A stretch of 64,000 nucleotides of DNA. Source: a virus. Positions 1 to 64,000 of the stretch are shown one piece after another. A program made the translations under genes and the position numbers. Location of the stretch: positions 62,001-126,000 of IMG/VR virus record IMGVR_UViG_3300019458_000020, one strand, 5' to 3'. Positions within the stretch are counted from its first letter, which is position 1, and each line of letters begins with the position of its first letter. The notes beneath the pieces are model-generated. The model did not search any database. It saw only the letters and a list, made by a program, of their open reading frames with translations, and was not told the origin of the DNA.

Positions 1-759
1 CCACACTGTTCCTGATGTGGCTGTTATATATCGGGAACCACTTTCCCCGAGTGCTAATCCAGTTTCCCAAGCAAATCTCCATGTTCGGATGAATCGTTTA
101 TTGAGCTTATTTCCCATTCCGAATGCCAAATCATCAATGGTAATATATTCAAAAGAATTATAAATAGTTCTATTTATAGTTGCAACGGTAATGATATTTG
201 TTCCTGTAATTCCTGCTCGATTATCCAGTATATCAAATCGGGGATTGCCGCTATTATAGTCCGCAACTATAAAATAGGTACTTCCTGTCATTGATGCGCT
301 TAGGGATGCACTCTGAAGGAAATAATTCTTTAGAGTTCCATTCGCTGTAGGTGTGTCAAACAACTGAGCGGAAGCAGAAGATACTAAAATGATGTTACCT
401 GTTAATTCAAGAGTTGGTTGGTTAGTTAATCCTGCATTAATCAATAATACCGGTCCAGGAATAATGTGAGAAGATGATAATGCATACGATGCCGACAACG
501 ACGTAGGTGAAAACGTAGAGTATGATGATGAAATAGATAAACTTGATGTCGTGGAGAAACTAGATGATACAGAAATTAAAGTATTACTTGAAGTACCAAA
601 AAGAGACGATGTTATAGATGTAGCATAAATATTTCTCCAATTTAGAGAAGAAGAACCAAAGTCAAAAGCATTATTAACCGTTGGTATCAAAGATCCCGAA
701 CGGTTTAATACGTTCCTTTGTAAATTATCTCTATAAGATGCTGTATTTACATTCGACAT
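1..759 (-). CDS. Fibre-like structural protein, C-terminus cut off by window edge
   Basis: An ATG at 759 opens a frame that stays open to base 1 (about 253 codons); the end lies outside the window. Residues 30-45 contain the block FDFGSSSLNWRNIYA. It matches YDLGTSSLQWRNIFV in the neighbour at 808-1737 and resembles the short W-R-N-I-Y block common in phage tail fibres. A Ser/Thr/Ala-rich stretch follows, then a Tyr/Asn-rich, probably beta-structured region. It is the third of three similar minus-strand genes, so a role in a tail fibre or virion appendage is inferred. No enzymatic motif was seen. The receptor and exact position in the virion cannot be told. Confidence 0.7.
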   Translation of the reverse strand, partial: MSNVNTASYRDNLQRNVLNRSGSLIPTVNNAFDFGSSSLNWRNIYATSITSSLFGTSSNTLISVSSSFSTTSSLSISSSYSTFSPTSLSASYALSSSHIIPGPVLLINAGLTNQPTLELTGNIILVSSASAQLFDTPTANGTLKNYFLQSASLSASMTGSTYFIVADYNSGNPRFDILDNRAGITGTNIITVATINRTIYNSFEYITIDDLAFGMGNKLNKRFIRTWRFAWETGLALGESGSRYITATSGTVW

Positions 760-807
760 AGATGTTATAAAATGATATTAATATATAGGTAATTCCTAAA
801 ACATTTA

Positions 808-1737
808 TTATGCTATTGAACAAGATCCCATAATATCATATACCAATATGGCACTAGGAATATCATAATTTCCAGAAAGAATAAATTGTAAACCAAAATT
901 AGCACTTCCTGTAGCAACACCAGGGTCAAATATCTGTGATGAAATTGTCCGTCCACCAGCGTTATTATTAGTTTCATTTATAATAACGCCCGGTTGAGTA
1001 GAGGCAGTATCAAACGTTCCTTTCTGTAAAAGGAAATCAGCAACATATCCAATAGGTCCAACTCCCGGCCAAGCATTACCACAGATAGATAATTTTATAT
1101 AAGCACTTTGATTTGCTGCTAAACTAATCGTCAAAGCATTTGTATAAGATGATGTCGTTAAAGAAATTGTCTTAAATCCTCTTTGTGTATATTGATTGAA
1201 TAATACCGATGCTGTATTTGATAAATTAGAACTGCCAGCTGATGTAGCAAATAAAGCAAAACTTGAAGATAATGCATTTACTGAATGACTTGATGTTAGA
1301 GAATTAATTGCGTGACTTGCAGTTAAAGCATTTACCGCATGGCTAGAGGATAGAGACCCGATGGCATGAGACGCTGTGATTGCCCAACTTGCGGTAACTT
1401 GATAAGTTCCTGGAATAAGATAGGAAGCCGTATAAGCACTTGTTGCAAAGGATGACGATGTTGCGGTTTGGGAATGAACGGCATTACTTGCGGATTGTGC
1501 CCAACTTGAAGTAATAGCATACGTTCCTGGTATTAAATAAGATGCCGTGGCAGAAGTTGCAACACTTCCACTAATCTGTCCTGTTACAAAGACACTTTGA
1601 ACAAAAATATTTCTCCACTGCAAACTCGAAGTACCTAAATCATAAACTTGGTCTTGGGCCGGATTTAACGAACTCGAAAATCTCGACGAAGAAAGTGGTA
1701 TGTTATTTGAAAAAATTGGTCGATTTACATTTGCCAT
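808..1737 (-). CDS. Fibre-like protein with Ser/Ala repeats
   Basis: This 309-residue protein has three parts: an N-terminal block with the fibre-like YDLGTSSLQWRNIF sequence; a middle of imperfect repeats of the type ASYLIPGTYxITSSWA and SSHAVNALTASHA (about residues 55-170); and a C-terminal domain of about 130 residues. The C-terminal domain is clearly paralogous to that of the next gene (1752-2672): both contain GYV-x(3)-FLQKGT, TQPGVII and a DPG segment. Repeats of small and Ser residues in such phage proteins usually form elongated beta-structured stalks, so the conserved tip may bind a partner or receptor. Function is inferred from composition and context only. Confidence 0.75.
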   Translation of the reverse strand: MANVNRPIFSNNIPLSSSRFSSSLNPAQDQVYDLGTSSLQWRNIFVQSVFVTGQISGSVATSATASYLIPGTYAITSSWAQSASNAVHSQTATSSSFATSAYTASYLIPGTYQVTASWAITASHAIGSLSSSHAVNALTASHAINSLTSSHSVNALSSSFALFATSAGSSNLSNTASVLFNQYTQRGFKTISLTTSSYTNALTISLAANQSAYIKLSICGNAWPGVGPIGYVADFLLQKGTFDTASTQPGVIINETNNNAGGRTISSQIFDPGVATGSANFGLQFILSGNYDIPSAILVYDIMGSCSIA

Positions 1738-1751
1738 ATTTAACCTTTATT

Positions 1752-2672
1752 TTATAAAATTGAATTAATTTCCCCTCTTATCTCATACGCTATTATAGCA
1801 TTATTGAAATTAAAATTACCCTCTACAATGTATTGAATAATAATATCCGCTGCACCAGCTACAGGTCCAGGGTCAACAATCTGTGATAAAATTCTTCTTG
1901 CACCTTTATTATTGTTATCTTCTCTAATAATTACGCCGGGTTGAGTTTCGGTATCTGTCAACGTTCCTTTCTGAAGGAAATATTCCGATACATAACCAAC
2001 GGGAGCAGAACCACTCCAAGGCCCATGAATACTTGTTTTTACATAAACGCTTTGAGTATCATTCAAGGAAATAACCAAACCATCAACATAAGATGAAGAT
2101 AAAATATTTATTCTTTTGTGGCCAAATCTTATATGAGGACTTGATAATTTATCAACAAATACTTCCGATCCCGTAACATAAGATGCTGTAGATGCATTCC
2201 TAGAAGTTAAAGCATACGATGCAGAAATCGATGATGAGGCCCATGATGATGATACAGATGTAAAAGAAAAGAGTGACGACGATGCCCAAGAAGCCGATAT
2301 GGCCGTATTGGACTGTGTTACTATCAATAATGATGCCGTCGATGTAAACGAAGCGGTTATTGCAAATAAAGCCCAACTGGACGTTATGGGGTATGTAGAG
2401 CCTGTGATGAGACTTGTTCCACCAGCAGCATTTAAAGCGAACGAAGCCGTCTGGGCAAATGAAGTTGATAATGATTGAGATGCCCAACTTGCAGAAAGAC
2501 AGTTTATACCAGTAAAAAAAGAAGAAGTCTTATCCGCAGTGACACGTCCGTTTGTATCTGTATAGAAAATTAGATTGGAACCGGATATATGAACCTCTTC
2601 ATAGAAGTTATTTCCGGGCCCACCACGTTGTATAAAAACAACATCCCTACTATTTGGCGTACCAACCGGCAT
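1752..2672 (-). CDS. Fibre-like protein, paralogue of the 808-1737 gene
   Basis: This 306-residue protein begins with a distinct head (MPVGTPNSRDVVFIQRGG), then carries Ser/Ala repeats (SSSWASSSISASYAL and similar, about residues 60-165) and a C-terminal domain shared with the 808-1737 product (GYVSEYFLQKGT, TQPGVIIRE, DPGPVAG). Different heads with a shared tip suggest two appendage subunits that arose by duplication and kept a common tip domain. It is transcribed together with the neighbouring fibre-like genes. No catalytic residues were recognised. Confidence 0.75.
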   Translation of the reverse strand: MPVGTPNSRDVVFIQRGGPGNNFYEEVHISGSNLIFYTDTNGRVTADKTSSFFTGINCLSASWASQSLSTSFAQTASFALNAAGGTSLITGSTYPITSSWALFAITASFTSTASLLIVTQSNTAISASWASSSLFSFTSVSSSWASSSISASYALTSRNASTASYVTGSEVFVDKLSSPHIRFGHKRINILSSSYVDGLVISLNDTQSVYVKTSIHGPWSGSAPVGYVSEYFLQKGTLTDTETQPGVIIREDNNNKGARRILSQIVDPGPVAGAADIIIQYIVEGNFNFNNAIIAYEIRGEINSIL

Positions 2673-2742
2673 GAGTTAATTGATTTATATCATCGAATAT
2701 AAATATGACCCACAACGGAGTTTACCAATCAATTGTATTATA

Positions 2743-2922
2743 TTATCCTTGACTAGAACGGTCTGGTGGAGTATTATTTCTGGTATTCAATTCCGAATAA
2801 ATCAAATTTAATTGATTATTAAAATTTACTAACTGTTGTTGGTGGAATGTAATTTGTTGAATAATATCAAAACCAATGACTTTTAAATTGTCTGTGGACA
2901 TGTTTTTTAAATCATTATTCAT
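2743..2922 (-). CDS. Small Gln/Asn-rich protein, 59 residues
   Basis: This short frame runs from ATG at 2922 to TAA at 2743-2745. It encodes a polar, probably helical peptide (HQQQLVNFNNQLNLIYSEL) ending in NTPPDRSSQG. It fills the space between the gp15-like gene and the fibre-like genes on the same strand, which supports it being real. Another in-frame ATG lies eight codons in. A small coiled-coil assembly factor or structural peptide is possible; nothing more can be said. Confidence 0.55.
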   Translation of the reverse strand: MNNDLKNMSTDNLKVIGFDIIQQITFHQQQLVNFNNQLNLIYSELNTRNNTPPDRSSQG

Positions 2923-2956
2923 ATTCTTTATATATCATTATTAATGAAATTAGGAT

Positions 2957-3901
2957 TTATTTTAAATCAGAATTTGGGTCAACAACAATCGGTGGTGGAG
3001 GAATTTCTTCCGACTTTGGAAGATTTGGATAATTCTGATTTCTAATTTTTTCTGAATTGTTTTCTATATTAGAAAAATCAAATTCACTGCCAACTACTTC
3101 AGTCCCCATAACAATTTTCTTTGGTGACAACATTTTTTCTGTTGTCATCTTTTCATTTTGCATAGTAGTATATGCATCAGGTAACAAGTAGCCATTAACA
3201 ACTAAATTAAATTCTGTTTTTACAACTCTATCTCCATCGACCGGTAATTCAATTGTATGAGCAAAGGAATCAATTTTGGTCCTGAATCTAAAACCTTTTT
3301 CTTCTCCCCAATAATCCTCAGTTTCAAAATTAATTTTTTCAACAATAGAATTCATCTGTTCGACATATTCCGTCCATATAATGAATTGATATGTGAATAC
3401 CATGTGGTCAGGCATAACCACATTGTATATTTCATTAATTGGAACGTTTTTACCCATCAAAACATTGAAAGGGGTGTATCTATTTTTGGTTGAATATTTT
3501 TTCAACACGGAATATCTAAGATAACGATTAAACGTTATTCTTGTATTGTCTTTTTCAGAACCAGTTCGTTTAAAAACGATACCAGGCAATATCAATTTAC
3601 CATTATAATCACGAAGAACGCCGTCTTTTTGGATGGATTTCCATTTTTCAGGACTGGCATAGTGAACAGGAACTTTTATCTTATTTCCATCATCAACAAC
3701 TTGAATATCGAATTTCTCTAATTGTTTGAGAACTGTTGTATCTATATCAATTAATTTTACTGTAAAATCTTTTTGTGTATCGGTATCTCGTCTGATTTGT
3801 TCTTCACGTTTTATGGACGTAAGCTCAGACCCTCTATTATCTCCTTCGTGTTTAGGAGAGTAATTCGGTGCAGGGTTTTCTGGATTTCCTTTCCAAGCCA
3901 T
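2957..3901 (-). CDS. 15: Tail completion / sheath stabiliser protein, T4 gp15-like
   Basis: This is a 314-residue protein. Three stretches match what I recall of T4 gp15, in the same order: IKVPVHYASPEKW (T4 IRVPITYASKEHF), a segment with YQFIIWTEYVEQMNSIVEKI (T4 IYELSIFTRYEDDMFQIVEQI region), and DGDRVVKTEFNLVVNGYLLP (T4 DGDNLSRRRIEWSLTFEVNGW region). In T4, gp15 caps the completed tail and joins it to the neck. The gp14-like and gp13-like genes lie upstream on the same strand, giving the T4 order 13-14-15 with insertions. The C-terminus is Pro-rich and probably disordered, as in T4. Confidence 0.75.
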   Translation of the reverse strand: MAWKGNPENPAPNYSPKHEGDNRGSELTSIKREEQIRRDTDTQKDFTVKLIDIDTTVLKQLEKFDIQVVDDGNKIKVPVHYASPEKWKSIQKDGVLRDYNGKLILPGIVFKRTGSEKDNTRITFNRYLRYSVLKKYSTKNRYTPFNVLMGKNVPINEIYNVVMPDHMVFTYQFIIWTEYVEQMNSIVEKINFETEDYWGEEKGFRFRTKIDSFAHTIELPVDGDRVVKTEFNLVVNGYLLPDAYTTMQNEKMTTEKMLSPKKIVMGTEVVGSEFDFSNIENNSEKIRNQNYPNLPKSEEIPPPPIVVDPNSDLK

Positions 3902-3906
3902 AAAAA

Positions 3907-4263
3907 TTAAACCTCTTCGCCACGTTCAATTGGAATTCCACCAAAATGATGAACCAATTCATCATACAACATTTCGGCCAATCCACCTTCACCCTCTACA
4001 CTATTACGCATTGGACCGGGACTATAAGGAGACGTGCTTAAAACAGAATAAAGATTAGATGCTTGGCCGGCATGATGATCGTGAGCATACCAATACATAG
4101 CAACTTCAACGTCATCCTTAAATCCATCTTCGTGAGCATGAGGAAGAGAAGATAAATAACCAATCATCTCTTCTCTATCAGGGTCTTGACTTTTACTTTC
4201 GGCCAATACTTCCTTAATACATTCTTTTATTATCTTCTTAAATTCAACTTTACTTATTTTCAT
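3907..4263 (-). CDS. Small protein with LIKEC-type capsid-leader motif
   Basis: This 118-residue protein begins with a basic helix containing KKIIKECIKEVLAE. Nearly the same sequence starts the products at 4265-4567 and 43000-43473. The rest is unrelated to those two: a His-rich middle (LPHAHEDGF, WYAHDHHAG) and an acidic end. The shared head on unlike bodies suggests a targeting or processing leader; a gp21-type cut after the VLAE glutamate is inferred. The His cluster could bind metal. It lies between the gp15-like gene and another leader-bearing gene. Body function unknown. Confidence 0.65.
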   Translation of the reverse strand: MKISKVEFKKIIKECIKEVLAESKSQDPDREEMIGYLSSLPHAHEDGFKDDVEVAMYWYAHDHHAGQASNLYSVLSTSPYSPGPMRNSVEGEGGLAEMLYDELVHHFGGIPIERGEEV

Positions 4264-4264
4264 A

Positions 4265-4567
4265 TTATGCTGTTTCCTTTACCCTATCAAACGATTTAAT
4301 AGCCGATTCTAAATTCTTTTTTATCTCTCCATATCTATGAGTGGCACACCAATACCATATTTTACCATTTATTACTGCTTTTTGAACTGCGGGAGATGGT
4401 TCTCCCTTCGGCCCGTGATGCCAAACAGCTCCAGCGTTCATTACCTGTTTTCTTTCTTCGTCGGTTAATGGAACTTTATTCTTTTTTAATGTTTTAAAAG
4501 TAGGAGACTCAATCAATACTTCCCTTATACATTCTTTAATCAAGAGTTGTAATTCTACACCATTCAT
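4265..4567 (-). CDS. Small protein with LIKEC-type capsid-leader motif
   Basis: The ATG at 4567 is preferred because it overlaps the stop of the upstream endonuclease gene as ATGA. This gives 100 residues starting MNGVELQLLIKECIREVLIE. That head parallels the products at 3907-4263 and 43000-43473. The body (PLTDEERKQVMNAGAVWHHG, then KIWYWCATHRYGEIKK) is small with scattered Trp, His and one Cys; a metal site is possible but not a clear zinc ribbon. Virion cargo or head-associated protein is the inferred class. Confidence 0.65.
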   Translation of the reverse strand: MNGVELQLLIKECIREVLIESPTFKTLKKNKVPLTDEERKQVMNAGAVWHHGPKGEPSPAVQKAVINGKIWYWCATHRYGEIKKNLESAIKSFDRVKETA

Positions 4568-5298
4568 ATTATTTTTCCTAAACATTTCCATCCCATATAT
4601 GATTTCCTTACACCATTACATATAAGTGGTATTTTACTTTGTTTTAATCCATACTTTCTTATAAGTTCACACTGGCCTAATATTTCTTCCCCATATTCAT
4701 CATGAAAAAACCTATATCTTCCAGAAAACATTTTGTTTTTTTCTCCTCGATTTAAACCAATATGAGAAATTGATAAATTTTTTCGATGTTCTTCGGTTCT
4801 TACAGGTTTTGGTATTCCCTTTTTGGATTCACTTAATTTTCTTTTTGTTTCATTTGTATGTTTTTTTCCATACATAGGATTTCCGGAACCACATCTTAAT
4901 TTACTTAAATACGGACCAAACCAATCCGGCATTTTAGTGTTTTTGTGTGACTCTTTCATCCGTTTTTTGGTTTCTTCTGTATGTTTTCTACCAACGTTTA
5001 TTATACCCAACGGTCTATCTATCGGTGCAATATTATATTCAGCACCCAATTTATTTTTATAAAAAATTTCTCGTTCAATTAAAATGACTCTTGTAGGAAT
5101 TTGAATGTCCTCTACAATCTCAAAAATAAAATTAGATTCTCCATATTTATTCCACGCACGTTGTAAATATTTATTTTTATGAATATTTCTTCTTAACGTA
5201 CTTTTGTGACAATTCCATCTTCTATTAAATTTTGACACGGTAGAACCCACATATATCTTATTATTTATAATATTTGTGATTTTATATATGCCACCCAT
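4564..5298 (-). CDS. GIY-YIG homing endonuclease with NUMOD3-type repeats
   Basis: Residues 1-90 form a GIY-YIG nuclease domain: GGIYKITNIINNKIYVGST at the start and a conserved R-x(2)-HKSTLRRN-type segment, with a Glu (LIEREIFYKN) at the expected catalytic place. A middle with repeated HTEETKKRMKESHK and NPMYGKKHTNETKRKLSES units matches NUMOD3-type DNA-binding modules. The C-terminus (IRKYGLKQSKI, GWKCLGKI) resembles that of the GIY-YIG protein at 50766-51416. Its stop overlaps the next start as ATGA, so the mobile gene is translationally coupled to the small leader-bearing gene downstream. Confidence 0.9.
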   Translation of the reverse strand: MGGIYKITNIINNKIYVGSTVSKFNRRWNCHKSTLRRNIHKNKYLQRAWNKYGESNFIFEIVEDIQIPTRVILIEREIFYKNKLGAEYNIAPIDRPLGIINVGRKHTEETKKRMKESHKNTKMPDWFGPYLSKLRCGSGNPMYGKKHTNETKRKLSESKKGIPKPVRTEEHRKNLSISHIGLNRGEKNKMFSGRYRFFHDEYGEEILGQCELIRKYGLKQSKIPLICNGVRKSYMGWKCLGKII

Positions 5299-5299
5299 A

Positions 5300-5773
5300 T
5301 TACTTTTGTCTTTCTACTAATGAAATTTTTGACAATCTTGTATAGTGAGTATTAACTATTATCGAATGGCTCTTTGAATCTATGCCTCCCAAAAATTGTT
5401 CCTGAACAACATTGTCAATTTCATGATAACGTTCATTAAATAGAATCAAATCACCAACCTCAGGGTAAACATTGACTAGCTGCAACATCTTCTCACGCAT
5501 CTTGAATACGACATTCTGTGCTCGGTCAGGACCGAAATCATCATAATCCGTTGCGATTTCTGCACGATCTATTAAAGCAGTTATTTCAACCCCAGGCCAA
5601 TATACCTTACCGGTATTTGGTGAAGACTCACCATATACATTCACCTGTGTTTGTTGAGCACACAATTTATGTATCAATACTTCAGTCTGTATGATATCAC
5701 CCATAAGTTCTCCGTTAAAAGAATTTATTAAATTAACATCTCTATTACTAAAAAATCTTCCTGGCAATCCCAT
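5300..5773 (-). CDS. 14: Neck protein, T4 gp14-like
   Basis: This 157-residue protein is shorter than T4 gp14 (about 256). It contains PEVGDLILFNERYHEIDNV followed by QEQFLGG, which fits my memory of the T4 gp14 segment PKEGDLIYF...LFEITWV...YQLG. In T4, gp14 forms the neck ring between portal/gp13 and the tail. The location between a gp13-like gene and a gp15-like gene supports the assignment. The weak overall similarity and short length leave open that it is a different head-tail connector of the same fold. Confidence 0.55.
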   Translation of the reverse strand: MGLPGRFFSNRDVNLINSFNGELMGDIIQTEVLIHKLCAQQTQVNVYGESSPNTGKVYWPGVEITALIDRAEIATDYDDFGPDRAQNVVFKMREKMLQLVNVYPEVGDLILFNERYHEIDNVVQEQFLGGIDSKSHSIIVNTHYTRLSKISLVERQK

Positions 5774-5803
5774 ATTATTTAATGATTTTTAAAAGTTCTT
5801 TTA

Positions 5804-6283
5804 TTAACGCAATACCTTAGATTTTATAAGCACCGTCAAAGCTTCTTTACAAGCTTTATCAAACATTTCCCTACTTGGAGCCTCTGCTCTAAAATTTGTT
5901 TTCAACAAATCGTATGCCCTACCAATGTCTCCACCCACAAAATCATATTCTTCTTCTACATTTTGAACCATACTGTTTACCCAAAGTTTCCAATTTTCAT
6001 CCGATTCCTTTATGTGAGAAGGTTTCAACCAATCAGCTACCTTACTCCAGTCTGGTTCAGGATATTTAATAGCTCCACCACAATCAGAATGATGGGTGGT
6101 ATGTTCTCCTAAAAAATCGCCTTCTATATATGTATGTTTTTCATATATTTCTTTATTACAATGTGGGCATTCATGATATTTAATTTTTCTTTCACGAACA
6201 ATCACATCCTTCAGTTCCATATATGAAGGATTCATTTCACTTACCGATTCGACAATCAAATCTTTTAATTTGTAAATCTTCAT
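5804..6283 (-). CDS. Leader-bearing zinc-ribbon-like protein
   Basis: This 159-residue protein begins MKIYKLKDLIVESVSE, a close fit to the capsid-leader pattern with a likely cut after LIVE. Residues 35-75 carry HECPHCNKEIYEKH and a later HHSDCGG, which together could make a one-ion zinc ribbon. The rest is acidic and probably helical (WVNSMVQNVEEEYDFVGG). It is inserted between the gp14-like and gp13-like genes, as if it had joined the virion operon as a cargo module. The biochemical role is unknown. Confidence 0.65.
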   Translation of the reverse strand: MKIYKLKDLIVESVSEMNPSYMELKDVIVRERKIKYHECPHCNKEIYEKHTYIEGDFLGEHTTHHSDCGGAIKYPEPDWSKVADWLKPSHIKESDENWKLWVNSMVQNVEEEYDFVGGDIGRAYDLLKTNFRAEAPSREMFDKACKEALTVLIKSKVLR

Positions 6284-6286
6284 AAA

Positions 6287-7456
6287 TTATCCGATGTAAA
6301 TTGCCATAGGGACACGCTTTAAAGTATCTTGTAAATATTCTGCTTCTCTCGCACGATCTTCTATTTGTTGCTTCTTACCAACGGCTTCCAATGTTTCTCT
6401 TAGTTCAGTAATATACTTTTCTTTTTCCTGTTGAGCTTCATTTCTTAATTCAGCACCATCAAGAGTTACCTCACCGCCAGGAATAGGAATCGTTTGATAC
6501 TTTTGACGAATTGCACCGAGAAGTTCCTTACACAAGGCAAGAAAATATTTTCGAATCCATTGTTTACCCACATCATTAATAGTTCCGTAAGTAATGTTAT
6601 TGTAAGGAATGTTAGAATAATCAGATACATATTGACCGGCCGAACCAGATTGAAATGAACCACTATACCTTTCGTTCTTAACCATGTAATCAAAATAAAC
6701 TCTAAAACCGTCTTGTGGTATTGGAAATATTTTTAGTTTATTATTGACTATTTCAAATGAATAGGCAGACTTACGAACCATATCATTGAATTCGATTGCT
6801 TGACCTCGAAGCAAATCTTCAAAGATTGGAGTCATAAGAAATTGAACTGCTGGGGAATACGCACCGAATCCTAGTTCGTTAAGAACGTTAGAATAACTCA
6901 TACCCGTCATAGAAAACGGGTCATAAATTCTGGCAAAAGCCGGAGTTCTTTCATTAAACACCCTCATGATTTCAATTCGATTGAAACTTTCTGATATATT
7001 TCCCCACAAAGATTGAAGGTCGTAGGTTTGTTGATATGGGACGGTTGTAATGTAACCCCTTTTCCAGTCGGTATTTCCACCTACACCGACTTCGGTTCCG
7101 TATGCCTTCGCTAAATCAACAATGACCGACATTGGTGTTCCTGTTACATTCTGTCCTGAAAGATTTCCAATTTGTTGAATGTTTTGTCCTTGAAATACTT
7201 GAATGTAATTTCTTATATTAAACTGATTTATTTGGGCACCGTATTCATTAACAGCTTCTTCAAAACATGCATAGAAGTTTCTGTCAATCATTTCAATATC
7301 CACGATAGGATGACCCAATCTCAGTGCTGCCCACACCGCAGCACCCATCGCATCCGACTGAAATTCTATGTCGTTATCATAAAAGCCGAATGGGGTGCTG
7401 CCGCTCACGGCAGAACCAGACCCGGGCCACCGTACACGGTCTTGGTCGATTAACAC
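6287..7456 (-). CDS. 13: Neck protein, T4 gp13-like
   Basis: This is a 389-residue protein. Residues 30-75 (AVWAALRLGHPIVDIEMIDRN, then CFEEAVNEYG) match the N-terminal pattern of the gp13 neck family, where a helix-loop GSPIVDIEL-x-D segment is followed by an EAL helix. T4 gp13 has 309 residues; here extra middle and C-terminal helices (QQEKEKYITELRETLEAV) add length. GTG at 7456 is chosen as start because a perfect AAGGAGG lies four bases upstream. In T4, gp13 completes the filled head and receives the tail with gp14. Gene order 13-14-15 supports this. Confidence 0.7.
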   Translation of the reverse strand: MLIDQDRVRWPGSGSAVSGSTPFGFYDNDIEFQSDAMGAAVWAALRLGHPIVDIEMIDRNFYACFEEAVNEYGAQINQFNIRNYIQVFQGQNIQQIGNLSGQNVTGTPMSVIVDLAKAYGTEVGVGGNTDWKRGYITTVPYQQTYDLQSLWGNISESFNRIEIMRVFNERTPAFARIYDPFSMTGMSYSNVLNELGFGAYSPAVQFLMTPIFEDLLRGQAIEFNDMVRKSAYSFEIVNNKLKIFPIPQDGFRVYFDYMVKNERYSGSFQSGSAGQYVSDYSNIPYNNITYGTINDVGKQWIRKYFLALCKELLGAIRQKYQTIPIPGGEVTLDGAELRNEAQQEKEKYITELRETLEAVGKKQQIEDRAREAEYLQDTLKRVPMAIYIG

Positions 7457-8412
7457 GTAACCTCCTTATTATTAGATATATACATAAATTTTTTAATAGG
7501 GAAAGTTTTTAATTTTTTCTTATTCCAGTCTTCCCAATCACGTTCCCACATATAATAAATATGATATCCTAACTGATTAAGTTTATTAAACTTTTCGATT
7601 GTTTTGTTATATAATTCACCAAAAGTCTTTTTACATTTTTTATTAAAATCTTTTGGGTGGTATATTTTGGGATTGCCGTGATAGTAATCACCTAAAAATT
7701 CAAAAATCTTACCCCTCTTTATACCATCAACCTTAAATTTTAGTATTATTTTTTGTCTATTACATGAAGAATCGGGTATTCCTAAAATATCTAAAAATTT
7801 CATTTCTGGTTTGGATATTTGATGACAACAGATTGGACATCCTTTTCCTGATAAATGACCATATACTCTTTGTTTAAAACTACCGTGTAACGGACAAACA
7901 ATTTCTATTTTACTTCTATTATTGATATACATCGACTTAGAATAGTTATATTTTTCTCCATGAACAGACTTGGCAGAAATAATAAACTTATTCAAATTTT
8001 GTTTTAATGTTCCCCCACATTCTGGACACCCACATCCGTTTAAATGGTCGTTTGGAGACTGTAGAAATTCACCGTGTAATTTACAAATAATCGTAACCTT
8101 ATCTCTATTGCGTTTTCCATATTCTACTAAAGAATAATCATATTTGTCTCCATGAAACAATCTAGCCTTTTTTACAAAAGACTCCGTTGTATCACGAAAT
8201 ATTTCCGATAACTTTATATTCCTACAATTGGAACATCCCGACTTTTTAGAACAATGGTTATCCGGAGTCACTAAAAATAAACCATGTTCTTTACATATTA
8301 CTTCAATTTTTGATTTTGCATTTATATAAACCACTTGAGAATAATCATATTTTTCTCTATGAATGTGTTTAGCTCTTTTTATAAAATCGTCTGTAGATAT
8401 CTTCGGTTTCAT
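7450..8412 (-). CDS. Homing endonuclease with three Cys/His repeat modules and Vsr-like nuclease domain
   Basis: With ATG at 8412 (an upstream TTG is less likely) the protein has 320 residues. Residues 5-195 hold three copies of a module of about 60 residues: F-x(3)-A-x(2)-HG-x-KYDYS ... ICxxHGxFxQSPxxHLxGxGCPxC. This type of repeat (DUF723-like) is known from homing endonucleases as DNA-binding modules. The C-terminal 110 residues (KIFEFLGDYYHGNPK, then GYHIYYMWERDW) look like a Vsr/PD-(D/E)xK-type nuclease core. The stop overlaps the GTG of the gp13-like gene, so it is coupled to a conserved virion gene. Confidence 0.85.
   Translation of the reverse strand: MKPKISTDDFIKRAKHIHREKYDYSQVVYINAKSKIEVICKEHGLFLVTPDNHCSKKSGCSNCRNIKLSEIFRDTTESFVKKARLFHGDKYDYSLVEYGKRNRDKVTIICKLHGEFLQSPNDHLNGCGCPECGGTLKQNLNKFIISAKSVHGEKYNYSKSMYINNRSKIEIVCPLHGSFKQRVYGHLSGKGCPICCHQISKPEMKFLDILGIPDSSCNRQKIILKFKVDGIKRGKIFEFLGDYYHGNPKIYHPKDFNKKCKKTFGELYNKTIEKFNKLNQLGYHIYYMWERDWEDWNKKKLKTFPIKKFMYISNNKEVTC
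7461..7467 (-). promoter_or_regulatory. Strong Shine-Dalgarno for the gp13-like gene inside an endonuclease gene
   Basis: On the minus strand the sequence AAGGAGG lies four bases before the GTG start at 7456. These bases are also the last sense codons of the homing endonuclease at 7450-8412. The mobile gene therefore supplies the ribosome site for an essential neck gene, and it decides the GTG start. Confidence 0.8.
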
Positions 8413-8468
8413 CCACAAATAAGTAGTTTATCCCAATCAGTCATAATATTTATTTTTATACTTAAAAT

Positions 8469-10649
8469 ATGCGCTACGAGCTTTCCCAATTAAATGATTT
8501 AGACGACGAGGTAAGAGAAAAGTTGTCGGCTCTTAGTTTAGATACAGGAATGATGAATTCTATAGCGTCGGAACCAACCATTGAACATCGACCAGTTAGT
8601 GTGGCATATACCGAAGCCGGAGAACCTATAGGATGGGCGACGATATTAGAAACTGGACTCAAAACAATTGGTGCAGAAAGAAGAAAATCAGCATATATCG
8701 GAGTTTACGTTCATCAAGATTATCGAAGATTAGGTGTAGGAACAAAATTGGTCAAAGAATTATTTAAATTATTAAAACGAGAATATGAATATATAGTTGT
8801 TTCTCCACATGACGAAAAAAGCCATCACTTCTTTAAAAATCACGACATCGACAGTTGGGAAGACCGCTCAAAATATTTTGATACAGGAAATTACAAACAA
8901 GGATTAATTAAATTAAAAGAAATTATCTATGAATCCAAAGAAAGCTTCTTTGTTTTAGGTAGAGTTTCGGAGGATGGTGAGGTTGACAAATACGAATTTC
9001 GTGACACAATTACAGACGTACACCCGAGTTCTTGGCGTTCCTCTCATTATAAACTGTGGAGATACTGGAATGTCACTAAAATAGTGTATTGGTGGGAATC
9101 TCCAACCGATGTAGAGAAAGAGGGTGTAGAGTATTTCTTGGGTAGAAAAGGGTACGATATTCAAGGAAATAAATACATGATTCACATGACGCCGGATTTT
9201 AACAAATTATCAGGACATAAGGTTATGGAAACTAAATTGAATGAAGGAAAAAAAGAGAAAGCAGCAGAAGATTTCATTAGGAATATTATTAAAGGAACCG
9301 AATGGGAAGGAAAAGTCTTTATTGCTGGTGGATATGTCCGTGATGAATTTATGGGTAAAGATCCAAAGGATTTAGACCTTCTCGTAAATGCACCTAACGG
9401 CGGAATTGAATTTGCAAATTGGATAACCAAGAAAATTGGTGCCCATTCTGACGGCAATCCGGTTACATTCCCCCGATTCGGAACAGCCAAATTCAATCTC
9501 CGTGGAGTAATCCACGATGGTATTGATTTGAGTGGAATGGATATCGAAGCTGTAATGCCAAGAAAAGAACAATATACCGCTGGAAGTAGAAAACCTGATG
9601 TCACCGGTGGAGATTTAAAAGATGATGTTGAAAGACGAGATTTTACTGTTAATTCGCTATTAAAGGATTTAAGTAGTGGAGAAATTTTGGATTTAACTGG
9701 AATGGGTAAAGATGATATTCGTAAGGGAATTGTTAGAACTCCATTAAATCCAGATAAAATTTTTACTGATGATCCTCTTCGAATGTTAAGAGCTGTACGG
9801 TTTGCAATGAAATATAAATGGAAACTTCCGATGTTTATGTTACGTGGATTGAAGAAAAACGCGGAACAACTTAAAAACATTTCTCAAGAAAGAATCAGAG
9901 ATGAATTGGATAAAATGTTAATGACATCGAATCCACATGGAGCCATCAAATTGATGAAAGTAGTAGGATTACTAAAATACGTTATTCCAGAACTACAAGC
10001 TGCAATCAAAATGACTCAGAACGTTCATCATAAAGATGACGTATTCGACCATATTCTTGATGTTCTATCGAAATCGAATCCCGTATTGGTTCAACGATTA
10101 ATGGCCTTATTTCACGATATTGGAAAGACGGTTACAAAGAGTGTAACACCAACAGGTGTTCATTTTTATGGTCATGAGATGGCCGGTGCAGATATGGTTG
10201 AAACCATCATGACACGATTAAAATATCCTAGAGAATTAATTGATGCAGTAAAACTTGGTGTAAGAAACCACATGAGATTAAAATCAGCTGGTGATACAGG
10301 TGTTAATATTTCCGACAAAGCACTTAGAAAGTTTAAGACAGAAATCGGTGACGAACTTGAAAACGTATTAAGTGTTATTCATGCAGATAATATTGCACAC
10401 GCCGATGCATCATCAATGCCTAATCAGATTAATAATCTAAAAAAGAGATTAGATAATCTAAACATGAATGTTTCTGCTCAAGGAAAACCAAAACTTCCTA
10501 TTAGTGGAAAAGACTTACAAGATATAGGTCTAAAACCAGGACCAATATATAGTGAAATTATGAAGGCAGTCACGGAATCTTGGTTCGAAAATCCAAATAT
10601 AACTAAAGAACAAGCTATTCAAATTGCTAAGTCGATGGCAGGAATATGA
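8469..10649 (+). CDS. GNAT acetyltransferase - CCA/poly(A) nucleotidyltransferase - HD fusion
   Basis: This 726-residue multidomain protein begins with a GNAT fold (about residues 40-125), with acetyl-CoA loop QDYRRLGVGTKLVKELF. From about 275 there is a class II tRNA nucleotidyltransferase: GGYVRD (287-292), DPKDLDLLV, ERRDFTVNSL and DDPLRMLRAVRFA. An HD domain follows (LFHDIGK, 547-553). All catalytic motifs look intact, so CCA-end addition or repair on tRNA is plausible, with phosphohydrolase activity as in bacterial Cca-HD enzymes. Between the GNAT and NTase parts sits LIKLKEIIYE (about 146-155), which is a capsid-leader-like sequence in an internal place, and METKLNE (253-259), another possible gp21-type site. 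It heads a plus-strand operon and overlaps the next gene by ATGA. Confidence 0.85.
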   Translation: MRYELSQLNDLDDEVREKLSALSLDTGMMNSIASEPTIEHRPVSVAYTEAGEPIGWATILETGLKTIGAERRKSAYIGVYVHQDYRRLGVGTKLVKELFKLLKREYEYIVVSPHDEKSHHFFKNHDIDSWEDRSKYFDTGNYKQGLIKLKEIIYESKESFFVLGRVSEDGEVDKYEFRDTITDVHPSSWRSSHYKLWRYWNVTKIVYWWESPTDVEKEGVEYFLGRKGYDIQGNKYMIHMTPDFNKLSGHKVMETKLNEGKKEKAAEDFIRNIIKGTEWEGKVFIAGGYVRDEFMGKDPKDLDLLVNAPNGGIEFANWITKKIGAHSDGNPVTFPRFGTAKFNLRGVIHDGIDLSGMDIEAVMPRKEQYTAGSRKPDVTGGDLKDDVERRDFTVNSLLKDLSSGEILDLTGMGKDDIRKGIVRTPLNPDKIFTDDPLRMLRAVRFAMKYKWKLPMFMLRGLKKNAEQLKNISQERIRDELDKMLMTSNPHGAIKLMKVVGLLKYVIPELQAAIKMTQNVHHKDDVFDHILDVLSKSNPVLVQRLMALFHDIGKTVTKSVTPTGVHFYGHEMAGADMVETIMTRLKYPRELIDAVKLGVRNHMRLKSAGDTGVNISDKALRKFKTEIGDELENVLSVIHADNIAHADASSMPNQINNLKKRLDNLNMNVSAQGKPKLPISGKDLQDIGLKPGPIYSEIMKAVTESWFENPNITKEQAIQIAKSMAGI

Positions 10650-11359
10650 TAAAATTAAAATCTCTCATAAAAGAAGACACAGCATCATGGAAAGATATAA
10701 CCATAGATGATGTCGAAAGTTTATTGTCTTCAAGATGGGTAGATAGAGATTATTCATCTACGTTACGAACCATACAGGATTTTTATTACGATGATGATAA
10801 AAGTAAACAACAACTCATTGTGGAATACTTTGAGTTATTAAATTCGGTGGCTAAATTAGTAATTTCATTGACAAGAAATATTCCACATGTAGATGATAAA
10901 TATATAAAAAGATATCTCTTATCTCAGAATGAATTTCATACATCTCCAGAAGAATTTTTTCCTTTTCCTGTATATGTTTCGGCAACTCCTGGTGACGAAG
11001 ATACTATAGGTATAATGATTGATAAGAATGGAAAAGTATTAGAAATACATGAGGGCAACGATGAATCTTCCTCGGAAACAATCAATATGGTAAATAGAAT
11101 GGTCAATCCTTCCGGAAAAAAAGTAAGGATATATGGGTCACACGATACCAGACTTATTCACGATATTGATGAAAAGGGATACCTACCAAAAAATTTGTAT
11201 GTTTCTCCGGATAAAAATCATGCATCAGGGCATTTGGATTTAAAAGGAGAACGGTCGATGTTTTCGGGAATAATAGATATTAACGGAGTGAGTCAAGAAA
11301 GTGATTTGGATTGGAGAACAATGGATAAAATTAAAATTGAAAAGTTTAGATGGATATGA
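10646..11359 (+). CDS. Leader-bearing protein, possible ADP-ribosyltransferase fold
   Basis: This 237-residue protein begins MIKLKSLIKEDTASW, a clean fit to the capsid-leader pattern (cut inferred after LIKE). The C-terminal 100 residues read VRIYGSHDTRLIHDIDEKG, then LYVSPDKNHASGH and FSGIIDINGV. That order of a YGSH strand, a helix ending in Gly, a YVS strand and an A-x-x-H helix resembles ADP-ribosyltransferase cores, but I cannot identify the third catalytic residue. It overlaps both neighbours by ATGA, so it is translated within one operon. An unrelated fold is possible. Confidence 0.6.
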   Translation: MIKLKSLIKEDTASWKDITIDDVESLLSSRWVDRDYSSTLRTIQDFYYDDDKSKQQLIVEYFELLNSVAKLVISLTRNIPHVDDKYIKRYLLSQNEFHTSPEEFFPFPVYVSATPGDEDTIGIMIDKNGKVLEIHEGNDESSSETINMVNRMVNPSGKKVRIYGSHDTRLIHDIDEKGYLPKNLYVSPDKNHASGHLDLKGERSMFSGIIDINGVSQESDLDWRTMDKIKIEKFRWI

Positions 11360-12558
11360 TTAAGTTAAAAAACATTATACAAGAGGTTCACGAATATCAA
11401 CTCGGAGATGTAATAGTCGGATATATTGATGAAGATGGACACATTATTGCATCAGACAAAGTGAAGGGTCATTCGGTATTATTAGATAAACATCCTTCTT
11501 GGGGGTCGAGAAGAACATATCCTTGGAGATTTAATAAAATCATAAATACTTTGTTCTTTTGGTTTGATAACACACCTGAAAGTATAAAAGAAATGGTTGT
11601 AGATTACTTAAATACAAAAAAATTCAAAGTTAAATCTATTACAACAATTGATGATTTTTGGAGCGATGATCCAAGAAGAAAAAGGTCACTATATCATTCT
11701 CATGGTGGGTCCGGAACATTTGACATTTATAAAGATTTTGCAGAAGAAAATATAAAAGAGGCACCAATTGATACATTTCAAACGATAGGTGATTTTTCAA
11801 AGGGGTCATCTTTTACAAGTAAAGCAGATAGAGCATTGGTTACACATCCTGTAGCAGTGCAAAAAGTAAAAGATTTCTTTAAAAACACTACGGCTAATTT
11901 TGATTTTTATTTCGTTAATACTAAGGATGCAAGAAAATTTACCGAAGTTGGTGAAGTTAAGGAAGACTTCATTTATAAAGACCTTAAAATTCAACCATCT
12001 CAACTAAAAGATGGTAAGATAAATAAAGACAACATAACTGTATTTTTTACCAATAATAAGGGTGCCGAGCGTGCTCCACTAACGCCTTGGATAATGGGCC
12101 ATAGATTTGGTCATGTTGTAAGAAATCTATATTCGTGGAAAGAAGAACTCTCTCCTTGGGTAGAAAGACTATCAGAATATATTCTTGAAGATTATGGAAT
12201 CAAAAAAACTCACAAATGGCATAGCCGGGGGTCTTCAGTAAATAGAGAATATCAAATAGCCATGAGACATCTTTATGAAACCATAGGAACATTCAAAAGT
12301 GCCAGAGATAAAAATCTAAGAGATTATTTTGAATTTCATTATGAATTATTTACGCAGTATTTGAAAGATGGTTCGATAAAATTTAATTCTCTTCCTGATG
12401 TATTGATTGTGGGTCACGGATCATACGGTTCTAAAAAACAAAGACGGCTTTTGAATAGAGAATCAGCCGAAGAAAACTTAGATGAATTGTCTCGTGATTA
12501 TCATTATTATGCCGAAAATGTTTTAAGTGATTGTGTCGGGAAAATTTTTGTCATGTAA
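11356..12558 (+). CDS. Leader-bearing protein with HxxxH motif
   Basis: ATG at 11356 is chosen because it overlaps the previous stop (ATGA) and gives MIKLKNIIQEVHEYQ, the leader pattern with a cut after IIQE. This makes 400 residues. Around residue 250 is PLTPWIMGHRFGHVVRN. It looks like a zincin helix in which the HExxH glutamate is missing (H-R-F-G-H). A degenerate metallopeptidase or a metal-binding domain is therefore possible. The next gene starts within its stop codon (TAATG). I do not recognise the family with certainty. Confidence 0.65.
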   Translation: MIKLKNIIQEVHEYQLGDVIVGYIDEDGHIIASDKVKGHSVLLDKHPSWGSRRTYPWRFNKIINTLFFWFDNTPESIKEMVVDYLNTKKFKVKSITTIDDFWSDDPRRKRSLYHSHGGSGTFDIYKDFAEENIKEAPIDTFQTIGDFSKGSSFTSKADRALVTHPVAVQKVKDFFKNTTANFDFYFVNTKDARKFTEVGEVKEDFIYKDLKIQPSQLKDGKINKDNITVFFTNNKGAERAPLTPWIMGHRFGHVVRNLYSWKEELSPWVERLSEYILEDYGIKKTHKWHSRGSSVNREYQIAMRHLYETIGTFKSARDKNLRDYFEFHYELFTQYLKDGSIKFNSLPDVLIVGHGSYGSKKQRRLLNRESAEENLDELSRDYHYYAENVLSDCVGKIFVM

Positions 12559-12898
12559 TGAAACCAAAGTATGCAAAAACTAAGTGGGGAAGAATACAAT
12601 TTGGATACCACGAAGACACTGAAACCAGTAATTCGGTAAATGAAGGATGGGTTGTTGATAAAGTTACTGCACACTTAGAATGTTGAACCACCTTTTAGGA
12701 GTGGTGGAGTAGGTTTTGGTTTATATATTGCCGGAGCAAAGTGGAGGGCCGAACGGGGATGGTGTTACACGCATCGTCTCTTCAAAGCACTGAAGCAAAA
12801 AATCTTGGGATAGAATGAAAAGGTTGGGATTGCCGGTAAAAGAATATACGCCAAAATTGGATGTAAAAAAAATATGTCCGGATTATAGAGGAAAATAA
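12558..12898 (+). pseudogene. Decayed or frame-broken small gene region
   Basis: About 340 bases hold three short plus-strand frames in three phases. 12558-12686 (42 residues, MKPKYAKTKWGRIQFGYHED) starts in the previous stop codon. 12679-12813 is open in the next phase and reads like protein (GGVGFGLYIAGAKWRAERGW, then CYTHRLFKALKQKIL). 12815-12898 encodes MKRLGLPVKEYTPKLDVKKI and ends two bases before the next gene. Together they would make one protein of about 110 residues broken by two frame changes. A decayed cargo gene is the simplest reading; sequencing error or several tiny genes are alternatives. Confidence 0.5.
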
Positions 12899-12900
12899 GT

Positions 12901-13305
12901 ATGATTAAACTTAAAACATTAATAACCAAAGACATCAAAAAGAGATATTCTGGAATTGAATTGGACAGTGAATCTCACGATCGATTGAAAGAGAAATTTG
13001 CGAAATACATTCCCGAAGGGTGGAAGGTTATTGCCCATCACATGACCATAGACCCGTCCAAAACTTTACCTGAAGAAGAGATTGGAAAAGAAGCAAAATT
13101 AAAGGTGACTCATATAGGAAAGAATGATAAAGCCATGGCCGTAAAAGTTTCAGGTTATGAAGGTAAAACCAATAACAAGTTTCCTCATGTTACATTGGCT
13201 GTTAATGATAAGGCCGGCGGAAAACCAAAAGATTCCAACGAAATAACGGAGTGGGATGATGTAAAAGAAGATATTTATCTTACGGGTATTATAAATAATC
13301 TATGA
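12901..13305 (+). CDS. 2H phosphoesterase-like protein with altered leader
   Basis: This 134-residue protein has two H-x-T motifs, HHMTID (about residue 46) and PHVTLAV (about 98), spaced as in 2H phosphoesterases. Those enzymes act on 2',3'-cyclic phosphates or 2'-5' bonds in RNA. The arrangement WKVIAHHMTI ... KVSGYEGKTNNKFPHVTLAV resembles the tRNA-ligase/phage RNA-repair branch. The head MIKLKTLITKDIKK fits the leader pattern except that Lys replaces the expected Glu at the cut site, so it may be targeted but not cut. It overlaps the next gene by ATGA. Confidence 0.7.
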   Translation: MIKLKTLITKDIKKRYSGIELDSESHDRLKEKFAKYIPEGWKVIAHHMTIDPSKTLPEEEIGKEAKLKVTHIGKNDKAMAVKVSGYEGKTNNKFPHVTLAVNDKAGGKPKDSNEITEWDDVKEDIYLTGIINNL

Positions 13306-13595
13306 TTAAACTAAATCATATAATAAATGAGGATAAACGACTATATCGTGGAGATTGTCGAACGATATTAGGTCAAGATGACTTATTTAATGATGCTACT
13401 CAAATGTCTGGTGCTATAGAAAATAGTGATAAAATAGACTATCATACTTTTGGGAATGAAGCCAATTTAACAGGTGCCCCAAGAATGTTTAAATTGAGAC
13501 TCCGAAGAAATACCGATAAATTTGATTTTGGAAAATATAAAGATTTGGTTTGGGCATACGATACAGAAACAGATATTCATTATTTCTTTTTATGA
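13302..13595 (+). CDS. Small leader-bearing protein, ART-like fragment
   Basis: This 97-residue protein begins MIKLNHIINEDKRLYRGD. The leader fits (cut after IINE), and RLYRGD directly after it resembles the first strand of arginine-type ADP-ribosyltransferases. The rest is too short for a complete transferase and lacks a clear S-T-S or E-x-E segment. It may be a truncated relic or a different small fold. Start and stop overlap neighbours by ATGA, so it is under operon control. Confidence 0.55.
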   Translation: MIKLNHIINEDKRLYRGDCRTILGQDDLFNDATQMSGAIENSDKIDYHTFGNEANLTGAPRMFKLRLRRNTDKFDFGKYKDLVWAYDTETDIHYFFL

Positions 13596-14512
13596 TAAAA
13601 TTGTCAACATTATTAGAAGAAATAGAACAAGAAAAGGTCATTGCTGACAAAGTAAAACAATTGGAAGCAGACTTGGAAGCCCAATTTCCGCAAATTCAAG
13701 ACTTGCATTTATTTATTAAATCCAATGGTTCACTTTATATTCAATCGATTCGGATTAAACCAGAAGAAAGAAGAAAAGGAATAGGAAGTCAAATTATAGA
13801 TAAAATTAAAAAATTTGCTGACGGCCATAACTTAACTATTTCTCTAGCTCCTGAACCGGAGCCAAGATATAAAGAAAAACTTCACAAATTTTATAAGAGA
13901 CATGGATTCATTTTTAATAAAGGAAGACATAAAGATTGGCAATTATCAGAACCATTTTCATCTACAATGTATCGAAGACCCCAAAAGGAAGCTATGGATA
14001 CCTCTACTGTAATATCTTCACCAATGATACAACAATCGTTTGATCGTTCTTTCCTGAATTACATGAAAAATGTGGAAAATGGAATTCTTAAAGGATATGA
14101 TAGGAGTAAAAATCTGTGGTTTCCACACGAGTCTTATGAAGGCGGGCTTCCAACAATAGGGTATGGCCATAAGATAAAAACCAAAAACGAATTAAATAGA
14201 ATGAATCGTGGAGTAACCGATTCAGAAATAAATAGGATGTTGACACAAGATTTGGAAACTGCTAAAAAATCTGTCGAAGACTATATTGAAAAAAGATATA
14301 AAGTAAAGCTAATGTTGGAAAAAAATCAACAAGAAATGTTAGTTGATTTTGCATTCCATTTAGGTAGTCTTGATAAGTTCCCTGAATTTACTGAGGCTGT
14401 ATTAAAAAAAGATTGGAATACAGTAAAAAAAGAATATAAACGGCATGCTCGTGGAAAAGAGTTGACTGGTAGAAATGACTCGTTTTACCAACGATACCTT
14501 AAAAATTTATGA
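13592..14512 (+). CDS. GNAT acetyltransferase - T4-type lysozyme fusion with capsid leader
   Basis: ATG at 13592 overlaps the previous stop and gives a 306-residue protein. Residues 1-10 (MIKLSTLLEE) fit the leader. Residues 35-125 form a GNAT domain with acetyl-CoA loop RIKPEERRKGIGSQIIDKI and a C-terminal HKFYKRHGF helix. Residues 155-306 are a T4-like lysozyme: VENGILKGYD, LPTIGYGHKI and QQEMLVDFAFHLGSL, with the catalytic Glu at about 162 by analogy to T4 E11. The lysozyme part would cut peptidoglycan; fused to a leader it may be carried in the virion. The GNAT substrate is unknown. Confidence 0.85.
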   Translation: MIKLSTLLEEIEQEKVIADKVKQLEADLEAQFPQIQDLHLFIKSNGSLYIQSIRIKPEERRKGIGSQIIDKIKKFADGHNLTISLAPEPEPRYKEKLHKFYKRHGFIFNKGRHKDWQLSEPFSSTMYRRPQKEAMDTSTVISSPMIQQSFDRSFLNYMKNVENGILKGYDRSKNLWFPHESYEGGLPTIGYGHKIKTKNELNRMNRGVTDSEINRMLTQDLETAKKSVEDYIEKRYKVKLMLEKNQQEMLVDFAFHLGSLDKFPEFTEAVLKKDWNTVKKEYKRHARGKELTGRNDSFYQRYLKNL

Positions 14513-15045
14513 TACACATTGCAAAATTAGTAACCGAAAAACGAAGTGAATCTTCCATAGATAAAGGATGTTTAATGGCTGATGTATCTCCTGAAATTTG
14601 TAAAAAGTTGGTAGAATTCGGGAAGAAAATTATTCCCGAATCCGATTTATATGTAGAGGGAGACGAGTTTGGAAGAGAATTAGAATGTCATATAACCGTT
14701 TTGTATGGTTTTACTAGAAACCTGACCGAATTAGAAGTTCGTAGAATAATAAACGGTGTAAAACCATTTACTATTAAACTTTCCGGTCTTAGTAAGTTTA
14801 CTCCACCTGAAAAATTTGAAGTAGTAAAGTTTGATGTAGAAAGTGAAATTCTTACTTCCTTAAATAAAAAATGTCAAGAACTTCCTTTTGAAAGTGATTT
14901 TCCAGATTATCATCCCCACTTGACTATAGCATACGTAAAAAAGGGAAAATTCAATCACACCAAAGAAGGATTATCTATAGAAATACCAATTAATAGATTT
15001 ACATATTCAACCGCCACAAAAGAAAAAACCTACTATAATTTATGA
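14509..15045 (+). CDS. 2H phosphoesterase with capsid leader
   Basis: This 178-residue protein starts MIHIAKLVTEKRSES, a looser leader with a cut inferred after LVTE. Two 2H motifs are clear: CHITVLYGF (about residue 62) and HPHLTIAYVKKG (about 138), with typical spacing and the strand-flanking hydrophobics. The family opens cyclic phosphates or cuts 2'-5' linked RNA, including signalling oligonucleotides. It is the second 2H protein of this operon, and the two are not close copies. It overlaps its neighbours by ATGA, which suggests coordinated low-level synthesis. Confidence 0.8.
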   Translation: MIHIAKLVTEKRSESSIDKGCLMADVSPEICKKLVEFGKKIIPESDLYVEGDEFGRELECHITVLYGFTRNLTELEVRRIINGVKPFTIKLSGLSKFTPPEKFEVVKFDVESEILTSLNKKCQELPFESDFPDYHPHLTIAYVKKGKFNHTKEGLSIEIPINRFTYSTATKEKTYYNL

Positions 15046-15452
15046 TACTACTAAAAAATATAGTAGAAGATATTGAAGGCCCAATACCAGACGTGTTGTA
15101 TCATGCAACATTTAACGCATTAATTCCGTCTATATACAAAAAAGGAATAGTACCGTGTGGAGTAAAATATCAGAATTTTGAAGGATGTGAACGTGGTGTT
15201 TACATTTCCGATGATTACGGGTTTGCTGGAAGTATGATTGAAGGTGGGTCGGAAAATGAAGATATACCAGATGAGTGGTTCGATGAAATCGTAGTAATTA
15301 TTATAGACCCACAGAAAATTGATATGTCTAAATTAGAAAAAGACCCACATATTAATTTATCTGCCACGGAGGATGAAATAATTCCAAGGTCGTTTATTTA
15401 TAGGGGAATCATACCGTCGAATTCGTTTATTGAAGTCGTTGATTATCGTTAA
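15042..15452 (+). CDS. ADP-ribosyltransferase-fold protein with capsid leader
   Basis: This 136-residue protein starts MILLKNIVEDIEGPIPD. After the leader comes VLYHATFNALIPSIYKKGI, a YHxT strand and helix typical of H-Y-E type ADP-ribosyltransferases and of the KptA/Tpt1 branch. RGVYISDDYGFAGSMIEGG matches the second strand and helix, and FIYRGIIPSNSFIEV is a plausible final strand. The substrate is open: host protein, nucleic acid or RNA 2'-phosphate. It is the last gene of the overlapping operon; a short non-coding gap follows. Confidence 0.75.
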   Translation: MILLKNIVEDIEGPIPDVLYHATFNALIPSIYKKGIVPCGVKYQNFEGCERGVYISDDYGFAGSMIEGGSENEDIPDEWFDEIVVIIIDPQKIDMSKLEKDPHINLSATEDEIIPRSFIYRGIIPSNSFIEVVDYR

Positions 15453-15499
15453 CATTGTCAAATATATAAATATTCTTATTTGAAAATTTATATTTATTC

Positions 15500-15874
15500 A
15501 TGAGTACTATTTGCTATAGATGGGGTTCTACAAACATATTGTGGAAAAATGCTAATTGGAAATGGTCGGAGTGTCAATTAGTAGTAGATATTATAGAGTA
15601 TCTACTGCCCGGTGTGGATGCTAGCAGTTTACTTTCTCCGTGGATGAGGAATAGGGAACAAGTAGTTGATGATGTTCCACCTTGGGAAAAGAGTAAAGAA
15701 AAGAAAGAGAGATTAATAAGATTAATCTGTAAAGTACAAGGTCAAGAAATAAATGAATCAAAAAAGGTAAACACCGACATCAAGATAAAAGCTAAAGATA
15801 TAAAGATGGTCATAAAAGCTATGTTGGATATTGACGTAGATGTAAACCGTTTGGAGAAAGACGACGATGTATAA
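15500..15874 (+). CDS. Conserved-looking protein of unknown function, 124 residues
   Basis: The protein begins MSTICYRWGSTNILWKNANWKW, Trp-rich, then has DVPPWEKSKEKKERLIRLICKV and a helical acidic C-terminus. No family is recognised. It overlaps the next gene by eight bases (start at 15867), so the pair is probably co-translated. It stands at the head of a structural-gene run, which suggests a virion or assembly role, but this is position only. An AT-rich TTTATATTTATTC lies just before the ATG. Confidence 0.6.
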   Translation: MSTICYRWGSTNILWKNANWKWSECQLVVDIIEYLLPGVDASSLLSPWMRNREQVVDDVPPWEKSKEKKERLIRLICKVQGQEINESKKVNTDIKIKAKDIKMVIKAMLDIDVDVNRLEKDDDV

Positions 15875-16424
15875 ACTATATACCGATAAAAATGAATTGT
15901 TTGAGTGTGAAGTTTCCGTAAAGAATGCATCTCTCAAAAACTCCAAAGCCAGACTTATAATCGAATCTGAGGATTTAAACCTCGTTTTCAATGGAGAAAT
16001 AAAAGATGGTAAATGCCAAGTTCCTATTCGCAAATTGAATGGTATTTTACAAGAAAATACAAAAGGTAAAATGTCGTTGGAAATTATAGTAGAAAACACA
16101 TATTTTATTCCCTGGGAATCGAATTTTACTGTCGAAGAACATACATCCATTAAAGTTCAAGTAAAGGAACAAACAAGTTCTAAAAAACCTCTTGTAGAAA
16201 TAAAAATGAAGGAAGAAAAAGAAGAAAAAGTTTCTACCCCTCCAAATTTATCGAAGGTGGCAATCAACGAAGTATCGGTAATATGTGAAAGATTAGGAAT
16301 AACCAAATCAAATGTAAAAGATAAACGATCTGATTTTATCCAAATATTAAGAGAATATTTTAAATCTAATCCGGAATTTACTCAATACAGAAAGGAAATT
16401 GTTGCCACATATCTTTGTTCTTAA
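15867..16424 (+). CDS. Two-part protein: beta-rich N-terminus, helical C-terminus
   Basis: In this 185-residue protein, residues 1-100 alternate hydrophobic and polar residues as in an Ig-like or beta-sandwich domain (LYTDKNELFECEVSV, then GKMSLEIIVENTYFIPW). A charged linker (KMKEEKEEKVSTPP) leads to a C-terminal helical bundle of about 55 residues (ICERLGITKSNVKDKR). Such architecture suits a structural connector or decoration protein. It sits between a small protein and the first fibre-like gene of this strand. Not recognised as a named family. Confidence 0.6.
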   Translation: MYKLYTDKNELFECEVSVKNASLKNSKARLIIESEDLNLVFNGEIKDGKCQVPIRKLNGILQENTKGKMSLEIIVENTYFIPWESNFTVEEHTSIKVQVKEQTSSKKPLVEIKMKEEKEEKVSTPPNLSKVAINEVSVICERLGITKSNVKDKRSDFIQILREYFKSNPEFTQYRKEIVATYLCS

Positions 16425-16439
16425 TAAGTTATATGCAAT

Positions 16440-17348
16440 ATGCCGCAATTTCCTTTAAGAGACTTCACTAATCAGTACATCTCGAATAGTTACCAAGATG
16501 TATTACAACAGTATTTGCCGAGTGGAGACACCCTCTATATCTTAGATGGATTAGGTAATGTAATTTTTTCTTTTCCTTCTTCTTCTTATGGTCAAGATGT
16601 ATTGACCAGTGACCGAAGTAGTTCCATGTCAGTAGCAACGGCATCTTATGCTTTATTTGCAGTAAGTTCTTCATTTACATCTACATCATCCTTAACATTA
16701 TTAACACAATCCAATGTAGCCATATCAGCATCATGGGCGTCTCAATCTTTAGTATCCATCAGTAGTAGTTGGGCTTCCCATTCATTATCATCCATAAGCA
16801 GTAGTTGGTCAGCGTTTTCGGTTTCTTCTAGTTTTGCATCGACAGGACCATTTACTACATTATTCACATCGTCAACATATCAAATTACATCCAGTTGGTC
16901 AAATAATTCAATATCATCTTCTTATGCGTTGACATCATCATTTGCTTTAAATGCTGCTGGTGGAACAAATTTAATAACAGGTTCGACCTATCCAATTACA
17001 TCTTCGTGGTCAAATAATGCAATTACGGCTAGTTATTTGATTTATCCTTCATCGTTAGTTTTGGCCCCAACGAACGGAACCGTGTCTATAGTTCAACAAA
17101 CAGCTAGTTTATTTAATAGTATATTCATAAATTACAATACGAATGATGGAAGAAATTTCAGAGCAGGTCAAGTAGTTGTAATATACAACACATCATCAGC
17201 AAATTTGAATGAAACTACTACCATAGATATAGGTAATAGTACTGGATTAACAATAGTAACAAATGTAAGTAATTCATTTGTAAATGTTTTGGCATCAAAT
17301 GCAACAGCAAATAATTACAATATAAAATTTCATTATGACATCCTGTAA
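16440..17348 (+). CDS. Fibre-like protein with Ser/Ala repeats
   Basis: This is a 302-residue protein. A distinct head (MPQFPLRDFTNQYISNSYQD) includes GDTLYILDGLGNVIFSFPS. The middle (about 60-205) is built of SSSWASHSLSSISSSWS-like and TSSYALTSSFALNAAGG units. The C-terminal 95 residues pair with the end of the 17381-18148 product (an FxNYNxNDGRNFRAG / FDYAANSGSNIRAG segment). It is inferred to be a tail fibre or appendage. The phrase ITGSTYPITSSW is also found in the 1752-2672 protein, which links the two fibre clusters. Confidence 0.75.
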   Translation: MPQFPLRDFTNQYISNSYQDVLQQYLPSGDTLYILDGLGNVIFSFPSSSYGQDVLTSDRSSSMSVATASYALFAVSSSFTSTSSLTLLTQSNVAISASWASQSLVSISSSWASHSLSSISSSWSAFSVSSSFASTGPFTTLFTSSTYQITSSWSNNSISSSYALTSSFALNAAGGTNLITGSTYPITSSWSNNAITASYLIYPSSLVLAPTNGTVSIVQQTASLFNSIFINYNTNDGRNFRAGQVVVIYNTSSANLNETTTIDIGNSTGLTIVTNVSNSFVNVLASNATANNYNIKFHYDIL

Positions 17349-17380
17349 AGATATTTAACTAAAGAGAATAGAATACAAAT

Positions 17381-18148
17381 ATGAATGAGTTTAAAGTAAA
17401 AAATGGTCTTATAGTAGAAGGACAAGCGGTTGCTCAAGGAGTAACGTCTTCTTTATTTGGAACGGCTAGTTGGGCACAACATACCATCTCATCATCCTAT
17501 TCCGAATTTGCAGTAACTTCGTCATTTGCTTTAAATTTTAACCCAAATGCTACAGCCTCTTACGCGATATTTGCTCAGACGGCTTCCTATCTAACTCCAG
17601 GAACTTATCAAATAACATCATCTTGGTCACTTAACGCAATTACTGCAAGTTTTCTCAATGGTAATGCTACAGGTTCTTTCTTTGGAACGGCTAGTTGGGC
17701 AACAAACGCAGTCAATACACAAACAGCAACCTCAGCATCATTTGCTTTATTTTCTAATGCATCATTATCGTCATCATGGGCCTCAGCCTCGATCAGTTCA
17801 TCCTTTGCATCAACATCAAGTTTCTTGAATGGATTTAATTTTGATAATACATCGTCGGTTTTACCACAAACATCATCATTGTTTGTTGTGGCACAAAAAC
17901 CAACGGGGTCATTTTTAGCAGCATTTTTCGATTACGCAGCAAACAGTGGAAGTAATATAAGAGCCGGAACAGTGTTCGGTGCATGGACAGACAATACAGC
18001 ATCGTATGCAGAGTATTGCACGGTTGATAGAGGAGACACGTCACAAGTAACTATGTCGTTAATTGTGACACAAAGTTTAGTTCAATTATTATCAACAGTA
18101 TCAACATCAGCAAATTGGACGATTAGAACTTTAGTGAGATATATCTAA
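17381..18148 (+). CDS. Fibre-like protein with Ser/Ala repeats
   Basis: This 255-residue protein starts MNEFKVKNGLIVEGQAVAQG, a head related to those at 18191 and 20254 (xFKVKNGLIVxG / EFVAKNGIVSKG), a motif common in phage fibre N-termini. Repeats GTASWAQHTISSSYSEFA and TPGTYQITSSWSLNAITASF follow. The C-terminal domain resembles that of 16440-17348. The common heads suggest attachment to the same baseplate or fibre platform while the tips differ. Confidence 0.75.
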   Translation: MNEFKVKNGLIVEGQAVAQGVTSSLFGTASWAQHTISSSYSEFAVTSSFALNFNPNATASYAIFAQTASYLTPGTYQITSSWSLNAITASFLNGNATGSFFGTASWATNAVNTQTATSASFALFSNASLSSSWASASISSSFASTSSFLNGFNFDNTSSVLPQTSSLFVVAQKPTGSFLAAFFDYAANSGSNIRAGTVFGAWTDNTASYAEYCTVDRGDTSQVTMSLIVTQSLVQLLSTVSTSANWTIRTLVRYI

Positions 18149-18159
18149 AAAATAGATAT

Positions 18160-18184
18160 AAATTCTGGATAGTGAAGGAATTTA
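18160..18184 (+). promoter_or_regulatory. Repeated upstream element, copy 1
   Basis: The sequence AAATTCTGGATAGTGAAGG ends a few bases before the gene at 18191. It recurs at 20226-20248 before the paralogous gene at 20254 with one change in the first 19 bases. Conservation of non-coding DNA could mark a promoter or translation signal, or just the recent duplication. Confidence 0.45.
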
Positions 18185-18190
18185 TAAAAT

Positions 18191-18823
18191 ATGGCATTTG
18201 AATTCGTAGCCAAAAATGGTATAGTTAGTAAAGGAAATGTACAAGTTACAGGTTCCGTTACCGCTAATTCGTTTACAGGTTCCTTATTAGGTACTGCCTC
18301 CAACGCTATAAGTTCTTCTTACGCTTTGACCGCTTCTTTTGCTTTGACTTCTCCGGGAGGGTCGGGAACAACGTTATTTACTGCATCCACTTATCAAATA
18401 ACATCAAGTTGGTCAGAAAAATCGGTTGCTGCAATTTCTTCTTCATGGGCATCGGCCAGTTTATCAGCTAGTTGGGCACCCCCAATTCCATCCACGACTG
18501 CTATATCAGCAAGTTGGGCATCATCATCATTAAGTTCTTCTTTTGCAAACAGTATAGCTGGTAATAGCGGAATAGCCACAGTATTATTTACAACTAAGAC
18601 AAATAATATAGTTAGTGCCTCAGTAATAGGTCAAACAAATATTACAACAAATGCTATCATTCAAGCTACAATATATGCTAGTAATGATGATTTATTAGCA
18701 ACAGAATGGTCGCCGCCGGTTATTTATAATGTCATAAATGGGGTGGGTTTTTCTATTTATATTAGACCATTATACGGAATACATTCTGGATCAGTAGATG
18801 TATATTGGAGCTGGCGACCATAA
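18191..18823 (+). CDS. Fibre-like protein, first gene of duplicated cassette
   Basis: This is a 210-residue protein. The head MAFEFVAKNGIVSKGNVQVT and VTANSFTGSLLGTAS pair with the 20254-20703 product. Repeats (SSYALTASFALTSPGGSG, SASWASSSLSSSFA) are longer here than in the paralogue. The C-terminal 55 residues (ATEWSPPVIYNVINGVGFSI, then YWSWRP) also match the paralogue's DWQPPAV ... INWQWK ending. The protein is probably an appendage subunit; the C-terminal domain may trimerise or bind the proteins of the next two genes. Confidence 0.75.
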   Translation: MAFEFVAKNGIVSKGNVQVTGSVTANSFTGSLLGTASNAISSSYALTASFALTSPGGSGTTLFTASTYQITSSWSEKSVAAISSSWASASLSASWAPPIPSTTAISASWASSSLSSSFANSIAGNSGIATVLFTTKTNNIVSASVIGQTNITTNAIIQATIYASNDDLLATEWSPPVIYNVINGVGFSIYIRPLYGIHSGSVDVYWSWRP

Positions 18824-18830
18824 AATAATT

Positions 18831-19433
18831 ATGAGTATTAAAATAAACGGAGCAACATCCAATGCAAATGCAGAAGTAGATGCAATATCTAAAGCATTAA
18901 GAGTTACACTTTATGATGTTAATGGTGTCGCCATCGGACCTCGTGCAACATACGATGCAGCATCATCAGCATTCACGCCTGGAGCAACACCAACAGATGT
19001 ATTTACTCTAACCGGTTCAGGAACAAAAACGATACGTGTAACGAGAATAAGAGTTTCCGGCATCCAAACAACAACAGGAAATAATGCATTTTTCCTAATA
19101 AAAAGATCTTCCGCAAATACTGGTGGAACATCTGCTTCTGTAACTGCTGTACCTAGAGATAGTACAAATGCCGCTGCGACAGGCACAGTCTTACAATATA
19201 CAGCAAATCCAACATTAGGTGGAACGATTGGGTCAGTAAGATGTTCAAGACTATTTACGCCAGCCGCTGCCGCAGTAGCTGCTTCAGACACTATTATCTG
19301 GGACTTTGATGATTTTCAAACCGGTCCAGTCATACTTCGAGGAACCGGTCAAGTTTTAGCGGTTAATTTTAACGGTGCAGCATTACCAGCAGGTCTATCG
19401 TTACTCTGTTCAATTACTTGGACAGAGGAATAA
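18831..19433 (+). CDS. Appendage protein, second gene of duplicated cassette
   Basis: ATG at 18831 begins just after the previous stop and gives 200 residues starting MSIKINGATSNANAEVD. It is closely paralogous to 20713-21312: both read GATSN-x-(E/A)-AEVD-(S/A), VTLYD(V/I)NG(V/I)A-x-GPR, TPGATP-x-DVFT, FNGxALPAGLS and end in ITWTEE. The alternation suggests a beta-sandwich. With 19437 and 21316 it forms a four-member family confined to this region. Multiple virion appendage or decoration subunits are a reasonable guess. Confidence 0.7.
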   Translation: MSIKINGATSNANAEVDAISKALRVTLYDVNGVAIGPRATYDAASSAFTPGATPTDVFTLTGSGTKTIRVTRIRVSGIQTTTGNNAFFLIKRSSANTGGTSASVTAVPRDSTNAAATGTVLQYTANPTLGGTIGSVRCSRLFTPAAAAVAASDTIIWDFDDFQTGPVILRGTGQVLAVNFNGAALPAGLSLLCSITWTEE

Positions 19434-19436
19434 TTT

Positions 19437-20159
19437 ATGAGTGTTACAGTAGTAGGTTATGATAATACTAAGTTATTGAATACCACAGTCAGTGGTTCTT
19501 CATTATCTGGTTCTCTAAATATTACTCAATATGACATATTAGGATATCCACAAGGCGGCGGAGGATTCGATTTTGATACTACAATGGTAGCAAATACACC
19601 GCCCGCAACACCAACGGATATATGTTGCATACAAGGTTCTAATTTTTCCACTATTTATGTTACTCGATTAAGATTACATACAACACAAAATACAGGAAGT
19701 ACAACAGCATGGTTCTTAATAAAAAGAAGAACACCGAATGTGGGAGGAACATTATTTTATCTGACTTCATCATTATTAGGAAATAATGAAATGGGTATTC
19801 GAAGAGAAAGTAATGCAAGTAGCCAAAGCTTTGATAATTTAACAGGAAGTTTTTCAATTAACTGTGCTCAACCCCAGGCAACAGTATGGAGATATACAGC
19901 CAACCCATCCACATTAGGCAATGCTGTAGGGATCGTTAGAAATAGATATATGTTTAGTGCTCCGGTAACAGCAGGGAGCGGAAGTGTAACAACTATATGG
20001 GATTTTGACGATTTTCAATCAAATCCTATAGTATTACGAGGAAGTAATGAAAGCCTGTGTCTAAATTTTAATGGTGCAACGTTACCGGCTGGATTGAGTG
20101 TCACGTTTAATATAACGTGGAAAGAACTTCCACCAAATAAAAGTTTTTTCCCTATATAA
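19437..20159 (+). CDS. Appendage protein, third gene of duplicated cassette
   Basis: This 240-residue protein belongs to the same family as 18831: TPPATPTDICCIQGS, TTQNTGSTTAWFLIKRR, WDFDDFQSNPIVLRGSNE and LNFNGATLPAGLSVTFNITW. It carries an extra Ser/Asn-rich loop in the middle (LGNNEMGIRRESNASSQSFD) and a longer end. The start lies four bases after the previous stop in the context GAATAATTTATGAGTGT, which is the same at 21301-21322. Confidence 0.7.
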   Translation: MSVTVVGYDNTKLLNTTVSGSSLSGSLNITQYDILGYPQGGGGFDFDTTMVANTPPATPTDICCIQGSNFSTIYVTRLRLHTTQNTGSTTAWFLIKRRTPNVGGTLFYLTSSLLGNNEMGIRRESNASSQSFDNLTGSFSINCAQPQATVWRYTANPSTLGNAVGIVRNRYMFSAPVTAGSGSVTTIWDFDDFQSNPIVLRGSNESLCLNFNGATLPAGLSVTFNITWKELPPNKSFFPI

Positions 20160-20225
20160 AATCTCTCTTTGATTTTCTCCGAACTATATATCCACAACAA
20201 ACAGGTTATGATATTGCATCATATT

Positions 20226-20248
20226 AAATTCTGGATAGTGAAAGAATT
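20226..20248 (+). promoter_or_regulatory. Repeated upstream element, copy 2
   Basis: AAATTCTGGATAGTGAAAGAATT precedes the gene at 20254 and copies the element at 18160-18184. It begins the second cassette. No clear -35/-10 pair is visible within it, so its role is open. Confidence 0.45.
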
Positions 20249-20253
20249 GAAAT

Positions 20254-20703
20254 ATGTCGTTAGAATTCGTTGCTCGAACAGGCATAAAGAGTCTCGGTAA
20301 TGTAACAGTCACCGGATCGGTTTTAGCATACAACTTTACAGGTTCTCTTCAAGGAACATCGAGTTGGTCAATAAATTCGGTATCTGCTTCTCATGCCCAA
20401 ATCTCCGATTTCTCCCTAAATAGCATACCTGTTTATTCTGGGCAAATTGATATACCATTCGACGATTGGAAAACAGAAGACAGCGCTTCTGTCACAGGAC
20501 AGTTAAATTTATCAAGTAGTAGTCATATATTTTGTTCGATTTACGTCGATAATAATGACGATGTTTATTCAGAAGATTGGCAACCGCCTGCGGTAAAAAC
20601 TATTATAACTGGGTCCGGATTTTTAGTATATCTTAGAGCAAAATCAGGTACACACAAAGGACCAGTTAAAATAAATTGGCAATGGAAACATGATACAATA
20701 TAG
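20254..20703 (+). CDS. Short fibre-like protein, first gene of second cassette
   Basis: This 149-residue paralogue of 18191-18823 has head MSLEFVARTGIKSLGNVTVT and VLAYNFTGSLQGTSSWS, and end EDWQPPAVKTIITGSGFLVY ... INWQWK. Most of the Ser/Ala repeat region is missing, so the stalk would be much shorter. This shows that stalk length varies between cassette copies while the head and tip are kept. Confidence 0.7.
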   Translation: MSLEFVARTGIKSLGNVTVTGSVLAYNFTGSLQGTSSWSINSVSASHAQISDFSLNSIPVYSGQIDIPFDDWKTEDSASVTGQLNLSSSSHIFCSIYVDNNDDVYSEDWQPPAVKTIITGSGFLVYLRAKSGTHKGPVKINWQWKHDTI

Positions 20704-20712
20704 TAATGTGTC

Positions 20713-21312
20713 ATGAGTGTCAAAATTGCCGGTGCAACTTCGAATGTCGAAGCCGAAGTGGATTCGGCATCGCGTGCATTACGTGTCACTCTTTATGATA
20801 TAAATGGTATCGCCGTTGGTCCCCGATATACTTATGATGCGGCTACATTTGCTTTTACTCCCGGTGCAACTCCACAAGATGTATTTACTATATCCGGGTC
20901 AAACACAAAGATAATTAGAATAACAAGAATAAGAATGTCAGGTGTTCAAAACACAGCGGGCATCAATTCTTGGTATTTGTTAAGACGTTCTTCTTTAAAT
21001 ACAGGAGGAATCTCTACAGTGGTGACGGCAGTTTCAAGAGACAGCACTCAACCTTCAGCAACGGCAATAATACGGCAATATACAGCAAATCCTACGGCCG
21101 GAACATCAGTTGGATTAGTTAGGTCGGGGAAGCTTCTAATCCCGGCCGCCAATTCGCTTGCATCTGATAATTTGATTTGGGATTTTGATGACATTCAAAC
21201 GAATCCACTGGTATTAAGTAATGATAATGAACTTATAGCTATAAATTTTAATGGTGTAGCGTTGCCAGCAGGATTATCTATTCATTGTGTAATTACTTGG
21301 ACAGAAGAATAA
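20713..21312 (+). CDS. Appendage protein, second gene of second cassette
   Basis: This 199-residue protein is the closest paralogue of 18831-19433. Shared blocks are GATSNVEAEVD, SRALRVTLYDINGIAVGPR, TPGATPQDVFTISGS, YTANPTAGTSVGLVRSGKL and INFNGVALPAGLS, and both end ITWTEE. It has no known enzymatic motif. Its genomic context is identical to that of its twin. Confidence 0.7.
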   Translation: MSVKIAGATSNVEAEVDSASRALRVTLYDINGIAVGPRYTYDAATFAFTPGATPQDVFTISGSNTKIIRITRIRMSGVQNTAGINSWYLLRRSSLNTGGISTVVTAVSRDSTQPSATAIIRQYTANPTAGTSVGLVRSGKLLIPAANSLASDNLIWDFDDIQTNPLVLSNDNELIAINFNGVALPAGLSIHCVITWTEE

Positions 21313-21315
21313 TTT

Positions 21316-21930
21316 ATGAGTGTAAGAATTATAGGCAAAAGCCAATCTGAAGTAGATGTTTTACTGGGTTCGATGAAAATGGTACGTTATAAACCAAAGG
21401 ACAATACCGATCCGGTAAGATACACTTACGATGCAGCAACACCTGCATTTTTACCCGATTCATCTCCAAGAGATATAGTAGTAATAAGAGGATCTTCATC
21501 AAAGATAATAAAGATAACAAGAATAAGACTCACAACGACACAAAATTCAAACGGATTAAATTCTTGGTATCTTTTAAAGAGAAATACTCCAAACGAACTT
21601 GGTTCTGGAGATTTTGTTTATGTCAATCCAATACCGAGAGTATTGGATGGAAGTCAGCCAGGAGCCACGGCAACATTTGGTTATTTTACGGATAATCCAG
21701 CGAGGGATGGTCGATTGGTAGGATTAATTCGTTCTGTAAAACTTAGAAGTCCATCCCTTTCCTCTTTATTGCCAATATCCGAAACAAATGTAATTTGGGA
21801 TTGCGACGATTATCAATCGTCGCCATTAATATTAAGAGGACCATACGAAAGTATAGCGTTGAATTTCAATGGGGCGTCAAGACCGGCAGGCATATCTGTT
21901 CAATCACATTTTACTTGGATAGAAGAATAA
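21316..21930 (+). CDS. Appendage protein, third gene of second cassette
   Basis: This 204-residue protein is a more divergent family member (RYTYDAATPAFLPDSSPRDI, NSWYLLKRNTPNELG, LNFNGASRPAGISVQSHFTW, end IEE). The N-terminal third has drifted away from the others. It is the last plus-strand gene of the cluster and ends two bases from the convergent gene at 21933, with no obvious terminator between. Confidence 0.7.
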   Translation: MSVRIIGKSQSEVDVLLGSMKMVRYKPKDNTDPVRYTYDAATPAFLPDSSPRDIVVIRGSSSKIIKITRIRLTTTQNSNGLNSWYLLKRNTPNELGSGDFVYVNPIPRVLDGSQPGATATFGYFTDNPARDGRLVGLIRSVKLRSPSLSSLLPISETNVIWDCDDYQSSPLILRGPYESIALNFNGASRPAGISVQSHFTWIEE

Positions 21931-21932
21931 TA

Positions 21933-22595
21933 TTACTTGAAATGAAGTTTTTCTTCATTCGCTCTATACCACTCCCATACATTTCGTAACACTTCGGAAT
22001 CATTGTATGATTCTATCAATTTAATTACATCATATTCGTCAGCGATTTTTCCTTGTGAAATACCATCCATTATTATTTCGGCTATAACTTCTTCTTCCAA
22101 CCTTGGAGTAAAATTAATGGGATCAACAATGGGTGCTTGGCTACCTATCTTTCCTTCACCGGATTTGTTTATAAAAGATTTAACTCTAGGATTTTCCAAA
22201 GCTTCCTTGAAGGCTTCTGTCCAAGACCGCATAATTAAATTTCCACATTCCGTGACCCGTTTTGGTTCCTTATGAAGTTTTCTGGCCGCCGATACCCAAG
22301 CTCTCTTAGCAGATTCCGTTCGTTTACGAATTCTTTCGTGATAAATACGAGTAGTGTCATTTGGTTTTCGTAACCCCTTTGTTCTAATAGTCGCCCAATA
22401 ATTTACTGGTTTTTCTGTTTCGGTTATGGTAACAGAACAATAAGATTCTCCGACATTATGATGATTGTTTCCAGCATAAGCAAACCAATCATTTCCTTCT
22501 GTCACTCCGTTCCAAGGAACTAATTCGTGGTCACCAGAAGTCAACGACCCTGGAACACTGAATTCATTCAATAGAATTAGAGTTTTTAATTTCAT
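21933..22595 (-). CDS. Leader-bearing protein of unknown function
   Basis: The internal ATG near 22595 is preferred over an upstream TTG; it gives MKLKTLILLNEFSVPGS, a leader-like head with a cut after LLNE. The body of about 210 residues is basic and helical in the middle (HERIRKRTESAKRAWVSAAR) and ends in an acidic helix (VWEWYRANEEKLHFK). No family is recognised. It is the last gene of a minus-strand run of three leader-bearing genes. The upstream GATATTTATAGAC may be part of its promoter. Confidence 0.6.
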   Translation of the reverse strand: MKLKTLILLNEFSVPGSLTSGDHELVPWNGVTEGNDWFAYAGNNHHNVGESYCSVTITETEKPVNYWATIRTKGLRKPNDTTRIYHERIRKRTESAKRAWVSAARKLHKEPKRVTECGNLIMRSWTEAFKEALENPRVKSFINKSGEGKIGSQAPIVDPINFTPRLEEEVIAEIIMDGISQGKIADEYDVIKLIESYNDSEVLRNVWEWYRANEEKLHFK

Positions 22596-22616
22596 GTCTA
22601 TAAATATCAATTCGTC

Positions 22617-23006
22617 TTACCTTCCCTCAAACAATTCAACTTCAACATTATCGGTATCGTTAAATAATCCTTTTGCTTCAGACTCTATCGCCAAATTTTT
22701 GATTTCTCTAGCTTGTTTATTGCTAGGCAATTTACCACTATAATAATCAAAATGTAATATTGAGTCTCTATAATAATTGAAAGTTATTCTTATCCACCCT
22801 CTTTTTAATAATACTTGTCCTGGACTTTCTTCATTATCTATCGTCCAGTGTATATTTGATTTTTTAAGATAATCTCTTGCCCAATTAAAATGTCCATATT
22901 GAGGATTATCCGTATAAACTTGATGAAGCTTTCCGTCCGGATCCATCCACCAAGCTTTAAAAAACTGACCCCAAGTTTCTACAACTATGTTTTTTAGCTT
23001 TATCAT
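22617..23006 (-). CDS. Leader-bearing small protein
   Basis: This 129-residue protein starts MIKLKNIVVETWGQFFKAWW, a leader with a cut after IVVE. The body (MDPDGKLHQV, NWARDYLKKS, GQVLLKRGWIRITF, REIKNLAIESEA) has a mixed alpha/beta pattern and resembles small uncharacterised proteins of large phages. No catalytic motif can be named. Its start overlaps the stop of the upstream gene at 23006 by one base, so it is coupled to the large ART/ParB/SWIM protein. Confidence 0.65.
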   Translation of the reverse strand: MIKLKNIVVETWGQFFKAWWMDPDGKLHQVYTDNPQYGHFNWARDYLKKSNIHWTIDNEESPGQVLLKRGWIRITFNYYRDSILHFDYYSGKLPSNKQAREIKNLAIESEAKGLFNDTDNVEVELFEGR

Positions 23007-25108
23007 CAGTCAAAATACTCCACATTAAATGTAGGAGTTTTAGTTAATGCGTCTAAAGACTCCGAAATTCTCTGTTTACTGCTATTATCTATTTTCGTTT
23101 TTAGATAATCCTTTAATGCTATAAGATGTTTACACATTCCGGGAATTTCTCTAGGATTTCTAACGGCCGGTCTTCTGTTGATACATTTGTTTAGACTATT
23201 ATTTCCTATCTGACTGGCATCTTGTTTTGCATCGGCATAAGCAAACCTATATTTAAAATCCGGACAACTACAATCGACCTGACAATCTATATCGGCTGCA
23301 TTATCGGTTGTAGATTCTTTAAAGAATTTTATATTTCCCTGATGAGGATTTCCCGTTCGGCTGGGATTTGATTTATATCGGAAGTTCCAACTTTCTTTGT
23401 TATTTTCCGTTGATACAGGCAAACTTCTTGCTCTTACTGTTTTTGCTCGATTTTTTCTTCCATCCTCACTGGAACGAAGAAGGTCATTATAAGACATTCT
23501 TTCTGTAACAGTTTCTTCTTTTTGTAAAGAAGATTCTGCAACATTTCTTCCTAACAAATTCTTTAATTGAATAACGGGCATATTCAATTTATCAGCAACG
23601 ACCGCCAATTTATTCACCGGAAGTTTTAAAATTTTATGTTTTAATTCTGGGTTCAAATGTAATTGTTGAAGGATTCGTAGTTCTTCATCGGAAGTAGTTT
23701 GTTCTTTATCTACTCCAGTTTTAAAGATTTGGTCATAAGTGAAAAATTCTCCATTATGACCACCGACTTCATATAATATTTCTCTCGGGTTAATTCTTGC
23801 GTGTTTTAGTAAAGCGAACAAATCACGTCTATGAAGTTCAATCATTGATAATTTTTCCCAACACGACATTATTAATTGACCACGAACATTAAATACTCTT
23901 CCGTGTATTAATCTTCTCGACTTTATCGGAGGATAATTTGTATAAAAAGTAAATCCCAAGAGGTTTTCTATGTAACCGAGAATATTTCCGTGAGTAGTTA
24001 AATAATCATCAAGAGAAGGAGGGTCATTGTCTAATATTTCTTGATACGTTTTATTATTTGTAATGATTTTACTACGTTCTGGAATGTAACCAAAATAGGT
24101 ATTACGACCTTCGATGTCTGCTAATATAAACACCATTTCTACTTGGTCGCTGTTTTCCCAAATATCAATTGTTACACCATCAAATTCAAATCCATCAGGG
24201 TCTTCGGTTAAACTCTTTTTGACTGGTTTAAAAACCAAAATTTGTTTATCTCTACGAAGTTTTGCAGCAGCAAGTCTATGTCCACCGTCTATAATAGAAC
24301 CCTGATCGTCAATTACAATCGGAGGAAATTGTTTGTCGGATTGTGATAAAGATTGAACTTTAGTATCACTTATTGACCATTCACTATCTTCAATGGAATT
24401 AGGGTCAACAGCAATTAATTGAAAATTACCATCAACTCTATCATCATCTTCAAATTCATCATGTTGAGAGTGTATATAATTCAAAACATCACCATCCTGA
24501 TAAACACCATTCAATTTAAATTTTTTCCAATCAGGTTCACCACGAACAGAATACCCTCCTTTATTCATCATTGGGTAATCTATTTTTTCTACTTCGTTAA
24601 TTTCATCGTCATCAATGATTTCTCCATCCCATTCTCCATGATATATACCTTCGGATAATTCTTTGGTTAATTCTCTCCAATGACCTGTTTTTTCATTAAA
24701 CCATGTATCACCGTTAGAATCATAACGAGTTTTGGTGTCTTCATTATAAACAAAAATTTCTATTGGAACGGTTATTTCGGATTCACTATAAAAATCTCCT
24801 GATGATTGTTGGTCCGGAGTCAAAAGATTAATGTCATATTTAATTCTTAAAATAGGACGATATCTATTTGGATGGTTATTTCTCCATAAAATATTTCCGT
24901 AATAATTTGCAGAACGAAATTTAGAAGCAAGGAATATCTTTCCAAAACTCCATTTACCCAACTCTCCACCCCAATTTGTTTCTTCAGATGGTTGTAGCCC
25001 ATTTTTTTGAATAGAAGGAAGGCGGTCAGCCAATGTGGCATGATAAAAATAATGAATATTTTTATTTTCTTCCAGTATTTCATTAAGAATAGAGGACAAT
25101 TTAATCAT
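23006..25108 (-). CDS. Multidomain cargo candidate: leader, ART, ParB-like, SWIM zinc finger
   Basis: ATG at 25108 gives 700 residues starting MIKLSSILNEILEENKNIHY. Residues 20-75 read YFYHATLADRLPSIQKNGL ... KIFLASKFRSANYYG, an ADP-ribosyltransferase core. Around 270-300, PPIVIDDQGSIIDGGHRLAA is a ParB/Srx-type motif, seen in nucleases and ATP-dependent kinases. The C-terminal 110 residues hold CSCPDFKYRFAY ... MCKHLIALKDYL, a SWIM-type C-x-C...C-x-H zinc finger that binds DNA or protein. Possible gp21-type sites (SLTE, VAES) lie between domains. It could be a polyprotein cut in the prohead. The middle 150 residues are unassigned. Confidence 0.75.
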   Translation of the reverse strand: MIKLSSILNEILEENKNIHYFYHATLADRLPSIQKNGLQPSEETNWGGELGKWSFGKIFLASKFRSANYYGNILWRNNHPNRYRPILRIKYDINLLTPDQQSSGDFYSESEITVPIEIFVYNEDTKTRYDSNGDTWFNEKTGHWRELTKELSEGIYHGEWDGEIIDDDEINEVEKIDYPMMNKGGYSVRGEPDWKKFKLNGVYQDGDVLNYIHSQHDEFEDDDRVDGNFQLIAVDPNSIEDSEWSISDTKVQSLSQSDKQFPPIVIDDQGSIIDGGHRLAAAKLRRDKQILVFKPVKKSLTEDPDGFEFDGVTIDIWENSDQVEMVFILADIEGRNTYFGYIPERSKIITNNKTYQEILDNDPPSLDDYLTTHGNILGYIENLLGFTFYTNYPPIKSRRLIHGRVFNVRGQLIMSCWEKLSMIELHRRDLFALLKHARINPREILYEVGGHNGEFFTYDQIFKTGVDKEQTTSDEELRILQQLHLNPELKHKILKLPVNKLAVVADKLNMPVIQLKNLLGRNVAESSLQKEETVTERMSYNDLLRSSEDGRKNRAKTVRARSLPVSTENNKESWNFRYKSNPSRTGNPHQGNIKFFKESTTDNAADIDCQVDCSCPDFKYRFAYADAKQDASQIGNNSLNKCINRRPAVRNPREIPGMCKHLIALKDYLKTKIDNSSKQRISESLDALTKTPTFNVEYFD

Positions 25109-25163
25109 ATAATCACACGACAATATGATTATAAATATTAAAAATGATGTCTATTATTATGAT

Positions 25164-25991
25164 TTACTTGCCTATGTAGTATTTATATTCCACAAGTTCA
25201 GAAACCTTATCAACGATGTCTTTCTTATTGCAAGAATACAGCCCACATGAGGAAAAAGCATTATATTCCATGAAGTAGAACATACCATCAACTCCTTGAC
25301 AAATATCGATGGCAAACGCTAAATCAGGGAAGTAACCGTTTTTTAATATTTGTTCGCACAATTCTCTGGCACCAGTGGGAGCAGACGGTATATAGGTTCT
25401 TTGACCTTGATAAATGTAAGTGGAACATCCTATAATTTCTCTCAATTTAGAACAAATGAATCTCCATTCGCCCTGAATGTTCTTGGGTGTCGAAACAACA
25501 ACTAAATCATCATCCTTTACATTAAACTGTGTATTTTGTGTACCACCCCAAACCCTGTCAAAATCTTGAAGGTCAATGGTCTGTCCAGTAAAGGTCTTTA
25601 TTCCATTATCCGGCCGAACAAATATCAAGGCTTCTTTCCCGTATTTTTCATACATTTCCCACTTTCTTTCTCTTAACTGAGACGCAGAAATAATCTCATA
25701 CTTGTCATTAAAAAGATAATCCTTAACAAGAGGGTAAAACTTGGAACACAGATAATTTTCCGGCGTCAATAACACCCAATCAGGATTTTTCTCTTCACGC
25801 AGTTGAATTGCCATCTGTATAGACCCATGAAAGACGCAACAATTATCTTTATGAAATTGGAGACATAACCCTTGACGGAAGGGTTTATAAGTGGTCAAAT
25901 CGAGACACCTTCCAGATTCCTTGATTGCGGATACAAGGTCTTTGGTAAAGGTATCGTCGTTAAAGTCTTCGACTATCCATTTACAGTTCAT
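25164..25991 (-). CDS. ATP-grasp domain protein (DUF4343-like)
   Basis: This 275-residue protein has a C-terminal ATP-grasp fold: TPKNIQGEWRFICSKLREII, a YIPSAPTGARELCEQIL helix, and PDLAFAIDICQGVDGMFYFM followed by EYNAFSSCGLY, where the acidic residues before the E-x-N segment bind Mg-ATP. The N-terminal third is a substrate-binding Rossmann-like part. Such phage proteins of unknown substrate probably ligate an amino group to a carboxylate. It starts near a compact intergenic region shared with the divergent GIY-YIG gene. Confidence 0.75.
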   Translation of the reverse strand: MNCKWIVEDFNDDTFTKDLVSAIKESGRCLDLTTYKPFRQGLCLQFHKDNCCVFHGSIQMAIQLREEKNPDWVLLTPENYLCSKFYPLVKDYLFNDKYEIISASQLRERKWEMYEKYGKEALIFVRPDNGIKTFTGQTIDLQDFDRVWGGTQNTQFNVKDDDLVVVSTPKNIQGEWRFICSKLREIIGCSTYIYQGQRTYIPSAPTGARELCEQILKNGYFPDLAFAIDICQGVDGMFYFMEYNAFSSCGLYSCNKKDIVDKVSELVEYKYYIGK

Positions 25992-25999
25992 AGACAGTC

Positions 26000-26058
26000 A
26001 AGGTAACATGGAATTGGAGGAAAGTCAATCTTGACTTATTATCCAATTGTGTTATATT
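26000..26058. promoter_or_regulatory. Back-to-back promoter-like elements
   Basis: On the plus strand TTGACT (26031-26036) is 16 bases from TATATT (26053-26058), which touches the first ATG at 26059. On the minus strand TTGACT (26023-26028) is 17 bases from TACCTT (26000-26005) ahead of the gene starting at 25991. The two -35 boxes form the palindrome AGTCAATCTTGACT. Both transcripts would be almost leaderless, which lowers confidence. Confidence 0.4.
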
Positions 26059-26634
26059 ATGAAGATGAAGAGTGGAGTTTATAAAATTACCAATATAGTC
26101 AATGGGATGTTTTACATTGGCAGTTCGGATGATGTCTATCAGAGATGGAATGAACACAAGAGCAAACTTCGAAGAAACGTTCATCACAATCCAAAACTCC
26201 AACATGCATGGAATTTCTATGGGGGGGATAAATTCACGTTTGAAATCATAGAAGAAACGGTGTATGACGTTGTTTTCATTTTGGAGAGAGAACAACATTA
26301 TCTTGACACATTGAAACCATGTATTCGTGAGATTGGGTATAATTTAGCCGGAAAAGCCGGTGGGGGTGATAATTTCACAAATAATCCACGCAGAGAAGAG
26401 ATAAGACAGAAGCTTAGAGAATTATCGTTGGGACAGAATAATGGAATGTATGGAAGGAAACACACCACTGGTGCTGTAAACAAACAGAAGGAAAAAGCAA
26501 AAGGTAGATATACTCTTGAATGGTTTATAGAACGGAACGGTAAGAGGAAGGGAACAAAGATGTATAAGGAGCGATGTTTGTTCTTGAAGAACCGTAAGAT
26601 AAATTACTCTCACCCAAAAAACAAAAACCCCTGA
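26059..26634 (+). CDS. GIY-YIG homing endonuclease, free-standing
   Basis: This protein of about 191 residues has KSGVYKITNIVNGMFYIGSS, a HKSKLRRNVHHN segment and LEREQHYLDTL, giving the GIY-YIG core with its Arg and Glu. A NUMOD3-like unit (GQNNGMYGRKHTTGAVNKQKE) and a basic C-terminal tail follow. ATG at 26059 or 26065 may be used; a TTG upstream is less likely. It is the only plus-strand gene between two minus-strand operons and faces the capsid gene, with a strong hairpin between their ends. Confidence 0.85.
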   Translation: MKMKSGVYKITNIVNGMFYIGSSDDVYQRWNEHKSKLRRNVHHNPKLQHAWNFYGGDKFTFEIIEETVYDVVFILEREQHYLDTLKPCIREIGYNLAGKAGGGDNFTNNPRREEIRQKLRELSLGQNNGMYGRKHTTGAVNKQKEKAKGRYTLEWFIERNGKRKGTKMYKERCLFLKNRKINYSHPKNKNP

Positions 26635-26655
26635 CCGATTTCTCAGTCAGGGGGG
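26622..26655 (-). terminator. Intrinsic terminator of the capsid operon
   Basis: CCCCTGAC (26628-26635) and GTCAGGGG (26646-26653) form an 8-bp G/C-rich stem with a 10-base loop. On the minus strand it is followed by GGTTTTTGTTTTTTGG, so it should end transcripts from the major capsid gene, whose stop is 25 bases before. In the other direction no T run follows. Confidence 0.85.
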
Positions 26656-26679
26656 TGATTATTTAGTATCAGTTACCGA

Positions 26680-28395
26680 TTAGACTTGGTCCAAATCAGC
26701 AATCAACACACGGCCATAAAATTCCGGCCTTACCATCTTCTTGGCATAACGTGTCATTACGCCCCGGCGGGGAGTAAAGTTCACCGGGTCATAGACCAAC
26801 GGCGTTTGCACCAATGGAATATAAGGAGCGTAAACAGCACCAGTTTCGAGGAAGTTATTTCCACGGAAACCGACGAGGATTACGTTATCCGTCATGTATG
26901 GGTTCTTGTAAACTTGGAATCGGGACGCGAACGTTCCGACACGGCTTACACCCATTGCGAACTTGGCTTGGTCGCCATCCGTGCTGACCACGTATCCAGG
27001 GATGGATTCGAGAATCGTAGCAACGTCTGGGGAACAAACGAGGAAGTTAGCACCACCACGAAGAGTCAATTGGTGAATCCTGTTGGATACCTTTTGAATC
27101 TTGTTACCGAGGGTTTGATACCAAGTTGACTTGGTGTAGTAACCACCGGTTCCAGCAGTCGTTTGATCAACAGCTTGGAAGGTACCACCGACACGAACGA
27201 TTTCACGGTTGAGGCGTGCGCTCCAACGTTCAGTCGTTACAGCTGGTGCATTCGTCAATAGCATGTCGAGGATTTCGAGGTCGATTTCCATCGAGACGTA
27301 TTCAGACAATAATGCAGTCAATTCTGCTTCTGCGTCGATGCTGTGGTAAGCATTCAAGTCTTGAGCGAGCTCAGGGGTCCAAGCAGCTTTCAACTTACGA
27401 GTCTTAGCAACGATAGGTTCGCTCTTGAGTTCGAGGTTGACTTCAGGAATACCGATGTCTTTGTTAAGACCAGTATCCGTAGCAGTCGTCGAAGCACCAA
27501 GATTGTCTTCAAAGTCGCCACGAGCATTATCACGAGGTTGTACCGAGTAGGTGATAGCAAGACCACCGACTGAACCTGTCGTTGAGAATGGGTTCGTTGT
27601 GGTCGAGGCCGATACAACGAATACAACTTCCGAACCGTTAACTTTCGTCAAGGCTGGGAACCAGGTTCCAATGCTTGAACCAGAAACGGTGAACGAGCGA
27701 ACACCGTTAAGATCGATTGGATTACCAGCAGCCAACGATGCCGAGTAAAGGTTTGTGGTAGTAATCTTGTAAAGATGACCAGCAGCCAACGATGCCGAAA
27801 TGACTACCATTTCAGGTGAGGCGTTACCAGTATTCCAGTTGATATCTTCGGCCGAAGCAGAAGCTACCGTGCTGGAGACGCTAGGAGCACCCTTGTCGTT
27901 GATAGAATATCCGAAGCGACCAGCGCCATAAAGACCGCCGGTTGCCGAATCAGTAGAACCGAGCTTGGTGCCCGTACCACCGAACAACGAAGAATAGACA
28001 GAACCACCGAGCGAGCCCGTGGTATCTCTCTGGAACAAACCTTGGGTCGTACCATACTTGAAGTCCAAGTAGAATACCAATCCGGAAGGAAGGTTCATAG
28101 GTTGAACGGAGACGAACTCCTTAGCAGCGAATTCTGCGAATACACGACGAACGAGTGGGAGAGCTACGCCTGCCCATTGTTCGCTGTTTGCCGAAGTACC
28201 AGTGTTGGTAACTTCATCAATGAGTTGCTTTGCTTGGTTTTCAAGCAAAACAGCCATGTTCGACTTTTCAATGTCGTTTTTCAATCCATCGAGAAGACCG
28301 GTTTTGTCCCAACGGGTCACAAGACCACGGGTTTCTTGCATCAGTCTAGCTTGTGGATTGAGAGTATTGGTTAACAGTTGTTTAACGTTTTCCAT
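26680..28395 (-). CDS. 23: Major capsid protein, T4 gp23-like
   Basis: This 571-residue protein has the gp23 landmarks FVSVQPMNLPSGLVFYLDF at about 93-111 and VYAPYIPLVQTPL at about 521-533, followed by TRYAKK. The gp23 family forms the HK97-fold hexamers of the head. A processing site KQLIDEVTN fits the gp21 rule (cut after Glu 61), which would remove an N-terminal helix of 61 residues, much as T4 cuts after FLTE. Base composition is visibly richer in G/C than most neighbours, in keeping with high expression. The scaffold gene lies directly upstream and a terminator downstream. Confidence 0.95.
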   Translation of the reverse strand: MENVKQLLTNTLNPQARLMQETRGLVTRWDKTGLLDGLKNDIEKSNMAVLLENQAKQLIDEVTNTGTSANSEQWAGVALPLVRRVFAEFAAKEFVSVQPMNLPSGLVFYLDFKYGTTQGLFQRDTTGSLGGSVYSSLFGGTGTKLGSTDSATGGLYGAGRFGYSINDKGAPSVSSTVASASAEDINWNTGNASPEMVVISASLAAGHLYKITTTNLYSASLAAGNPIDLNGVRSFTVSGSSIGTWFPALTKVNGSEVVFVVSASTTTNPFSTTGSVGGLAITYSVQPRDNARGDFEDNLGASTTATDTGLNKDIGIPEVNLELKSEPIVAKTRKLKAAWTPELAQDLNAYHSIDAEAELTALLSEYVSMEIDLEILDMLLTNAPAVTTERWSARLNREIVRVGGTFQAVDQTTAGTGGYYTKSTWYQTLGNKIQKVSNRIHQLTLRGGANFLVCSPDVATILESIPGYVVSTDGDQAKFAMGVSRVGTFASRFQVYKNPYMTDNVILVGFRGNNFLETGAVYAPYIPLVQTPLVYDPVNFTPRRGVMTRYAKKMVRPEFYGRVLIADLDQV

Positions 28396-28435
28396 ATTTT
28401 TATCTCTTTTCTCTTTCAGTTAGTTATACTCGCTA

Positions 28436-29851
28436 TTACTTTTTTGGTGGCTGAGTCTTGATTCCTGCGAGTTTCTTGAATCGAGATGCCATGTCTGCTC
28501 CTTCCGAAAGAATTTCTTTCGATGGAGCGGTTGACGCCACCGGCTTGGATGCAAGTCCTTCGGTGATCTTAGCGACTTGAGCAGGAGCTTTCACTACTGG
28601 CTTCTTGTCTGCTGCCTTAGGGGCAGTTTTTGCACCGAAACTTAGGGACTCAGCCAAAACGGCATAAGCCAATTTCACTTCACGAACAGTCTTCGTAAGG
28701 TCAAAGTGTTCTACGATCTTCATTCTCATTTCACGATCGAGAGAGCCTGCGTATTCTTTAAATAGCTTGTTCGTGTAAAGCAATTTAGCATTCAACAGGT
28801 TGACCTCATTAATTTGTCCTTGTAGGAATTCAACGGTGTCGCTGTGTTCCTTTAAGGATGCCTTGAGTTGAGCATTTTCGTTTTTCAACGTTTCAACTTC
28901 GTGCATCTTGTGGGTACCGTCCAAGTCAGAGCCGCCGTGATTCTTATCACCGACTTTGGCCTTGGCCATGTCTGCGGAATCTTTAGCTTGTCCTTTATCT
29001 GGAGCTGGCATACCTTCCTTAGCACCTTCCGACATATCTTCCTTATCCTTTTTGTCATCCTTCTTCTCTTCATCCTTGTCGTCTTTCTTGTCTTTTTTGA
29101 GCCAAGGTGGGAGCTTTCCTTCGGTGACTTCCTCTTCAACTTCGTTCAACGAAGCGATGAGTTCTTCAAGGTTAATATCTTCTTCTCCTTCTGGTGCTGG
29201 AGCATCTGCTGGAGGCATTTCTCCGACAGGTGGGGCAACAGGAGGCATTTGAGCTGGTGGAACGTCTCCTGCAACAGGAGGCATTACTGGTGCGGGTGCT
29301 GGGCATCCACAATCACCGGCTGCTGGTGGAATTACTGGAGCAGGGGCTGCAGCGACATCAGGAACAGGTTCTCCTTCAGCATCATCAGCAACTTCGGCTT
29401 CTAATTCTGCAATAATTTTATTTAAATCTTCAGAAGTAAGTCCAGCTTCTTCAACATTTTCATCAACTGGGACTTCTTCGGTTTCACATACAGGCTGGCT
29501 AAGCTTTCCAACTCCGTCTGGACCAACACCAGCTTGAACTGGCTTCATTGGGGTTCCGCTGCTCATCTTCTTTGGTTGTCCCTTTGAGACATCCTTGGTT
29601 GATACGGCTTTGGATACGTTATGGGGAGCTTCAACTTCAGCAACTGGTTCAGCTGCTTCCTGTTGTTCTTCTGCTTCTTCCTTTAGTTTATCAGCAAACA
29701 TTGCGTGAAAACGAGGAGCGAAGGCTTCTTCGAGAGCAATCTTAGCATTGGCGAGAGCAGTGGCTCTTATTGCCTTTGCATCAGCAATTGCTTCTTTCAA
29801 CATATCGCTTGTCATAATAGTTATAGGTTTCCTATGGGTTTCTGAAGTCAT
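28436..29851 (-). CDS. Prohead core / scaffold protein, gp22-like
   Basis: The 471 residues have an N-terminal Ala-rich helix (LKEAIADAKAIRATALANAK), then a long Pro/Ala/Glu/Lys-rich disordered middle with PPVAGDVPP-type repeats and a Lys/Asp block, then a coiled coil (ETLKNENAQLKASLKEH) and an end ASRFKKLAGIK. Low complexity, acidity and position before the capsid gene fit a scaffold that is degraded or removed during maturation. Many Glu sites (LTSEDL, VTEGK, ITEGL) could be cut by the protease. ATG at 29851 or 29815 (MTSDML, after AGGAAA) may be the start. Confidence 0.75.
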   Translation of the reverse strand: MTSETHRKPITIMTSDMLKEAIADAKAIRATALANAKIALEEAFAPRFHAMFADKLKEEAEEQQEAAEPVAEVEAPHNVSKAVSTKDVSKGQPKKMSSGTPMKPVQAGVGPDGVGKLSQPVCETEEVPVDENVEEAGLTSEDLNKIIAELEAEVADDAEGEPVPDVAAAPAPVIPPAAGDCGCPAPAPVMPPVAGDVPPAQMPPVAPPVGEMPPADAPAPEGEEDINLEELIASLNEVEEEVTEGKLPPWLKKDKKDDKDEEKKDDKKDKEDMSEGAKEGMPAPDKGQAKDSADMAKAKVGDKNHGGSDLDGTHKMHEVETLKNENAQLKASLKEHSDTVEFLQGQINEVNLLNAKLLYTNKLFKEYAGSLDREMRMKIVEHFDLTKTVREVKLAYAVLAESLSFGAKTAPKAADKKPVVKAPAQVAKITEGLASKPVASTAPSKEILSEGADMASRFKKLAGIKTQPPKK

Positions 29852-30026
29852 TAAAAAACTTCAATGAAGTCTATCGTAAATCGATTAGCCATTCAGCTAA
29901 ATCGTTAGGCGGCAAATGGGGTTGCTGCATTTCTATTAGATAAATAGTGCGAAAAATCAAAAAATACAAAAAATCTTTATAAAATCAAAACATACTTATA
30001 GTATGGATGTAATTTTTTAATCTATT
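29852..30026. promoter_or_regulatory. Divergent intergenic region with inverted repeats
   Basis: These 175 bases separate the capsid/scaffold operon (minus) from the gene at 30027 (plus). ACTTCAATGAAGT (29858-29870) is a perfect palindrome. CGATTAGC-x(6)-GCTAAATCG (29882-29904) is a near-perfect stem. AGATAAATAG (about 29938) resembles the T4 late promoter TATAAATA on the plus strand, and TTATAAAATC lies nearer the plus-strand gene. Both operons probably have their promoters here; no sigma-70 pair is clear. Confidence 0.5.
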
Positions 30027-30650
30027 ATGCCTAGCAAATCTAAAGCTCAAAGAAAATTTTTTGGTTTAATTCATGCCTTACAAAGCGGAAAAGTTCATCC
30101 ATCAAAAGTATCACCTACCGTTCGTAAAGCAGCAAAACGGATTAGTAGTAAAGATGTAAAGGATTTCGCAAAAACTCCCGAAGGTCATCTACCATATAAG
30201 GTTAAGAAGGAAATTATATCAGTATTAAAAGAACTGGTAGAACCTATGTATTTGAACGAAGAAGGGGCAAAAGACTCAGTGGCAAAGACTTTCAACACAA
30301 AAGGTAATTTTGAACAATATGTTCAAAAATTCTTAGGTTCCGAGTTTCTTCCAAAGGAATTGGATACCATCCATAGTCACAAAGAACAGAAACCAACAAA
30401 AATTCAAAAAAATGAAGTTCGATATGAAACGACCGGGGATTTTGCAAACAGCACCATCACGGTATTAAAAAAACTCAAAGACGGAAATTCGTTCGCTTAT
30501 ACCGCCTTTACTAAATATTTAAAAAATTCTGAACCAGAAACACCAGAACAAACTGAAGATACCATCGTTGTAACAAAATCACAAGTATTCAACGAAGAAA
30601 TCGATGGTGCAGCAATACTAGCCAATTTTCTAAAAAAACTCGACCTATGA
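30027..30650 (+). CDS. Basic protein with DUF3008-like head
   Basis: The 207 residues begin MPSKSKAQRKFFGLIHALQS, like small phage proteins with a DUF3008-type start (K-S-x-A-Q-x(2)-F/A). The first 70 residues are strongly basic and helical, the rest mixed and acidic with DTIVVTKSQVFNEEIDGAAI near the end. A nucleic-acid or head-core binding role is possible. Its stop overlaps the start of the next gene (ATGA). No catalytic motif. Confidence 0.6.
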   Translation: MPSKSKAQRKFFGLIHALQSGKVHPSKVSPTVRKAAKRISSKDVKDFAKTPEGHLPYKVKKEIISVLKELVEPMYLNEEGAKDSVAKTFNTKGNFEQYVQKFLGSEFLPKELDTIHSHKEQKPTKIQKNEVRYETTGDFANSTITVLKKLKDGNSFAYTAFTKYLKNSEPETPEQTEDTIVVTKSQVFNEEIDGAAILANFLKKLDL

Positions 30651-30946
30651 TAAAATTGATGGAGATATATCATACCGTTGAAGAAGAAGACCGAACAGGA
30701 ATGGTTCCTGTGGAAGAATGGAAACTTCAACACACAGAACATCTAAATGATATTGGATTTTTAGATGATGGTATGTATCACATGTCTCTAAAAAGTCCTT
30801 CGATGAAGGTATCATATAAAAAGGGTAAAGGATTCATGTTGGAAGATAAAAAGAAGAAAAAATCACACGTATTCCCACGATTCAGTTCATTATGTCAACA
30901 TCTTGAAGATTATGACCAGCAGTGGGACTCACAACCATACCTATGA
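30647..30946 (+). CDS. Small protein with weak leader-like head
   Basis: This 99-residue protein begins MIKLMEIYHTVEEEDRTGM. The first four residues and the Glu cluster recall the capsid leader, but the L-x-E spacing is unclear, so it is a doubtful member. The body is polar with a Lys run (LEDKKKKKSHVFPRF). Its start overlaps the stop before it, and its end overlaps the next start; three genes are thus chained. Unknown function. Confidence 0.55.
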   Translation: MIKLMEIYHTVEEEDRTGMVPVEEWKLQHTEHLNDIGFLDDGMYHMSLKSPSMKVSYKKGKGFMLEDKKKKKSHVFPRFSSLCQHLEDYDQQWDSQPYL

Positions 30947-31329
30947 CCAGCTTAGAAAGAAAAGAATACAATAGAAATTACCGCCAGAAAAATAGGTCGA
31001 GGTTATTAGAAGATAAAAAACAGTGGTATCAGAAAAATAAAAACAATCCCGGATACAAAGAAAGAAATTACGCTAGTGGAATACGATTTAAATATAGTAT
31101 TTCAGTAGAAGAAGTTAATCGAATGTTAGAAAAACAATCCAATAGATGTGCTATTTGTGAACGAGAATTTACAACTAGAAAAACCACTCACATCGACCAT
31201 TGTCATTTGACTGGTAAAGTCAGAGGAATACTATGTGAAGGTTGTAATGTCGGCATTGGCTGTTTTGAAGACGATGTTAAAAAATTAAAAAAAGCAATAA
31301 ATTACCTATCAATTTTAGATGGTGTTTAA
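30943..31329 (+). CDS. Endonuclease VII-like HNH protein
   Basis: ATG at 30943 overlaps the previous stop and gives 128 residues (MTSLERKEYNRNYRQKNRSR). The C-terminal 65 residues show CAICEREF ... THIDHCHLTGKVRGILCEGC and NVGIGCFEDDV, the Cys4 zinc site and the IDHCH catalytic motif of the recombination endonuclease VII family (T4 gp49). In phages such proteins are either junction resolvases or mobile HNH genes. The short length and basic N-terminal helix with K/R-N-R repeats favour a free-standing mobile endonuclease; resolvase activity is not excluded. Confidence 0.85.
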   Translation: MTSLERKEYNRNYRQKNRSRLLEDKKQWYQKNKNNPGYKERNYASGIRFKYSISVEEVNRMLEKQSNRCAICEREFTTRKTTHIDHCHLTGKVRGILCEGCNVGIGCFEDDVKKLKKAINYLSILDGV

Positions 31330-31352
31330 GGAAATCAATCATATTTATAATC

Positions 31353-31931
31353 ATGAACAAAGAAAATCTAACAGTAAAAGAATTTAGTCTCAAACGTATC
31401 GTTGAGAATATGGATAAGATTCCAAACAACGGTAAGTTCGGAGACGAGCTTAAAAAGCTCACTCCAGAAGAAAAGAAAAAATTGATGGAGATGGTTGCGA
31501 AGTATAACGAATATGGAAACGTATTGCGTTGTGAACAAGCATTAATGGAAACCGCCAAAACATTGGAAGAGATTGCTCGTATGGCTGAAACTTATGCCGT
31601 GACCGAATCATCTGATTGGTTTCAATCCAAGGTTGTTGAGAGGGATTTCAAACAAGTTCGTGGTATTGCTGGAGATTTCAAAAAACTTACAAAGGAATGT
31701 TTCGGAAAACTTCAACAGTTAAATGCTTTGTATGAAGACATGGGACATGTTCTTGGTCGTTATTATGAGATTTCAACGATGAAAGAAATGGCACAGTCTG
31801 CTGGATTAGATTCTACCCAACCTTCTATTCCTATGGAAGAAAAACAAATCATGGATGAAGTAGAAGAAGATGTAGATGTTGTGGCTCCGGTCAGAACAAA
31901 TCCTCCGGTTCAAACGTCGAGAGTGTCTTAA
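31353..31931 (+). CDS. Helical protein of unknown function
   Basis: This 192-residue protein is largely helical (ELKKLTPEEKKKLMEMVAK, LMETAKTLEEIARMAETYA, GKLQQLNALYEDMGHVLGRY), with an acidic, Val/Pro-rich tail (MDEVEEDVDVV). It looks like a virion or assembly chaperone of a large phage but is not recognised. ATATTTATAATC abuts the ATG (31341-31352). A terminator follows the gene at 31951. Confidence 0.6.
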   Translation: MNKENLTVKEFSLKRIVENMDKIPNNGKFGDELKKLTPEEKKKLMEMVAKYNEYGNVLRCEQALMETAKTLEEIARMAETYAVTESSDWFQSKVVERDFKQVRGIAGDFKKLTKECFGKLQQLNALYEDMGHVLGRYYEISTMKEMAQSAGLDSTQPSIPMEEKQIMDEVEEDVDVVAPVRTNPPVQTSRVS

Positions 31932-31950
31932 TTTATGTTCGGAATGGGAG

Positions 31951-31981
31951 AGAGGGCAATCGAAAGATTATCCTCTTTTTT
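31951..31981 (+). terminator. Intrinsic terminator after the 31353 gene
   Basis: AGAGG pairs with CCTCT and AATC with GATT around a GAAA tetraloop, with a two-base mismatch between. A run of T residues follows directly on the plus strand. Confidence 0.75.
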
Positions 31982-31989
31982 ATGTACAG

Positions 31990-32015
31990 AAAAAAGGAAG
32001 GTCGAAAGACCTTCC
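31990..32015 (-). terminator. Intrinsic terminator of the SPFH gene
   Basis: GGAAGGTC (31996-32003), GAAA loop and GACCTTCC (32008-32015) form a perfect 8-bp hairpin. On the minus strand it is followed by TTTTTTCTG, 28 bases after the stop of the gene at 32044. Confidence 0.85.
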
Positions 32016-32043
32016 CTCGTGTGTAGTTAAACAAACAATTTAA

Positions 32044-33285
32044 TTACTTGGTGGATGATGGTGCCGGTGATGCGCCCATATTCATCAACAACGGACTATT
32101 AGATGGAAGGATGTTGGAAGGCATTTGTCCATTCCATTTCTTTGCCATTTCCAATCTGGCTTGAGCTTCCATCATTTGTATTTCCAGATTGTTCTTCATG
32201 GCTGCTGCTTCACGGGCCTTGAACAGTTCCTCTGCTGACCTACGTTCTGTTTCAGCCGAAGCGAATATCTTCAAGTTACGTTGGTCCTGTGCCAACTTTT
32301 CTTGATGAGCAGTCTTATTATCTTGTTCTGCAATAAATGTGGCATTAAGAGCTTTCTGAATGTCATCACGTTTGAATTCATAACCTTCAGCGTTACCCAT
32401 CTGAATGATGGAGATACCCTTTGTTTTGAAGAATTCTTTTGCGTCAACGAACACCTTTTGGAAAATAGCTGGGAAATTCGTTTGAGCTTGCTGAAGGTCC
32501 ATTTGACCATAAGCTTTAGTTAATTCAGATACACACCAATTACGAACGTTATTGTCCATAACGGTAGCCAGTGGAGTTTCGCCGTGGTAATAAAGATATT
32601 CGGCTGCATCTTCCTCTTCGATGAAGGCGGTGACAGCACAACCAACACCCAATTGAATAGAATCACGAGTCACAACAGGAATGCTAGTGTCGGCTTCTCC
32701 CTTATTAGACGGCGGCGACCACTCACGGCTCACCATAGCACGATTGACCTTAATGACACGAACAGCATCAATCCATTCAATTTCATAATCCCAACGACCG
32801 ACTTTCTTTTCAGTCTGAGGAATCAAAATTCGTTTAGCGGCAACCTTCTTGGTGTTCAAGTATTCGGCACTATCAAACTTTCCTTGAGAAGTCTTGTTAT
32901 CACCCTGTAACGGAATCACAAAAACGGTTTCATTAGGACCAACTTCGACGAATTTATCCAACTTAGGTGGTTTGAGACATCCGGTGGTTCCCATTGCTAA
33001 AAAGGCAACAATAGTAGCCGTAAATAGTGGCGCCGCGGTCTTTCTACGAGGCAACCAAATTGAAATGAGAGTGACAACACCCAATACCCAAACAATCGGC
33101 GTAACAATTCCACTTGTGACAGACGGTTTTGTAGTCTGAACAATGTAAGCCGAATCGGAGGATTTGAGTGTTTCCGCAGCCAATCTTCCGTCAATGAGAG
33201 TATCGGTGGCTTGGAAGGTTCGTGTAACGAGGCCGATGAAGGCCACGAGTAAGATACTTAGTATCAATTTTGTTTTTAGTTTCAT
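32044..33285 (-). CDS. SPFH/band-7-like membrane protein
   Basis: The 413 residues begin with a signal/TM helix (KLILSILLVAFIGLVT), then two further TM segments at about 62-78 and 87-103. A lipobox-like MGTTGC sits at the end of the third. From about 115 to 290 there is an SPFH-like domain (VEVGPNETVFVIPLQGD, then RDSIQLGVGCAVTAFIEEED, LTKAYGQMDLQQAQTNFPAI). A long Ala/Glu coiled coil (AEQDNKTAHQEKLAQDQRNL) follows. Such proteins oligomerise on membranes. In phages they might protect or remodel the host inner membrane, for example against second infection; this is inference. It has its own terminator. Confidence 0.75.
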   Translation of the reverse strand: MKLKTKLILSILLVAFIGLVTRTFQATDTLIDGRLAAETLKSSDSAYIVQTTKPSVTSGIVTPIVWVLGVVTLISIWLPRRKTAAPLFTATIVAFLAMGTTGCLKPPKLDKFVEVGPNETVFVIPLQGDNKTSQGKFDSAEYLNTKKVAAKRILIPQTEKKVGRWDYEIEWIDAVRVIKVNRAMVSREWSPPSNKGEADTSIPVVTRDSIQLGVGCAVTAFIEEEDAAEYLYYHGETPLATVMDNNVRNWCVSELTKAYGQMDLQQAQTNFPAIFQKVFVDAKEFFKTKGISIIQMGNAEGYEFKRDDIQKALNATFIAEQDNKTAHQEKLAQDQRNLKIFASAETERRSAEELFKAREAAAMKNNLEIQMMEAQARLEMAKKWNGQMPSNILPSNSPLLMNMGASPAPSSTK

Positions 33286-33357
33286 AGATTTTCTATTAAT
33301 TTGTTGTTGTTTTACTACTGTTGAGAACTAACTTACATCGTTCTATAAAAAAGTCAA

Positions 33358-33876
33358 TTACAAATTTGTGGTTTGGATATAATTCCTTGTGGCCATTAAA
33401 ATTTTTCCTAATTTGTTCTTACCAATTTCCTTACAAACACCCCAATAAACATCGCCCCAAGAATTTGTTTCTTCGAGATATTTATCTTCGGTTTCTAACA
33501 AAAGAAATTTAAGGTCCAGATTATTGGTGAACTTTTGAAATACGACCTGAGCCATTACAGTATCTTTTACTTTTGACCACATTTCATCATTGAAAAGAGT
33601 TGGGTAGGATTTTATAATTTCATCAGCCAACTTCTTAGATTCACTAGCAGTAATATCAATAAATTCCTTATGATATTTTTTTGGAAATTTTGCTGCTTGA
33701 TAAGCATGTTCGGTAGAAGGAAATAACGTTCCCAACCAAAATGTTCCGATTTTGGTTGGATAAAAATTAGAAAGGAATCGGTTTCTACCAAAGAATCCAC
33801 AAATGGCATAATCGGTCACTGATGCATATTTAGGGATGGTCGTTTCGTCGGTTTCAACATTTACATGATACTTCAT
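33358..33876 (-). CDS. NADAR-domain protein (YbiA-like)
   Basis: This 172-residue protein shows the NADAR signature: FLSNFYP, LFPSTEHAYQAAKF, a helix with ITASESKKLAD, then SWGDVYWGVCKEIGKNKLGK and MATRNYI. NADAR enzymes are N-glycosidases. Known members cut ribityl-uracil intermediates, and phage or defence-linked members remove ADP-ribose from guanine. With several ADP-ribosyltransferase-like proteins in this genome, a role in reversing or resisting ADP-ribosylation is attractive, but the substrate is not shown by sequence. It lies in an accessory-gene run. Confidence 0.85.
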   Translation of the reverse strand: MKYHVNVETDETTIPKYASVTDYAICGFFGRNRFLSNFYPTKIGTFWLGTLFPSTEHAYQAAKFPKKYHKEFIDITASESKKLADEIIKSYPTLFNDEMWSKVKDTVMAQVVFQKFTNNLDLKFLLLETEDKYLEETNSWGDVYWGVCKEIGKNKLGKILMATRNYIQTTNL

Positions 33877-33879
33877 AAA

Positions 33880-34041
33880 TCAATAATAATGTAATCCAAA
33901 TCGTTTATAAACATTCTTTGATCTCTTCATTGTTTTAATACGTTTTTTTCTATTAAGAAACATATTTTTATGCATTCTGTATAATAATCCTGATGAACTA
34001 TAATAATAAATCTCTCTTAAATTACAGTATTCAGTAGTCAT
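33880..34041 (-). CDS. Small basic Tyr-rich protein, 53 residues
   Basis: ATG at 34041 to TGA at 33880 encodes MTTEYCNLREIYYYSSSG and a strongly basic tail (NRKKRIKTMKRSKNVYKRF). The first base of the gene touches the last base of the upstream stop, and it fills the gap exactly between two genes on the same strand. Nucleic-acid binding is possible from charge alone. Confidence 0.55.
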   Translation of the reverse strand: MTTEYCNLREIYYYSSSGLLYRMHKNMFLNRKKRIKTMKRSKNVYKRFGLHYY

Positions 34042-34371
34042 TTAATCCCATCCGTAACATCCACAATAAAATTCATCATATTCCCTTGTTGGATTATGTT
34101 GAAAAAATGCTAAATTGGTATTTGATGGTTTTTCACAGAGACAAAAATTTCCTTTCTTACATCCATCCCGTTCCGGTCCTTCGTGATTTCTTCCTTTTGG
34201 AAGAGTGTTATAATAAGAACATCTAGCCATTCTTCCTAAGAACAATGGTGGAGTTTCGTTCACAATTAAAGCATCAGGAGTAAGACCTGCACAAATTACA
34301 CAAGAGGGTTTGCCATCGCCCGTCGTAGCATTAGCAGCGTGACCACACATCATCATTGGCTTATCATTCAT
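34042..34371 (-). CDS. Cys-rich small protein
   Basis: This 109-residue protein has nine Cys: MCGHAAN, SCVICAG, MARCSYY, DGCKKGNFCLCEK and FYCGCYGWD. Spacing suggests two zinc sites, possibly one of the C-x-x-C/C-x-C type. No enzyme family is recognised. Small zinc proteins of this kind are frequent among early accessory phage genes, where they bind host factors; that is context only. Confidence 0.6.
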   Translation of the reverse strand: MNDKPMMMCGHAANATTGDGKPSCVICAGLTPDALIVNETPPLFLGRMARCSYYNTLPKGRNHEGPERDGCKKGNFCLCEKPSNTNLAFFQHNPTREYDEFYCGCYGWD

Positions 34372-34379
34372 ATTAAGTA

Positions 34380-34544
34380 TTAATTTTCTAAAGCCCTCGA
34401 CTTCGATTTTAATTTTTGATATCTCTTGTAGAGAGATAGATATTCCTTTGCAAGATATTCTACACCATAATATATTTCCAGATCTCTTTTTTGGAACATC
34501 TCCAACATCTCCTTTAATTCATCTCTTTGGTCTTGATTTATCAT
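34380..34544 (-). CDS. Small helical protein, 54 residues
   Basis: ATG at 34544 (overlapping the previous stop as ATGA) to TAA at 34380 encodes MINQDQRDELKEMLEMFQKR ... KEYLSLYKRYQKLKSKSRAL, a charged helix or coiled coil. Tight overlap with the nucleotidyltransferase gene supports it being translated. Function unknown. Confidence 0.55.
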   Translation of the reverse strand: MINQDQRDELKEMLEMFQKRDLEIYYGVEYLAKEYLSLYKRYQKLKSKSRALEN

Positions 34545-35662
34545 AACTGAGCATACTTCTCGTAGAGTCGATGATATAAAGCATTTAGCTTTTCAAAATC
34601 CACCGAACGAGGAATTTTTGTTGTCTTGTAGGCTTCATCCATTTTGGATTGAATATTCTTAGCGTGAGTCATTACCTTTTCATAATCCCAACCACCGTTT
34701 TTAATGTGTAAGATTTCTTCAGCATCAGGACGCTTAACGATGACTTTTCCTTCTGTAAGAATTTCATATCCCATTCTCATGAGACGAACCAAATGTGAGG
34801 CGTGTTTCGTATCATATCCACTCTTTACTTCGAGTTTATGACGGTCAACATTACGATTCTTTTTCCAGTTCAACCAAGAACTATATTGTTCTTTAGCCTT
34901 CTTATATTGACGTTCACGATTAAGCAAATCAACGACTTCATCCTTTAAGTCATATTCTTTTGCCAATCTATCAACTACGGCAGCCTCATAGGCTCCTGGC
35001 CAATTATCCCAACCAACATGTAATTGAGAAACATTATCCACCAATTCCCAAATGGTTTCTTTTAGTTCACTTCGTTCCATTTCTTCCATTGGAAACTTGG
35101 ACAAATTCCACCGTTCAACTTCACTCTTGATGAAGCCAAATACTTCATCTAGTTGACGAGCACGAACATCGGGAAGACCATACTCTGAACGAGTAGGTTC
35201 CTTTAATTCACCCAAAACAATCCACTTACGATGACGTTCAATTTTGGCAGCCTGTGACATAGCATATCCTGAAAATGTATATTTGGCTTTGGAACTAAGA
35301 AATAAATCTCTATTTTCCATTAAAGAAACAATGGCAGGCTTGAAAATCAAATGATCTTGTGGTTCAGTCCATAACAATTCAATGATATTTGGATTAACGT
35401 TTGCAGCCAATACCATGAATTTTTTAAGTGAATAAATAACCGATTCGAATTTTGGATTGTTTGGATTTTTATATAATTCCCATTGATTTTCCACATCGAT
35501 ATTATTTTCAGCTTGTTCAAATTTATGAAATAAATTATACTCTACACTCTTAGGTGGAATAACAATACCTTTTACATCGCAATCTGACAGTTCATTTGAA
35601 AGTCCGTAACATCGGCTTCCATGAAGAGTCAAATAAATTGTATTTTTTGTTAACCATTCCAT
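34541..35662 (-). CDS. Nucleotidyltransferase-fold protein
   Basis: The 373 residues begin with YLTLHGSRCYGLSNELSDCD, then VKGIVIP: the GS(x)-x(7-9)-D-x-D motif of a nucleotidyltransferase with the second acid in SDCD. A helix-rich C-terminal part follows (YDTKHASHLVRLMRMGYEIL). This type of phage protein (DUF4269/YcgL-like group) is thought to add nucleotides to RNA or proteins, or to be a toxin/antitoxin-type AMP/CMP transferase. The substrate is not deducible. The endonuclease gene upstream overlaps its first 13 bases. Confidence 0.75.
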   Translation of the reverse strand: MEWLTKNTIYLTLHGSRCYGLSNELSDCDVKGIVIPPKSVEYNLFHKFEQAENNIDVENQWELYKNPNNPKFESVIYSLKKFMVLAANVNPNIIELLWTEPQDHLIFKPAIVSLMENRDLFLSSKAKYTFSGYAMSQAAKIERHRKWIVLGELKEPTRSEYGLPDVRARQLDEVFGFIKSEVERWNLSKFPMEEMERSELKETIWELVDNVSQLHVGWDNWPGAYEAAVVDRLAKEYDLKDEVVDLLNRERQYKKAKEQYSSWLNWKKNRNVDRHKLEVKSGYDTKHASHLVRLMRMGYEILTEGKVIVKRPDAEEILHIKNGGWDYEKVMTHAKNIQSKMDEAYKTTKIPRSVDFEKLNALYHRLYEKYAQL

Positions 35663-36522
35663 AATATTTTATCTAAATTTTTAAGTTCCTTTTCGGTCAC
35701 AACCATGTATTTATATCCGTTATCATTACAATATTTTCTTCCATTGTCTATTTTTAATTTATTGTTTCCAACACTTAACAATGATTGTGGTTTTATTTCA
35801 ATCACTACCCGTTGATTAATAACAAAATCAGGAAAATAATTTCTATCTTTTCCGGCGCTGTCAATGTAAGATACCACGAAATTTGGTTTTTGTAAAGCAG
35901 TTATTTTATTTGACGACTCACAAAATTTCAAGAACAATTTTTCATACGAACTTTGATAATAAAGTTTGAGATTAAATTTATTACTCACAAACCATCCAGT
36001 TTCACAATTGGAATAGGGATGATGATTACCATTTAACATTGATTTTATTACGTTTTGTACATTTCTTTTACACAACTTTTCGTATTGAATTGGATCTTTG
36101 CATTTTTCTTTCCAAGATTCGGATAGTCTTTGAGAATATCTCCGTCTATTTTTTGGGTCTTTATTTAACCATTTAACTAATGGATTTTTATCCCCAGTAA
36201 AATCAGCATGATTGACTGACATTTTCTTTCTTGTTTTTTGAGTGTGAGTTTTTCCGAAGAATGGATTTCTTTCTCCAGAATTCATTTTCTGATATTGTTT
36301 TTTTCTTTCTTTTGTAAACTCATATCCTTTCATCCATTTTCCACAACCTGACCGTTTACATGATTTCGATACAATATTTTTAATTGAATCCAAAACAAGT
36401 GTGGTATTTGGATACTTACTAAGAAATTCTTTAGTAGAAAGTTTATGTTTGAAATGAATATGAGAATTCAACGTTTGAAATTGATTCTGACAGATTGGAC
36501 AGACTAAAAGCTCTTTTTTCAT
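35650..36522 (-). CDS. Homing endonuclease: zinc finger, NUMOD3, PD-(D/E)xK-like domain
   Basis: In this 290-residue protein, residues 5-40 form a C2H2-type finger (LVCPICQNQFQTLNSHIHFK). Residues 85-130 include NPFFGKTHTQKTRKKMSVNH (NUMOD3). The C-terminal domain has NYFPDFVINQRVVIEIKPQ, a D...ExK nuclease core like that of other phage free-standing endonucleases. It overlaps the start of the nucleotidyltransferase gene by 13 bases, which suggests its insertion at that gene's 5' end. CTTATAAATATATAAG (36526-36541), an inverted repeat, lies just upstream. Confidence 0.85.
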   Translation of the reverse strand: MKKELLVCPICQNQFQTLNSHIHFKHKLSTKEFLSKYPNTTLVLDSIKNIVSKSCKRSGCGKWMKGYEFTKERKKQYQKMNSGERNPFFGKTHTQKTRKKMSVNHADFTGDKNPLVKWLNKDPKNRRRYSQRLSESWKEKCKDPIQYEKLCKRNVQNVIKSMLNGNHHPYSNCETGWFVSNKFNLKLYYQSSYEKLFLKFCESSNKITALQKPNFVVSYIDSAGKDRNYFPDFVINQRVVIEIKPQSLLSVGNNKLKIDNGRKYCNDNGYKYMVVTEKELKNLDKILWNG

Positions 36523-36561
36523 ACACTTATAAATATATAAGCATATTCAGAAAAGGTCAAT

Positions 36562-36813
36562 TCATTTTTGTATAGATTTCATTCTATCCATAAGATATTC
36601 ATATTTCCATTTCGAGTAAGAATATATAATTTTTCGTTTTCCATTTGACAAATATTTAATAAAAACGTTTCTTTTGCTGTGGTATTCCCATGTTTCCGAC
36701 CCATTTTTGAATTGATAAACACCGTTTTGACATTTTGGACAATCCAAATCTTTCCAAGAATCAAATTCTTCTCCACAATCTTTACATTTTGTATCTGGAT
36801 TGTAAAAATTCAT
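36562..36813 (-). CDS. Small zinc-ribbon protein
   Basis: The internal ATG at 36813 is preferred because a longer frame would overlap the upstream gene by over 120 bases. This gives 83 residues: MNFYNPDTKCKDCGEEFDSW then CPKCQNGVYQF, a C-x-x-C ... C-x-x-C ribbon, followed by a basic Tyr-rich tail (KRKIIYSYSKWKYEYLM). It may bind nucleic acid or protein. Its place just after the capsid look-alike gene has no known meaning. Confidence 0.6.
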   Translation of the reverse strand: MNFYNPDTKCKDCGEEFDSWKDLDCPKCQNGVYQFKNGSETWEYHSKRNVFIKYLSNGKRKIIYSYSKWKYEYLMDRMKSIQK

Positions 36814-36829
36814 AACATTAAAGTCAACT

Positions 36830-37222
36830 TCAAACTTTGTTGGTGAGTAGAAACCAAATAGAAGATACCCAATCCATCGCCCACTTTTTAAATCGTTGCC
36901 AACATGTCGGTTTGATTTTAACAAAATCCATATAAAACGTATTGGCCGAAGGTTCATTCATTGGCTGACACGATATCAAATCAGTGATGTGTAAGTTTTC
37001 TGGTATATTTTTTATTATAGGAAAAATAAACGATTCAAGTTTTCTTAATTTTCTTTTAACGAATAGTCTTTTAAACCATCGTTTAATTCTCTGCCAACGT
37101 GTGAGTGGTTTAGGAACATCAATGATACACTGGGGAGTAATATACAATGGTATATAGGGAGCATACACAACAATCTTATGTTTTGTTGATTCCGGTCTAT
37201 TCATGTACCAATAAAAACTCAT
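36830..37222 (-). CDS. Capsid-peptide look-alike protein with twin basic helices
   Basis: This 130-residue protein contains VVYAPYIPLYITP (18-30) and CQPMNEPSANTFYMDF (85-100). The phage's own major capsid protein contains AVYAPYIPLVQTP (520-532) and VQPMNLPSGLVFYLDF (97-112), in the opposite order. Each segment is followed by a similar basic amphipathic stretch, KPLTRWQRIKRWFKRLF (38-54) and KPTCWQRFKKWAMDW (104-118), so the protein seems to be an internal duplication of peptide plus helix. The C-terminus is hydrophobic (WVSSIWFLL). It could be a decoy for capsid-sensing defences, a capsid-binding or membrane peptide, or a relic. It sits in the accessory operon, away from head genes. Confidence 0.7.
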   Translation of the reverse strand: MSFYWYMNRPESTKHKIVVYAPYIPLYITPQCIIDVPKPLTRWQRIKRWFKRLFVKRKLRKLESFIFPIIKNIPENLHITDLISCQPMNEPSANTFYMDFVKIKPTCWQRFKKWAMDWVSSIWFLLTNKV

Positions 37223-37224
37223 AA

Positions 37225-37749
37225 TTATTTTATCTCTTCAAACGGCTTATCACAAAGTAAATCAACAAATCTCATTATTCTTTTATAAACATCATCATCC
37301 TTGGTGAAATTCCACTTTTTAGTTGCAGAATCATCGATCCATTCTTTCAAAGATGTACCAAATTCTTCGCTCCGCGATTTGATATCACATACAAATTCAG
37401 CAAGATATACTTCAGGCATATCATTTATACCTCCTGACCAATTTTCCGGATGATGTGGATTAGTAGAATTGTGCTGTTGTATCGCAAGTTTAAGTTTCAT
37501 TTTTGCACCATCGGCGTCAGCATCAATACCGGGAGACATAAACTCAAATTCAATTCCGTGAAATTTACTTGCGTCATGAACGAATCCATTCGCGATAAGT
37601 TGCTTTCCCAACTCAATTTCACCAGACATTATCAATTTCTCTCCTAATAAAAGACAATTATCTTCTACATTTCTAATATGTCTAGTGATACCACGTATTT
37701 TTTCCATAGTTGCGGTAGCATCCCTTTTAAGTTTCTCGGATTTTTTCAT
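37225..37749 (-). CDS. DUF5662-like protein with His/Asp cluster
   Basis: The 174 residues include VHDASKFHGIEFEFMSPG and AIQQHNSTNPHHPENW, an H-D ... H-x(3-4)-HH pattern that recalls HD-type metal sites and the DUF5662 family of phages. A C-terminal helix pair follows (SLKEWIDDSATKKWNF). A metal-dependent hydrolase is likely in fold, but the substrate is unknown. A near-consensus host promoter lies just upstream (37765-37792), so it is probably transcribed early together with the capsid look-alike and following genes. Confidence 0.65.
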   Translation of the reverse strand: MKKSEKLKRDATATMEKIRGITRHIRNVEDNCLLLGEKLIMSGEIELGKQLIANGFVHDASKFHGIEFEFMSPGIDADADGAKMKLKLAIQQHNSTNPHHPENWSGGINDMPEVYLAEFVCDIKSRSEEFGTSLKEWIDDSATKKWNFTKDDDVYKRIMRFVDLLCDKPFEEIK

Positions 37750-37764
37750 AATGTATCTATTAAT

Positions 37765-37792
37765 AAGATACCATTTTTATACTTGTTGTCAA
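37765..37792 (-). promoter_or_regulatory. Sigma-70-type promoter
   Basis: On the minus strand TTGACA (37787-37792) is followed after 16 bases by TATCTT (37765-37770), with TGG just before the -10. It points to the ATG at 37749. It is one of the best host-type promoters in the window and suggests early expression of the accessory operon. Confidence 0.7.
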
Positions 37793-37809
37793 CTTTCGTT
37801 GGTGAAATC

Positions 37810-38055
37810 TTACGATTTCTCCGGTTCATTAAACGACTCTTTATATTTGCGCATCCAACGCATGAACAACAAGGCTTTATCACTAGCAAGTAAAGATACT
37901 TTAGAATTCCTCACTTCTTCCAATGATATAGGAAATCTATAACCTTTTTCGGTTTCATACCAAAATTGGTCATCTCTGAACAATACAAAATGAACCTTTT
38001 GTCCATCTCTTACATGTTCTTTAAAATCTACTGTTTTTGGGTCAACGTAATTCAT
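37810..38055 (-). CDS. Small protein of unknown function, 81 residues
   Basis: MNYVDPKTVDFKEHVRDGQK then VHFVLFRDDQFWYETEKGYR and FPISLEEVRNSKVS look like a small beta-barrel-type protein; KALLFMRWMRKYKESF forms a basic helix at the end. It overlaps the stop of the upstream gene by four bases (ATGA at 38052). No family recognised; probably an early accessory gene. Confidence 0.6.
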   Translation of the reverse strand: MNYVDPKTVDFKEHVRDGQKVHFVLFRDDQFWYETEKGYRFPISLEEVRNSKVSLLASDKALLFMRWMRKYKESFNEPEKS

Positions 38056-38564
38056 ACAATTTTTCCATCGGTTACTAACACTCTGACAGCTTCTTTAGTC
38101 TTGACTCTAAGATTTCGAGACTTCAAAAACTTACCCTTCAATCCTTCAAAAACTTGAATCATATTGGTAAGAGTGGATTTTTTTCTTTTGGCTCCTTCAT
38201 TTTGATCTTTTGCTGCATCGCATAATTTTGCTAATGCTTTTCCTGCGTCATCGCCTTCTCTTTGTTGGATTACCCAACCCATCAATTCGTTTCCATCCAA
38301 TACATTATCAGGGTCATTAACAATAATTAAATATTCCATCTTTTCCTTTGGAGTAGATTCTGCTCCGGGGTCGGAAGGAAGACCATCTTCGTCGATTTGA
38401 TTTCCTATTCCGTCAGTAGGAGCACCTGCTGCCTCCCTTGCATTATCTACAGCCACTTCTTCGACAATCTCTTGTAATTCTCGAATAATTTCTGCGACCT
38501 TCTTGGGGTCAATTTTCTTTTGTAATAATACTGTTTCTACTTCGGTTATATCAATTTTCATCAT
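38052..38564 (-). CDS. Acidic/helical protein of unknown function
   Basis: This 170-residue protein has an N-terminal coiled coil (VLLQKKIDPKKVAEIIRELQ), an acidic linker (EDGLPSDPGAESTPKEK), then a mixed domain (MEYLIIVNDPDN, GWVIQQREGDDAGKALAKL) and a basic end (KFLKSRNLRVKTKEAVRV). The C-terminal part could bind DNA, but no known fold is evident. It is the first gene behind the promoter/palindrome region 38578-38650, so it may be the lead gene of an early operon. Confidence 0.6.
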   Translation of the reverse strand: MMKIDITEVETVLLQKKIDPKKVAEIIRELQEIVEEVAVDNAREAAGAPTDGIGNQIDEDGLPSDPGAESTPKEKMEYLIIVNDPDNVLDGNELMGWVIQQREGDDAGKALAKLCDAAKDQNEGAKRKKSTLTNMIQVFEGLKGKFLKSRNLRVKTKEAVRVLVTDGKIV

Positions 38565-38577
38565 TTTTATTAATTGT

Positions 38578-38650
38578 CAGTAAATTATTTACTGAGTTGT
38601 ATTTTGTATCTTCATATACAAAATTTATCATTTCTACTCAGAGTTGTCAA
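38578..38650 (-). promoter_or_regulatory. Host-type promoter with two inverted repeats in the leader
   Basis: On the minus strand TTGACA (38645-38650) and TAAATT (38622-38627) are 17 bases apart. Downstream are a perfect 8-bp inverted repeat, TTTTGTAT / ATACAAAA with a six-base loop (38602-38623), and the palindrome CAGTAAATTATTTACTG (38578-38594). These could be an operator and an RNA leader hairpin controlling the gene at 38564. Confidence 0.55.
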
Positions 38651-38689
38651 TATGTATTAACACCAACATAGGTAATCGATGAGGTATGT

Positions 38690-39388
38690 ATGAAATTTAA
38701 AAGAAATTGTCCTAAATGTAAAGTTCCTATTTTTTACAATAGAAAAGACTCCTTACAACGAGCCATCAATCAGAAACGGATGTGTTTTAATTGTAATACT
38801 CCTAAAGGAAATAAACATTATCGATTTGGAAAACATTGCAGTCAAGAAATTAAAGATAAAATACGTAAAACTAAGATGGGTGTGCCGATTCATACTATAG
38901 AAGAAAAGGAGAAACGAAGACTTCTTTGGTGTGGAGATAAAAATCCTAATGTAAAATATGGTCCATCATTTTTAGGAAGACATCATACAGAAGAAACTAA
39001 AGAGAAGATGAGAATTTCTTATGTTAAAACAGTCATAAAAAATGGTGGGAGAAATCCAAGATTCAATTTAAATGCAATAAACTATTTTAAAAAGTTGGAA
39101 TTGGAATTTAATTGGAATGGAATTTATGCCACTAAAAATTCGGAATATTTCATCGAAAGTTTGGGATATTTTGTTGATTATTATGAACCCCATTTAAATA
39201 TTGTAGTAGAATATGATGAACCTAGACATTATTATGCAAATGGAACTTTAAAACAGAAAGATATTAAAAGAATGGAAAAAATAATATCTAAAATTGATTG
39301 TAAATTTTATAGATATGATGAGAAAAGAAATCTACTTAAAGAATATTTCATTGATTCGGGTGTATTCGTTCCCACTTTACACCACTGA
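38690..39388 (+). CDS. Homing endonuclease with NUMOD3 and PD-(D/E)xK-like domain
   Basis: In this 232-residue protein an N-terminal Cys4 finger (NCPKCKVPI ... MCFNCNTPKG) is followed by NUMOD3-like units (GPSFLGRHHTEETKEKM) and a nuclease core near 165-200 (GYFVDYYEPHLNIVVEYDEP, then HYYANGTLKQKD), typical of DUF559-like phage endonucleases. GAGG seven bases before ATG is a good ribosome site. It overlaps convergently with the end of the GMP-reductase-like gene by 41 bases, which is unusual for a conserved enzyme gene. Confidence 0.85.
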   Translation: MKFKRNCPKCKVPIFYNRKDSLQRAINQKRMCFNCNTPKGNKHYRFGKHCSQEIKDKIRKTKMGVPIHTIEEKEKRRLLWCGDKNPNVKYGPSFLGRHHTEETKEKMRISYVKTVIKNGGRNPRFNLNAINYFKKLELEFNWNGIYATKNSEYFIESLGYFVDYYEPHLNIVVEYDEPRHYYANGTLKQKDIKRMEKIISKIDCKFYRYDEKRNLLKEYFIDSGVFVPTLHH

Positions 39389-40295
39389 AAGCAGAAAGGT
39401 CTGTACCTCCGGAATATGATATTGCACTTTGCAATGATTCTTGAATTTCACGAAGACGTTCGTGATAAGTAAACCCCTCTTCGAGAGCCAATGTTCTGCC
39501 TTCAATGTGTTTGTGTTCTCCCTTCGAATCAAACGATGTTGATCCACGATAAATCTTTTTTCCATTTTCTATTTTTGCTGGAGAATCTATACAAGATGCG
39601 AACCATCCACCTGACATAACCATCGTCGCTCCAAACGTCAAAGCTTTAGCAATATCTCCAAAGTGTCTTGCTCCACCATCAGCAATAATAGGAATATTTA
39701 ATCCTGCTGATGCTGCTTCATACACCGAATGAAGTGTTGGTAAATGGAATCCAGTTTTAAACCGCGTTGTACAAATACTTCCGCCACCTATACCAACTTT
39801 TACGGCATCGGCTCCACACTCACATAAAAATTTATATCCATCAGCAGTTGCTACATTTCCAAGTATAAGTTTTGATGTGGGCGTCATTTTTTTAATGAAA
39901 TTTACCATCTCTTCTGTTTTCTTATGATGTCCGTGGGCGACATCAATGGTAATAAAATCCGGAATACCAATAGTAAGAAGAGCGTGTAAATCTTCTTTTG
40001 AATCATCATTTACACCCAAACTGATACTTTTTAAAGTAATATCTCGTTCCCTAGCATGCAACATGAAATTTGTTGGAGCATCATTAAATCGATGCATAAT
40101 ATAAAAACACCCAAGTTTATCCAATAATTGTGCATTATCAAATGATATAACATCTTCCATATTCGCGGGAATAACCGGAACTTTGAAGGTCTTACCCAAG
40201 AACTCAACCCTTGTGTCAGCTTTTGACCGAGAGGGTAATTCAGAATACTTAGGACGCAAACATACAGTATTATAGGAAAATAAAAAATCACTCAT
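39348..40295 (-). CDS. IMP dehydrogenase/GMP reductase family enzyme
   Basis: ATG at 40295 gives 315 residues, close to GMP reductase and without the CBS domains of IMP dehydrogenase. Core motifs are PVIPANMEDVISF, FITIDVAHGHHKKT, LILGNVATADGYKF, VGIGGGSICTTRFKTGFHLP with the catalytic Cys loop, and IIADGGARHFGDIAKAL, with a YRGSTSF segment later. GMP reductase turns GMP to IMP with NADPH; IMP dehydrogenase does the reverse branch. In a phage it could adjust guanine nucleotides or supply a precursor. Which direction it works in cannot be decided by eye. Confidence 0.85.
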   Translation of the reverse strand: MSDFLFSYNTVCLRPKYSELPSRSKADTRVEFLGKTFKVPVIPANMEDVISFDNAQLLDKLGCFYIMHRFNDAPTNFMLHARERDITLKSISLGVNDDSKEDLHALLTIGIPDFITIDVAHGHHKKTEEMVNFIKKMTPTSKLILGNVATADGYKFLCECGADAVKVGIGGGSICTTRFKTGFHLPTLHSVYEAASAGLNIPIIADGGARHFGDIAKALTFGATMVMSGGWFASCIDSPAKIENGKKIYRGSTSFDSKGEHKHIEGRTLALEEGFTYHERLREIQESLQSAISYSGGTDLSAFSGVKWERIHPNQ

Positions 40296-40342
40296 AACCA
40301 ATCAACGTAACCTATCGTATCCTTCAGGTAAACTAATTTTAA

Positions 40343-41362
40343 TTAGATGGTGTAATCAATCGGTTCTTGGGGTTTAGAATTGACTACTTGGGAAGATAAT
40401 TTTCTTATACGAGAAAGATTCTTAATGATGATTCGGAGTTTTGTAAAAATGTCATGAAAGTCATTTTTGATTGGGTATTTTCCAACTTTATCTTTTATAA
40501 GATTGACAATTTCTCCGATATCCTTGTTTGAGATGTCTATTCCTAACGCATGTGCCGTATTTCTTAAAACCTTTATAATAGGATTATACGTAGTATTTAA
40601 GAAGGATTGTAACATTCTAGCAATCGTCTGTTTCTCTTCGTCTGTTAAATTGGCTATAGTCTTAGGAAGAACAATTCTTGGTGTTTCTTCTCCGATATTT
40701 AAATCTTCCAATGATGCTTTAAGATCAGCTGGCAAATGGTCTAAAACGATCTTTAGATTTTTATTTTTACTCGAAATTAAATTATCAAAATAAGACTTCA
40801 AATATTTTCCCATTTTGAGAACATCTTCCGAAGGTTGTTGCACATTGGATTTTGGCATACCTGCTGGAGCTGATGGTTTTGGAGAATTCATCTGATTGAT
40901 GTATGTGATTACATCATCATAGTCTTTATAGAAATCGGTTAATGCCTGTAATCCATTATTAGTTAATTCGATTTCAGGATGATATCCATTCTGTTTTAAT
41001 TTTATGGCAGCCTTGGTAGGGTCATCCTTTATACCAAAATAATCAAGAATTTCTTGAGTTGCGTTTTGCCACTCTTTAGAAAGTTGATTGGCGAATTTAG
41101 AAACGTTTGCGTCTTTCCAATCGGTATGAATTTCTTTAGCTTTCTTTTTAATGTCATCAAACCAACCTTCGTATAAGGATTCGGTTATATGAATCTGTTT
41201 TAAAATATTATCAACCACCGACTCAAGAGGACGATATTCTGGTTTTGATTTGATGTATTTTTGAAGCTTCTGTAGAATATCAATTTTTTTGCGGTTGTAT
41301 TTATTAATAATCTGTGTTACAACCACATCTTCATGTTGAACTTCTTGAAGTCTTGCCTTCAT
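40343..41362 (-). CDS. Helical head-operon protein with LQE leader-like start
   Basis: ATG at 41362 follows the protease stop by one base and gives 339 residues starting MKARLQEVQHEDVVV, a possible short processing site after LQE. The protein is mostly helical (EIHTDWKDANVSKFANQLSK, ARMLQSFLNTTYNPIIKVLR) with a Pro-rich linker (NSPKPSAPAGMPKS). Position directly after the protease gene in the head operon suggests a prohead core or internal protein. No known family. Confidence 0.6.
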   Translation of the reverse strand: MKARLQEVQHEDVVVTQIINKYNRKKIDILQKLQKYIKSKPEYRPLESVVDNILKQIHITESLYEGWFDDIKKKAKEIHTDWKDANVSKFANQLSKEWQNATQEILDYFGIKDDPTKAAIKLKQNGYHPEIELTNNGLQALTDFYKDYDDVITYINQMNSPKPSAPAGMPKSNVQQPSEDVLKMGKYLKSYFDNLISSKNKNLKIVLDHLPADLKASLEDLNIGEETPRIVLPKTIANLTDEEKQTIARMLQSFLNTTYNPIIKVLRNTAHALGIDISNKDIGEIVNLIKDKVGKYPIKNDFHDIFTKLRIIIKNLSRIRKLSSQVVNSKPQEPIDYTI

Positions 41363-41363
41363 T

Positions 41364-41990
41364 TTATTCCATGTTTCCAAGAATGTCTCGAATGATGGTT
41401 TCGGTCTTTTCCCATTTTCCGGTTATAGGATTCTTAACTTGACTGACTCCTTCATTCAGACTTCCTTCTGGATACAGAAATGCACCACGAGTAGATGGAT
41501 TAGAAACGAAATCAAAAGCAATAAGTTCAAAATCAGGTTGAACTACATCCACATCTTCAGACATGTTTTTCTTAACCGTTCCAAGTCCACGACTGGAAAT
41601 ACCTAATCTAATATTTGAACGGAAGAGTTCTTTTAAGATGTTTCCATTGGGTGTAGGTAATACTTCTACAGTTCCAACCAAATCATCATTTTCCCAATGC
41701 ATTTCAACAATGTTATGAGAAACGTTTTGAAGATTGACAACGGAAGATTCTGGATGGTCTAATTCTCCTAATGCTCTACGTTCTTTAATAAAATTCTCTT
41801 CATATTTTCCTGCTTCACGAAGAAGAATTTCACGAGTATAAACACGACCGTTTTGATTTTTCTTTCCGGCACGTTGTAGAACACCTTTGACGATCAATCT
41901 TCGGTTCATGTCGCCTGCGGCTTGTTCAAAGAGGGTATCTCTTACGAAATCGAATGGGATACAATCTACTAATAGTCTCTTATCATTCAT
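41364..41990 (-). CDS. 21: Prohead protease, T4 gp21-like
   Basis: This 208-residue protein shows the gp21/herpes-protease-type assemblin motifs: QNGRVYTREILLREA, ALGELDHPES (catalytic His) and GISSRGLGTV (catalytic Ser), in the order and spacing of T4 gp21 (212 residues). In T4 it is built into the prohead core and cleaves scaffold, capsid and internal proteins after (I/L)-x-E, then degrades itself. Its C-terminus contains GSLNEGVSQ, a possible self-cleavage site. Its presence gives the enzymatic basis for the leader hypothesis in this genome. Confidence 0.9.
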   Translation of the reverse strand: MNDKRLLVDCIPFDFVRDTLFEQAAGDMNRRLIVKGVLQRAGKKNQNGRVYTREILLREAGKYEENFIKERRALGELDHPESSVVNLQNVSHNIVEMHWENDDLVGTVEVLPTPNGNILKELFRSNIRLGISSRGLGTVKKNMSEDVDVVQPDFELIAFDFVSNPSTRGAFLYPEGSLNEGVSQVKNPITGKWEKTETIIRDILGNME

Positions 41991-42997
41991 ACAAGTTCCT
42001 TTGTAATAGTAAAGAGATAATTTCTACCAATAGATTCTATTTCTACAATATTTTTAGATGGTTGATTGTGATTTCTTAATCCATTGACTAGATTCAACTT
42101 CATCTCTTTTAAATCGACATTGTTTTTGAATTCTTTCTTTGGTATTTCCATGATGAATTCCAATACTCTATTTTTTGATTCGTTGACGGATGTTTTTGGT
42201 CCCTTTATAAAAGGAGATAAATTTAATGATTCATTTACTAAGAATTCTTCCAAAGCCAATTTCAATTCTTTTATAGTTTTGGTTTTTTTTGATTCTCCGA
42301 GTTTTTTATTCTCTTCATCATCCGGATTTTCTTGACCAGGCAATTCAGCAGGCTTCTTTACAGCAACTGCTGCAGTTGATGGTTCTGGTTCTGGTTCCGG
42401 TGCCGGCGAGGGTGGTGTCGGTTCGTCAGGAGATTGTGTTTGTGCCGGAGCCGGTGCTGGTGATGGTTCAGGACCTTCTGGCTTCGATGGTGCAGCTGAA
42501 GGAACAGGAGATTCTGGTTTATCAGGTTGTTCGGGAGCACCAGCAGCCTCTATTTTAATATTTACACCCGGTGTTAGAAAGTATTCTTTTCCATTTGCGT
42601 CGCTTAGTACCACAACATTTTTGTTGTAATACCAATCAACACTGGCTTTGGATACATTATCAATAGTATAATCTTTTTGTGGTTGTCCATATCCACGAGA
42701 AGCATTGACGGTTACTTTTTTACCTACAACTGATGCATTCATTTTATCTAAGAATTTTTTCTTGGCATCAGCTTTTGCTTTATTTACACTATCTTCAAAT
42801 TCTTTAAAATCCTTTGTGAAATCATAATCACCAGTACCAGCCGCAGCTGGTTCTGGAGCGGCAGAAGTTGGGTCAGGAGTTGGTGTAGTCTTTGCTGCAA
42901 CTACAGCCGTATCTTGTGCAGGTGGAACCGTTTCTCCTTCAGGAGAAGGGGTCGGTGATGCTTCTTGAATCTTGATTAAGTTTTTTAATCTTATCAT
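41987..42997 (-). CDS. Pro-rich head protein with capsid leader
   Basis: ATG at 42997 gives 336 residues beginning MIRLKNLIKIQEASPTPS, a leader with a cut after IQE. Two Pro/Ala/Glu-rich linkers (about 25-55 and 155-215) surround a small folded domain (VTVNASRGYGQPQKDYTIDN ... SVDWYYNKNVVVLSDANGKE, KOW/SH3-like). The C-terminal helical domain contains LEEFLVNESLN, another possible cut site. It lies just upstream of the protease and overlaps its start by four bases. A core or scaffold component is the likely role. Confidence 0.65.
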   Translation of the reverse strand: MIRLKNLIKIQEASPTPSPEGETVPPAQDTAVVAAKTTPTPDPTSAAPEPAAAGTGDYDFTKDFKEFEDSVNKAKADAKKKFLDKMNASVVGKKVTVNASRGYGQPQKDYTIDNVSKASVDWYYNKNVVVLSDANGKEYFLTPGVNIKIEAAGAPEQPDKPESPVPSAAPSKPEGPEPSPAPAPAQTQSPDEPTPPSPAPEPEPEPSTAAVAVKKPAELPGQENPDDEENKKLGESKKTKTIKELKLALEEFLVNESLNLSPFIKGPKTSVNESKNRVLEFIMEIPKKEFKNNVDLKEMKLNLVNGLRNHNQPSKNIVEIESIGRNYLFTITKELV

Positions 42998-42999
42998 AT

Positions 43000-43473
43000 T
43001 TATTCCCAATCTTTTTTGACCGGAGTATATCCGATACTTTTACTTCCTTCGATACCTTTTTTACTTCCTTTTTTATTCTTACTGAAAGCAAAAGGGGTAT
43101 TATATCCCGCAACTCCGCCGGTGGTTGACATCTCACTCAAATATTCATCAGCAGGAACGAATTTTGAATCCGCCCCGCTTCCCTTACCATAAAACCATTT
43201 TCCGTGTTCATCTTTATACATCCAATGTCTGTCACCCGAAGCCGAATGCAGTAATACTTCAAAAAATTTCGTTTTACCATCTAAGCTAGTAGAATGAAAT
43301 CTGGTAAGATGCACCGGCTGCCAAATTTTACTAGCAACGGTTTTTGCTTCTTCCATTTCTTCATCACTTATCTTAGCATCATGTTTTGGAAGTTTTTTAC
43401 CATTAAATTCGTTTTCTTTCAACACTTCCTCTACACACTCTTTGATAAGAGCATATAATTTTACTTTATCCAT
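43000..43473 (-). CDS. Head-operon protein with LIKEC-type leader
   Basis: This is a 157-residue protein. The head MDKVKLYALIKECVEEVLKE belongs to the same subfamily as the two proteins at 3907-4567. A beta-rich centre follows (PVHLTRFHSTSLDGKTKFFE, RHWMYKDEHGKWFYGKGSG), then a Gly/Ser/Lys-rich tail (GGVAGYNTPFAFSKNKKG). The occurrence of one leader type in both the neck operon and the head operon supports a shared sorting signal. Confidence 0.65.
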   Translation of the reverse strand: MDKVKLYALIKECVEEVLKENEFNGKKLPKHDAKISDEEMEEAKTVASKIWQPVHLTRFHSTSLDGKTKFFEVLLHSASGDRHWMYKDEHGKWFYGKGSGADSKFVPADEYLSEMSTTGGVAGYNTPFAFSKNKKGSKKGIEGSKSIGYTPVKKDWE

Positions 43474-43474
43474 A

Positions 43475-44353
43475 TTACTTTTTATTTACACATTGATTCT
43501 TTACTTCTTTTAATAATTCATAAGAAAGAAGAACCACCATAACATGATTATCTTTTATTTTCCTTTCAGGACTTACTCTATCGAGTTGTTTTACAACTTC
43601 AGTAATTTTTATTTTAACTACCTCGGAATCAATGGATTCACTTAATGTTGATAATTCCGATTTAATAGAGTGTATTTGTTTTGCCAAATAACTTCCTAAA
43701 GAATTTGTATTCGAAACGTTATTGATATATTCTCTCAATACTGCCTTTTGATTATCATCCATCGAAGAATATTTTTTATTCATTTTTTCGACCAACATTT
43801 TATATGTCAAAAGTCTAATATCTTCACTTTGAGACTCATAAAACGAAAGTAATTCTTGACTTTCAGTAGTCTTCTTTGGCTTACCGGCAATATGTTCAAC
43901 AATACATGAACGTGCTTGAAAAACTTCTTCTACATCAAACTTAGAATCACAGCTAGTAACATCTTCGAAGAGTTTGAAAATAGATGCCAATGCTCTGTAG
44001 TTTTTAATGTTTGATTTTAGAAATTCCTCAATCGGATACAAATTCTTTATTTCTTTAATTAAGCTATATTTTTCCTTTAATAACCTGTTGTTATTCAGTT
44101 TCTTCCTTTGTTCCAGAATAACGGATAAAAATCTTTCGGCGTGGTGTAAATCTTTTACTTTTTCTTGTAGAAGGAGTCCGTATAATCTCCATTCATGACC
44201 TATCTCGGTGGTTTCTTTGAAGTATTTGAAGAGCAATTTTTTTGCCTCCGATTCTTCCGTGCCAGTAATAATATCTGCAGTGATTTGACGTGTCAAAAGC
44301 TCAAACAGAATACCTGTATTTCTAAACTTAGAATGACGCATTTTCTTAGGCAT
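43475..44353 (-). CDS. Helical head-operon protein of unknown function
   Basis: ATG at 44353 (MPKKMRHSKFRNTGILFELL) is preferred over a TTG three codons earlier. The product of about 292 residues is almost wholly helical, with charged heptads (AERFLSVILEQRKKLNNNR, NQKAVLREYINNV, HSIKSELSTLSESID). It lies between the portal and protease genes. In T4 this interval holds gp67/gp68, small head-core proteins, but this protein is larger and I see no clear similarity. Assembly role inferred from place. Confidence 0.6.
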   Translation of the reverse strand: MPKKMRHSKFRNTGILFELLTRQITADIITGTEESEAKKLLFKYFKETTEIGHEWRLYGLLLQEKVKDLHHAERFLSVILEQRKKLNNNRLLKEKYSLIKEIKNLYPIEEFLKSNIKNYRALASIFKLFEDVTSCDSKFDVEEVFQARSCIVEHIAGKPKKTTESQELLSFYESQSEDIRLLTYKMLVEKMNKKYSSMDDNQKAVLREYINNVSNTNSLGSYLAKQIHSIKSELSTLSESIDSEVVKIKITEVVKQLDRVSPERKIKDNHVMVVLLSYELLKEVKNQCVNKK

Positions 44354-44419
44354 ATATTTCAAACTCTTCTCTTAATTTATAAATATTACATAAAGACTTG
44401 AAAATCTATAATTTTGAAC

Positions 44420-47400
44420 TTACTCGTCAATTATATTACTTTCATCCATTAATGATGGTGTATTTTCGGTTTCTTTAATTAACTCCTTCTTTTCCTTGAC
44501 TGCTCTTTTTCCAGAAAGATGTGTATCCAAAGATTTTATAATTTGTTGATTCATTACGAATTTTGCGGATTTCGGAAGGACATTTTCTAAATTTAATGGA
44601 GAAGTCTTGTTCCGAAGAGATTTCAACTTCTTTTGTTTTTCTATTTCTAATTTTAATGCAGAATTCATTTCCAAGGTGCCTCTTGGGTCTTCGCCGAATC
44701 TAAAATCTCGTCTGGCATTTTTTACTCCCTTTTGGGATGGTCGTTCATAATCCTCTGCGTGTTCTCCATGACCCTCCTTTACATCTTCCGATTCTGTTAG
44801 ACCGGTATCCTTTCCAGCCGGTTCACCCAGAGCCGCTGCTAAATCAGCTTCATCTCCTTCACCACCCGGACCTCCCTCGTCGCCCATATCTGGCCCTCCA
44901 CCTAAATCCGGTCCTCCGCCGGGCCCGCCTTCATCACCACCTGGCTCTCCGCCAGGTCCACCCTCTGGATTAATTTTATTAAATGGTTTTGCTGGGTCAT
45001 TACCATCTTCTTCTATTTGCTTTATTCTCCAAGCTTGGATAGCGTCTTCTATAACCGCCTTCGCAATTTCATCGGTATCATCATCCGAAAGATTGAAAAT
45101 ATTTTTATAAATCCAAGATTTAGAAAATAATTTAGCTTCCATCATGTTCGATGCAACATCAACCTTATTACCCCACAATTCGATTTTCTCCTTTTCAAAG
45201 ATTGTGGATGGGTTGGTTAGTTCTAATCTAAAGTTAACTAATTTTTCATCTCTATATCCCTGTGAATAAAGATGAAGAATAGAAATTTTTTCCAATTCTG
45301 ATACGATAATTCCTTGAATTCTTTGAATTGTCTTTGCGAAACGAATATCTTCGGAAGCCAAGGTGGCTTTTCCGGATAATTCGTCTTCATAACCCAAAAA
45401 TGCTTTAGGAATTTTTAAAGCAGCCATCATCTTATTTCTAAGATATTCAATATCTTCAATTCCTGTGAATTCCATTCCACCCAACGTATCAATAGAGGAT
45501 CCACTATCACTTCCACGAACAGGTAGATAAAAATCTTCTACCATGTTTTGAAGATTGAATCGAAGGTTATAATCTCCGGTTTGTGGGTCTAAATAAGGGA
45601 CTTTCTTCATTTTGGAGATTACTTTTTCCATGTATGCATCTACTTCTCCGGGTGGAATATTTCCTACATCCATCTTAAAAATACGTTTTTCAGGAGCACG
45701 CATGATTCTGTGAATCAACATAGCGTCTTCCATCAAACTTAATTGTTTCCAAATACGTCGAGCACTTTCTATCATAGATTTTCCATAAGGAAGAAAATTA
45801 GAATCAGAAATTAATCGAAAGTGTGCCAATTCAAAAGACTCCAAAGTTTCTACAGCAGAAGTATCGGTAGGACGAATTTGAAACTTTACGTAGTTTTTAT
45901 TCATCGGGTCGGAATTTTCAATTCGTTCTACATTATATGCAGAAACAGGCTCGATTTGATAAACACCGTATTCTGGAGAGATATAAGTTCTAAGATAGAA
46001 ATCTCCGTATTTACATAAATTTCTTGTCCAAGACCAAAGATTAAATTCAATATTAAGAATATCATAATGAAGATTATGAAGCACTTCTTTTATATTATCA
46101 TCTTCAGTATGAACGGTAAGAATTTTACCCATTTCATTTTTTGTAACACATTCATCAGCGTAAATATCTAAAGCAGAGGCTAATATGGGGTCCATATCCA
46201 TTGTATTTGAAACAAAACAACTATCTGTAGAAAAGTTTTTATACTTCTCTACAGTTACATCATAAACATCAACTTCACCAATACTTTCAATGGATACTAT
46301 TTTATGGTTTAAAGTTGATTCTACTTCTTGCTTAAAAGATTTCCAGTCATGACCTTCTTTTTTCAGACGGTTTTGAAGAGTAGAATGATCACATCGAATA
46401 TGTTTAATAAAATCCCATAGATTTATCTTGGAGTTTTCTTTGTAGAATTCCAACGCTTTTTCTTTTACATTAGAAAAGGTTATATCTCCACGATATTTTG
46501 GATTACGTTCTTCCGTTTGATTTCTATCCTTGAACACTTCTTTAAGAGTTTCAGAACGAGTTTTATTTGATTTTTCAGAATGGGTTTTTCCAAAAAAAGG
46601 ATTATTTTCACCAACTCGTTCTCCATCCCAATGATGAAATTTACGGTTAATATAGTTTGGGTGCGATTTTAATTTATTGAGTTGATTTTCATAATTTTCA
46701 TCCCCCCACAATATATTTTTACTATAATTAGAATGAAATTGTATATGTTCATCCTTCGTCATTATTTGTAAATTGTCGGGGGAATTATCATAACCGTTGA
46801 AGTTTTTATGATGAACCACTTCGTTGTCATTCAATGATCGGTCAAATTGTTCCGCAACTACAACGTGTTCAGATTGCCAACCTTTAGAAAAGTTATACAG
46901 TTTTTTATATTTATTATATTTACAGTTATAATCCTTTTGATAGAAAGGCATCACAGAATCGCCTACACGAAGTTCATATATCATTTTATACGAACCATCT
47001 CGCATCATAAACGGATGTTTCAAACTTCCAACGACATACTGTCCGTTATCAAATATTACCTTGTAACCAATGCGTTTACCTTTTTTCTTTCTAGGATGAT
47101 ACGCTTTACCTAATTTAATAGAATCTGTTTCGTGGTCATAGGAAAATACATAAAACCGTTCTTGTGGTTTATCTTTATATTTTTCAGCAAGTTCTGATAT
47201 TGTTGGTCGAGAACCATCTGGCAACGGAATGATGGTATCTGGACCGACACAATCGTAATCCCTGAACAAATCGATGCGAGCAGCTTGATAAGATAAAGCA
47301 AAATCTCTTGTATATGCATTATACGCAGTAGAACGGACACGATTGAATCTATCTCGAAGGCTGTTTCTATCTGTTGCGTATCCTAACTGACTGGTATCCT

Positions 47401-47539
47401 TTACTTTTAATTTTTTTCCACCTACGTTACGAACTACCGCACCAGAGGATAAAAGTCTTTTTAATCTAGCATACAGCGACTTTTGCTTTACATCTATTTC
47501 GTCTTCGTTTCCGAATGGTTTTAAGTTATTTACCGGCAT
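44420..47539 (-). CDS. 20: Portal protein, T4 gp20-like, interrupted by an intein
   Basis: The 1039 codons contain about 690 residues of portal and a 349-residue intein. The extein shows gp20 family sequence: TMDMDPILASALDIYADECV, NIEFNLWSWTRNLCKYGDFY, LIHRIMRAPEKRIFKMDVGN, and MMAALKIPKAFLGYEDELSG. A Gly/Pro/Asp-rich linker (near residue 880-935) and a charged C-terminus are longer than in T4 gp20. The portal forms the dodecameric DNA gate and the start point for head assembly. Without splicing, the intein would disrupt the protein near residue 96. Confidence 0.9.
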   Translation of the reverse strand: MPVNNLKPFGNEDEIDVKQKSLYARLKRLLSSGAVVRNVGGKKLKVKDTSQLGYATDRNSLRDRFNRVRSTAYNAYTRDFALSYQAARIDLFRDYDCVGPDTIIPLPDGSRPTISELAEKYKDKPQERFYVFSYDHETDSIKLGKAYHPRKKKGKRIGYKVIFDNGQYVVGSLKHPFMMRDGSYKMIYELRVGDSVMPFYQKDYNCKYNKYKKLYNFSKGWQSEHVVVAEQFDRSLNDNEVVHHKNFNGYDNSPDNLQIMTKDEHIQFHSNYSKNILWGDENYENQLNKLKSHPNYINRKFHHWDGERVGENNPFFGKTHSEKSNKTRSETLKEVFKDRNQTEERNPKYRGDITFSNVKEKALEFYKENSKINLWDFIKHIRCDHSTLQNRLKKEGHDWKSFKQEVESTLNHKIVSIESIGEVDVYDVTVEKYKNFSTDSCFVSNTMDMDPILASALDIYADECVTKNEMGKILTVHTEDDNIKEVLHNLHYDILNIEFNLWSWTRNLCKYGDFYLRTYISPEYGVYQIEPVSAYNVERIENSDPMNKNYVKFQIRPTDTSAVETLESFELAHFRLISDSNFLPYGKSMIESARRIWKQLSLMEDAMLIHRIMRAPEKRIFKMDVGNIPPGEVDAYMEKVISKMKKVPYLDPQTGDYNLRFNLQNMVEDFYLPVRGSDSGSSIDTLGGMEFTGIEDIEYLRNKMMAALKIPKAFLGYEDELSGKATLASEDIRFAKTIQRIQGIIVSELEKISILHLYSQGYRDEKLVNFRLELTNPSTIFEKEKIELWGNKVDVASNMMEAKLFSKSWIYKNIFNLSDDDTDEIAKAVIEDAIQAWRIKQIEEDGNDPAKPFNKINPEGGPGGEPGGDEGGPGGGPDLGGGPDMGDEGGPGGEGDEADLAAALGEPAGKDTGLTESEDVKEGHGEHAEDYERPSQKGVKNARRDFRFGEDPRGTLEMNSALKLEIEKQKKLKSLRNKTSPLNLENVLPKSAKFVMNQQIIKSLDTHLSGKRAVKEKKELIKETENTPSLMDESNIIDE
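46205..47251 (-). mobile_element. Intein with HNH homing endonuclease in the portal gene
   Basis: Residues 97-445 of the portal frame. Block A is CVGPDTIIPLPDG (Cys 1), block B is GSLKHPFMMRDG, block F is DVYDVTVEKYKNF and block G is CFVSN followed by Thr (+1). The last residue is Asn, but Ser stands where the penultimate His is usual. The centre has EVVHHKNFNGYDNSPDNLQI (HNH nuclease) and NNPFFGKTHSEK (NUMOD3). It interrupts RDYD / TMDMDP, a conserved portal site. Splicing by Cys1-Asn-Thr(+1) chemistry is expected. Confidence 0.9.
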
Positions 47540-47590
47540 AAAAATCTATAAATACGTATGTAAGTTTCAGTATAATACATATAATTATAT

Positions 47591-49198
47591 TTACAACAAC
47601 CAGTCTAATTTTTCTATTTCATCCGGCCCTTTTCCTATTTTCATCTGCCAATATTTTTGGGCCGCACCAGTAGAGTTAGAAGTATAAATAGGGGAAGAAT
47701 TATCAGGTTTCTGTGGTACACCTATGGTATCTAACATTTTTTTAGTTAAATAGATACCTTCCTGTCTTAATTTTAAAGCCGTATCTCTTACCCAAAGACC
47801 TAACCCCAAAGACAGAACTAAATCGTCGTTATAATTGTCCGCTGCTTGAGCTTTACCGTTCTTCCAAATAAACGTCTTTAATTCGTTTATCGTTCTTATA
47901 GAGTGAATTTTTATCGCCTTTTCTCTAAAGTATGCTTCCAATTTAGAAATAACCAACGGTCGTGTCGATATTGTCGTCGAAAAACCAGGCAACAACTTTT
48001 TATCCTCACTGTAATATTTGGTCTTCAACTGACGTTCTACTTCGATGTATTTTAAGTCTGCTGAACAATAAAAGGTATTTTGATATTTTCTATCAACAAT
48101 TTGTTGTAATACCGCCCATCCTATATTTTCTCTTTCAACAATAAGCAACGCATCGTTATACTCTGTAGCCAAATTTACCAAAGAATTACCATAATCTTTT
48201 GTTCCTGGCTGGTCAACGTATTCAGCTACTTGTTCCAATGATTCCAAATCTAATACATGAAATGCACTATAATCTAATCCGTCACCACGAGCAACGTCAG
48301 CACACACGATATAATCTTTGGAATAATCAGGAGGAGCAAATACCCACAATCCGCCGCCCAAGCGAATCTCCAATGGGTCACGAACTAAATTCTCTTCATA
48401 CCATTTTAGAATATTCAAATCAACCACGTTTGTACCAGATGTCAAAAAGTCGCAATCACATTCTTGGTTTGCATCTTTTTCTCCGAGATTTTTAGTTTGT
48501 AAATCTCTCCAAGCCTGATCTCGTTCAGGATGTAAATGCCAAGGAAGGGTTATAGTTTTAAAATCATTCTTTTTCTTCTCGGCTTCTATCCACATTTTAT
48601 GAAACCAATTACCAACACCATTTGGTGTAGATAATACGATTGCATTTCCACCGGTAGATAGGGTTGATTGTGCAGAAGTCCAAATATCATCAGCACAATC
48701 TATGAATGCGGCTTCGTCCAAAACTAGAAGACTCAGTGCCATAGAACGTCCCGCATCACTAGAAGATGATGTAGCTTTGATTGCTGACCCATTCTTTAAT
48801 CGTAATGAAAGTCTATTATCTTCAGTAGCCACTACTTTTAACCAAGAAGGAAGATGGTCATTAGCAAATCTAACCTTGGTTACTATTTCTTTGGAAACTT
48901 CTTGTTTAATGGAAATAATCAAGACGTTTTTATCTTGATGAAATATCATTAACCAAAGAGAATATGCAGCGACCAAAGTCGTTATACCCATTTGACGAGA
49001 TTTCAATACGAGATTGAATCGATTATCACAAAAGGTTTGTAGTGTGTCTTCTTGGAATGGGTATAGTTCAAATGGAATGGTTCCCCTATGTGGATGTTGA
49101 ATCTTAACATACTTCTTCATGAAGTAAATTGGGTCTAACAGACATTTCTTGTATTCTTCCTTAATTATGTCTCTAAGATTTGGTTGACCATTAGCCAT
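47591..49198 (-). CDS. 17: Terminase large subunit, T4 gp17-like
   Basis: ATG at 49198 (MANGQPNLRDIIKEEYKKC) follows the previous stop by five bases and gives 535 residues. ATPase motifs are LVLKSRQMGITTLVAAYSLW (Walker A-like) and LSLLVLDEAAFID (Walker B). The coupling motif ALSTPNGVGNWFHK is seen as AIVLSTPNGVG. The nuclease domain shows CADVARGDGLDYSAFHV (first Asp), LIVERENIG (Glu) and NYNDDLVLSLGLGL (last Asp). This motor pumps DNA through the portal and cuts it. T4 usually has sheath and tube genes 18 and 19 between 17 and 20; they are absent here. Confidence 0.95.
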   Translation of the reverse strand: MANGQPNLRDIIKEEYKKCLLDPIYFMKKYVKIQHPHRGTIPFELYPFQEDTLQTFCDNRFNLVLKSRQMGITTLVAAYSLWLMIFHQDKNVLIISIKQEVSKEIVTKVRFANDHLPSWLKVVATEDNRLSLRLKNGSAIKATSSSSDAGRSMALSLLVLDEAAFIDCADDIWTSAQSTLSTGGNAIVLSTPNGVGNWFHKMWIEAEKKKNDFKTITLPWHLHPERDQAWRDLQTKNLGEKDANQECDCDFLTSGTNVVDLNILKWYEENLVRDPLEIRLGGGLWVFAPPDYSKDYIVCADVARGDGLDYSAFHVLDLESLEQVAEYVDQPGTKDYGNSLVNLATEYNDALLIVERENIGWAVLQQIVDRKYQNTFYCSADLKYIEVERQLKTKYYSEDKKLLPGFSTTISTRPLVISKLEAYFREKAIKIHSIRTINELKTFIWKNGKAQAADNYNDDLVLSLGLGLWVRDTALKLRQEGIYLTKKMLDTIGVPQKPDNSSPIYTSNSTGAAQKYWQMKIGKGPDEIEKLDWLL

Positions 49199-49203
49199 AA
49201 GTT

Positions 49204-50160
49204 TTAATATTCTATTGCACCAATCATCATATACCACTCGTCGCCATATTTATCTAAATTTTTACGAACCGTGGATGGTCTATATTTCACCCACTTTTCA
49301 TTCATTTGTTGATAAATATAAACCCATTGTATGTGATTTGGTAATATAGTTCCGCTATATCCGAACTTACCCAGTTCTTTAGACAATGACAGTGGTTTCA
49401 TTTCGGATGTATCGTCTTCTGACCTATCAGATGGGTGGTCATAATATTTTTGATGTTTAGATGTTATTTCTGCATCATAATCAGGAGCAATCAAACTTTT
49501 ATCTGGTATAGAAATTTGGAGGATTACTTGTCCTCCGCCGTGGTTATGGACTGCTTGAGACGAATAAAATTTTGATTGGTCAAATCTAGCGGCAAAGAAA
49601 ATTTCGTTATAGTGTTCAACTCCCCTGTCACCAAAATTTCCTCCTGTCTGTGCAGGCCTCAATCCCTTTTTCAAAATTCCATCAAGAAATTCTGTACTAG
49701 TTCCATGAAACCCAATAGACGGAACTTCTCCTGTTATCTTTTTCTTGGCCAAATTAATTGTTTCGGAATCCTCATCATCACTTTTACTAACTTGTTTTAT
49801 TCCCAAATCTTTTACAATTTTCCTGATGATAATAGACGTAGATGGATTTGATTTATCAATACCATGAACGAATAATCTTTTATTTTTTTTGTCTAAATCG
49901 CCGGTTACTACATCCGGAGGAAGTTCTCCGGAAAGACTTACAATATCATAAACACTTTCAGCAGACTCTAGTGATTCTTTGGAATATTTACTCTTTTGAA
50001 TATATGGATGTTGACGTAGGTGGGCCTTCAACTCCGATATATCACTGTCAGTATCCAAGATAAACAATTTGTCTTTCCAAACGACAACAACGGAGTGTTC
50101 TTTTCCGGTCGTCAAGTCTTTGACAATGTATTCTTGTAATAATGACTTCAAACGTATCAT
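49204..50160 (-). CDS. Leader-bearing ADP-ribosyltransferase-fold protein
   Basis: ATG at 50160 overlaps the upstream stop and gives 318 residues starting MIRLKSLLQEYIVKDLT, a clean leader with a cut after LLQE. The C-terminal half carries IGFHGTSTEFLDGILKKGL (H-G-T strand and helix), EIFFAARFDQSKFYSSQAV, and GGGQVILQISIPDKSLI, ending YSGTILPNHIQWVYIYQQM; this is the arrangement of an ADP-ribosyltransferase domain. The N-terminal 150 residues form a separate unassigned domain. Placement just before the terminase in the head operon supports incorporation in the virion, as T4 Alt is. Confidence 0.75.
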   Translation of the reverse strand: MIRLKSLLQEYIVKDLTTGKEHSVVVVWKDKLFILDTDSDISELKAHLRQHPYIQKSKYSKESLESAESVYDIVSLSGELPPDVVTGDLDKKNKRLFVHGIDKSNPSTSIIIRKIVKDLGIKQVSKSDDEDSETINLAKKKITGEVPSIGFHGTSTEFLDGILKKGLRPAQTGGNFGDRGVEHYNEIFFAARFDQSKFYSSQAVHNHGGGQVILQISIPDKSLIAPDYDAEITSKHQKYYDHPSDRSEDDTSEMKPLSLSKELGKFGYSGTILPNHIQWVYIYQQMNEKWVKYRPSTVRKNLDKYGDEWYMMIGAIEY

Positions 50161-50161
50161 A

Positions 50162-50761
50162 TTATTTTCCCAATTTTGATAGTGCCTCTTCCAGTTGTTC
50201 AATTCCCTCGTTGACTTTTACTAAATCTGATTTTGCTGATTCCAAAAGAACCTCCAATGGGTCGGCTTCCCAAGTTGTTATACTTCCATCGGCGTGAACT
50301 ATTTCCGTTTTGGTGTCACTCTTTTTAGAAAGAACCTCCAACGTTTCTTCTATATGTTTCTTCATGTCTTTTAAATAAGACAACTGATTAGACCAAACAA
50401 CTTTCTGTTCATATTCCTTTATACCACCGTTTATTCTTAATTTGGTGTGATCGTCTATCATACAATCATAACATTTGCCTGTTTTACCAAATACTTTTTC
50501 GTCATATCTGTCACCACACAAATGAACATCTTTTTTACAAATAGAACAAACCTGTTTCAACATGTCACGAATGGATTCAACTTGAACATTGATTCTAGCC
50601 TTGTAGCCCTTTCTTTGTTCCCACGTAATTCCTTTTACGTCAGTCCATCGTTCGCCAACCTTCCTTTGAACTTCGGTTGGTTTGTAACCCATTTGTATGA
50701 ACGGCTGTTCATCATTTAAAATTTGACTAATTGATTCTTTATTCCAACGTCTGCGAGCCAT
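50162..50761 (-). CDS. Zinc-finger protein upstream of terminase, small-subunit candidate
   Basis: This 199-residue protein has MARRRWNKESISQILNDEQP at the N-terminus, then VCSICKKDVHLCGDR and KCYDCMIDDHTK, a likely one-zinc Cys site, and a C-terminal coiled coil (SAKSDLVKVNEGIEQLEEAL). Position two genes before the large terminase subunit and the DNA-binding and coiled-coil build make it a candidate gp16 equivalent. Sequence similarity to T4 gp16 is not visible, so this remains a positional guess. Confidence 0.5.
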   Translation of the reverse strand: MARRRWNKESISQILNDEQPFIQMGYKPTEVQRKVGERWTDVKGITWEQRKGYKARINVQVESIRDMLKQVCSICKKDVHLCGDRYDEKVFGKTGKCYDCMIDDHTKLRINGGIKEYEQKVVWSNQLSYLKDMKKHIEETLEVLSKKSDTKTEIVHADGSITTWEADPLEVLLESAKSDLVKVNEGIEQLEEALSKLGK

Positions 50762-50765
50762 AACA

Positions 50766-51416
50766 TTATACCTTTCCTAAACAAATCCACCTTTTACAAT
50801 TATTTACTTTTTTATTACACAGCCTATAAACAAAAGACCTATCAATTCCATATTCGTCCGCAAATTTAAATTTTGGAAGATGAATAGACACTCCCGTTTC
50901 AATATTTAAAAATTTATAATATCCAGAAAATCGTCCACCATTTCCATTTTTAAGTTTTCCAAATTTTCCCCATAATATTTCTTTTACTTTTTGTTTATGT
51001 ATTTGAGATTTTGGTTTACCTTTCAATGATAAGGATATTTTCTTTTTTGTTTCTATATCCAACTTTCTTCCTATAAGAGATTTTGATATTTTGTTTCTTG
51101 TTTCTTGTGTTACAATTCTTCCTTTTGGACTCCCAGCAATTTTATATAAATTATATTCAGGAAGAAGAGTATTCAAATAATGTTGTTCTTTTATTAAACA
51201 TTGACCTTTATTACATAACTCCAAAATTTCAAAAGAAAAATTTTTTTCTCCATATTTGTTCCATGCTCTCTGTAAATGTTTGTTAATATGAGTATTTTTT
51301 CTTAATTGATTTCTATGTTTTCTCCATCTTCCTTGTATCCCGGTTTTATAAGAAGAACTACCAATATATAAATGATTATTTAATATATTTCTTATTTGAT
51401 ATACTCCTGTATTCAT
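50766..51416 (-). CDS. GIY-YIG homing endonuclease
   Basis: The 216 residues show MNTGVYQIRNILNNHLYIGS, RWRKHRNQLRKNTHIN and LIKEQHYLNTLLP, the GIY-YIG core. NUMOD-like repeats follow (GRIVTQETRNKISKSLIGRK, DIETKKKISLSLKGK), then a helix-turn-helix-like end (KFKFADEYGIDRSFVYRLCN). The ending WICLGKV parallels the GIY-YIG protein at 4564-5298 (WKCLGKI), indicating common origin. Its stop lies four bases before the start of the zinc-finger gene, again at the 5' end of a conserved gene. Confidence 0.9.
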   Translation of the reverse strand: MNTGVYQIRNILNNHLYIGSSSYKTGIQGRWRKHRNQLRKNTHINKHLQRAWNKYGEKNFSFEILELCNKGQCLIKEQHYLNTLLPEYNLYKIAGSPKGRIVTQETRNKISKSLIGRKLDIETKKKISLSLKGKPKSQIHKQKVKEILWGKFGKLKNGNGGRFSGYYKFLNIETGVSIHLPKFKFADEYGIDRSFVYRLCNKKVNNCKRWICLGKV

Positions 51417-51467
51417 AACAATTAGTTCTTATTTACATAGTAATTTGTTTTTCGGTTCACAAATATA

Positions 51468-53756
51468 TTAATTGCTTCCGTCATCCGTCTGTTTTGTATT
51501 TCCTAAGAAATATACTAACCTTCCATGACCGGAATCATATTCCGACGCAATAGATTTTCTTGTTTTTATAAAATTATCAAATAGAACGGCGTTTTGGTCA
51601 TCGGACCCTGTTGATACGAACAAATATTCATCATTGTGTGTAACGTCTGCTAATTTAGACAAACAAATAACTCCTGTTGTTGCCCTCCATCTTGTAAATC
51701 TACTTCCACTTATATTAAAACCAGAACCAGTACATGCGGTAATATTTGGAATGAAAAGGTTATTCTGCTGAATAACAATATCTCCGGTCTGAACAAATAT
51801 ACTTTTTGATACCACCAATTTTCCAGCAACAAATAAATCGCCTGGTTCAGAAGAACCGCTTCCGATAAAAGGAATTAGAGATTCACCCGACGCATCAAAA
51901 CTTTGAAATACTTCAAGATTTGAATATACCAATGCTGAATTGACATCAAATAATTCGGACCTGATTTCAAAATTTTCATTAGCAACAGATATACCCCAAG
52001 GAATTCTTGTCGTATAAGAATCCGGAGAAACACCATCATCACCGAATGTTCTAAAAGATAAATCTTGAAGAGTGACCTTACATTTATACGGAACCACTAC
52101 CATTGTTCCGTTCATATCTTGTTGTGGAGTATAAAAAAATAATTGATTTGGTAAATTCTTCGTTGGTCCCAAATTCGACGCACTAACTTCTGCTAATTTT
52201 ACTCCGAATGTGGAAGAGAATCCCTGTTCTTTTGGAATCGTTGCTGTAGAACCTGTCAAGTAAAAGGAAACCCTTGCATCTATGTCTGTAGGATTCTTTT
52301 CTATAAAAATGTTGCCGGCCAAGAGATATTTAACATCTTGTTTTAATGAGATAAAATTAGAATCATAGGATGAACCAGATGTACTGTTGAATTCTAATAA
52401 ATTGAATGGGACATACTGTGCATTTCTATTAGTAGTCGTGGAATCACACTTGACCATGACATAAGACATTCCATCAACCGTTGACGGGTCGTTGGAATCT
52501 ATTTTCATGGAGTTAATATATTTATCGGGGGTATGGGTTAGAAATATGTTATTTGAGCTGGTAAACCAATACCTATTCATGTGTATTTTGTTATAAAATA
52601 CACCCAATTTATCGTAAGAAATATTTTTTGTATTATTGTCTATCAATAATTCATTTGGTAATATTGGTTCATCTAATATAAGTTCGAATCCTCTCTTTTG
52701 AAACAAACTTTTTCGATATACTTTATGTCTTGCAACGAAACCAGAAAAGGTTCTAAGGTTTCTGTATGTAATATCTGCATAAGATGCTTTGATGGTTACG
52801 GTATTTCCGGCAAAACTTGTTGTGAGATAGGTAGTCGGTAAAGAATTATAACCTATAAATGGATACGTGATGGCAAAAGACCCGCTTGTGATGTTCGCAA
52901 CCAAATTATTTCCGTGACTATCTACATAAGAAAATGGGTCCAGTAACTTTAAAGTATGATTAGTTACTACATCTTTTATAGCAAATGATTGTGTTAATGG
53001 AGGGTTAAATGATAATTCTCTATTAGAGAATGGTTCCGAAATTTTATTGATAGATAGAGCGATGTTGGACTTTAACATCTGTGTGTTGAATGATGCACTA
53101 TTATCAGTATTTGCATTTATTGTTGTGCTTACATTTTCAATTTGGTAATTTATATCAACCGATCTTCGATTAACGGAATTGACCAATGTATCTCTTTGAG
53201 GATTTAAAGCAAATCCATTAAATAATCCTGAGAATAATAATTGAGAATTTTCAGAATTATCTGCGGTATCAAATTGAGGTAACAAAACAGAAGTAACCTC
53301 CAACGCCGGCCTTTGATAAAATCGAACCTTCGAGTCGTTCCTTTTAGTTTTATCAATGGTTATATTACTTACCCATCTAACTGACCTTCCATCGATTAAT
53401 GTTCCGAATAGTATCAATTTTCCTGGACCAGAAACGGTATCTCCAAAGACCTGAATTGATACGATTTGGGCATTTCCTTCCTTATATACTGAAAATTTTG
53501 GAGAATTTGATGTTTTAGCCATTTCCAAGAATAAAGCGTTTCCACTTGGGTCTAAGCATTCGACGAGTATTTCACTACCAGGTTTTAAAAAATTTGACCC
53601 ATTTATAGAAAATGAATTTTTTCCTGGCCCAAAGGTAGGATTAAAATTCGAGACTACAAAATATTTGGAAAGATACGACGTATCAACAATATCCACCTGT
53701 CGGGTGAGTAAATCGTATTTATTACCTTGTTTTCCGAAACTATCAAATAGGTTCAT
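51468..53756 (-). CDS. Large structural protein, beta-rich
   Basis: ATG at 53756 (MNLFDSFGKQGNKYDLLTRQ) is preferred to an ATG six codons earlier because a hairpin covers the earlier one; the product has 762 residues. Near the N-terminus, GPGKNSFSINGSNFLKPGSE resembles an IPT/TIG-like Ig strand set. The rest is long, Ser/Asn/Thr-rich and beta-like (LTSSFAGNTVTIKASY, PKEQGFSSTFGVKLAEVSAS). A tail, baseplate or fibre component is the most likely class. No lysozyme, peptidase or lyase motif was found. Confidence 0.65.
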   Translation of the reverse strand: MNLFDSFGKQGNKYDLLTRQVDIVDTSYLSKYFVVSNFNPTFGPGKNSFSINGSNFLKPGSEILVECLDPSGNALFLEMAKTSNSPKFSVYKEGNAQIVSIQVFGDTVSGPGKLILFGTLIDGRSVRWVSNITIDKTKRNDSKVRFYQRPALEVTSVLLPQFDTADNSENSQLLFSGLFNGFALNPQRDTLVNSVNRRSVDINYQIENVSTTINANTDNSASFNTQMLKSNIALSINKISEPFSNRELSFNPPLTQSFAIKDVVTNHTLKLLDPFSYVDSHGNNLVANITSGSFAITYPFIGYNSLPTTYLTTSFAGNTVTIKASYADITYRNLRTFSGFVARHKVYRKSLFQKRGFELILDEPILPNELLIDNNTKNISYDKLGVFYNKIHMNRYWFTSSNNIFLTHTPDKYINSMKIDSNDPSTVDGMSYVMVKCDSTTTNRNAQYVPFNLLEFNSTSGSSYDSNFISLKQDVKYLLAGNIFIEKNPTDIDARVSFYLTGSTATIPKEQGFSSTFGVKLAEVSASNLGPTKNLPNQLFFYTPQQDMNGTMVVVPYKCKVTLQDLSFRTFGDDGVSPDSYTTRIPWGISVANENFEIRSELFDVNSALVYSNLEVFQSFDASGESLIPFIGSGSSEPGDLFVAGKLVVSKSIFVQTGDIVIQQNNLFIPNITACTGSGFNISGSRFTRWRATTGVICLSKLADVTHNDEYLFVSTGSDDQNAVLFDNFIKTRKSIASEYDSGHGRLVYFLGNTKQTDDGSN

Positions 53757-53772
53757 ATTGATAAATATGAAC
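53751..53772 (-). promoter_or_regulatory. Inverted repeat over the start of the 51468-53756 gene
   Basis: GTTCATAT-TGATAA-ATATGAAC is a perfect 8-bp inverted repeat with a six-base loop that contains the chosen ATG and the upstream ATATTTATC. It may be an operator, a promoter element or an RNA hairpin that hides the start codon. Confidence 0.5.
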
Positions 53773-53784
53773 ACTTACCGAAGT

Positions 53785-56700
53785 TTACTCAAATTTGACC
53801 GTCGAAAAACCGTTCTCCTTCTTTATTTCCAAGTGGTTATCTACCATATCTCTTAACGCATCCAAATGAGATACGATTATTATAAAATCGAAACTGTGTT
53901 TTAGATATGAAAACAAAATTTGAACCGATGGAAGATTTGCAGAATCGATGACACCGAACCCTTCATCAATTACCATGAAGTTCGGACGAGGTAAATTAGA
54001 AATATTTATCAATGCAACTCTAATTGCCAAGGATAAAACAAACTTTTCGAATCCACTGGTAAGACCCATAGGCCATTTCTTTTCATCATATACGATATAA
54101 GGGACCACATTCTTACCATCCATTTCAATCTTTGCAGTAAAATCGACAATTTGACTAAGAATGGTATTAATCTCACCCTCAATTTGTGGAATTGTATCAG
54201 AAATGATTTCGTATGGTACACCATCTCTACTAACAGACTTAACATATAGTTCGTATGCTTTGAATTCGGATTCCGTTTTTTCGGCATTAGCAATCTTCGT
54301 GTTTATTTCTTCGATTTGATTCTTATACACAGACATTTTACCATTTAAATCGAGAAGTAATTTGTTTTTTGACTTAATTTCTATATCCAAGTTCTTTATC
54401 TCTAACTTTAAGGTTTCAATTTCATTATTAACCAAATCATTATTTTGAAGAGATTGTTCGTTTTGAAGATACAATGCAATATTTTTGTCGGCATCCTTCA
54501 ACTTCTCACTATAAATCGATAGATTCGATTCTAATCTAACTATTTTATCTGTGACTGTGGTTATTTCGTTGTTCTTTTTATTTCGATTTTCTAATAGTTC
54601 ATTGTAATCATCTTGAGCTTGTTCCGACCAAGATAATTTCTCAACATTTTCTTTGATTTCATTGAGTTGTTTCACTAATTCGTCTGCCTCATTCTTATCT
54701 ATCTTTAGATTTTGATGTGCCGAAGCAGCTTCCTGAACAATAACGTCTGCATTTTTTATACAAAATTCACAATCTGGATTAAATTCATATCCCTTTGCTT
54801 TGTTTATTTTTTCAAATTTATGAGACACTTCTATTTTTTTCTTTTCAATTCGGCTTCGAATAAAATCTCTTTGTTTACACAAGGATTGAAACTCTTTATA
54901 TGATTCCTGAATGTTTTTTGCTGCTAATTCATCTACATTCTTGCTTATTACACTTAATTCTGACCGAAGAGTGTCTAATTTTGATTTTCCGTTCTGTATA
55001 TCTCTTTCTAAAGTCTGTATATTTGATTCGGCAGAAGATTTATTAGTCTTTGACGTATGAATCGGTGGAATTTTTTCGTCTAACCTAATCAATTTAGAAC
55101 TGACGGTTATTACTTCTTGTTGTATTTCTAATTGTCTTTGAGACATCTTTGTAACCTGTGAAGTGTAGTCATTAAATGCACTCTCCGACTGAGATAACGC
55201 ATTAGTAGTATCTACTAACTTCTGTGTAAAGTCATCATTTTTGTATTGTTTTCTTTGAATCGATAATTCCTTGAGTGTTTCTGCAGCGGTAGTATGTAAT
55301 TTATCAAATACATCCAATCCCATAAATTGTGCCAATAAGTCTTTCCTTTCGGTGTGTCCCATGTCTATAAAAGACCCAGCATTCTTTGTATTTTGAACGC
55401 TTAATGTGGTCAAAACAAAGTCTTCATAAGTACCTAAATATTCTCTGATTAATTTGCCTGTATCCCTCCGGTCATCTTCATTCAAATCAACTCGTTTATC
55501 ATTGACCGTTTTCCAAAATTCAACATCTACCTTGGCATTACCTTTTTTATCCAACTTGGCAGACTTCTCAATAAAGAAATCCACACCATCTATTTCAAAG
55601 TTGAACTTACATCTAAAGTTCATTTTTTGAACATTTATGATATTTGATGCTTTGAATTCTCTATCACATTTATCAAAAATACAAAATGAAAGAGCAGATA
55701 GCAATGTGGATTTACCGGATGTATTTGGAGCAAAAAGACCAACTACATCGTGAAGTTTAGTAAAATCGATAACATTCTCTTCTCCATAAGAGAACATATT
55801 ATCCCATTCAAATCGTTTTGCTTTCCAACGAATATTCTTGGAACAATCCTCCTTATTAATAATCTGATTAGTAGATTCGCTGATTTTTAACACCTTATTT
55901 ATTAATTCTTCATCTATTTCTTCGTGTTTTGTTTTTAGATACTGAGTAATAAGTTCGTTTTGATATGTGTGTGTCGATAGGTCTTTTAGAGAAATATTTC
56001 CTCCTGTCAACGGTTGTTTTACAACAGTATTGGTAGGAATATCCATTCTAATATATGACACTTCAACTACTTCGGTAAGTAACCTAATACCTGTTAATAC
56101 CGCCTTTACTTCGGTCGGCACACTCTCAAAACACTGCATTCTTAAACGTGTCTTTTTTGGAATATCAGCAAGGTCAGTATCAAGAACACCTTTATTAACT
56201 TGAACCGTAAAATATCCATAATCATTTGGAATTTCTATGTGAGTATATTTTCTTTTATTTAAATCCCACAATGATAATCCATGTTGATGTAAAGATTCTC
56301 CGTGATTTTGTTGAACTAAAGACCCACAATAATGAACAAAAGGTTTTCTTTCGGCGTCATTATATTCTTGTAAGTCTTGTTTCATGTGAATATCGCCCAG
56401 TAAAGCTAAATCATGACCATCAAATATGGTTACAGGAAAAGAAGTATTAACTATTTTGTATCCAAGATAGGTATTGGAATTATGTACCGCACCATGAAAT
56501 AGAACAATGAAATAGTCGTGTTGATTTCGATAGATACTTGGGATATCCGGTCCCTGTATGTATTTATCAGGGCCATCAAAAACACTATAATTGTTGAATA
56601 GAATATTTCCAATGGAATACAAACCCGATGATTTTAAGTAAAACAAATGGTCCTGCTTCATTGCATCAATGATTGGCGATAGACTGTCTAAACGACTTTT

Positions 56701-57000
56701 ATTGCTTAAATTAGTATCATGATTTCCCGCAGTCAAAATTGTAGGTCTTAGTTTAGCCAGAGATTGAAGGAAATCTTTTGCTTCCTGAACACATTCCGGA
56801 CTCAAATCCAATTTACTATGAACTACGTCACCAACTACACAAATTAAAGTGGATGATGGAGATTTCTTAATCTCTTCATAAAGATTTTCAAACACCACTT
56901 TATATTCATCATGCCGTTGTGTTAATCGAATATGAATATCGGCAATATGAATAATGTGAGTGAATTTCTGAATAGGAGAATGTAAAATTTGTATGGACAT
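53785..57000 (-). CDS. Fused SbcD-SbcC / gp47-gp46 recombination nuclease
   Basis: ATG at 57000 follows the primase stop and gives 1071 residues. Residues 15-230 are the Mre11/SbcD/gp47 phosphodiesterase: IADIHI, VVGDVVHSKLDL, TAGNHDT, LFHGAVH and LLGDIHMKQ. From about 390 begins a Rad50/SbcC/gp46 ATPase: LFAPNTSGKSTLLSAL (Walker A), a long coiled coil with a zinc-hook NPDCEFCIKN, MGLTSGFEKFVLSLA (signature), NFMVIDEGFGVID (Walker B) and IVSHLD. T4 makes gp46 and gp47 as two proteins. The complex processes DNA ends for recombination-dependent replication and host DNA breakdown. The fusion fixes a 1:1 ratio. Confidence 0.95.
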   Translation of the reverse strand: MSIQILHSPIQKFTHIIHIADIHIRLTQRHDEYKVVFENLYEEIKKSPSSTLICVVGDVVHSKLDLSPECVQEAKDFLQSLAKLRPTILTAGNHDTNLSNKSRLDSLSPIIDAMKQDHLFYLKSSGLYSIGNILFNNYSVFDGPDKYIQGPDIPSIYRNQHDYFIVLFHGAVHNSNTYLGYKIVNTSFPVTIFDGHDLALLGDIHMKQDLQEYNDAERKPFVHYCGSLVQQNHGESLHQHGLSLWDLNKRKYTHIEIPNDYGYFTVQVNKGVLDTDLADIPKKTRLRMQCFESVPTEVKAVLTGIRLLTEVVEVSYIRMDIPTNTVVKQPLTGGNISLKDLSTHTYQNELITQYLKTKHEEIDEELINKVLKISESTNQIINKEDCSKNIRWKAKRFEWDNMFSYGEENVIDFTKLHDVVGLFAPNTSGKSTLLSALSFCIFDKCDREFKASNIINVQKMNFRCKFNFEIDGVDFFIEKSAKLDKKGNAKVDVEFWKTVNDKRVDLNEDDRRDTGKLIREYLGTYEDFVLTTLSVQNTKNAGSFIDMGHTERKDLLAQFMGLDVFDKLHTTAAETLKELSIQRKQYKNDDFTQKLVDTTNALSQSESAFNDYTSQVTKMSQRQLEIQQEVITVSSKLIRLDEKIPPIHTSKTNKSSAESNIQTLERDIQNGKSKLDTLRSELSVISKNVDELAAKNIQESYKEFQSLCKQRDFIRSRIEKKKIEVSHKFEKINKAKGYEFNPDCEFCIKNADVIVQEAASAHQNLKIDKNEADELVKQLNEIKENVEKLSWSEQAQDDYNELLENRNKKNNEITTVTDKIVRLESNLSIYSEKLKDADKNIALYLQNEQSLQNNDLVNNEIETLKLEIKNLDIEIKSKNKLLLDLNGKMSVYKNQIEEINTKIANAEKTESEFKAYELYVKSVSRDGVPYEIISDTIPQIEGEINTILSQIVDFTAKIEMDGKNVVPYIVYDEKKWPMGLTSGFEKFVLSLAIRVALINISNLPRPNFMVIDEGFGVIDSANLPSVQILFSYLKHSFDFIIIVSHLDALRDMVDNHLEIKKENGFSTVKFE

Positions 57001-57005
57001 ATCAA

Positions 57006-57938
57006 TCAACTATTGATTTTCATTAACACCATATCTTCATAATCCGTAGAAGTAGATGATTCAATAATTTCTGTAACTCTATTAAAACCTAACACCGAAG
57101 GGTCTTTCTGTTCAAGTTTTATTAATTTAGTTTTTATAGAATATGCGGTTAAAATACTATAAATCTCCATAGCCTTTTTGAAGGCATCATTATCTAATAG
57201 GATGTTTACTTCCACATTACTTTCTATAATTTTTAATAACAATTTATCGGAAATAGTATTTCCGAATAATGGAATACCATTCTTTCTAACGGCTATAGCA
57301 TCAAAACATCCTTCCACGATGGTTATAGGCTCACTCCAATTAATAAATAACTCATATCCTATTACGTTTTTATCCCAAGAAGGTAAAATATACGAGGGTT
57401 TTATGTGATTGTTATACGAACGGGCACAAAAGAAATTAAGGCGACCATCTAAATCGTATGAAGGCATTATTATCCTATTTTTATAATCTCCACCAACACA
57501 ATAACCGAGATTGTATCTTATAATATCTTCTCGTGTAATTTTTCTACTTCTAAGATAGTCTAAAGCGTTCACACATTCTACTGTTTTTTCTGCGTCAATT
57601 AATGATATAAATTCTGCTGGTAAGGAAAGATGTGTTTCTTTTGATTCGGATGATTGAGTATATTTTGTTGGCCCGCCGGCGTATTTTGCTAATTCAGTAA
57701 AAACGTGTCGGGGAGCTTTGAGTTTCCATAAAAGTGTATGAAGGGCTTTTCCTGATGTTCCACAAATCCAACAGTTATACGAACCAAAATCCTCTCCACC
57801 GACAGCAATTTCCAATTTCTTTTTTCGATGATTACAAAAAGGACAACGATAAACCGCTTGTTGTCCACCTTTTCTCAACCACGACGGGCCCAGTAATTGA
57901 TTGAAAATGGATATAATTTTAGTACTTTGATACACCAT
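57006..57938 (-). CDS. DNA primase with CHC2 zinc finger and toprim domain
   Basis: In this 310-residue protein, residues 30-65 form a zinc finger (YRCPFCNHRKKKLEIAVGG, YNCWICGTSGKAL). Residues 115-180 resemble the DnaG-type N-terminal core (LRSRKITREDIIRYNLGY). ITIVEGCFDAIAVRKNGIPL and VEVNILLDNDAFKKAMEIY are toprim strands with the E and D-x-D metal residues. It corresponds in role to T4 gp61 or bacterial DnaG and makes primers for lagging-strand synthesis. No helicase gene lies beside it in this window. Confidence 0.85.
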   Translation of the reverse strand: MVYQSTKIISIFNQLLGPSWLRKGGQQAVYRCPFCNHRKKKLEIAVGGEDFGSYNCWICGTSGKALHTLLWKLKAPRHVFTELAKYAGGPTKYTQSSESKETHLSLPAEFISLIDAEKTVECVNALDYLRSRKITREDIIRYNLGYCVGGDYKNRIIMPSYDLDGRLNFFCARSYNNHIKPSYILPSWDKNVIGYELFINWSEPITIVEGCFDAIAVRKNGIPLFGNTISDKLLLKIIESNVEVNILLDNDAFKKAMEIYSILTAYSIKTKLIKLEQKDPSVLGFNRVTEIIESSTSTDYEDMVLMKINS

Positions 57939-57989
57939 GACTTACGGTACAAATGAAGAAATGGATCGTCAATTTAAAATAAGATTGAT

Positions 57990-58493
57990 TTAACCATAAA
58001 GTGACGCCACAATAGCATCATAGGTGTCGCCATTTCTTTTATCCCAGTTCCCTATTTTATTAATTTTTTCAAATTGATTTATGTTCGGAACAATTTTTGG
58101 TAAAAATTCCTTTACATAATCTTTACCTTTCATTCCTTTAATTCTAGCCTTACCTAAAACCTTTTTTCTAAGAGTAGAAACATTTAAAAGATTGACCGGT
58201 TTATTCCATCGTTCTGAAATAATATATTCAAACACGGCGTTAAATCTAGCTAAGAGTATAATTGTTTGTTGTTGTGTTCCGCCTCCCATGAATCCTGACA
58301 ATGCCGCTTCGAGATTAATATGTGTAACGTTTGTTAACAAACAATTCTTTTCTAATTCCGTTATTACAAAAAACGTTTTTTCTTTATTTGTTTTTTGTTT
58401 TGAAATATCTAAAAATCCAGCATCCATAACTTTTCCATTTTCTGAAAAAGCCCAACCACAAACAGAAGTTGATGCATCGATTCCTAAAATCAT
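57990..58493 (-). CDS. RuvC-like (RNase H fold) nuclease
   Basis: ATG at 58493 has AAAAGG shortly upstream and gives 167 residues. MILGIDASTSVCGWAFSENG is the first strand with the catalytic Asp. HINLEAALSGFMGGGTQQQT has the Glu, and NGDTYDAIVASLYG at the end provides the last Asp pair: the RuvC-type arrangement, including the TQQQT helix seen in Holliday-junction resolvases. It probably resolves branched DNA before packaging. It is adjacent to the primase and recombination genes. Confidence 0.8.
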   Translation of the reverse strand: MILGIDASTSVCGWAFSENGKVMDAGFLDISKQKTNKEKTFFVITELEKNCLLTNVTHINLEAALSGFMGGGTQQQTIILLARFNAVFEYIISERWNKPVNLLNVSTLRKKVLGKARIKGMKGKDYVKEFLPKIVPNINQFEKINKIGNWDKRNGDTYDAIVASLYG

Positions 58494-58515
58494 AACCTTT
58501 TTGATAAGTAGTAAA

Positions 58516-59121
58516 TTAAGGGTCTGAAATTCCACTTAATCCTGAAAAATCTTGTGGACCACCTTTTCTGTATATCCAATTGATAGAATCATTATAAGTT
58601 TGTAATTTATGGCCGTTTAATCTATTTGAAACAGAATTTGAAACGATGGGTTTATCAAAACAATCTCCAGCAATTATGCCTCCTGATTTTATCTTAGGTA
58701 GCCACAATCTTATTGTTTTATCGACTTCTTCAGTAAAATGTTCAGAACTAATAAAACAAAAATCTATTTCACCAAAATGAAAAGATTTACATAAATTTGA
58801 TGGAACACCAATAGTCGTATTACAAATAGAATGAATAGATATGTCATGACTTCTTCGTTCAAAAATAAATTGGTCACGTCTATTTTTCAAAAGGTCTTCA
58901 GACAAAAGAGGGTCAAGATAATCTTCATCAAAATTTTCCGACGAAAATAGTTTAATAGGTTTGTTTAAATTAATTATTTCTACTCCTAAATAAGACGTGG
59001 ATTTTCCAGTCCAACCACCAACTTCAATAAAAATAGATGGATCTGAAAAATAATCTATAACATAATCATAAATTTTTATATGGTCGAATTTACCGTCTAT
59101 ATCTTGATAATAGTGTTGCAT
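58516..59121 (-). CDS. Class I methyltransferase-like protein
   Basis: This 201-residue protein has SIFIEVGGWTGKSTSYLGVE, which fits the glycine-rich SAM loop (E/D-V/I-G-x-x-x-G-x-S), and EIDFCFISSEHFTEEVDKTI followed by PKIKSGGIIAGDCF, typical of a Methyltransf_24-like fold. The substrate (sugar, virion protein or small molecule) is unknown. It lies between the nuclease gene and structural genes, so a role in modifying an appendage is as likely as DNA modification. Confidence 0.7.
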   Translation of the reverse strand: MQHYYQDIDGKFDHIKIYDYVIDYFSDPSIFIEVGGWTGKSTSYLGVEIINLNKPIKLFSSENFDEDYLDPLLSEDLLKNRRDQFIFERRSHDISIHSICNTTIGVPSNLCKSFHFGEIDFCFISSEHFTEEVDKTIRLWLPKIKSGGIIAGDCFDKPIVSNSVSNRLNGHKLQTYNDSINWIYRKGGPQDFSGLSGISDP

Positions 59122-59124
59122 AAA

Positions 59125-60357
59125 TTATTCGGAATACATTGCTATGCCTTCAAGGTTGAATATTAAACTTCCTGTTTTTGACGTAATTCTATATGCAGTA
59201 TTTGTTCCGGATGTATGAACAATCGGAGTATAAGTAAATTTTCCGACATAAACATTTAAAGGAACATCACTATTTGAATAAGACAAACCTAACAAACTCG
59301 TTAACCATCGACAACTGTTATTCATTGTTACTTCCAACCACTGAGAACCACTTGAACGTGTCACATCAACCTGTAAATTACTTAAAGAACCACTAAAAAA
59401 TCTTCCTATCATCAATACGTATGTTGATGCTGGATTGGAAGAGACAGGAACGAATTTAGAAGTTAATGAACCGGATGGTGGAGTTAAATTCTTATATACT
59501 TGATTTGATAGTTCGGCTACAGGTGGTATGAATGATGAACTATATACCGGCCAATTTCGAACAACTCTAACTTCATCTATATATCCTGTATAATAATCTG
59601 TATAAAATCTTCCTGTTCCAATTTTAAAAGATGTACCACCACAAGTCATGGCTTCATTGTATGACGTTTGCATTTCTGGTTCTCCGTCAAAATAAATGGT
59701 AAGATTATCAACATTACTTCCGCTTCTTACAATGGCCACATGATGCCAATCCTCATCAGCAACAATAGTATTTCCTATTAATGATACGTCTCCATAATTA
59801 GCTTCAAAAGTCAATTTATCGGAAGGATTAACATACATCGCATATCCACTAGAATCCGGGTCATTATCAGAATGATGAGACACCAATGCACGATATCCAC
59901 CGGAATTGGGTTGCATATTCATGAAATACTCTATAGTAAAGTTTTCATTGGCATTAATATTATATGCCAAATCATAAAATCCTTCCACTGTTGCTGAACC
60001 ATTGAAGTATCCTGATGATGACCCAAATTTTTTACTTTCTGTAGTAATCAGTAAATTAACTGAATTAATATCCACTAAAAAGGGGCCGTGGTCAAATGTC
60101 GTTGTACTTTCATGAACACCGTCAAAATGAAGAAGCGTTGTTAAACATGAAGACGAAGGAAGATTAACGGCTATTCCAGAAATAATGGAAGAATTGGAAC
60201 TCGTAATGAATGGGCCTATGGAGGATACTCCAGAATCATCATTAAAATCATCTACAAGACCATCAACAATTGGATACATCCCAATTTCTGGAGAATTAAT
60301 TTGGCCTTTTAAGAAAGATAATAATTTATTAAAAATCGTATTATCTGTTGCTGCCAT
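59125..60357 (-). CDS. LamG-domain structural or adhesion protein
   Basis: In this 410-residue protein, residues 60-265 form a concanavalin/LamG-type beta-sandwich: TTLLHFDGVHESTTTFDHGP, KFGSSSGYFNGSATVEG, FTIEYFMNMQPNSGG, DEDWHHVAIVRSGSNVDNLT and YTGYIDEVRVVRNWPVYSSS. A smaller Ser/Pro linker and C-terminal beta domain follow. Such domains bind carbohydrates or serve as virion spikes. A tail-fibre or decoration role is inferred. It is followed by a short gene in the same direction. Confidence 0.75.
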   Translation of the reverse strand: MAATDNTIFNKLLSFLKGQINSPEIGMYPIVDGLVDDFNDDSGVSSIGPFITSSNSSIISGIAVNLPSSSCLTTLLHFDGVHESTTTFDHGPFLVDINSVNLLITTESKKFGSSSGYFNGSATVEGFYDLAYNINANENFTIEYFMNMQPNSGGYRALVSHHSDNDPDSSGYAMYVNPSDKLTFEANYGDVSLIGNTIVADEDWHHVAIVRSGSNVDNLTIYFDGEPEMQTSYNEAMTCGGTSFKIGTGRFYTDYYTGYIDEVRVVRNWPVYSSSFIPPVAELSNQVYKNLTPPSGSLTSKFVPVSSNPASTYVLMIGRFFSGSLSNLQVDVTRSSGSQWLEVTMNNSCRWLTSLLGLSYSNSDVPLNVYVGKFTYTPIVHTSGTNTAYRITSKTGSLIFNLEGIAMYSE

Positions 60358-60359
60358 TA

Positions 60360-60587
60360 TTAACCTTTGTATTTTTGAGTATTTAATCCACTAAGAAATA
60401 TTGAATCCTTCTTTGGAAGATTAGTATTCTGACCACCTTTGGTAAATCCGTTAGCAAATTCGTTAGAAAATCCATCCACCAAAGCATTCGGAATTAATTT
60501 GGCGTCAAAGGCACCGCCCGCACGTTGGTTCTTGTATCTGGTTTCCAGATTTGTTGTTATTGAAGGTCTTTCAACTGGTATAGGCAT
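60360..60587 (-). CDS. Small virion-operon protein, 75 residues
   Basis: MPIPVERPSITTNLETRYKN and PNALVDGFSNEFANGFTKGG suggest a short, mostly unstructured peptide with Asn/Phe turns. It stands two bases from the LamG gene and 30 from the propeller gene on the same strand, so it is probably a structural accessory peptide. Unknown family. Confidence 0.55.
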   Translation of the reverse strand: MPIPVERPSITTNLETRYKNQRAGGAFDAKLIPNALVDGFSNEFANGFTKGGQNTNLPKKDSIFLSGLNTQKYKG

Positions 60588-60617
60588 AATATTTTATCTC
60601 CATATAATAAGTATCAA

Positions 60618-63344
60618 TTAGAAATCTATTTTCACAATAAAATTAATTGGAAAATCAGGAGTTAGTTTAATTGGGGAACCCAATTTAGCAATGGCAACAA
60701 GTTCCGAGTCTTGGTATAATCCAATAGATGTTACGTATGGTGCCAAATATGACCCGGTAGGGTCGGTTTTAGATAAAGTCTTATAATCCAAGAAGTTGGA
60801 TTTTATCATTTTCGGTTCGGTAATTTTGGTTCTTTCATCAATGAAATCCAAAATTTCATTCAAAAACTTCTTACTAGAGTTTGGAGTAATGTAAGTTTCA
60901 TAATTCTTTTGAGTCAGTCTCTTAGAGAAATATTTCCACATGATACTCATGTCATTTCTATCGATTTTATTATCTTGGTTAAAATCCAAATCATCAAAGA
61001 AGTTATTGTTTATCATTGAAAAGCTCTGAGAAAAAAGAAATGCAGTATCTTGATAGCTCGATGAATAAAAGTTATATAAACTCTCTTCGTCCGGTATCAC
61101 CAATTCCGTGTTTGGATCTCTTAATAATGATGCTGACCAGTTCGTATCAATTACATCATCATTTTCCGTCGATTTATATCTCATATATCTCAATAAAACG
61201 TCGGCATCTTGAAAATCAAATATTCCATTTTTATTAATATCAAATGAAGACGTTATAAATTCTATAGCCGTTGGGTTGGTGCTTACATTGAATTCTCCTG
61301 GTTCTACAGGACAAATGATTTGTTTTTCATAAAGAGTTTGTTTCGATTTAAAATTGATAGTATATTGATATTCTTCTCCTGGTACATTACTTAGTAATAA
61401 TCCATCGAATGCAGAACCAGAAGTCATTACAACTATTTTACCATTTCTATAAAATACATTCCCTACATAAAATCTGTCTTTTAAATTAGCAAGGTTATAG
61501 ATATATGCTTTTCCAGAAAAATCTCCTATGTCGCTTAAACTTCCAGTAAAACTTCCTGACCCAGCACTCATATCCACAGACCGGTCTGAACCCGAAATTG
61601 GCATCGGTGCTCCTACAACGACGAAACTTTCACAAACACTAACATCAAATCCATAACTTCTATATGGATTCAAAAATCGTTTCTTAACTTGATATACATT
61701 TCTTAAATCCCAATCTATCGATTCGGTATTCTTTTGAAATAAGATGAACTGTCCATTAATATCACTTTCTTCGTCGTCTCCACAATAATGCTGTTGAAAT
61801 AAGGAACCACGAAGATAACACAAAGACATTCCATTCAAATTCGCTTTAGGACAGCCGATAGCCACATAATTACCCCACACATCAACCGACCATCCAAGTT
61901 TGTTATCTTTTAAAGTCTTTTCATTTCCATAAGTTTTTTCTACGAGATAATATCCTTTTGCTCTATCAGGACAACGTTCAAATATGTATCCAGCACCTTG
62001 TCTATATGCTTCGGAACCAGAATATTCAAAAATTACTCTATCTGTAGGCGCACCAACTACAGCAGTGTCTCCCCAAATACTAACGGAATATCCAAATGAA
62101 TCAGTTCGAGAACTTGTATAGGATGCAGAAACTTGAGGATATACAGTGTCAAAATTTAATTGATATAGATTCAAGTCAGGATACAAAGTATATTTTAATT
62201 CCCAACCAGAACCAGTTGTATATTCATAAACAAATGCTAATGATGCACTAGGTTTGAGTGAACCTATTATCATACTTCCAGTAAATGAACCTGTGGCCTT
62301 ATTTAATTCAATAGAATGACCAAAGTAATCACGAGTACCTATTCCCAATACAGAACTTCCACTAATAACTTGCTGTAACGACCAACTAGCATCATTACCG
62401 AATGGTCCTCCACTCTTCTTATACATGTAAACGGCGCCAAACTGATTAAGTTCGTAAATTGAGCCGATGGCTAACCACTCATCGTTTATAGATACCGAAT
62501 ATCCGAATGAACCTGTTAATGTTGGATTTGGATTTTGTATTGTTACCAAATATGGATTGGTAGAAACTATTCCACTTACTCTAATATTCGGAGCAACATT
62601 TGAGTCGGTATTAAGAGATGCCGTAACTATATATCCGATAGTAGTAGAATCAGAGGTTATAGTGAACACCACATTTCCACCATCACTGGTAACAGGAGTA
62701 ATTTGCAATTTCTGATATGGATTGGATGATGTAATAAATCTACCTTCCAATAAAGCGAATCCAAATCCTTGTCCTCCGGGAACAAATGCGGTAATATTTG
62801 CTACAGTGGCCGAAGACGTTGTTACGGAAGTTATGAATGGATTAGAAGTGACAGCAAATGGGTCAAGATTTAATTTAGCTAAATCAAATAAGCTCACTTC
62901 TCCTGAACCACTAAATACAAACGATGCCGTGTCAATCAAAATTTCACTTCTAAAGTATCTATTTCCTACTGCTAACAAATTTCTATTTAAATCAATTGCA
63001 TGACCATAATCATCTTCTGATGCAGTGAAATATGTTCCGGGGTCGATAATAATATCTAAATCGGATGTAAGAGGAACCGTTCCGGTTAATTCGGTATGAA
63101 GAATTTGGTCGGTTTCCGTGGTCAACCAAACAAATTCTGCAGCAGAAATAGGTCTATAAATCGTTGTTTTTAAATCGTGACTATCTCTATTAAGATTATA
63201 TCTAAAAACTTCCAAAGAGCCTGTTTGAGATAAACTTGCTGAGGCTGCTAACCATCGAACGGTTGCCGGATTTCCTACCACAGCCCATCGGTCGTAACAT
63301 GTAACGGTCGAACCGTATCCTTCATTATGTATGTTCGATATCAT
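60618..63344 (-). CDS. FG-GAP-type propeller protein with dockerin-like end
   Basis: Residues 1-620 of this 908-residue protein carry about seven copies of a unit like FGYSVSI-x(3-5)-DEWLAIGSP: GYGSTVTCYDRWAVVGNPA, YGHAIDLNRNLLAVGN, FGYSVSINDEWLAIGS, FGYSVSIWGDTAVVGAPTD, LGWSVDVWGNYVAIGCPKA and YGFDVSVCESFVVVGAPMP. This is the FG-GAP/integrin-alpha propeller pattern. Near 700-830 are two EF-hand-like loops, DINKNGIFDFQDADVLLRYM and DFNQDNKIDRNDMSIMWKYF, arranged like a dockerin. It may bind a cohesin-like or cell-surface partner by calcium. A virion adhesion role is inferred. Confidence 0.75.
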   Translation of the reverse strand: MISNIHNEGYGSTVTCYDRWAVVGNPATVRWLAASASLSQTGSLEVFRYNLNRDSHDLKTTIYRPISAAEFVWLTTETDQILHTELTGTVPLTSDLDIIIDPGTYFTASEDDYGHAIDLNRNLLAVGNRYFRSEILIDTASFVFSGSGEVSLFDLAKLNLDPFAVTSNPFITSVTTSSATVANITAFVPGGQGFGFALLEGRFITSSNPYQKLQITPVTSDGGNVVFTITSDSTTIGYIVTASLNTDSNVAPNIRVSGIVSTNPYLVTIQNPNPTLTGSFGYSVSINDEWLAIGSIYELNQFGAVYMYKKSGGPFGNDASWSLQQVISGSSVLGIGTRDYFGHSIELNKATGSFTGSMIIGSLKPSASLAFVYEYTTGSGWELKYTLYPDLNLYQLNFDTVYPQVSASYTSSRTDSFGYSVSIWGDTAVVGAPTDRVIFEYSGSEAYRQGAGYIFERCPDRAKGYYLVEKTYGNEKTLKDNKLGWSVDVWGNYVAIGCPKANLNGMSLCYLRGSLFQQHYCGDDEESDINGQFILFQKNTESIDWDLRNVYQVKKRFLNPYRSYGFDVSVCESFVVVGAPMPISGSDRSVDMSAGSGSFTGSLSDIGDFSGKAYIYNLANLKDRFYVGNVFYRNGKIVVMTSGSAFDGLLLSNVPGEEYQYTINFKSKQTLYEKQIICPVEPGEFNVSTNPTAIEFITSSFDINKNGIFDFQDADVLLRYMRYKSTENDDVIDTNWSASLLRDPNTELVIPDEESLYNFYSSSYQDTAFLFSQSFSMINNNFFDDLDFNQDNKIDRNDMSIMWKYFSKRLTQKNYETYITPNSSKKFLNEILDFIDERTKITEPKMIKSNFLDYKTLSKTDPTGSYLAPYVTSIGLYQDSELVAIAKLGSPIKLTPDFPINFIVKIDF

Positions 63345-63402
63345 TCTATAAAATAAGTAGTATTTTTATTGGTTTGTTGGTTGTTATAATTGATATTCGT
63401 GG

Positions 63403-64000
63403 TTAATTTTCGTCTTCCCATAACACAGTCCAGCCACGGCCTTGAAGAGTTGCAATATTGGCTAAATCTTGTGCTGTCTCATTTTGGTCAAATGGTGTCA
63501 ATTGACCACGTACTACCACCAATCCGTTATTTACTCCATTATCTACCAATTGTTGTAAAATATCTCCTACATCCGTTGGACTAAAATTGTCAAATTCAAT
63601 ACTTATTTCATTAATTAATGGAGGTAATAATAGTGGACCGGTCAATCCACTGTTATTATTTAATGATAATACTAATAAATTAGTTAAGGTATGAACATCT
63701 GTAATAGAAGTAATTCCTTGGGATACTAGACTTACTGATGTCACACTTTCTGAATCAGTAGCATTTGCATAAAAATAATCCAAATCTCCAGAAAAGGGCC
63801 CAGCCACACCTTCAAACCACGTTATTATACCAGAGTCCGGTTCATAAGCAAAAGTAAAATTGCCTGGTTCGCTCGGAGTAAAATCAATAGATTGACTTGC
63901 ATAAGCAGAAATACCAAAAGTATTAAATGCATATACACGATAAAAATTGATAGTTTGTTCCGGCGTTGTATCAATATAAGTTCCAGTAGAACCACTGGGT
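63403..64000 (-). CDS. FN3-like and LRR-like protein, N-terminus outside window
   Basis: The frame is open from 64000 to the stop at 63403-63405, so the start lies beyond the window; a GTG inside (63807) is probably not the start. The first 50 residues (NFYRVYAFNTFGISAYAS, then FTPSEPG) look like the end of a fibronectin type III domain. Then TSITDVHTLTNLLVLSLNNN, GLTGPLLLPPLINEISIE and a DVGDILQQLVDNGV helix resemble irregular leucine-rich repeats. A tail or surface-binding protein is inferred from the neighbours. Confidence 0.65.
   Translation of the reverse strand, partial: PSGSTGTYIDTTPEQTINFYRVYAFNTFGISAYASQSIDFTPSEPGNFTFAYEPDSGIITWFEGVAGPFSGDLDYFYANATDSESVTSVSLVSQGITSITDVHTLTNLLVLSLNNNSGLTGPLLLPPLINEISIEFDNFSPTDVGDILQQLVDNGVNNGLVVVRGQLTPFDQNETAQDLANIATLQGRGWTVLWEDEN

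Follow-up and report, generated by a model that had tools for sequence, protein, structure and literature searches.

About 15 otherwise unrelated proteins of a large T4-related virus of bacteria carry the N-terminus MIKLKx[LI][LIV]xE or a close variant. Judged from sequence, these heads are very probably capsid-targeting sequences of the T4 type, written in this phage group's own dialect; from them we infer that the tagged proteins would be packaged, cut and injected. The window, i.e. the whole stretch of DNA analysed, comprises 64,000 nt (positions 62,001 to 126,000) of the 250.8 kb record IMGVR_UViG_3300019458_000020, which encodes the Gp23 capsid protein, gp21-type protease, portal and terminase of a T4-superfamily phage. 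Table 1 gives the features.

Table 1. Features of the window (positions are those of the window; ↓, predicted cut).
Feature	Positions	Strand	Evidence or remark
Class B head MKISKVEFKKIIKECIKEVLAE↓ of 3907-4263	4198..4263	-	homologue heads MNIKQIIKRCITEVLNE, MNLKSLIKQCVNEVILE
Class B head MNGVELQLLIKECIREVLIE↓ of 4265-4567	4508..4567	-	
Class A head MKIYKLKDLIVE↓ of 5804-6283	6248..6283	-	PSSM 17.0
Three-module fusion: GNAT, recurring domain, CCA-adding enzyme	8469..10649	+	PolyA_pol E=8e-19; GNAT E=3e-11 (Pfam); phrog_2244 E=9e-58
Internal head-like IKLKEIIYE155↓ in 8469-10649	8907..8933	+	PSSM 19.5
Internal site METKLNE259↓G in 8469-10649	9225..9245	+	before CCA-adding module
Possible ADP-ribosyltransferase	10646..11359	+	judged by eye only
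Class A head MIKLKSLIKE↓ of 10646-11359	10646..10675	+	
Head MIKLKNIIQE↓ of 11356-12558	11356..11385	+	then recurring ~70-aa domain
2H phosphoesterase, tRNA_lig_CPD	12901..13305	+	PF08302 E=1.9e-5
Deviant head MIKLKTLITK of 12901-13305	12901..12930	+	Lys at residue 10
Class A head MIKLNHIINE↓ of 13302-13595	13302..13331	+	
GNAT plus T4-type lysozyme	13592..14512	+	PF13508 E=3.8e-8; PF00959 E=3.9e-11
Class A head MIKLSTLLEE↓ of 13592-14512	13592..13621	+	
2H phosphoesterase, Acb1-like	14509..15045	+	PF13563 E=1.5e-10; PF23474 Acb1 E=5e-7
Class A head MIHIAKLVTE↓ of 14509-15045	14509..14538	+	homologues with T4-type heads
ART/KptA-like, weak	15042..15452	+	PF01885 E=0.09 only
Class A head MILLKNIVE↓(D) of 15042-15452	15042..15068	+	
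Class A head MKLKTLILLNE↓ of 21933-22595	22563..22595	-	homologues compared
Class A head MIKLKNIVVE↓ of 22617-23006	22977..23006	-	
ART-like, ParB-like and SWIM modules	23006..25108	-	phrog_18980 E=1e-8; phrog_17560 E=0.002; ParB-like phrog_18056 E=0.03
Internal site VTE536↓ in 23006-25108	23501..23503	-	before SWIM module
Class A head MIKLSSILNE↓ of 23006-25108	25079..25108	-	
Major capsid protein Gp23	26680..28395	-	PF07068 E=1.3e-76
Predicted capsid-protein cut site LIDE↓, residues 58-61	28213..28224	-	homologue alignment
Probable gp22-type scaffold	28436..29851	-	directly upstream of capsid gene; gene order; phrog_1133 E=1e-4
gp21-type prohead protease (Peptidase_S77)	41364..41990	-	PF03420 E=2.1e-23; phrog_207 E=4e-49
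Deviant head MIRLKNLIKIQE↓ of 41987-42997	42962..42997	-	Glu at 12; homologues keep head beside protease
Class B head of 43000-43473	43414..43473	-	gp67/68 position
PARP-type ADP-ribosyltransferase	49204..50160	-	PF00644 E=1.2e-6
Class A head MIRLKSLLQE↓ of 49204-50160	50131..50160	-	gene adjoins terminase

Heads and bodies of the tagged proteins

The class A consensus, M-I-K-L-K-x-[LI]-[LIV]-x-E, was drawn from heads read off the DNA. The preliminary description had named 17 proteins sharing either this head or a second form, class B (LxxLIKECxxEVLxE, at 4263, 4567 and 43473). Sixteen of them do so; the protein starting at 41362 (MKARLQEVQHED) fits neither form and was dropped, and the shared head at 12901 stands but lacks the cut-site Glu. 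Absent from that list were a weak head at 30647 (MIKLMEIYHTVEEE) and, outside the window, the head MIFLKDLLIE of g184 (record 176251-177015); additional heads outside the window belong to g022-g024 (record 18706-20270) and g214 (record 196268-196582). The preliminary description had also stated that the same heads on clearly cytoplasmic early proteins such as the primase would refute its reading; the primase-like ORF at 57006-57938 starts MVYQSTKIISIF, which is no such head.

When N-termini from nine related records were picked by their MI[KR]L start, with no Glu imposed, 31/46 had Glu at residue 10 against 2.8 expected (P=5.5e-27). The core LKx[LIVM][LIVM]xE stands at the N-terminus of 14 genes in the genome of the record, where its frequency within proteins predicts 0.9 and shuffled N-termini give 0.5. 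The shorter motif [LIVM]xE is common by chance, and the N-terminus of the G011 terminase scored as a head by chance. Information amounts to 2-4 bits at most head positions and falls near 0 from the residue after Glu. That the N-termini are alike through translation initiation (an A/T-rich start) or recent copying of 5' segments, rather than as a peptide signal, is scarcely credible: the genome is AT-rich and A/T-rich codons do encode MIKLK, but this would account neither for Glu at residue 10 nor for the free choice at residue 9, and the heads are also present in relatives of 30-40% GC. Moreover, the heads agree in their synonymous codons little more than average codon use would predict (identity 0.58 vs 0.52 expected), so that selection would act mainly on the peptide. 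It is also very improbable that the heads send proteins to a chaperonin or to the membrane, with no role in packaging. The N-terminus of the T4 head protein is reported to direct proteins to GroEL, according to a title cited in PMC10052503, but such targeting would not need [LI]xE at a fixed place, nor conservation that ends there.

Many of the bodies behind the heads are enzymes, and those of relatives add a CCA-adding enzyme, NUDIX and an exonuclease. Unlike the small basic T4 internal proteins, the tagged bodies are not basic, which counts against the T4 parallel, their median net charge being 0.000 vs -0.005 per residue in other proteins (P=0.30). For 49204-50160 the match is to the PARP type, with no Alt-family match reported, and we do not claim Alt-family membership; its body had no relative in the viral-contig search, and a G001 homologue has the like head MIHLKPLLKE. 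Neither this protein nor 14509-15045 had a match in the PDB sequence search. In 14509-15045 the two HxT motifs of the 2H fold (HIT, HLT) can be read; PF23474 lies just above the cut-off and, since the generic 2H family scores better, Acb1 membership is not claimed. Some 2H homologues (L033, L044, L028, L260) have no head at all, so that a 2H enzyme can exist without delivery.

Separately, the motif TATTTATA is enriched upstream of genes in a strand-specific manner (22 sense vs 3 antisense). It or its core precedes the portal gene and four tagged genes, which are too few for this sharing to prove late expression.

Protease, capsid protein and head dialects

The gp21 homologue noted earlier at 41364-41990 is borne out by 30% identity to T4 gp21 (E=2e-18), with the motif pairs GELDHP/GELNHP and GISSRGLG/GVSSRGLG, as well as by its profile matches. 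The protease is present in 12/12 related records and in the 3/3 cultured relatives tested. The LIDE site proposed for the capsid protein also held: among about 84 aligned homologues, Glu61 is kept in 82 and is followed by Ala or Ser in 81, giving the pattern QL[IL]xE↓[AS].

Residues 4 and 7 of the T4 head are important for targeting, residues 8 and 10 for its processing (PMC9026906). The head MKTYQEFIAE↓A of T4 IPII/IPIII, read from the T4 record, has the same length and register as the heads of this clade, in which Leu4 and Leu/Ile7 are conserved where T4 has Tyr4/Phe7. T4-type relatives use the dialect MKxxxxFINE: we counted 58 A-type and 3 F-type heads in this clade vs 1 and 19 in the T4-type records G017/G024 (Fisher P=2e-14). 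Within one 2H-phosphoesterase family each phage group carries its own dialect, MKTIKDFINE or MKTIKDFITE in T4-type records and MIKLKNMLNE, MINLKEMVNE or MIHIAKLVTE in this clade. If the heads are indeed capsid tags, cargo crossing between phage groups would seem to exchange its tag for one in the dialect of the new group.

The class B heads are a weaker class than class A. The genes at 42997 and 43473 sit between those for portal and protease, the place of gp67/gp68 in T4, and their products are therefore probably members of the prohead core itself. One could thus assume that the head is a helix for virion or core assembly, docking as a coiled coil, and that most carriers are structural proteins and not delivered enzymes. 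Class B heads indeed look like amphipathic helices, g139 (record 142385-142990; MNTKELAKLIKMVVKEEV) has a similar one without the cut-site Glu, and the capsid proteins themselves begin much like cargo, with MENVKQLLTN in Gp23 and MSDIKSLLTE in relatives. We nevertheless regard this explanation as unlikely, because the carriers include many enzymes (PARP, 2H, GNAT, lysozyme, NUDIX, exonuclease, CCA-adding) and because conservation of the head ends at the cut residue. Altogether, a T4-type capsid leader shared by many unrelated bodies, as first proposed, is well supported by where the heads stand and their register, by the protease and the capsid site, and by the exchange of dialects and what the bodies do; from the proposed set of injected cargo 41362 is removed, while 42997 and 43473 are probably to be counted with the core.

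Fused cargo and sites at the module joints

Two proteins of the window carry several modules with apparent sites between them, and one of these, 8469-10649, had escaped the earlier list. Its internal head-like IKLKEIIYE155 is the third strongest internal match in 13 genomes and falls within a stretch of pLDDT<50 (residues 114-158). At the second joint, E↓G is kept in 15/16 aligned homologues of the CCA-adding module, including 8/8 fused ones; the preceding linker (232-257) has pLDDT<50, while the mean exceeds 90 from about residue 260, so that both internal sites lie in or beside low-confidence linkers. In 23006-25108 the Glu before the SWIM module is found in 11/11 SWIM rows of A2 (13/13 with two more; 7/7 fused), and residues 522-534 have pLDDT<50 in a model of low confidence throughout (mean pLDDT 45) that was excluded from fold searching. 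The module of the 13302 type keeps an [LIV]xE joint in 3/3 fused proteins. These conserved joints are not independent events, homologous modules being related by descent. Internal heads at threshold number 30 vs 8-18 in shuffles; a general excess of them was therefore rejected as an argument, and only the strongest internal matches are informative.

Modules that one phage encodes as separate tagged genes are joined into one protein in another, and the joint retains [LIV]xE, which suggests cargo polyproteins cut by the prohead protease. We give about an even chance to the idea that this clade makes such polyproteins, the capsid-maturation protease removing the tag and separating the modules inside the prohead, so that one chain would deliver several free enzymes. 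There is a smaller but appreciable chance that the joint LxE is no cut site but caps the module structurally, or is left over from recent fusion or from internal translation starts. Some fused CCA joints keep a whole ten-residue head with its Met (MNEIKQLIME), as loss of a stop codon or internal starts would leave it. However, the joint [LIV]xE often has no Met nearby while its flanks diverge, and the rule spans modules that are unrelated and continue differently after the Glu: E↓G, E↓ followed by R, K, T, N or D, and TE↓x.

Proposed route and comparison with known systems

We propose that, late in assembly, the hydrophobic residues 4, 7 and 8 of the head would dock the protein onto the prohead core, and that the prohead protease would then cut after the Glu of the head and, in fused cargo, at the joints. 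The freed enzymes would remain beside the DNA in the phage head and accompany it into the next cell. There, ADP-ribosyltransferases and the acetyltransferase could act at once on the host, and the 2H/Acb1-like phosphoesterases and the CCA-adding enzyme could counter defences based on nucleotide signals or RNA damage. The literature search turned up no virion proteome for any relative, and PMC7077304 gives none for immuto. If the proposal is true, a ten-residue pattern reveals which proteins a whole clade of large phages brings into cells ahead of any gene expression. Injected ADP-ribosyltransferases, 2H and NUDIX enzymes, guessed at from gene context, would become a testable list, including proteins of the cultured phages Mel-JY01 (WWT39342.1, WWT39345.1, WWT39393.1) and immuto (YP_010114452.1), and a capsid protease doubling as polyprotein processor would be suggested.

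Several known systems can be compared. In giant phages phiKZ and SPN3US (PMC5694885), a large set of head proteins is ejected and some are cut after xxE by a gp21-related protease; however, most of the propeptides there are long and often exceed 100 residues, SPN3US has the motif AxE, and these phages are only distantly related. ARTs, Nudix and 2H enzymes have been predicted to be packaged as NAD+/ADP-ribose effectors in myovirus virions, from gene context and fusions (PMC9503650), whereas the prediction for this clade rests on a cleavable address tag. The polyvalent proteins of phages and conjugative elements (Iyer et al. 2017, PMC5512222) are multidomain as well, combining unrelated enzymes (ART, ParB-like, lysozyme), just as 8469-10649 joins GNAT to a CCA-adding enzyme and 13592-14512 GNAT to lysozyme. 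Their injection with DNA has been proposed, and the polyprotein analogy already drawn (PMC5512222). Embedded peptidase domains were proposed for their release; none was found among Pfam and phrog profile matches in 8469-10649 or 23006-25108, for which the candidate is a separate enzyme, the prohead protease, cutting at LxE joints, and the modules of this clade also exist singly with their own tag.

A close parallel is the capsid-targeting sequence of T4 (IPI-IPIII and Alt, cut by gp21; Mullaney and Black; PMC9026906). Both systems have a head of about ten residues ending in [LI]xE on unrelated bodies, a gp21-family protease and an ADP-ribosyltransferase among the carriers. They differ in consensus (MIKLKxLLxE vs MKTYQEFIAE), and each genome of the clade has many more carriers, whose bodies are enzymatic and not basic, as well as apparent sites within fused cargo. 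In wording, the head of this clade comes nearest to the propeptide of T4 gp24, MAKINELLRE↓ (T4 record), which also has ten residues and an LLxE ending, although gp24 is a shell protein and not cargo.

A common N-terminal head

The window (62001-126000 of a 250,813 bp source record) derives from a T4-superfamily myovirus, as judged from its capsid, protease, portal and terminase genes. By capsid protein, its nearest cultured phages are Flavobacterium phage immuto (55%), Microcystis phage Mel-JY01 (54%) and Rhodothermus phage RM378 (37%). We compared the whole record with related IMG/VR records (G001-G005, G008-G012, G017, G024 and G038, some of them fragments) and three cultured genomes; gene calling relied on a simple codon-usage script, which makes start sites approximate.

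Features matched in the window
Feature	Position	Evidence
Gp23 capsid protein	26680-28395	E=1e-76
gp21-type protease	41364-41990	
Portal	44420-47539	
Large terminase	47591-49237	
PARP-type ADP-ribosyltransferase (ART)	49204-50160	Pfam
Acb1-like 2H phosphoesterase	14509-15045	Pfam
CPD-type 2H protein	12901-13305	Pfam
GNAT-lysozyme	13592-14512	Pfam

The preliminary description had ascribed a shared head, ending in a predicted prohead-protease site after Glu, to 17 proteins; 16 N-termini carry it and the protein starting at 41362 does not. The commonest form is M-I-K-L-K-x-[LI]-[LIV]-x-E. We tallied the residues following every MI[KR]L N-terminus of nine records, chosen without regard to Glu so that the result was not built into the search. 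Glu occupied residue 10 in 31 of 46 (2.8 expected, P=5.5e-27), and residues 9 and 11 were unconstrained. Information in 35 aligned heads, where Glu was imposed as a criterion and the fall-off beyond it was not, reached 2-4 bits at most positions through Glu, then about zero. The head core is N-terminal in 14 genes of this genome, against about one expected. Codon identity of heads within genomes is near expectation from codon usage (0.58 vs 0.52), the signal thus lying mainly in the peptide. The second form described, LxxLIKECxxEVLxE, with a common LxxLIKE core, was found on proteins 4263, 4567 and 43473 (start positions) and on genes outside the window, but is less specific than the dominant one.

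Several side observations were made. The small protein at 30647-30946, MIKLMEIYHTVEEE, has a head-like start without Glu10; its relatives begin MIKLKEILHR and MIKLTELLKH. The portal protein (1039 aa) contains an HNH-endonuclease-like stretch (residues about 200-300) that may be an intein or the result of in-frame homing, and three ORFs resembling GIY-YIG homing endonucleases by eye (4564-5298, 26047-26634, 50766-51416) are dispersed between cargo and head genes. Over the whole record, TATTTATA is enriched upstream of genes in a strand-specific manner (22 sense vs 3 antisense) and is a candidate late promoter. In G002 (368,758 bp), one tagged gene is present near each end, at 6362 and at 368018, which suggests that the genome is complete and terminally redundant.

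Protease, capsid site and dialects of the tag

In T4, targeting needs only the first 10 residues, residues 4 and 7 serving targeting and 8 and 10 cutting, and gp21 cuts after [LI]xE (PMC9026906). The heads are alike in length and register to this capsid-targeting sequence; in the T4 record, IPII and IPIII begin MKTYQEFIAE/A (slash, cut point) and gp24 begins MAKINELLRE. The gp21 homologue proposed initially was confirmed (30% identity to T4 gp21, with both GEL[DN]HP and G[IV]SSRGLG), as was the gp21-type site of the capsid protein: QL[IL]xE/[AS] is kept at residues 57-62, with Glu in 82 and Ala/Ser next in 81 of about 84 homologues. In many relatives, the capsid protein itself starts with MSDIKSLLTE, which closely resembles the cargo head. 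Since the order portal, small head-bearing genes, protease parallels T4 20-67-68-21, proteins 42997 and 43473 probably belong to the core.

The T4-type records G017 and G024, which also encode the window's 2H family, show 19 MKxxxxF[IVL]NE heads and one chance match to MIKLKx[LI][LIV]xE, whereas the window's clade shows 58 of the latter dialect and 3 MKxxxxF heads (Fisher P=2e-14). In one group, homologues of the window 2H protein begin MKTIKDFINE or MKTIKDFITE; those in the other group begin MIKLKNMLNE, MINLKEMVNE or MIHIAKLVTE. Heads of a nucleotidase family are MLKKFKQFVNE (G024), MHILLKNILKE (G004) and MGNLADLLLE (immuto); its member in the window's genome has none. The address differs while the body persists, as would be expected if the core of each phage reads its own form of the tag.

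Proposed tagged cargo

Family matches assign functions to the tagged modules (table); relatives extend the set with a CCA-adding enzyme, NUDIX, an RNase_T-type exonuclease, lysozyme, GNAT and several ART-PolyVal domains. Proteins 10646, 13302, 15042 and 25108 could be further ARTs, on weak matches or by eye. Gene context had already led to the proposal that ART, Nudix and 2H proteins are packaged (PMC9503650). Tagged proteins would dock to the core, be cut, reside in the virion, be injected and act in the new host. In the open-access papers searched (subscription papers lay outside the search), we found no account of this tag, the dialect exchange or tagged polyproteins.

A NADAR/YbiA-like protein (ADP-ribose metabolism; by eye) at 33358-33876 has no head. 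A domain of ~70 aa (..WRY...N..YWW..P..EEK..V..WL), whose region had no match in a Pfam search, recurs at 8952-9161 and 11413-11631, in G001_121 (three copies), G002_007, G003_340 and G000_048 (a gene of the window's own record), frequently directly after a head.

Proposed fused cargo and conserved joints

The protein at 8469-10649, absent from the initial list, joins a GNAT, a small domain and a CCA-adding enzyme through IKLKEIIYE/ and KLNE/G. E/G stands just before the CCA module in 15 of 16 aligned homologues: it closes the N-terminal head of stand-alone enzymes (MITFKNLLVE/G, MISLKELLME/G) and is internal in all 8 fused forms, with divergent flanks. The same rule holds for the SWIM module ending 23006-25108: stand-alone heads are MIKLKDLLLE/KMSF and MIKLRDLLCE/RMSF, and fused joints VTE/RMSY, TLTE/EMSY, FLKE/TMTY, GLQE/NMTY, NISE/DMSY, PLDE/RMSF and SLNE/MTY. 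Three relatives carry the 13302 module in fused form, preceded by VVTE, VITE or VLTE.

We read the fused proteins as cargo polyproteins with predicted prohead-protease sites at their joints. LxE could alternatively have a structural role there, or mark internal translation starts or remnants of recent fusions, an explanation that we hold to be somewhat improbable. When 8469-10649 was modelled with AlphaFold2 (mean pLDDT 75.9), Glu155 fell inside a low-confidence linker (114-158) and Glu259 directly past another (232-257); from about residue 260 onward, mean confidence exceeds 90. The model of 23006-25108 is poor, and in it confidence is likewise low immediately before Glu536 (522-534). The nearest published idea for injected multi-enzyme chains is that of polyvalent proteins, for which embedded peptidases have been proposed to release the domains (PMC5512222), whereas the cargo polyproteins described here would depend on the prohead protease.

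Follow-up and report, generated by a model that had tools for sequence, protein, structure and literature searches.

The window analysed here, a 64,000-nucleotide stretch of the 250,813-bp IMG/VR record G000, carries a gene for a 130-residue protein in which two isolated segments are, by sequence comparison, homologous to conserved elements of the major capsid protein Gp23. The protein belongs to a recurring class of small accessory proteins, each apparently built around one or two isolated conserved Gp23 elements, and it is in this class that the newness of the observation would lie; the decoy mechanism considered below is a proposal. Capsid proteins trigger several bacterial immune systems directly, and the capsid-segment class is therefore a candidate for counter-defence. 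We know of no capsid-mimicking counter-defence, and a limited literature search, with most subscription papers outside its scope, returned nothing relevant on a Gp23 paralogue of this kind or on a phage capsid decoy. The features of the window that bear on this protein are collected in Table 1.

Table 1. Capsid-segment gene, capsid gene and neighbouring genes in the window.
Feature	Position	Strand	Evidence or remark
Capsid-segment small protein, 130 aa	36830..37222	−	Segment C, then segment A; Trp/basic stretch after each
Segment C peptide VYAPYIPLYITP, residues 19–30	37133..37168	−	10/12 identity to capsid 521–532; segment-C profile E = 1.1e-3
First WQRIKRW basic stretch, residues 42–59	37046..37099	−	Net charge +9
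Segment A, residues 65–102, Gol-region homologue	36917..37030	−	Pfam Gp23 E = 3.9e-4; segment-A profile E = 2.3e-8
Second WQRFKKW stretch, residues 107–124	36851..36904	−	Similar Trp/basic tails in G004 and G012 proteins
Major capsid protein Gp23, 571 aa	26680..28395	−	Pfam Gp23 E = 1.3e-76
Capsid gene segments	A 28060–28158, B 27247–27426, C 26734–26886	−	Segment profiles
DUF5662 gene, directly upstream of the capsid-segment gene	37225..37749	−	PF18907 E = 1.2e-20
IMPDH/GMP-reductase-like gene, flanks the locus	39348..40301	−	Read from sequence, not family search; synteny
RlaP-type nucleotidyltransferase, bounds the locus	34541..35662	−	PF10127 E = 3.7e-14; synteny
TnsA/NUMOD3 endonuclease-like gene	35650..36522	−	PF08722, PF07460; also at the L086 locus

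Coding of the window ORF is supported by its codon score, which was the best of the six frames (−0.009 in its own frame and −0.17 to −0.60 in the five others), and by its start, an ATG that follows the DUF5662 stop codon by 2 nt and has GAAGAGAT upstream. The two WQR(I/F)K(R/K)W stretches, described in the earlier note as basic and amphipathic, are real and are basic and aromatic in composition, but their helical amphipathicity showed no excess over shuffled versions (P = 0.38 and 0.07). Structure prediction for the protein gave pLDDT values of 42 and 46, too low to be informative, with a helix at residues 42–53 in a low-confidence model.

The earlier note had described two Gp23 peptides in reversed order and had held a chance match to be unlikely, and both statements were borne out. 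The second peptide proved longer than first described, since residues 68–100 align with capsid residues 80–112 with 12/33 identical and 19/33 positive (BLASTP E = 4e-6). Residues 65–102 match positions 7–44 of the PF07068 model at 20.4 bits, a match that covers 38 of 376 model positions and does not reach the curated cut-off of 24.4 bits. The segment profile E-values of Table 1 were obtained in searches of the whole record, and the profiles for segments B and D, which lie in the central part of the capsid, found no match in the window ORF. When 20,000 composition-preserving shuffles of the window protein were compared with the capsid of the same phage, the A half had a probability of ~3e-7 by a Gumbel fit and the C half one of 6e-5 to 1e-4, and in none of the shuffles were both halves matched together. 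Longer S/T-rich ORFs of the window also reached equally high raw local scores, and the profile searches are for this reason the better evidence.

At the DNA level, no likeness of the segments to the capsid gene was found, with only 28/48 and 28/54 bases in agreement. The idea that the peptides track the phage's own capsid did not hold, as this capsid ranked 79th among 97 capsid segments in similarity to segment A of the window protein. Because the DNA is dissimilar and segment A is not closest to its own capsid, the window ORF is not a recent capsid copy, and a recent DNA duplication of the capsid gene was ruled out.

Isolated Gp23 segments A, B or C (spanning about positions 3–49, 125–193 and 296–342 of the Gp23 model, respectively) recur across T4-type phages in small ORFs that are distinct from the capsid gene. 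These ORFs were found through a scan of IMG/VR for the peptide YAPYIPLY, a Gp23 scan of whole records and the segment profiles; some of the segment matches are short, and E-values are given per genome. Segment A is carried by the window protein, by proteins of G004 (115 aa), G012 (115 aa), L100 (93 aa) and G040 (174 aa), by XacN1 ORF261, by a 259-aa protein of Aeromonas phage Ahp1 and by members of PHROG 12830. Segment B is found in proteins of G000 (109 aa), G012 (83 aa) and L100 (84 aa) and in XacN1 ORF451 (74 aa), and segment C in the RR-leader proteins of L085/L086/L101, L110 and L108, in proteins of LR756511 (100 aa) and G010 (173 aa), and in the window protein. Two such ORFs occur together in the phage studied here, where the segment-B protein lies outside the window, and in Xanthomonas phage XacN1, and further ones are present in jumbo relatives, among them G004 and G012. 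The 93-aa protein of L100 has A followed by C, which is the native capsid order. Since most of these records also contain intact or split capsid genes, the capsid-segment ORFs are additional genes; a full capsid gene was not found in the L085, L100 and L101 records, which are short contigs. The window protein is likewise encoded by a separate small ORF with isolated Gp23 segments in a genome with an intact capsid gene.

The homologue search proposed in the earlier note yielded one homologue, the G004 protein, which was the only further relative returned by pattern and alignment searches, together with many analogous proteins. The joint presence of two capsid landmarks, to which that note had drawn attention, stood in so far as both are Gp23-derived, but the combination does not stand alone, because related phages have C-type and A-type proteins as separate entities. 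The window protein is best understood as a fusion in which a C-type protein, at the customary locus of that type, is joined to an A-type protein of the kind found in G004 and G012. The G004 and G012 proteins also consist of segment A and then a Trp/basic tail, and the G004 protein has F.FPIIKN.P in common with the window protein, but both are without segment C and are encoded beside DNA polymerase or RNase H rather than DUF5662; the G004 and L100 members adjoin the DNA polymerase gene. The RR-leader segment-C proteins (L110, L086, L108) share with the window protein the locus beside DUF5662 and IMPDH and the peptide YAPYIPLY.T, whereas their N termini resemble a twin-arginine leader (with a TAT_signal match at only E = 0.09) and segment A is absent from them. 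Compared with the Gp23 capsid protein (PF07068/phrog_138), to which segments A and C are homologous by profile, the window protein has 130 residues instead of about 400–570, is missing most of the capsid, has the segments in reversed order and scores below the family cut-off.

Several candidates were set aside. The first IMG/VR scan with tblastn gave a single relative of the whole window protein, L001, which matched over 17 residues in the WQRIKRWF-like C terminus of an unrelated protein and was taken as convergence. A reading of XacN1 ORF261 as a terminase–capsid fusion was dropped, the terminase match having only E = 0.07. An L143 protein with FPIIKNMP and VQPIMAPTE pieces had no Gp23 match in Pfam and was left out of the count; this NADAR-domain protein (768–1562, +; Pfam E = 1.7e-40) has FPIIKNMP near its N terminus and LVGVQPIMAPTE 80 residues on, and resembles a split segment A. 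Also outside the count, and taken as gp24-like or capsid-like, were W18:99901 (323 aa), L126 (343 aa) and frames of 392–439 aa. In the G040 record (L125, L126), several unrelated ORFs were seen to have a common C-terminal KRK[LI][RK][IV]-like tag that may serve in sorting.

The specificity of the recurrence was examined with control segment D, a piece from the middle of the capsid. At E ≤ 1e-3, the non-capsid ORFs in 62 records numbered 15 for segment A (eight of which come from records picked for having segment A), four for B, seven for C and none for D. All four profiles give comparable scores for full-length capsids; the mean column identity of segment D is 49%, compared with 59–61% for the others, and its lower conservation makes it somewhat weaker as a probe. 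Among 32 of the records, no portal (PF07230) fragment was found at E ≤ 1e-3 (best 1.15e-3), and the terminase search (PF03237) returned two ambiguous pieces, frames of 307 aa (2e-11) and 199 aa (2e-6), which may represent a paralogue and a split gene. It follows from the segment D, portal and terminase controls that segment capture is biased to the Gp23 elements A, B and C, and the same controls argue against general gene fragmentation in these genomes.

Among 48 records, a capsid-segment ORF was located within about 1.5 kb of a DUF5662 gene at seven of 17 loci (six independent, the window included). These linked genes are of type C, B or C plus A; most are adjacent to DUF5662, several with a gap of 1–2 nt, and most C-type members were located via the YAPYIPLY peptide, independently of DUF5662. 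In G005 (L110/L169), G033 (L086) and G046 (L108), an IMPDH-like gene is followed by the RR-leader/segment-C gene and this in turn, directly or two genes on, by DUF5662. Segment B is present in the gene immediately before DUF5662 in G012, and C plus A in the gene immediately after it in the window. A nucleotidyltransferase gene comes next at most of these loci, and the window gene conforms to the arrangement, lying beside DUF5662 with the IMPDH-like gene and the RlaP nucleotidyltransferase on either side. A NADAR-like gene fills the slot immediately before DUF5662 in other relatives (L258, L260, L262), a slot that is occupied in other phages by the capsid-segment gene, and the window has a NADAR-like gene at 33358–33876 (−), about 3 kb downstream of the capsid-segment gene.

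Gol is a 29-residue region of gp23 with a 20-residue core that binds EF-Tu domains II/III and activates Lit, and it shows the highest conservation within gp23 (PMC3014915). The connection to Gol made in the earlier note was upheld, since segment A of the window protein is homologous to this region in an alignment around T4 QPM 115–117 and keeps N105, L106, D110, Q115, P116, M117, N118 and P120 (T4 gp23 numbering). Gol itself lies within the capsid protein and activates Lit; the likeness of the window segment to it is one of sequence. In T4 gp23, the Gol region presumably spans residues 93–121.

The best-studied subset of the class, PHROG 12830, consists of proteins of about 128 aa that are labelled ‘major head protein’ in Aeromonas, Citrobacter and Vibrio phages and are conserved across these three host genera. 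Its members (CPT_Merlin284, Aeh1p187) resemble the window protein in being small, separate from gp23 and possessed of a segment A with the Gol core, but they have an N-terminal domain of their own (MS.PS.A.F...NCGW), are without segment C or Trp/basic stretches and lose the strand after QPM; the window protein had no match to phrog_12830 and lacks this domain. Over the 19 residues up to QPM, the Gol core, identity to T4 is 60% in PHROG 12830 and 59% in real capsids, whereas over the next 16 residues it is 21% compared with 47%, the strand being lost. The window protein, unlike PHROG 12830, retains more of this strand (FYMDF), and the Gol argument is therefore weaker for it. The Citrobacter phage Merlin gene CPT_Merlin284 lies between motA and asiA in an early operon, four genes from an ‘inhibitor of McrBC restriction’, and the members of Aeromonas phages Aeh1, Ah1 and avDM12, Vibrio phage D479 and Citrobacter phage Ci1 lie in tRNA arrays. 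In NC_028857 (163737–164123), NC_005260 (109698–110120) and the other PHROG 12830 records, only about 35 residues are in common with gp23. The ‘major head protein’ label on these proteins is very probably wrong, and an annotation correction is in order for the Aeromonas, Citrobacter and Vibrio phages concerned.

Segments A, B and C are what we take to be the P-domain and E-loop base of the HK97 fold, A presumably being the N-terminal helix and strand (Gol region), B the E-loop end with the spine helix, and C a P-domain strand. The explanation ranked first, albeit tentatively, is that the capsid-segment proteins are decoys or antagonists of capsid-sensing immunity. They would bind what the capsid binds and could thus occupy host sensors or factors for the capsid protein without triggering them, and the window protein may use its Trp/basic stretches as an anchor to membrane or nucleic acid. 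A decoy role is favoured because Lit, CapRel and Thoeris all respond directly to capsid proteins, the Lit/EF-Tu response via Gol being the one precedent for segment A; because PHROG 12830 preserves the sensor-binding core; and because one of its genes, that of Merlin, sits in an early anti-host region. The recurrence specific to A, B and C, with none for D or portal, also counts for it, as do the positions of other members in tRNA arrays or beside the DNA polymerase gene. Counted against it are that a sensor is known for segment A alone, with no explanation found for B and C; that a capsid-derived peptide could equally trigger a sensor; that the A segment of the window protein shows no special likeness to the capsid of its own phage; that the window gene and those of C type are located among head genes and not in an early operon; and that the window protein retains the FYMDF strand lost in PHROG 12830. 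A broader version, in which an unrecognised class of T4-type and jumbo phage proteins with one Gp23 element each would serve as decoys against capsid-sensing immunity, the window protein being a two-element and PHROG 12830 a Gol-bearing form, is possible and is offered with greater reserve.

A capsid-binding function is a rather unlikely alternative, in which the P-domain elements would pair with Gp23 subunits by strand or helix swapping and so control folding or assembly, mask epitopes on the phage's own capsid, or poison the capsids of competitors, as truncated Gag does in Ty1. It would fit the recurrence of A, B and C but not D, the position of the window and C-type genes among head genes, a B-like frame of Aeh1 that adjoins gene 31 (for the Gp23 co-chaperone), and the fact that the window A segment is nearer to other phages' capsids than to its own, which would spare the own capsid; it fits poorly with PHROG 12830, whose genes are in early or tRNA regions and whose products have lost the strand that would pair with the capsid. 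That the ORFs are non-functional relics, capsid fragments taken in by illegitimate recombination and now drifting, is improbable given that key residues are kept despite no DNA similarity to the capsid gene, that PHROG 12830 is conserved in phages of three host genera, that segment D and portal gave no such fragments and that the DUF5662 locus recurs. Relics would nevertheless account for segments that are fused to diverse unrelated sequences and differ among relatives at one locus, and for an own-frame codon score of the window ORF that is weaker than its neighbour's.

Less probable again is a ligand of EF-Tu or chaperones, with A binding EF-Tu and B and C other folding factors so as to steer translation or capsid folding, immunity being a side issue. 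The binding of Gol, the most conserved gp23 region, to EF-Tu domains II/III (PMC3014915) and the preservation of exactly this core by PHROG 12830 are consistent with such a ligand, but the B- and C-type proteins would be left unexplained. The lowest rating was given to a partner or regulator of the neighbouring DUF5662 enzyme, which the capsid segment would time or localise; the linkage at seven of 17 loci speaks for it, while the other ten DUF5662 loci have no capsid-segment gene and many capsid-segment genes (PHROG 12830, XacN1, G004) are not near DUF5662.

Two further observations were made. In Aeromonas phages Aeh1 (W17; 181757–181918, −), avDM12 (W24; 97292–97459, +) and Ah1 (W19; near 168257), a segment-B-like frame of 54–56 codons, KAKPRKLTARWTLDVENIETEFGDDCVKQLIESIQKEI, runs in frame straight after a TGA stop (that of rIII in Aeh1) in the vicinity of gene 31. 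Its protein sequence is conserved between phages; the frame has no annotation in Aeh1 and lacks an ATG, GTG or TTG start, and stop-codon readthrough or a non-canonical start is possible. In the window, the portal ORF (44420–47539, −; 1039 aa) contains an apparent in-frame intein with an HNH-like motif, extending from ~CVGPDT to ~FVSNT as judged by eye only.
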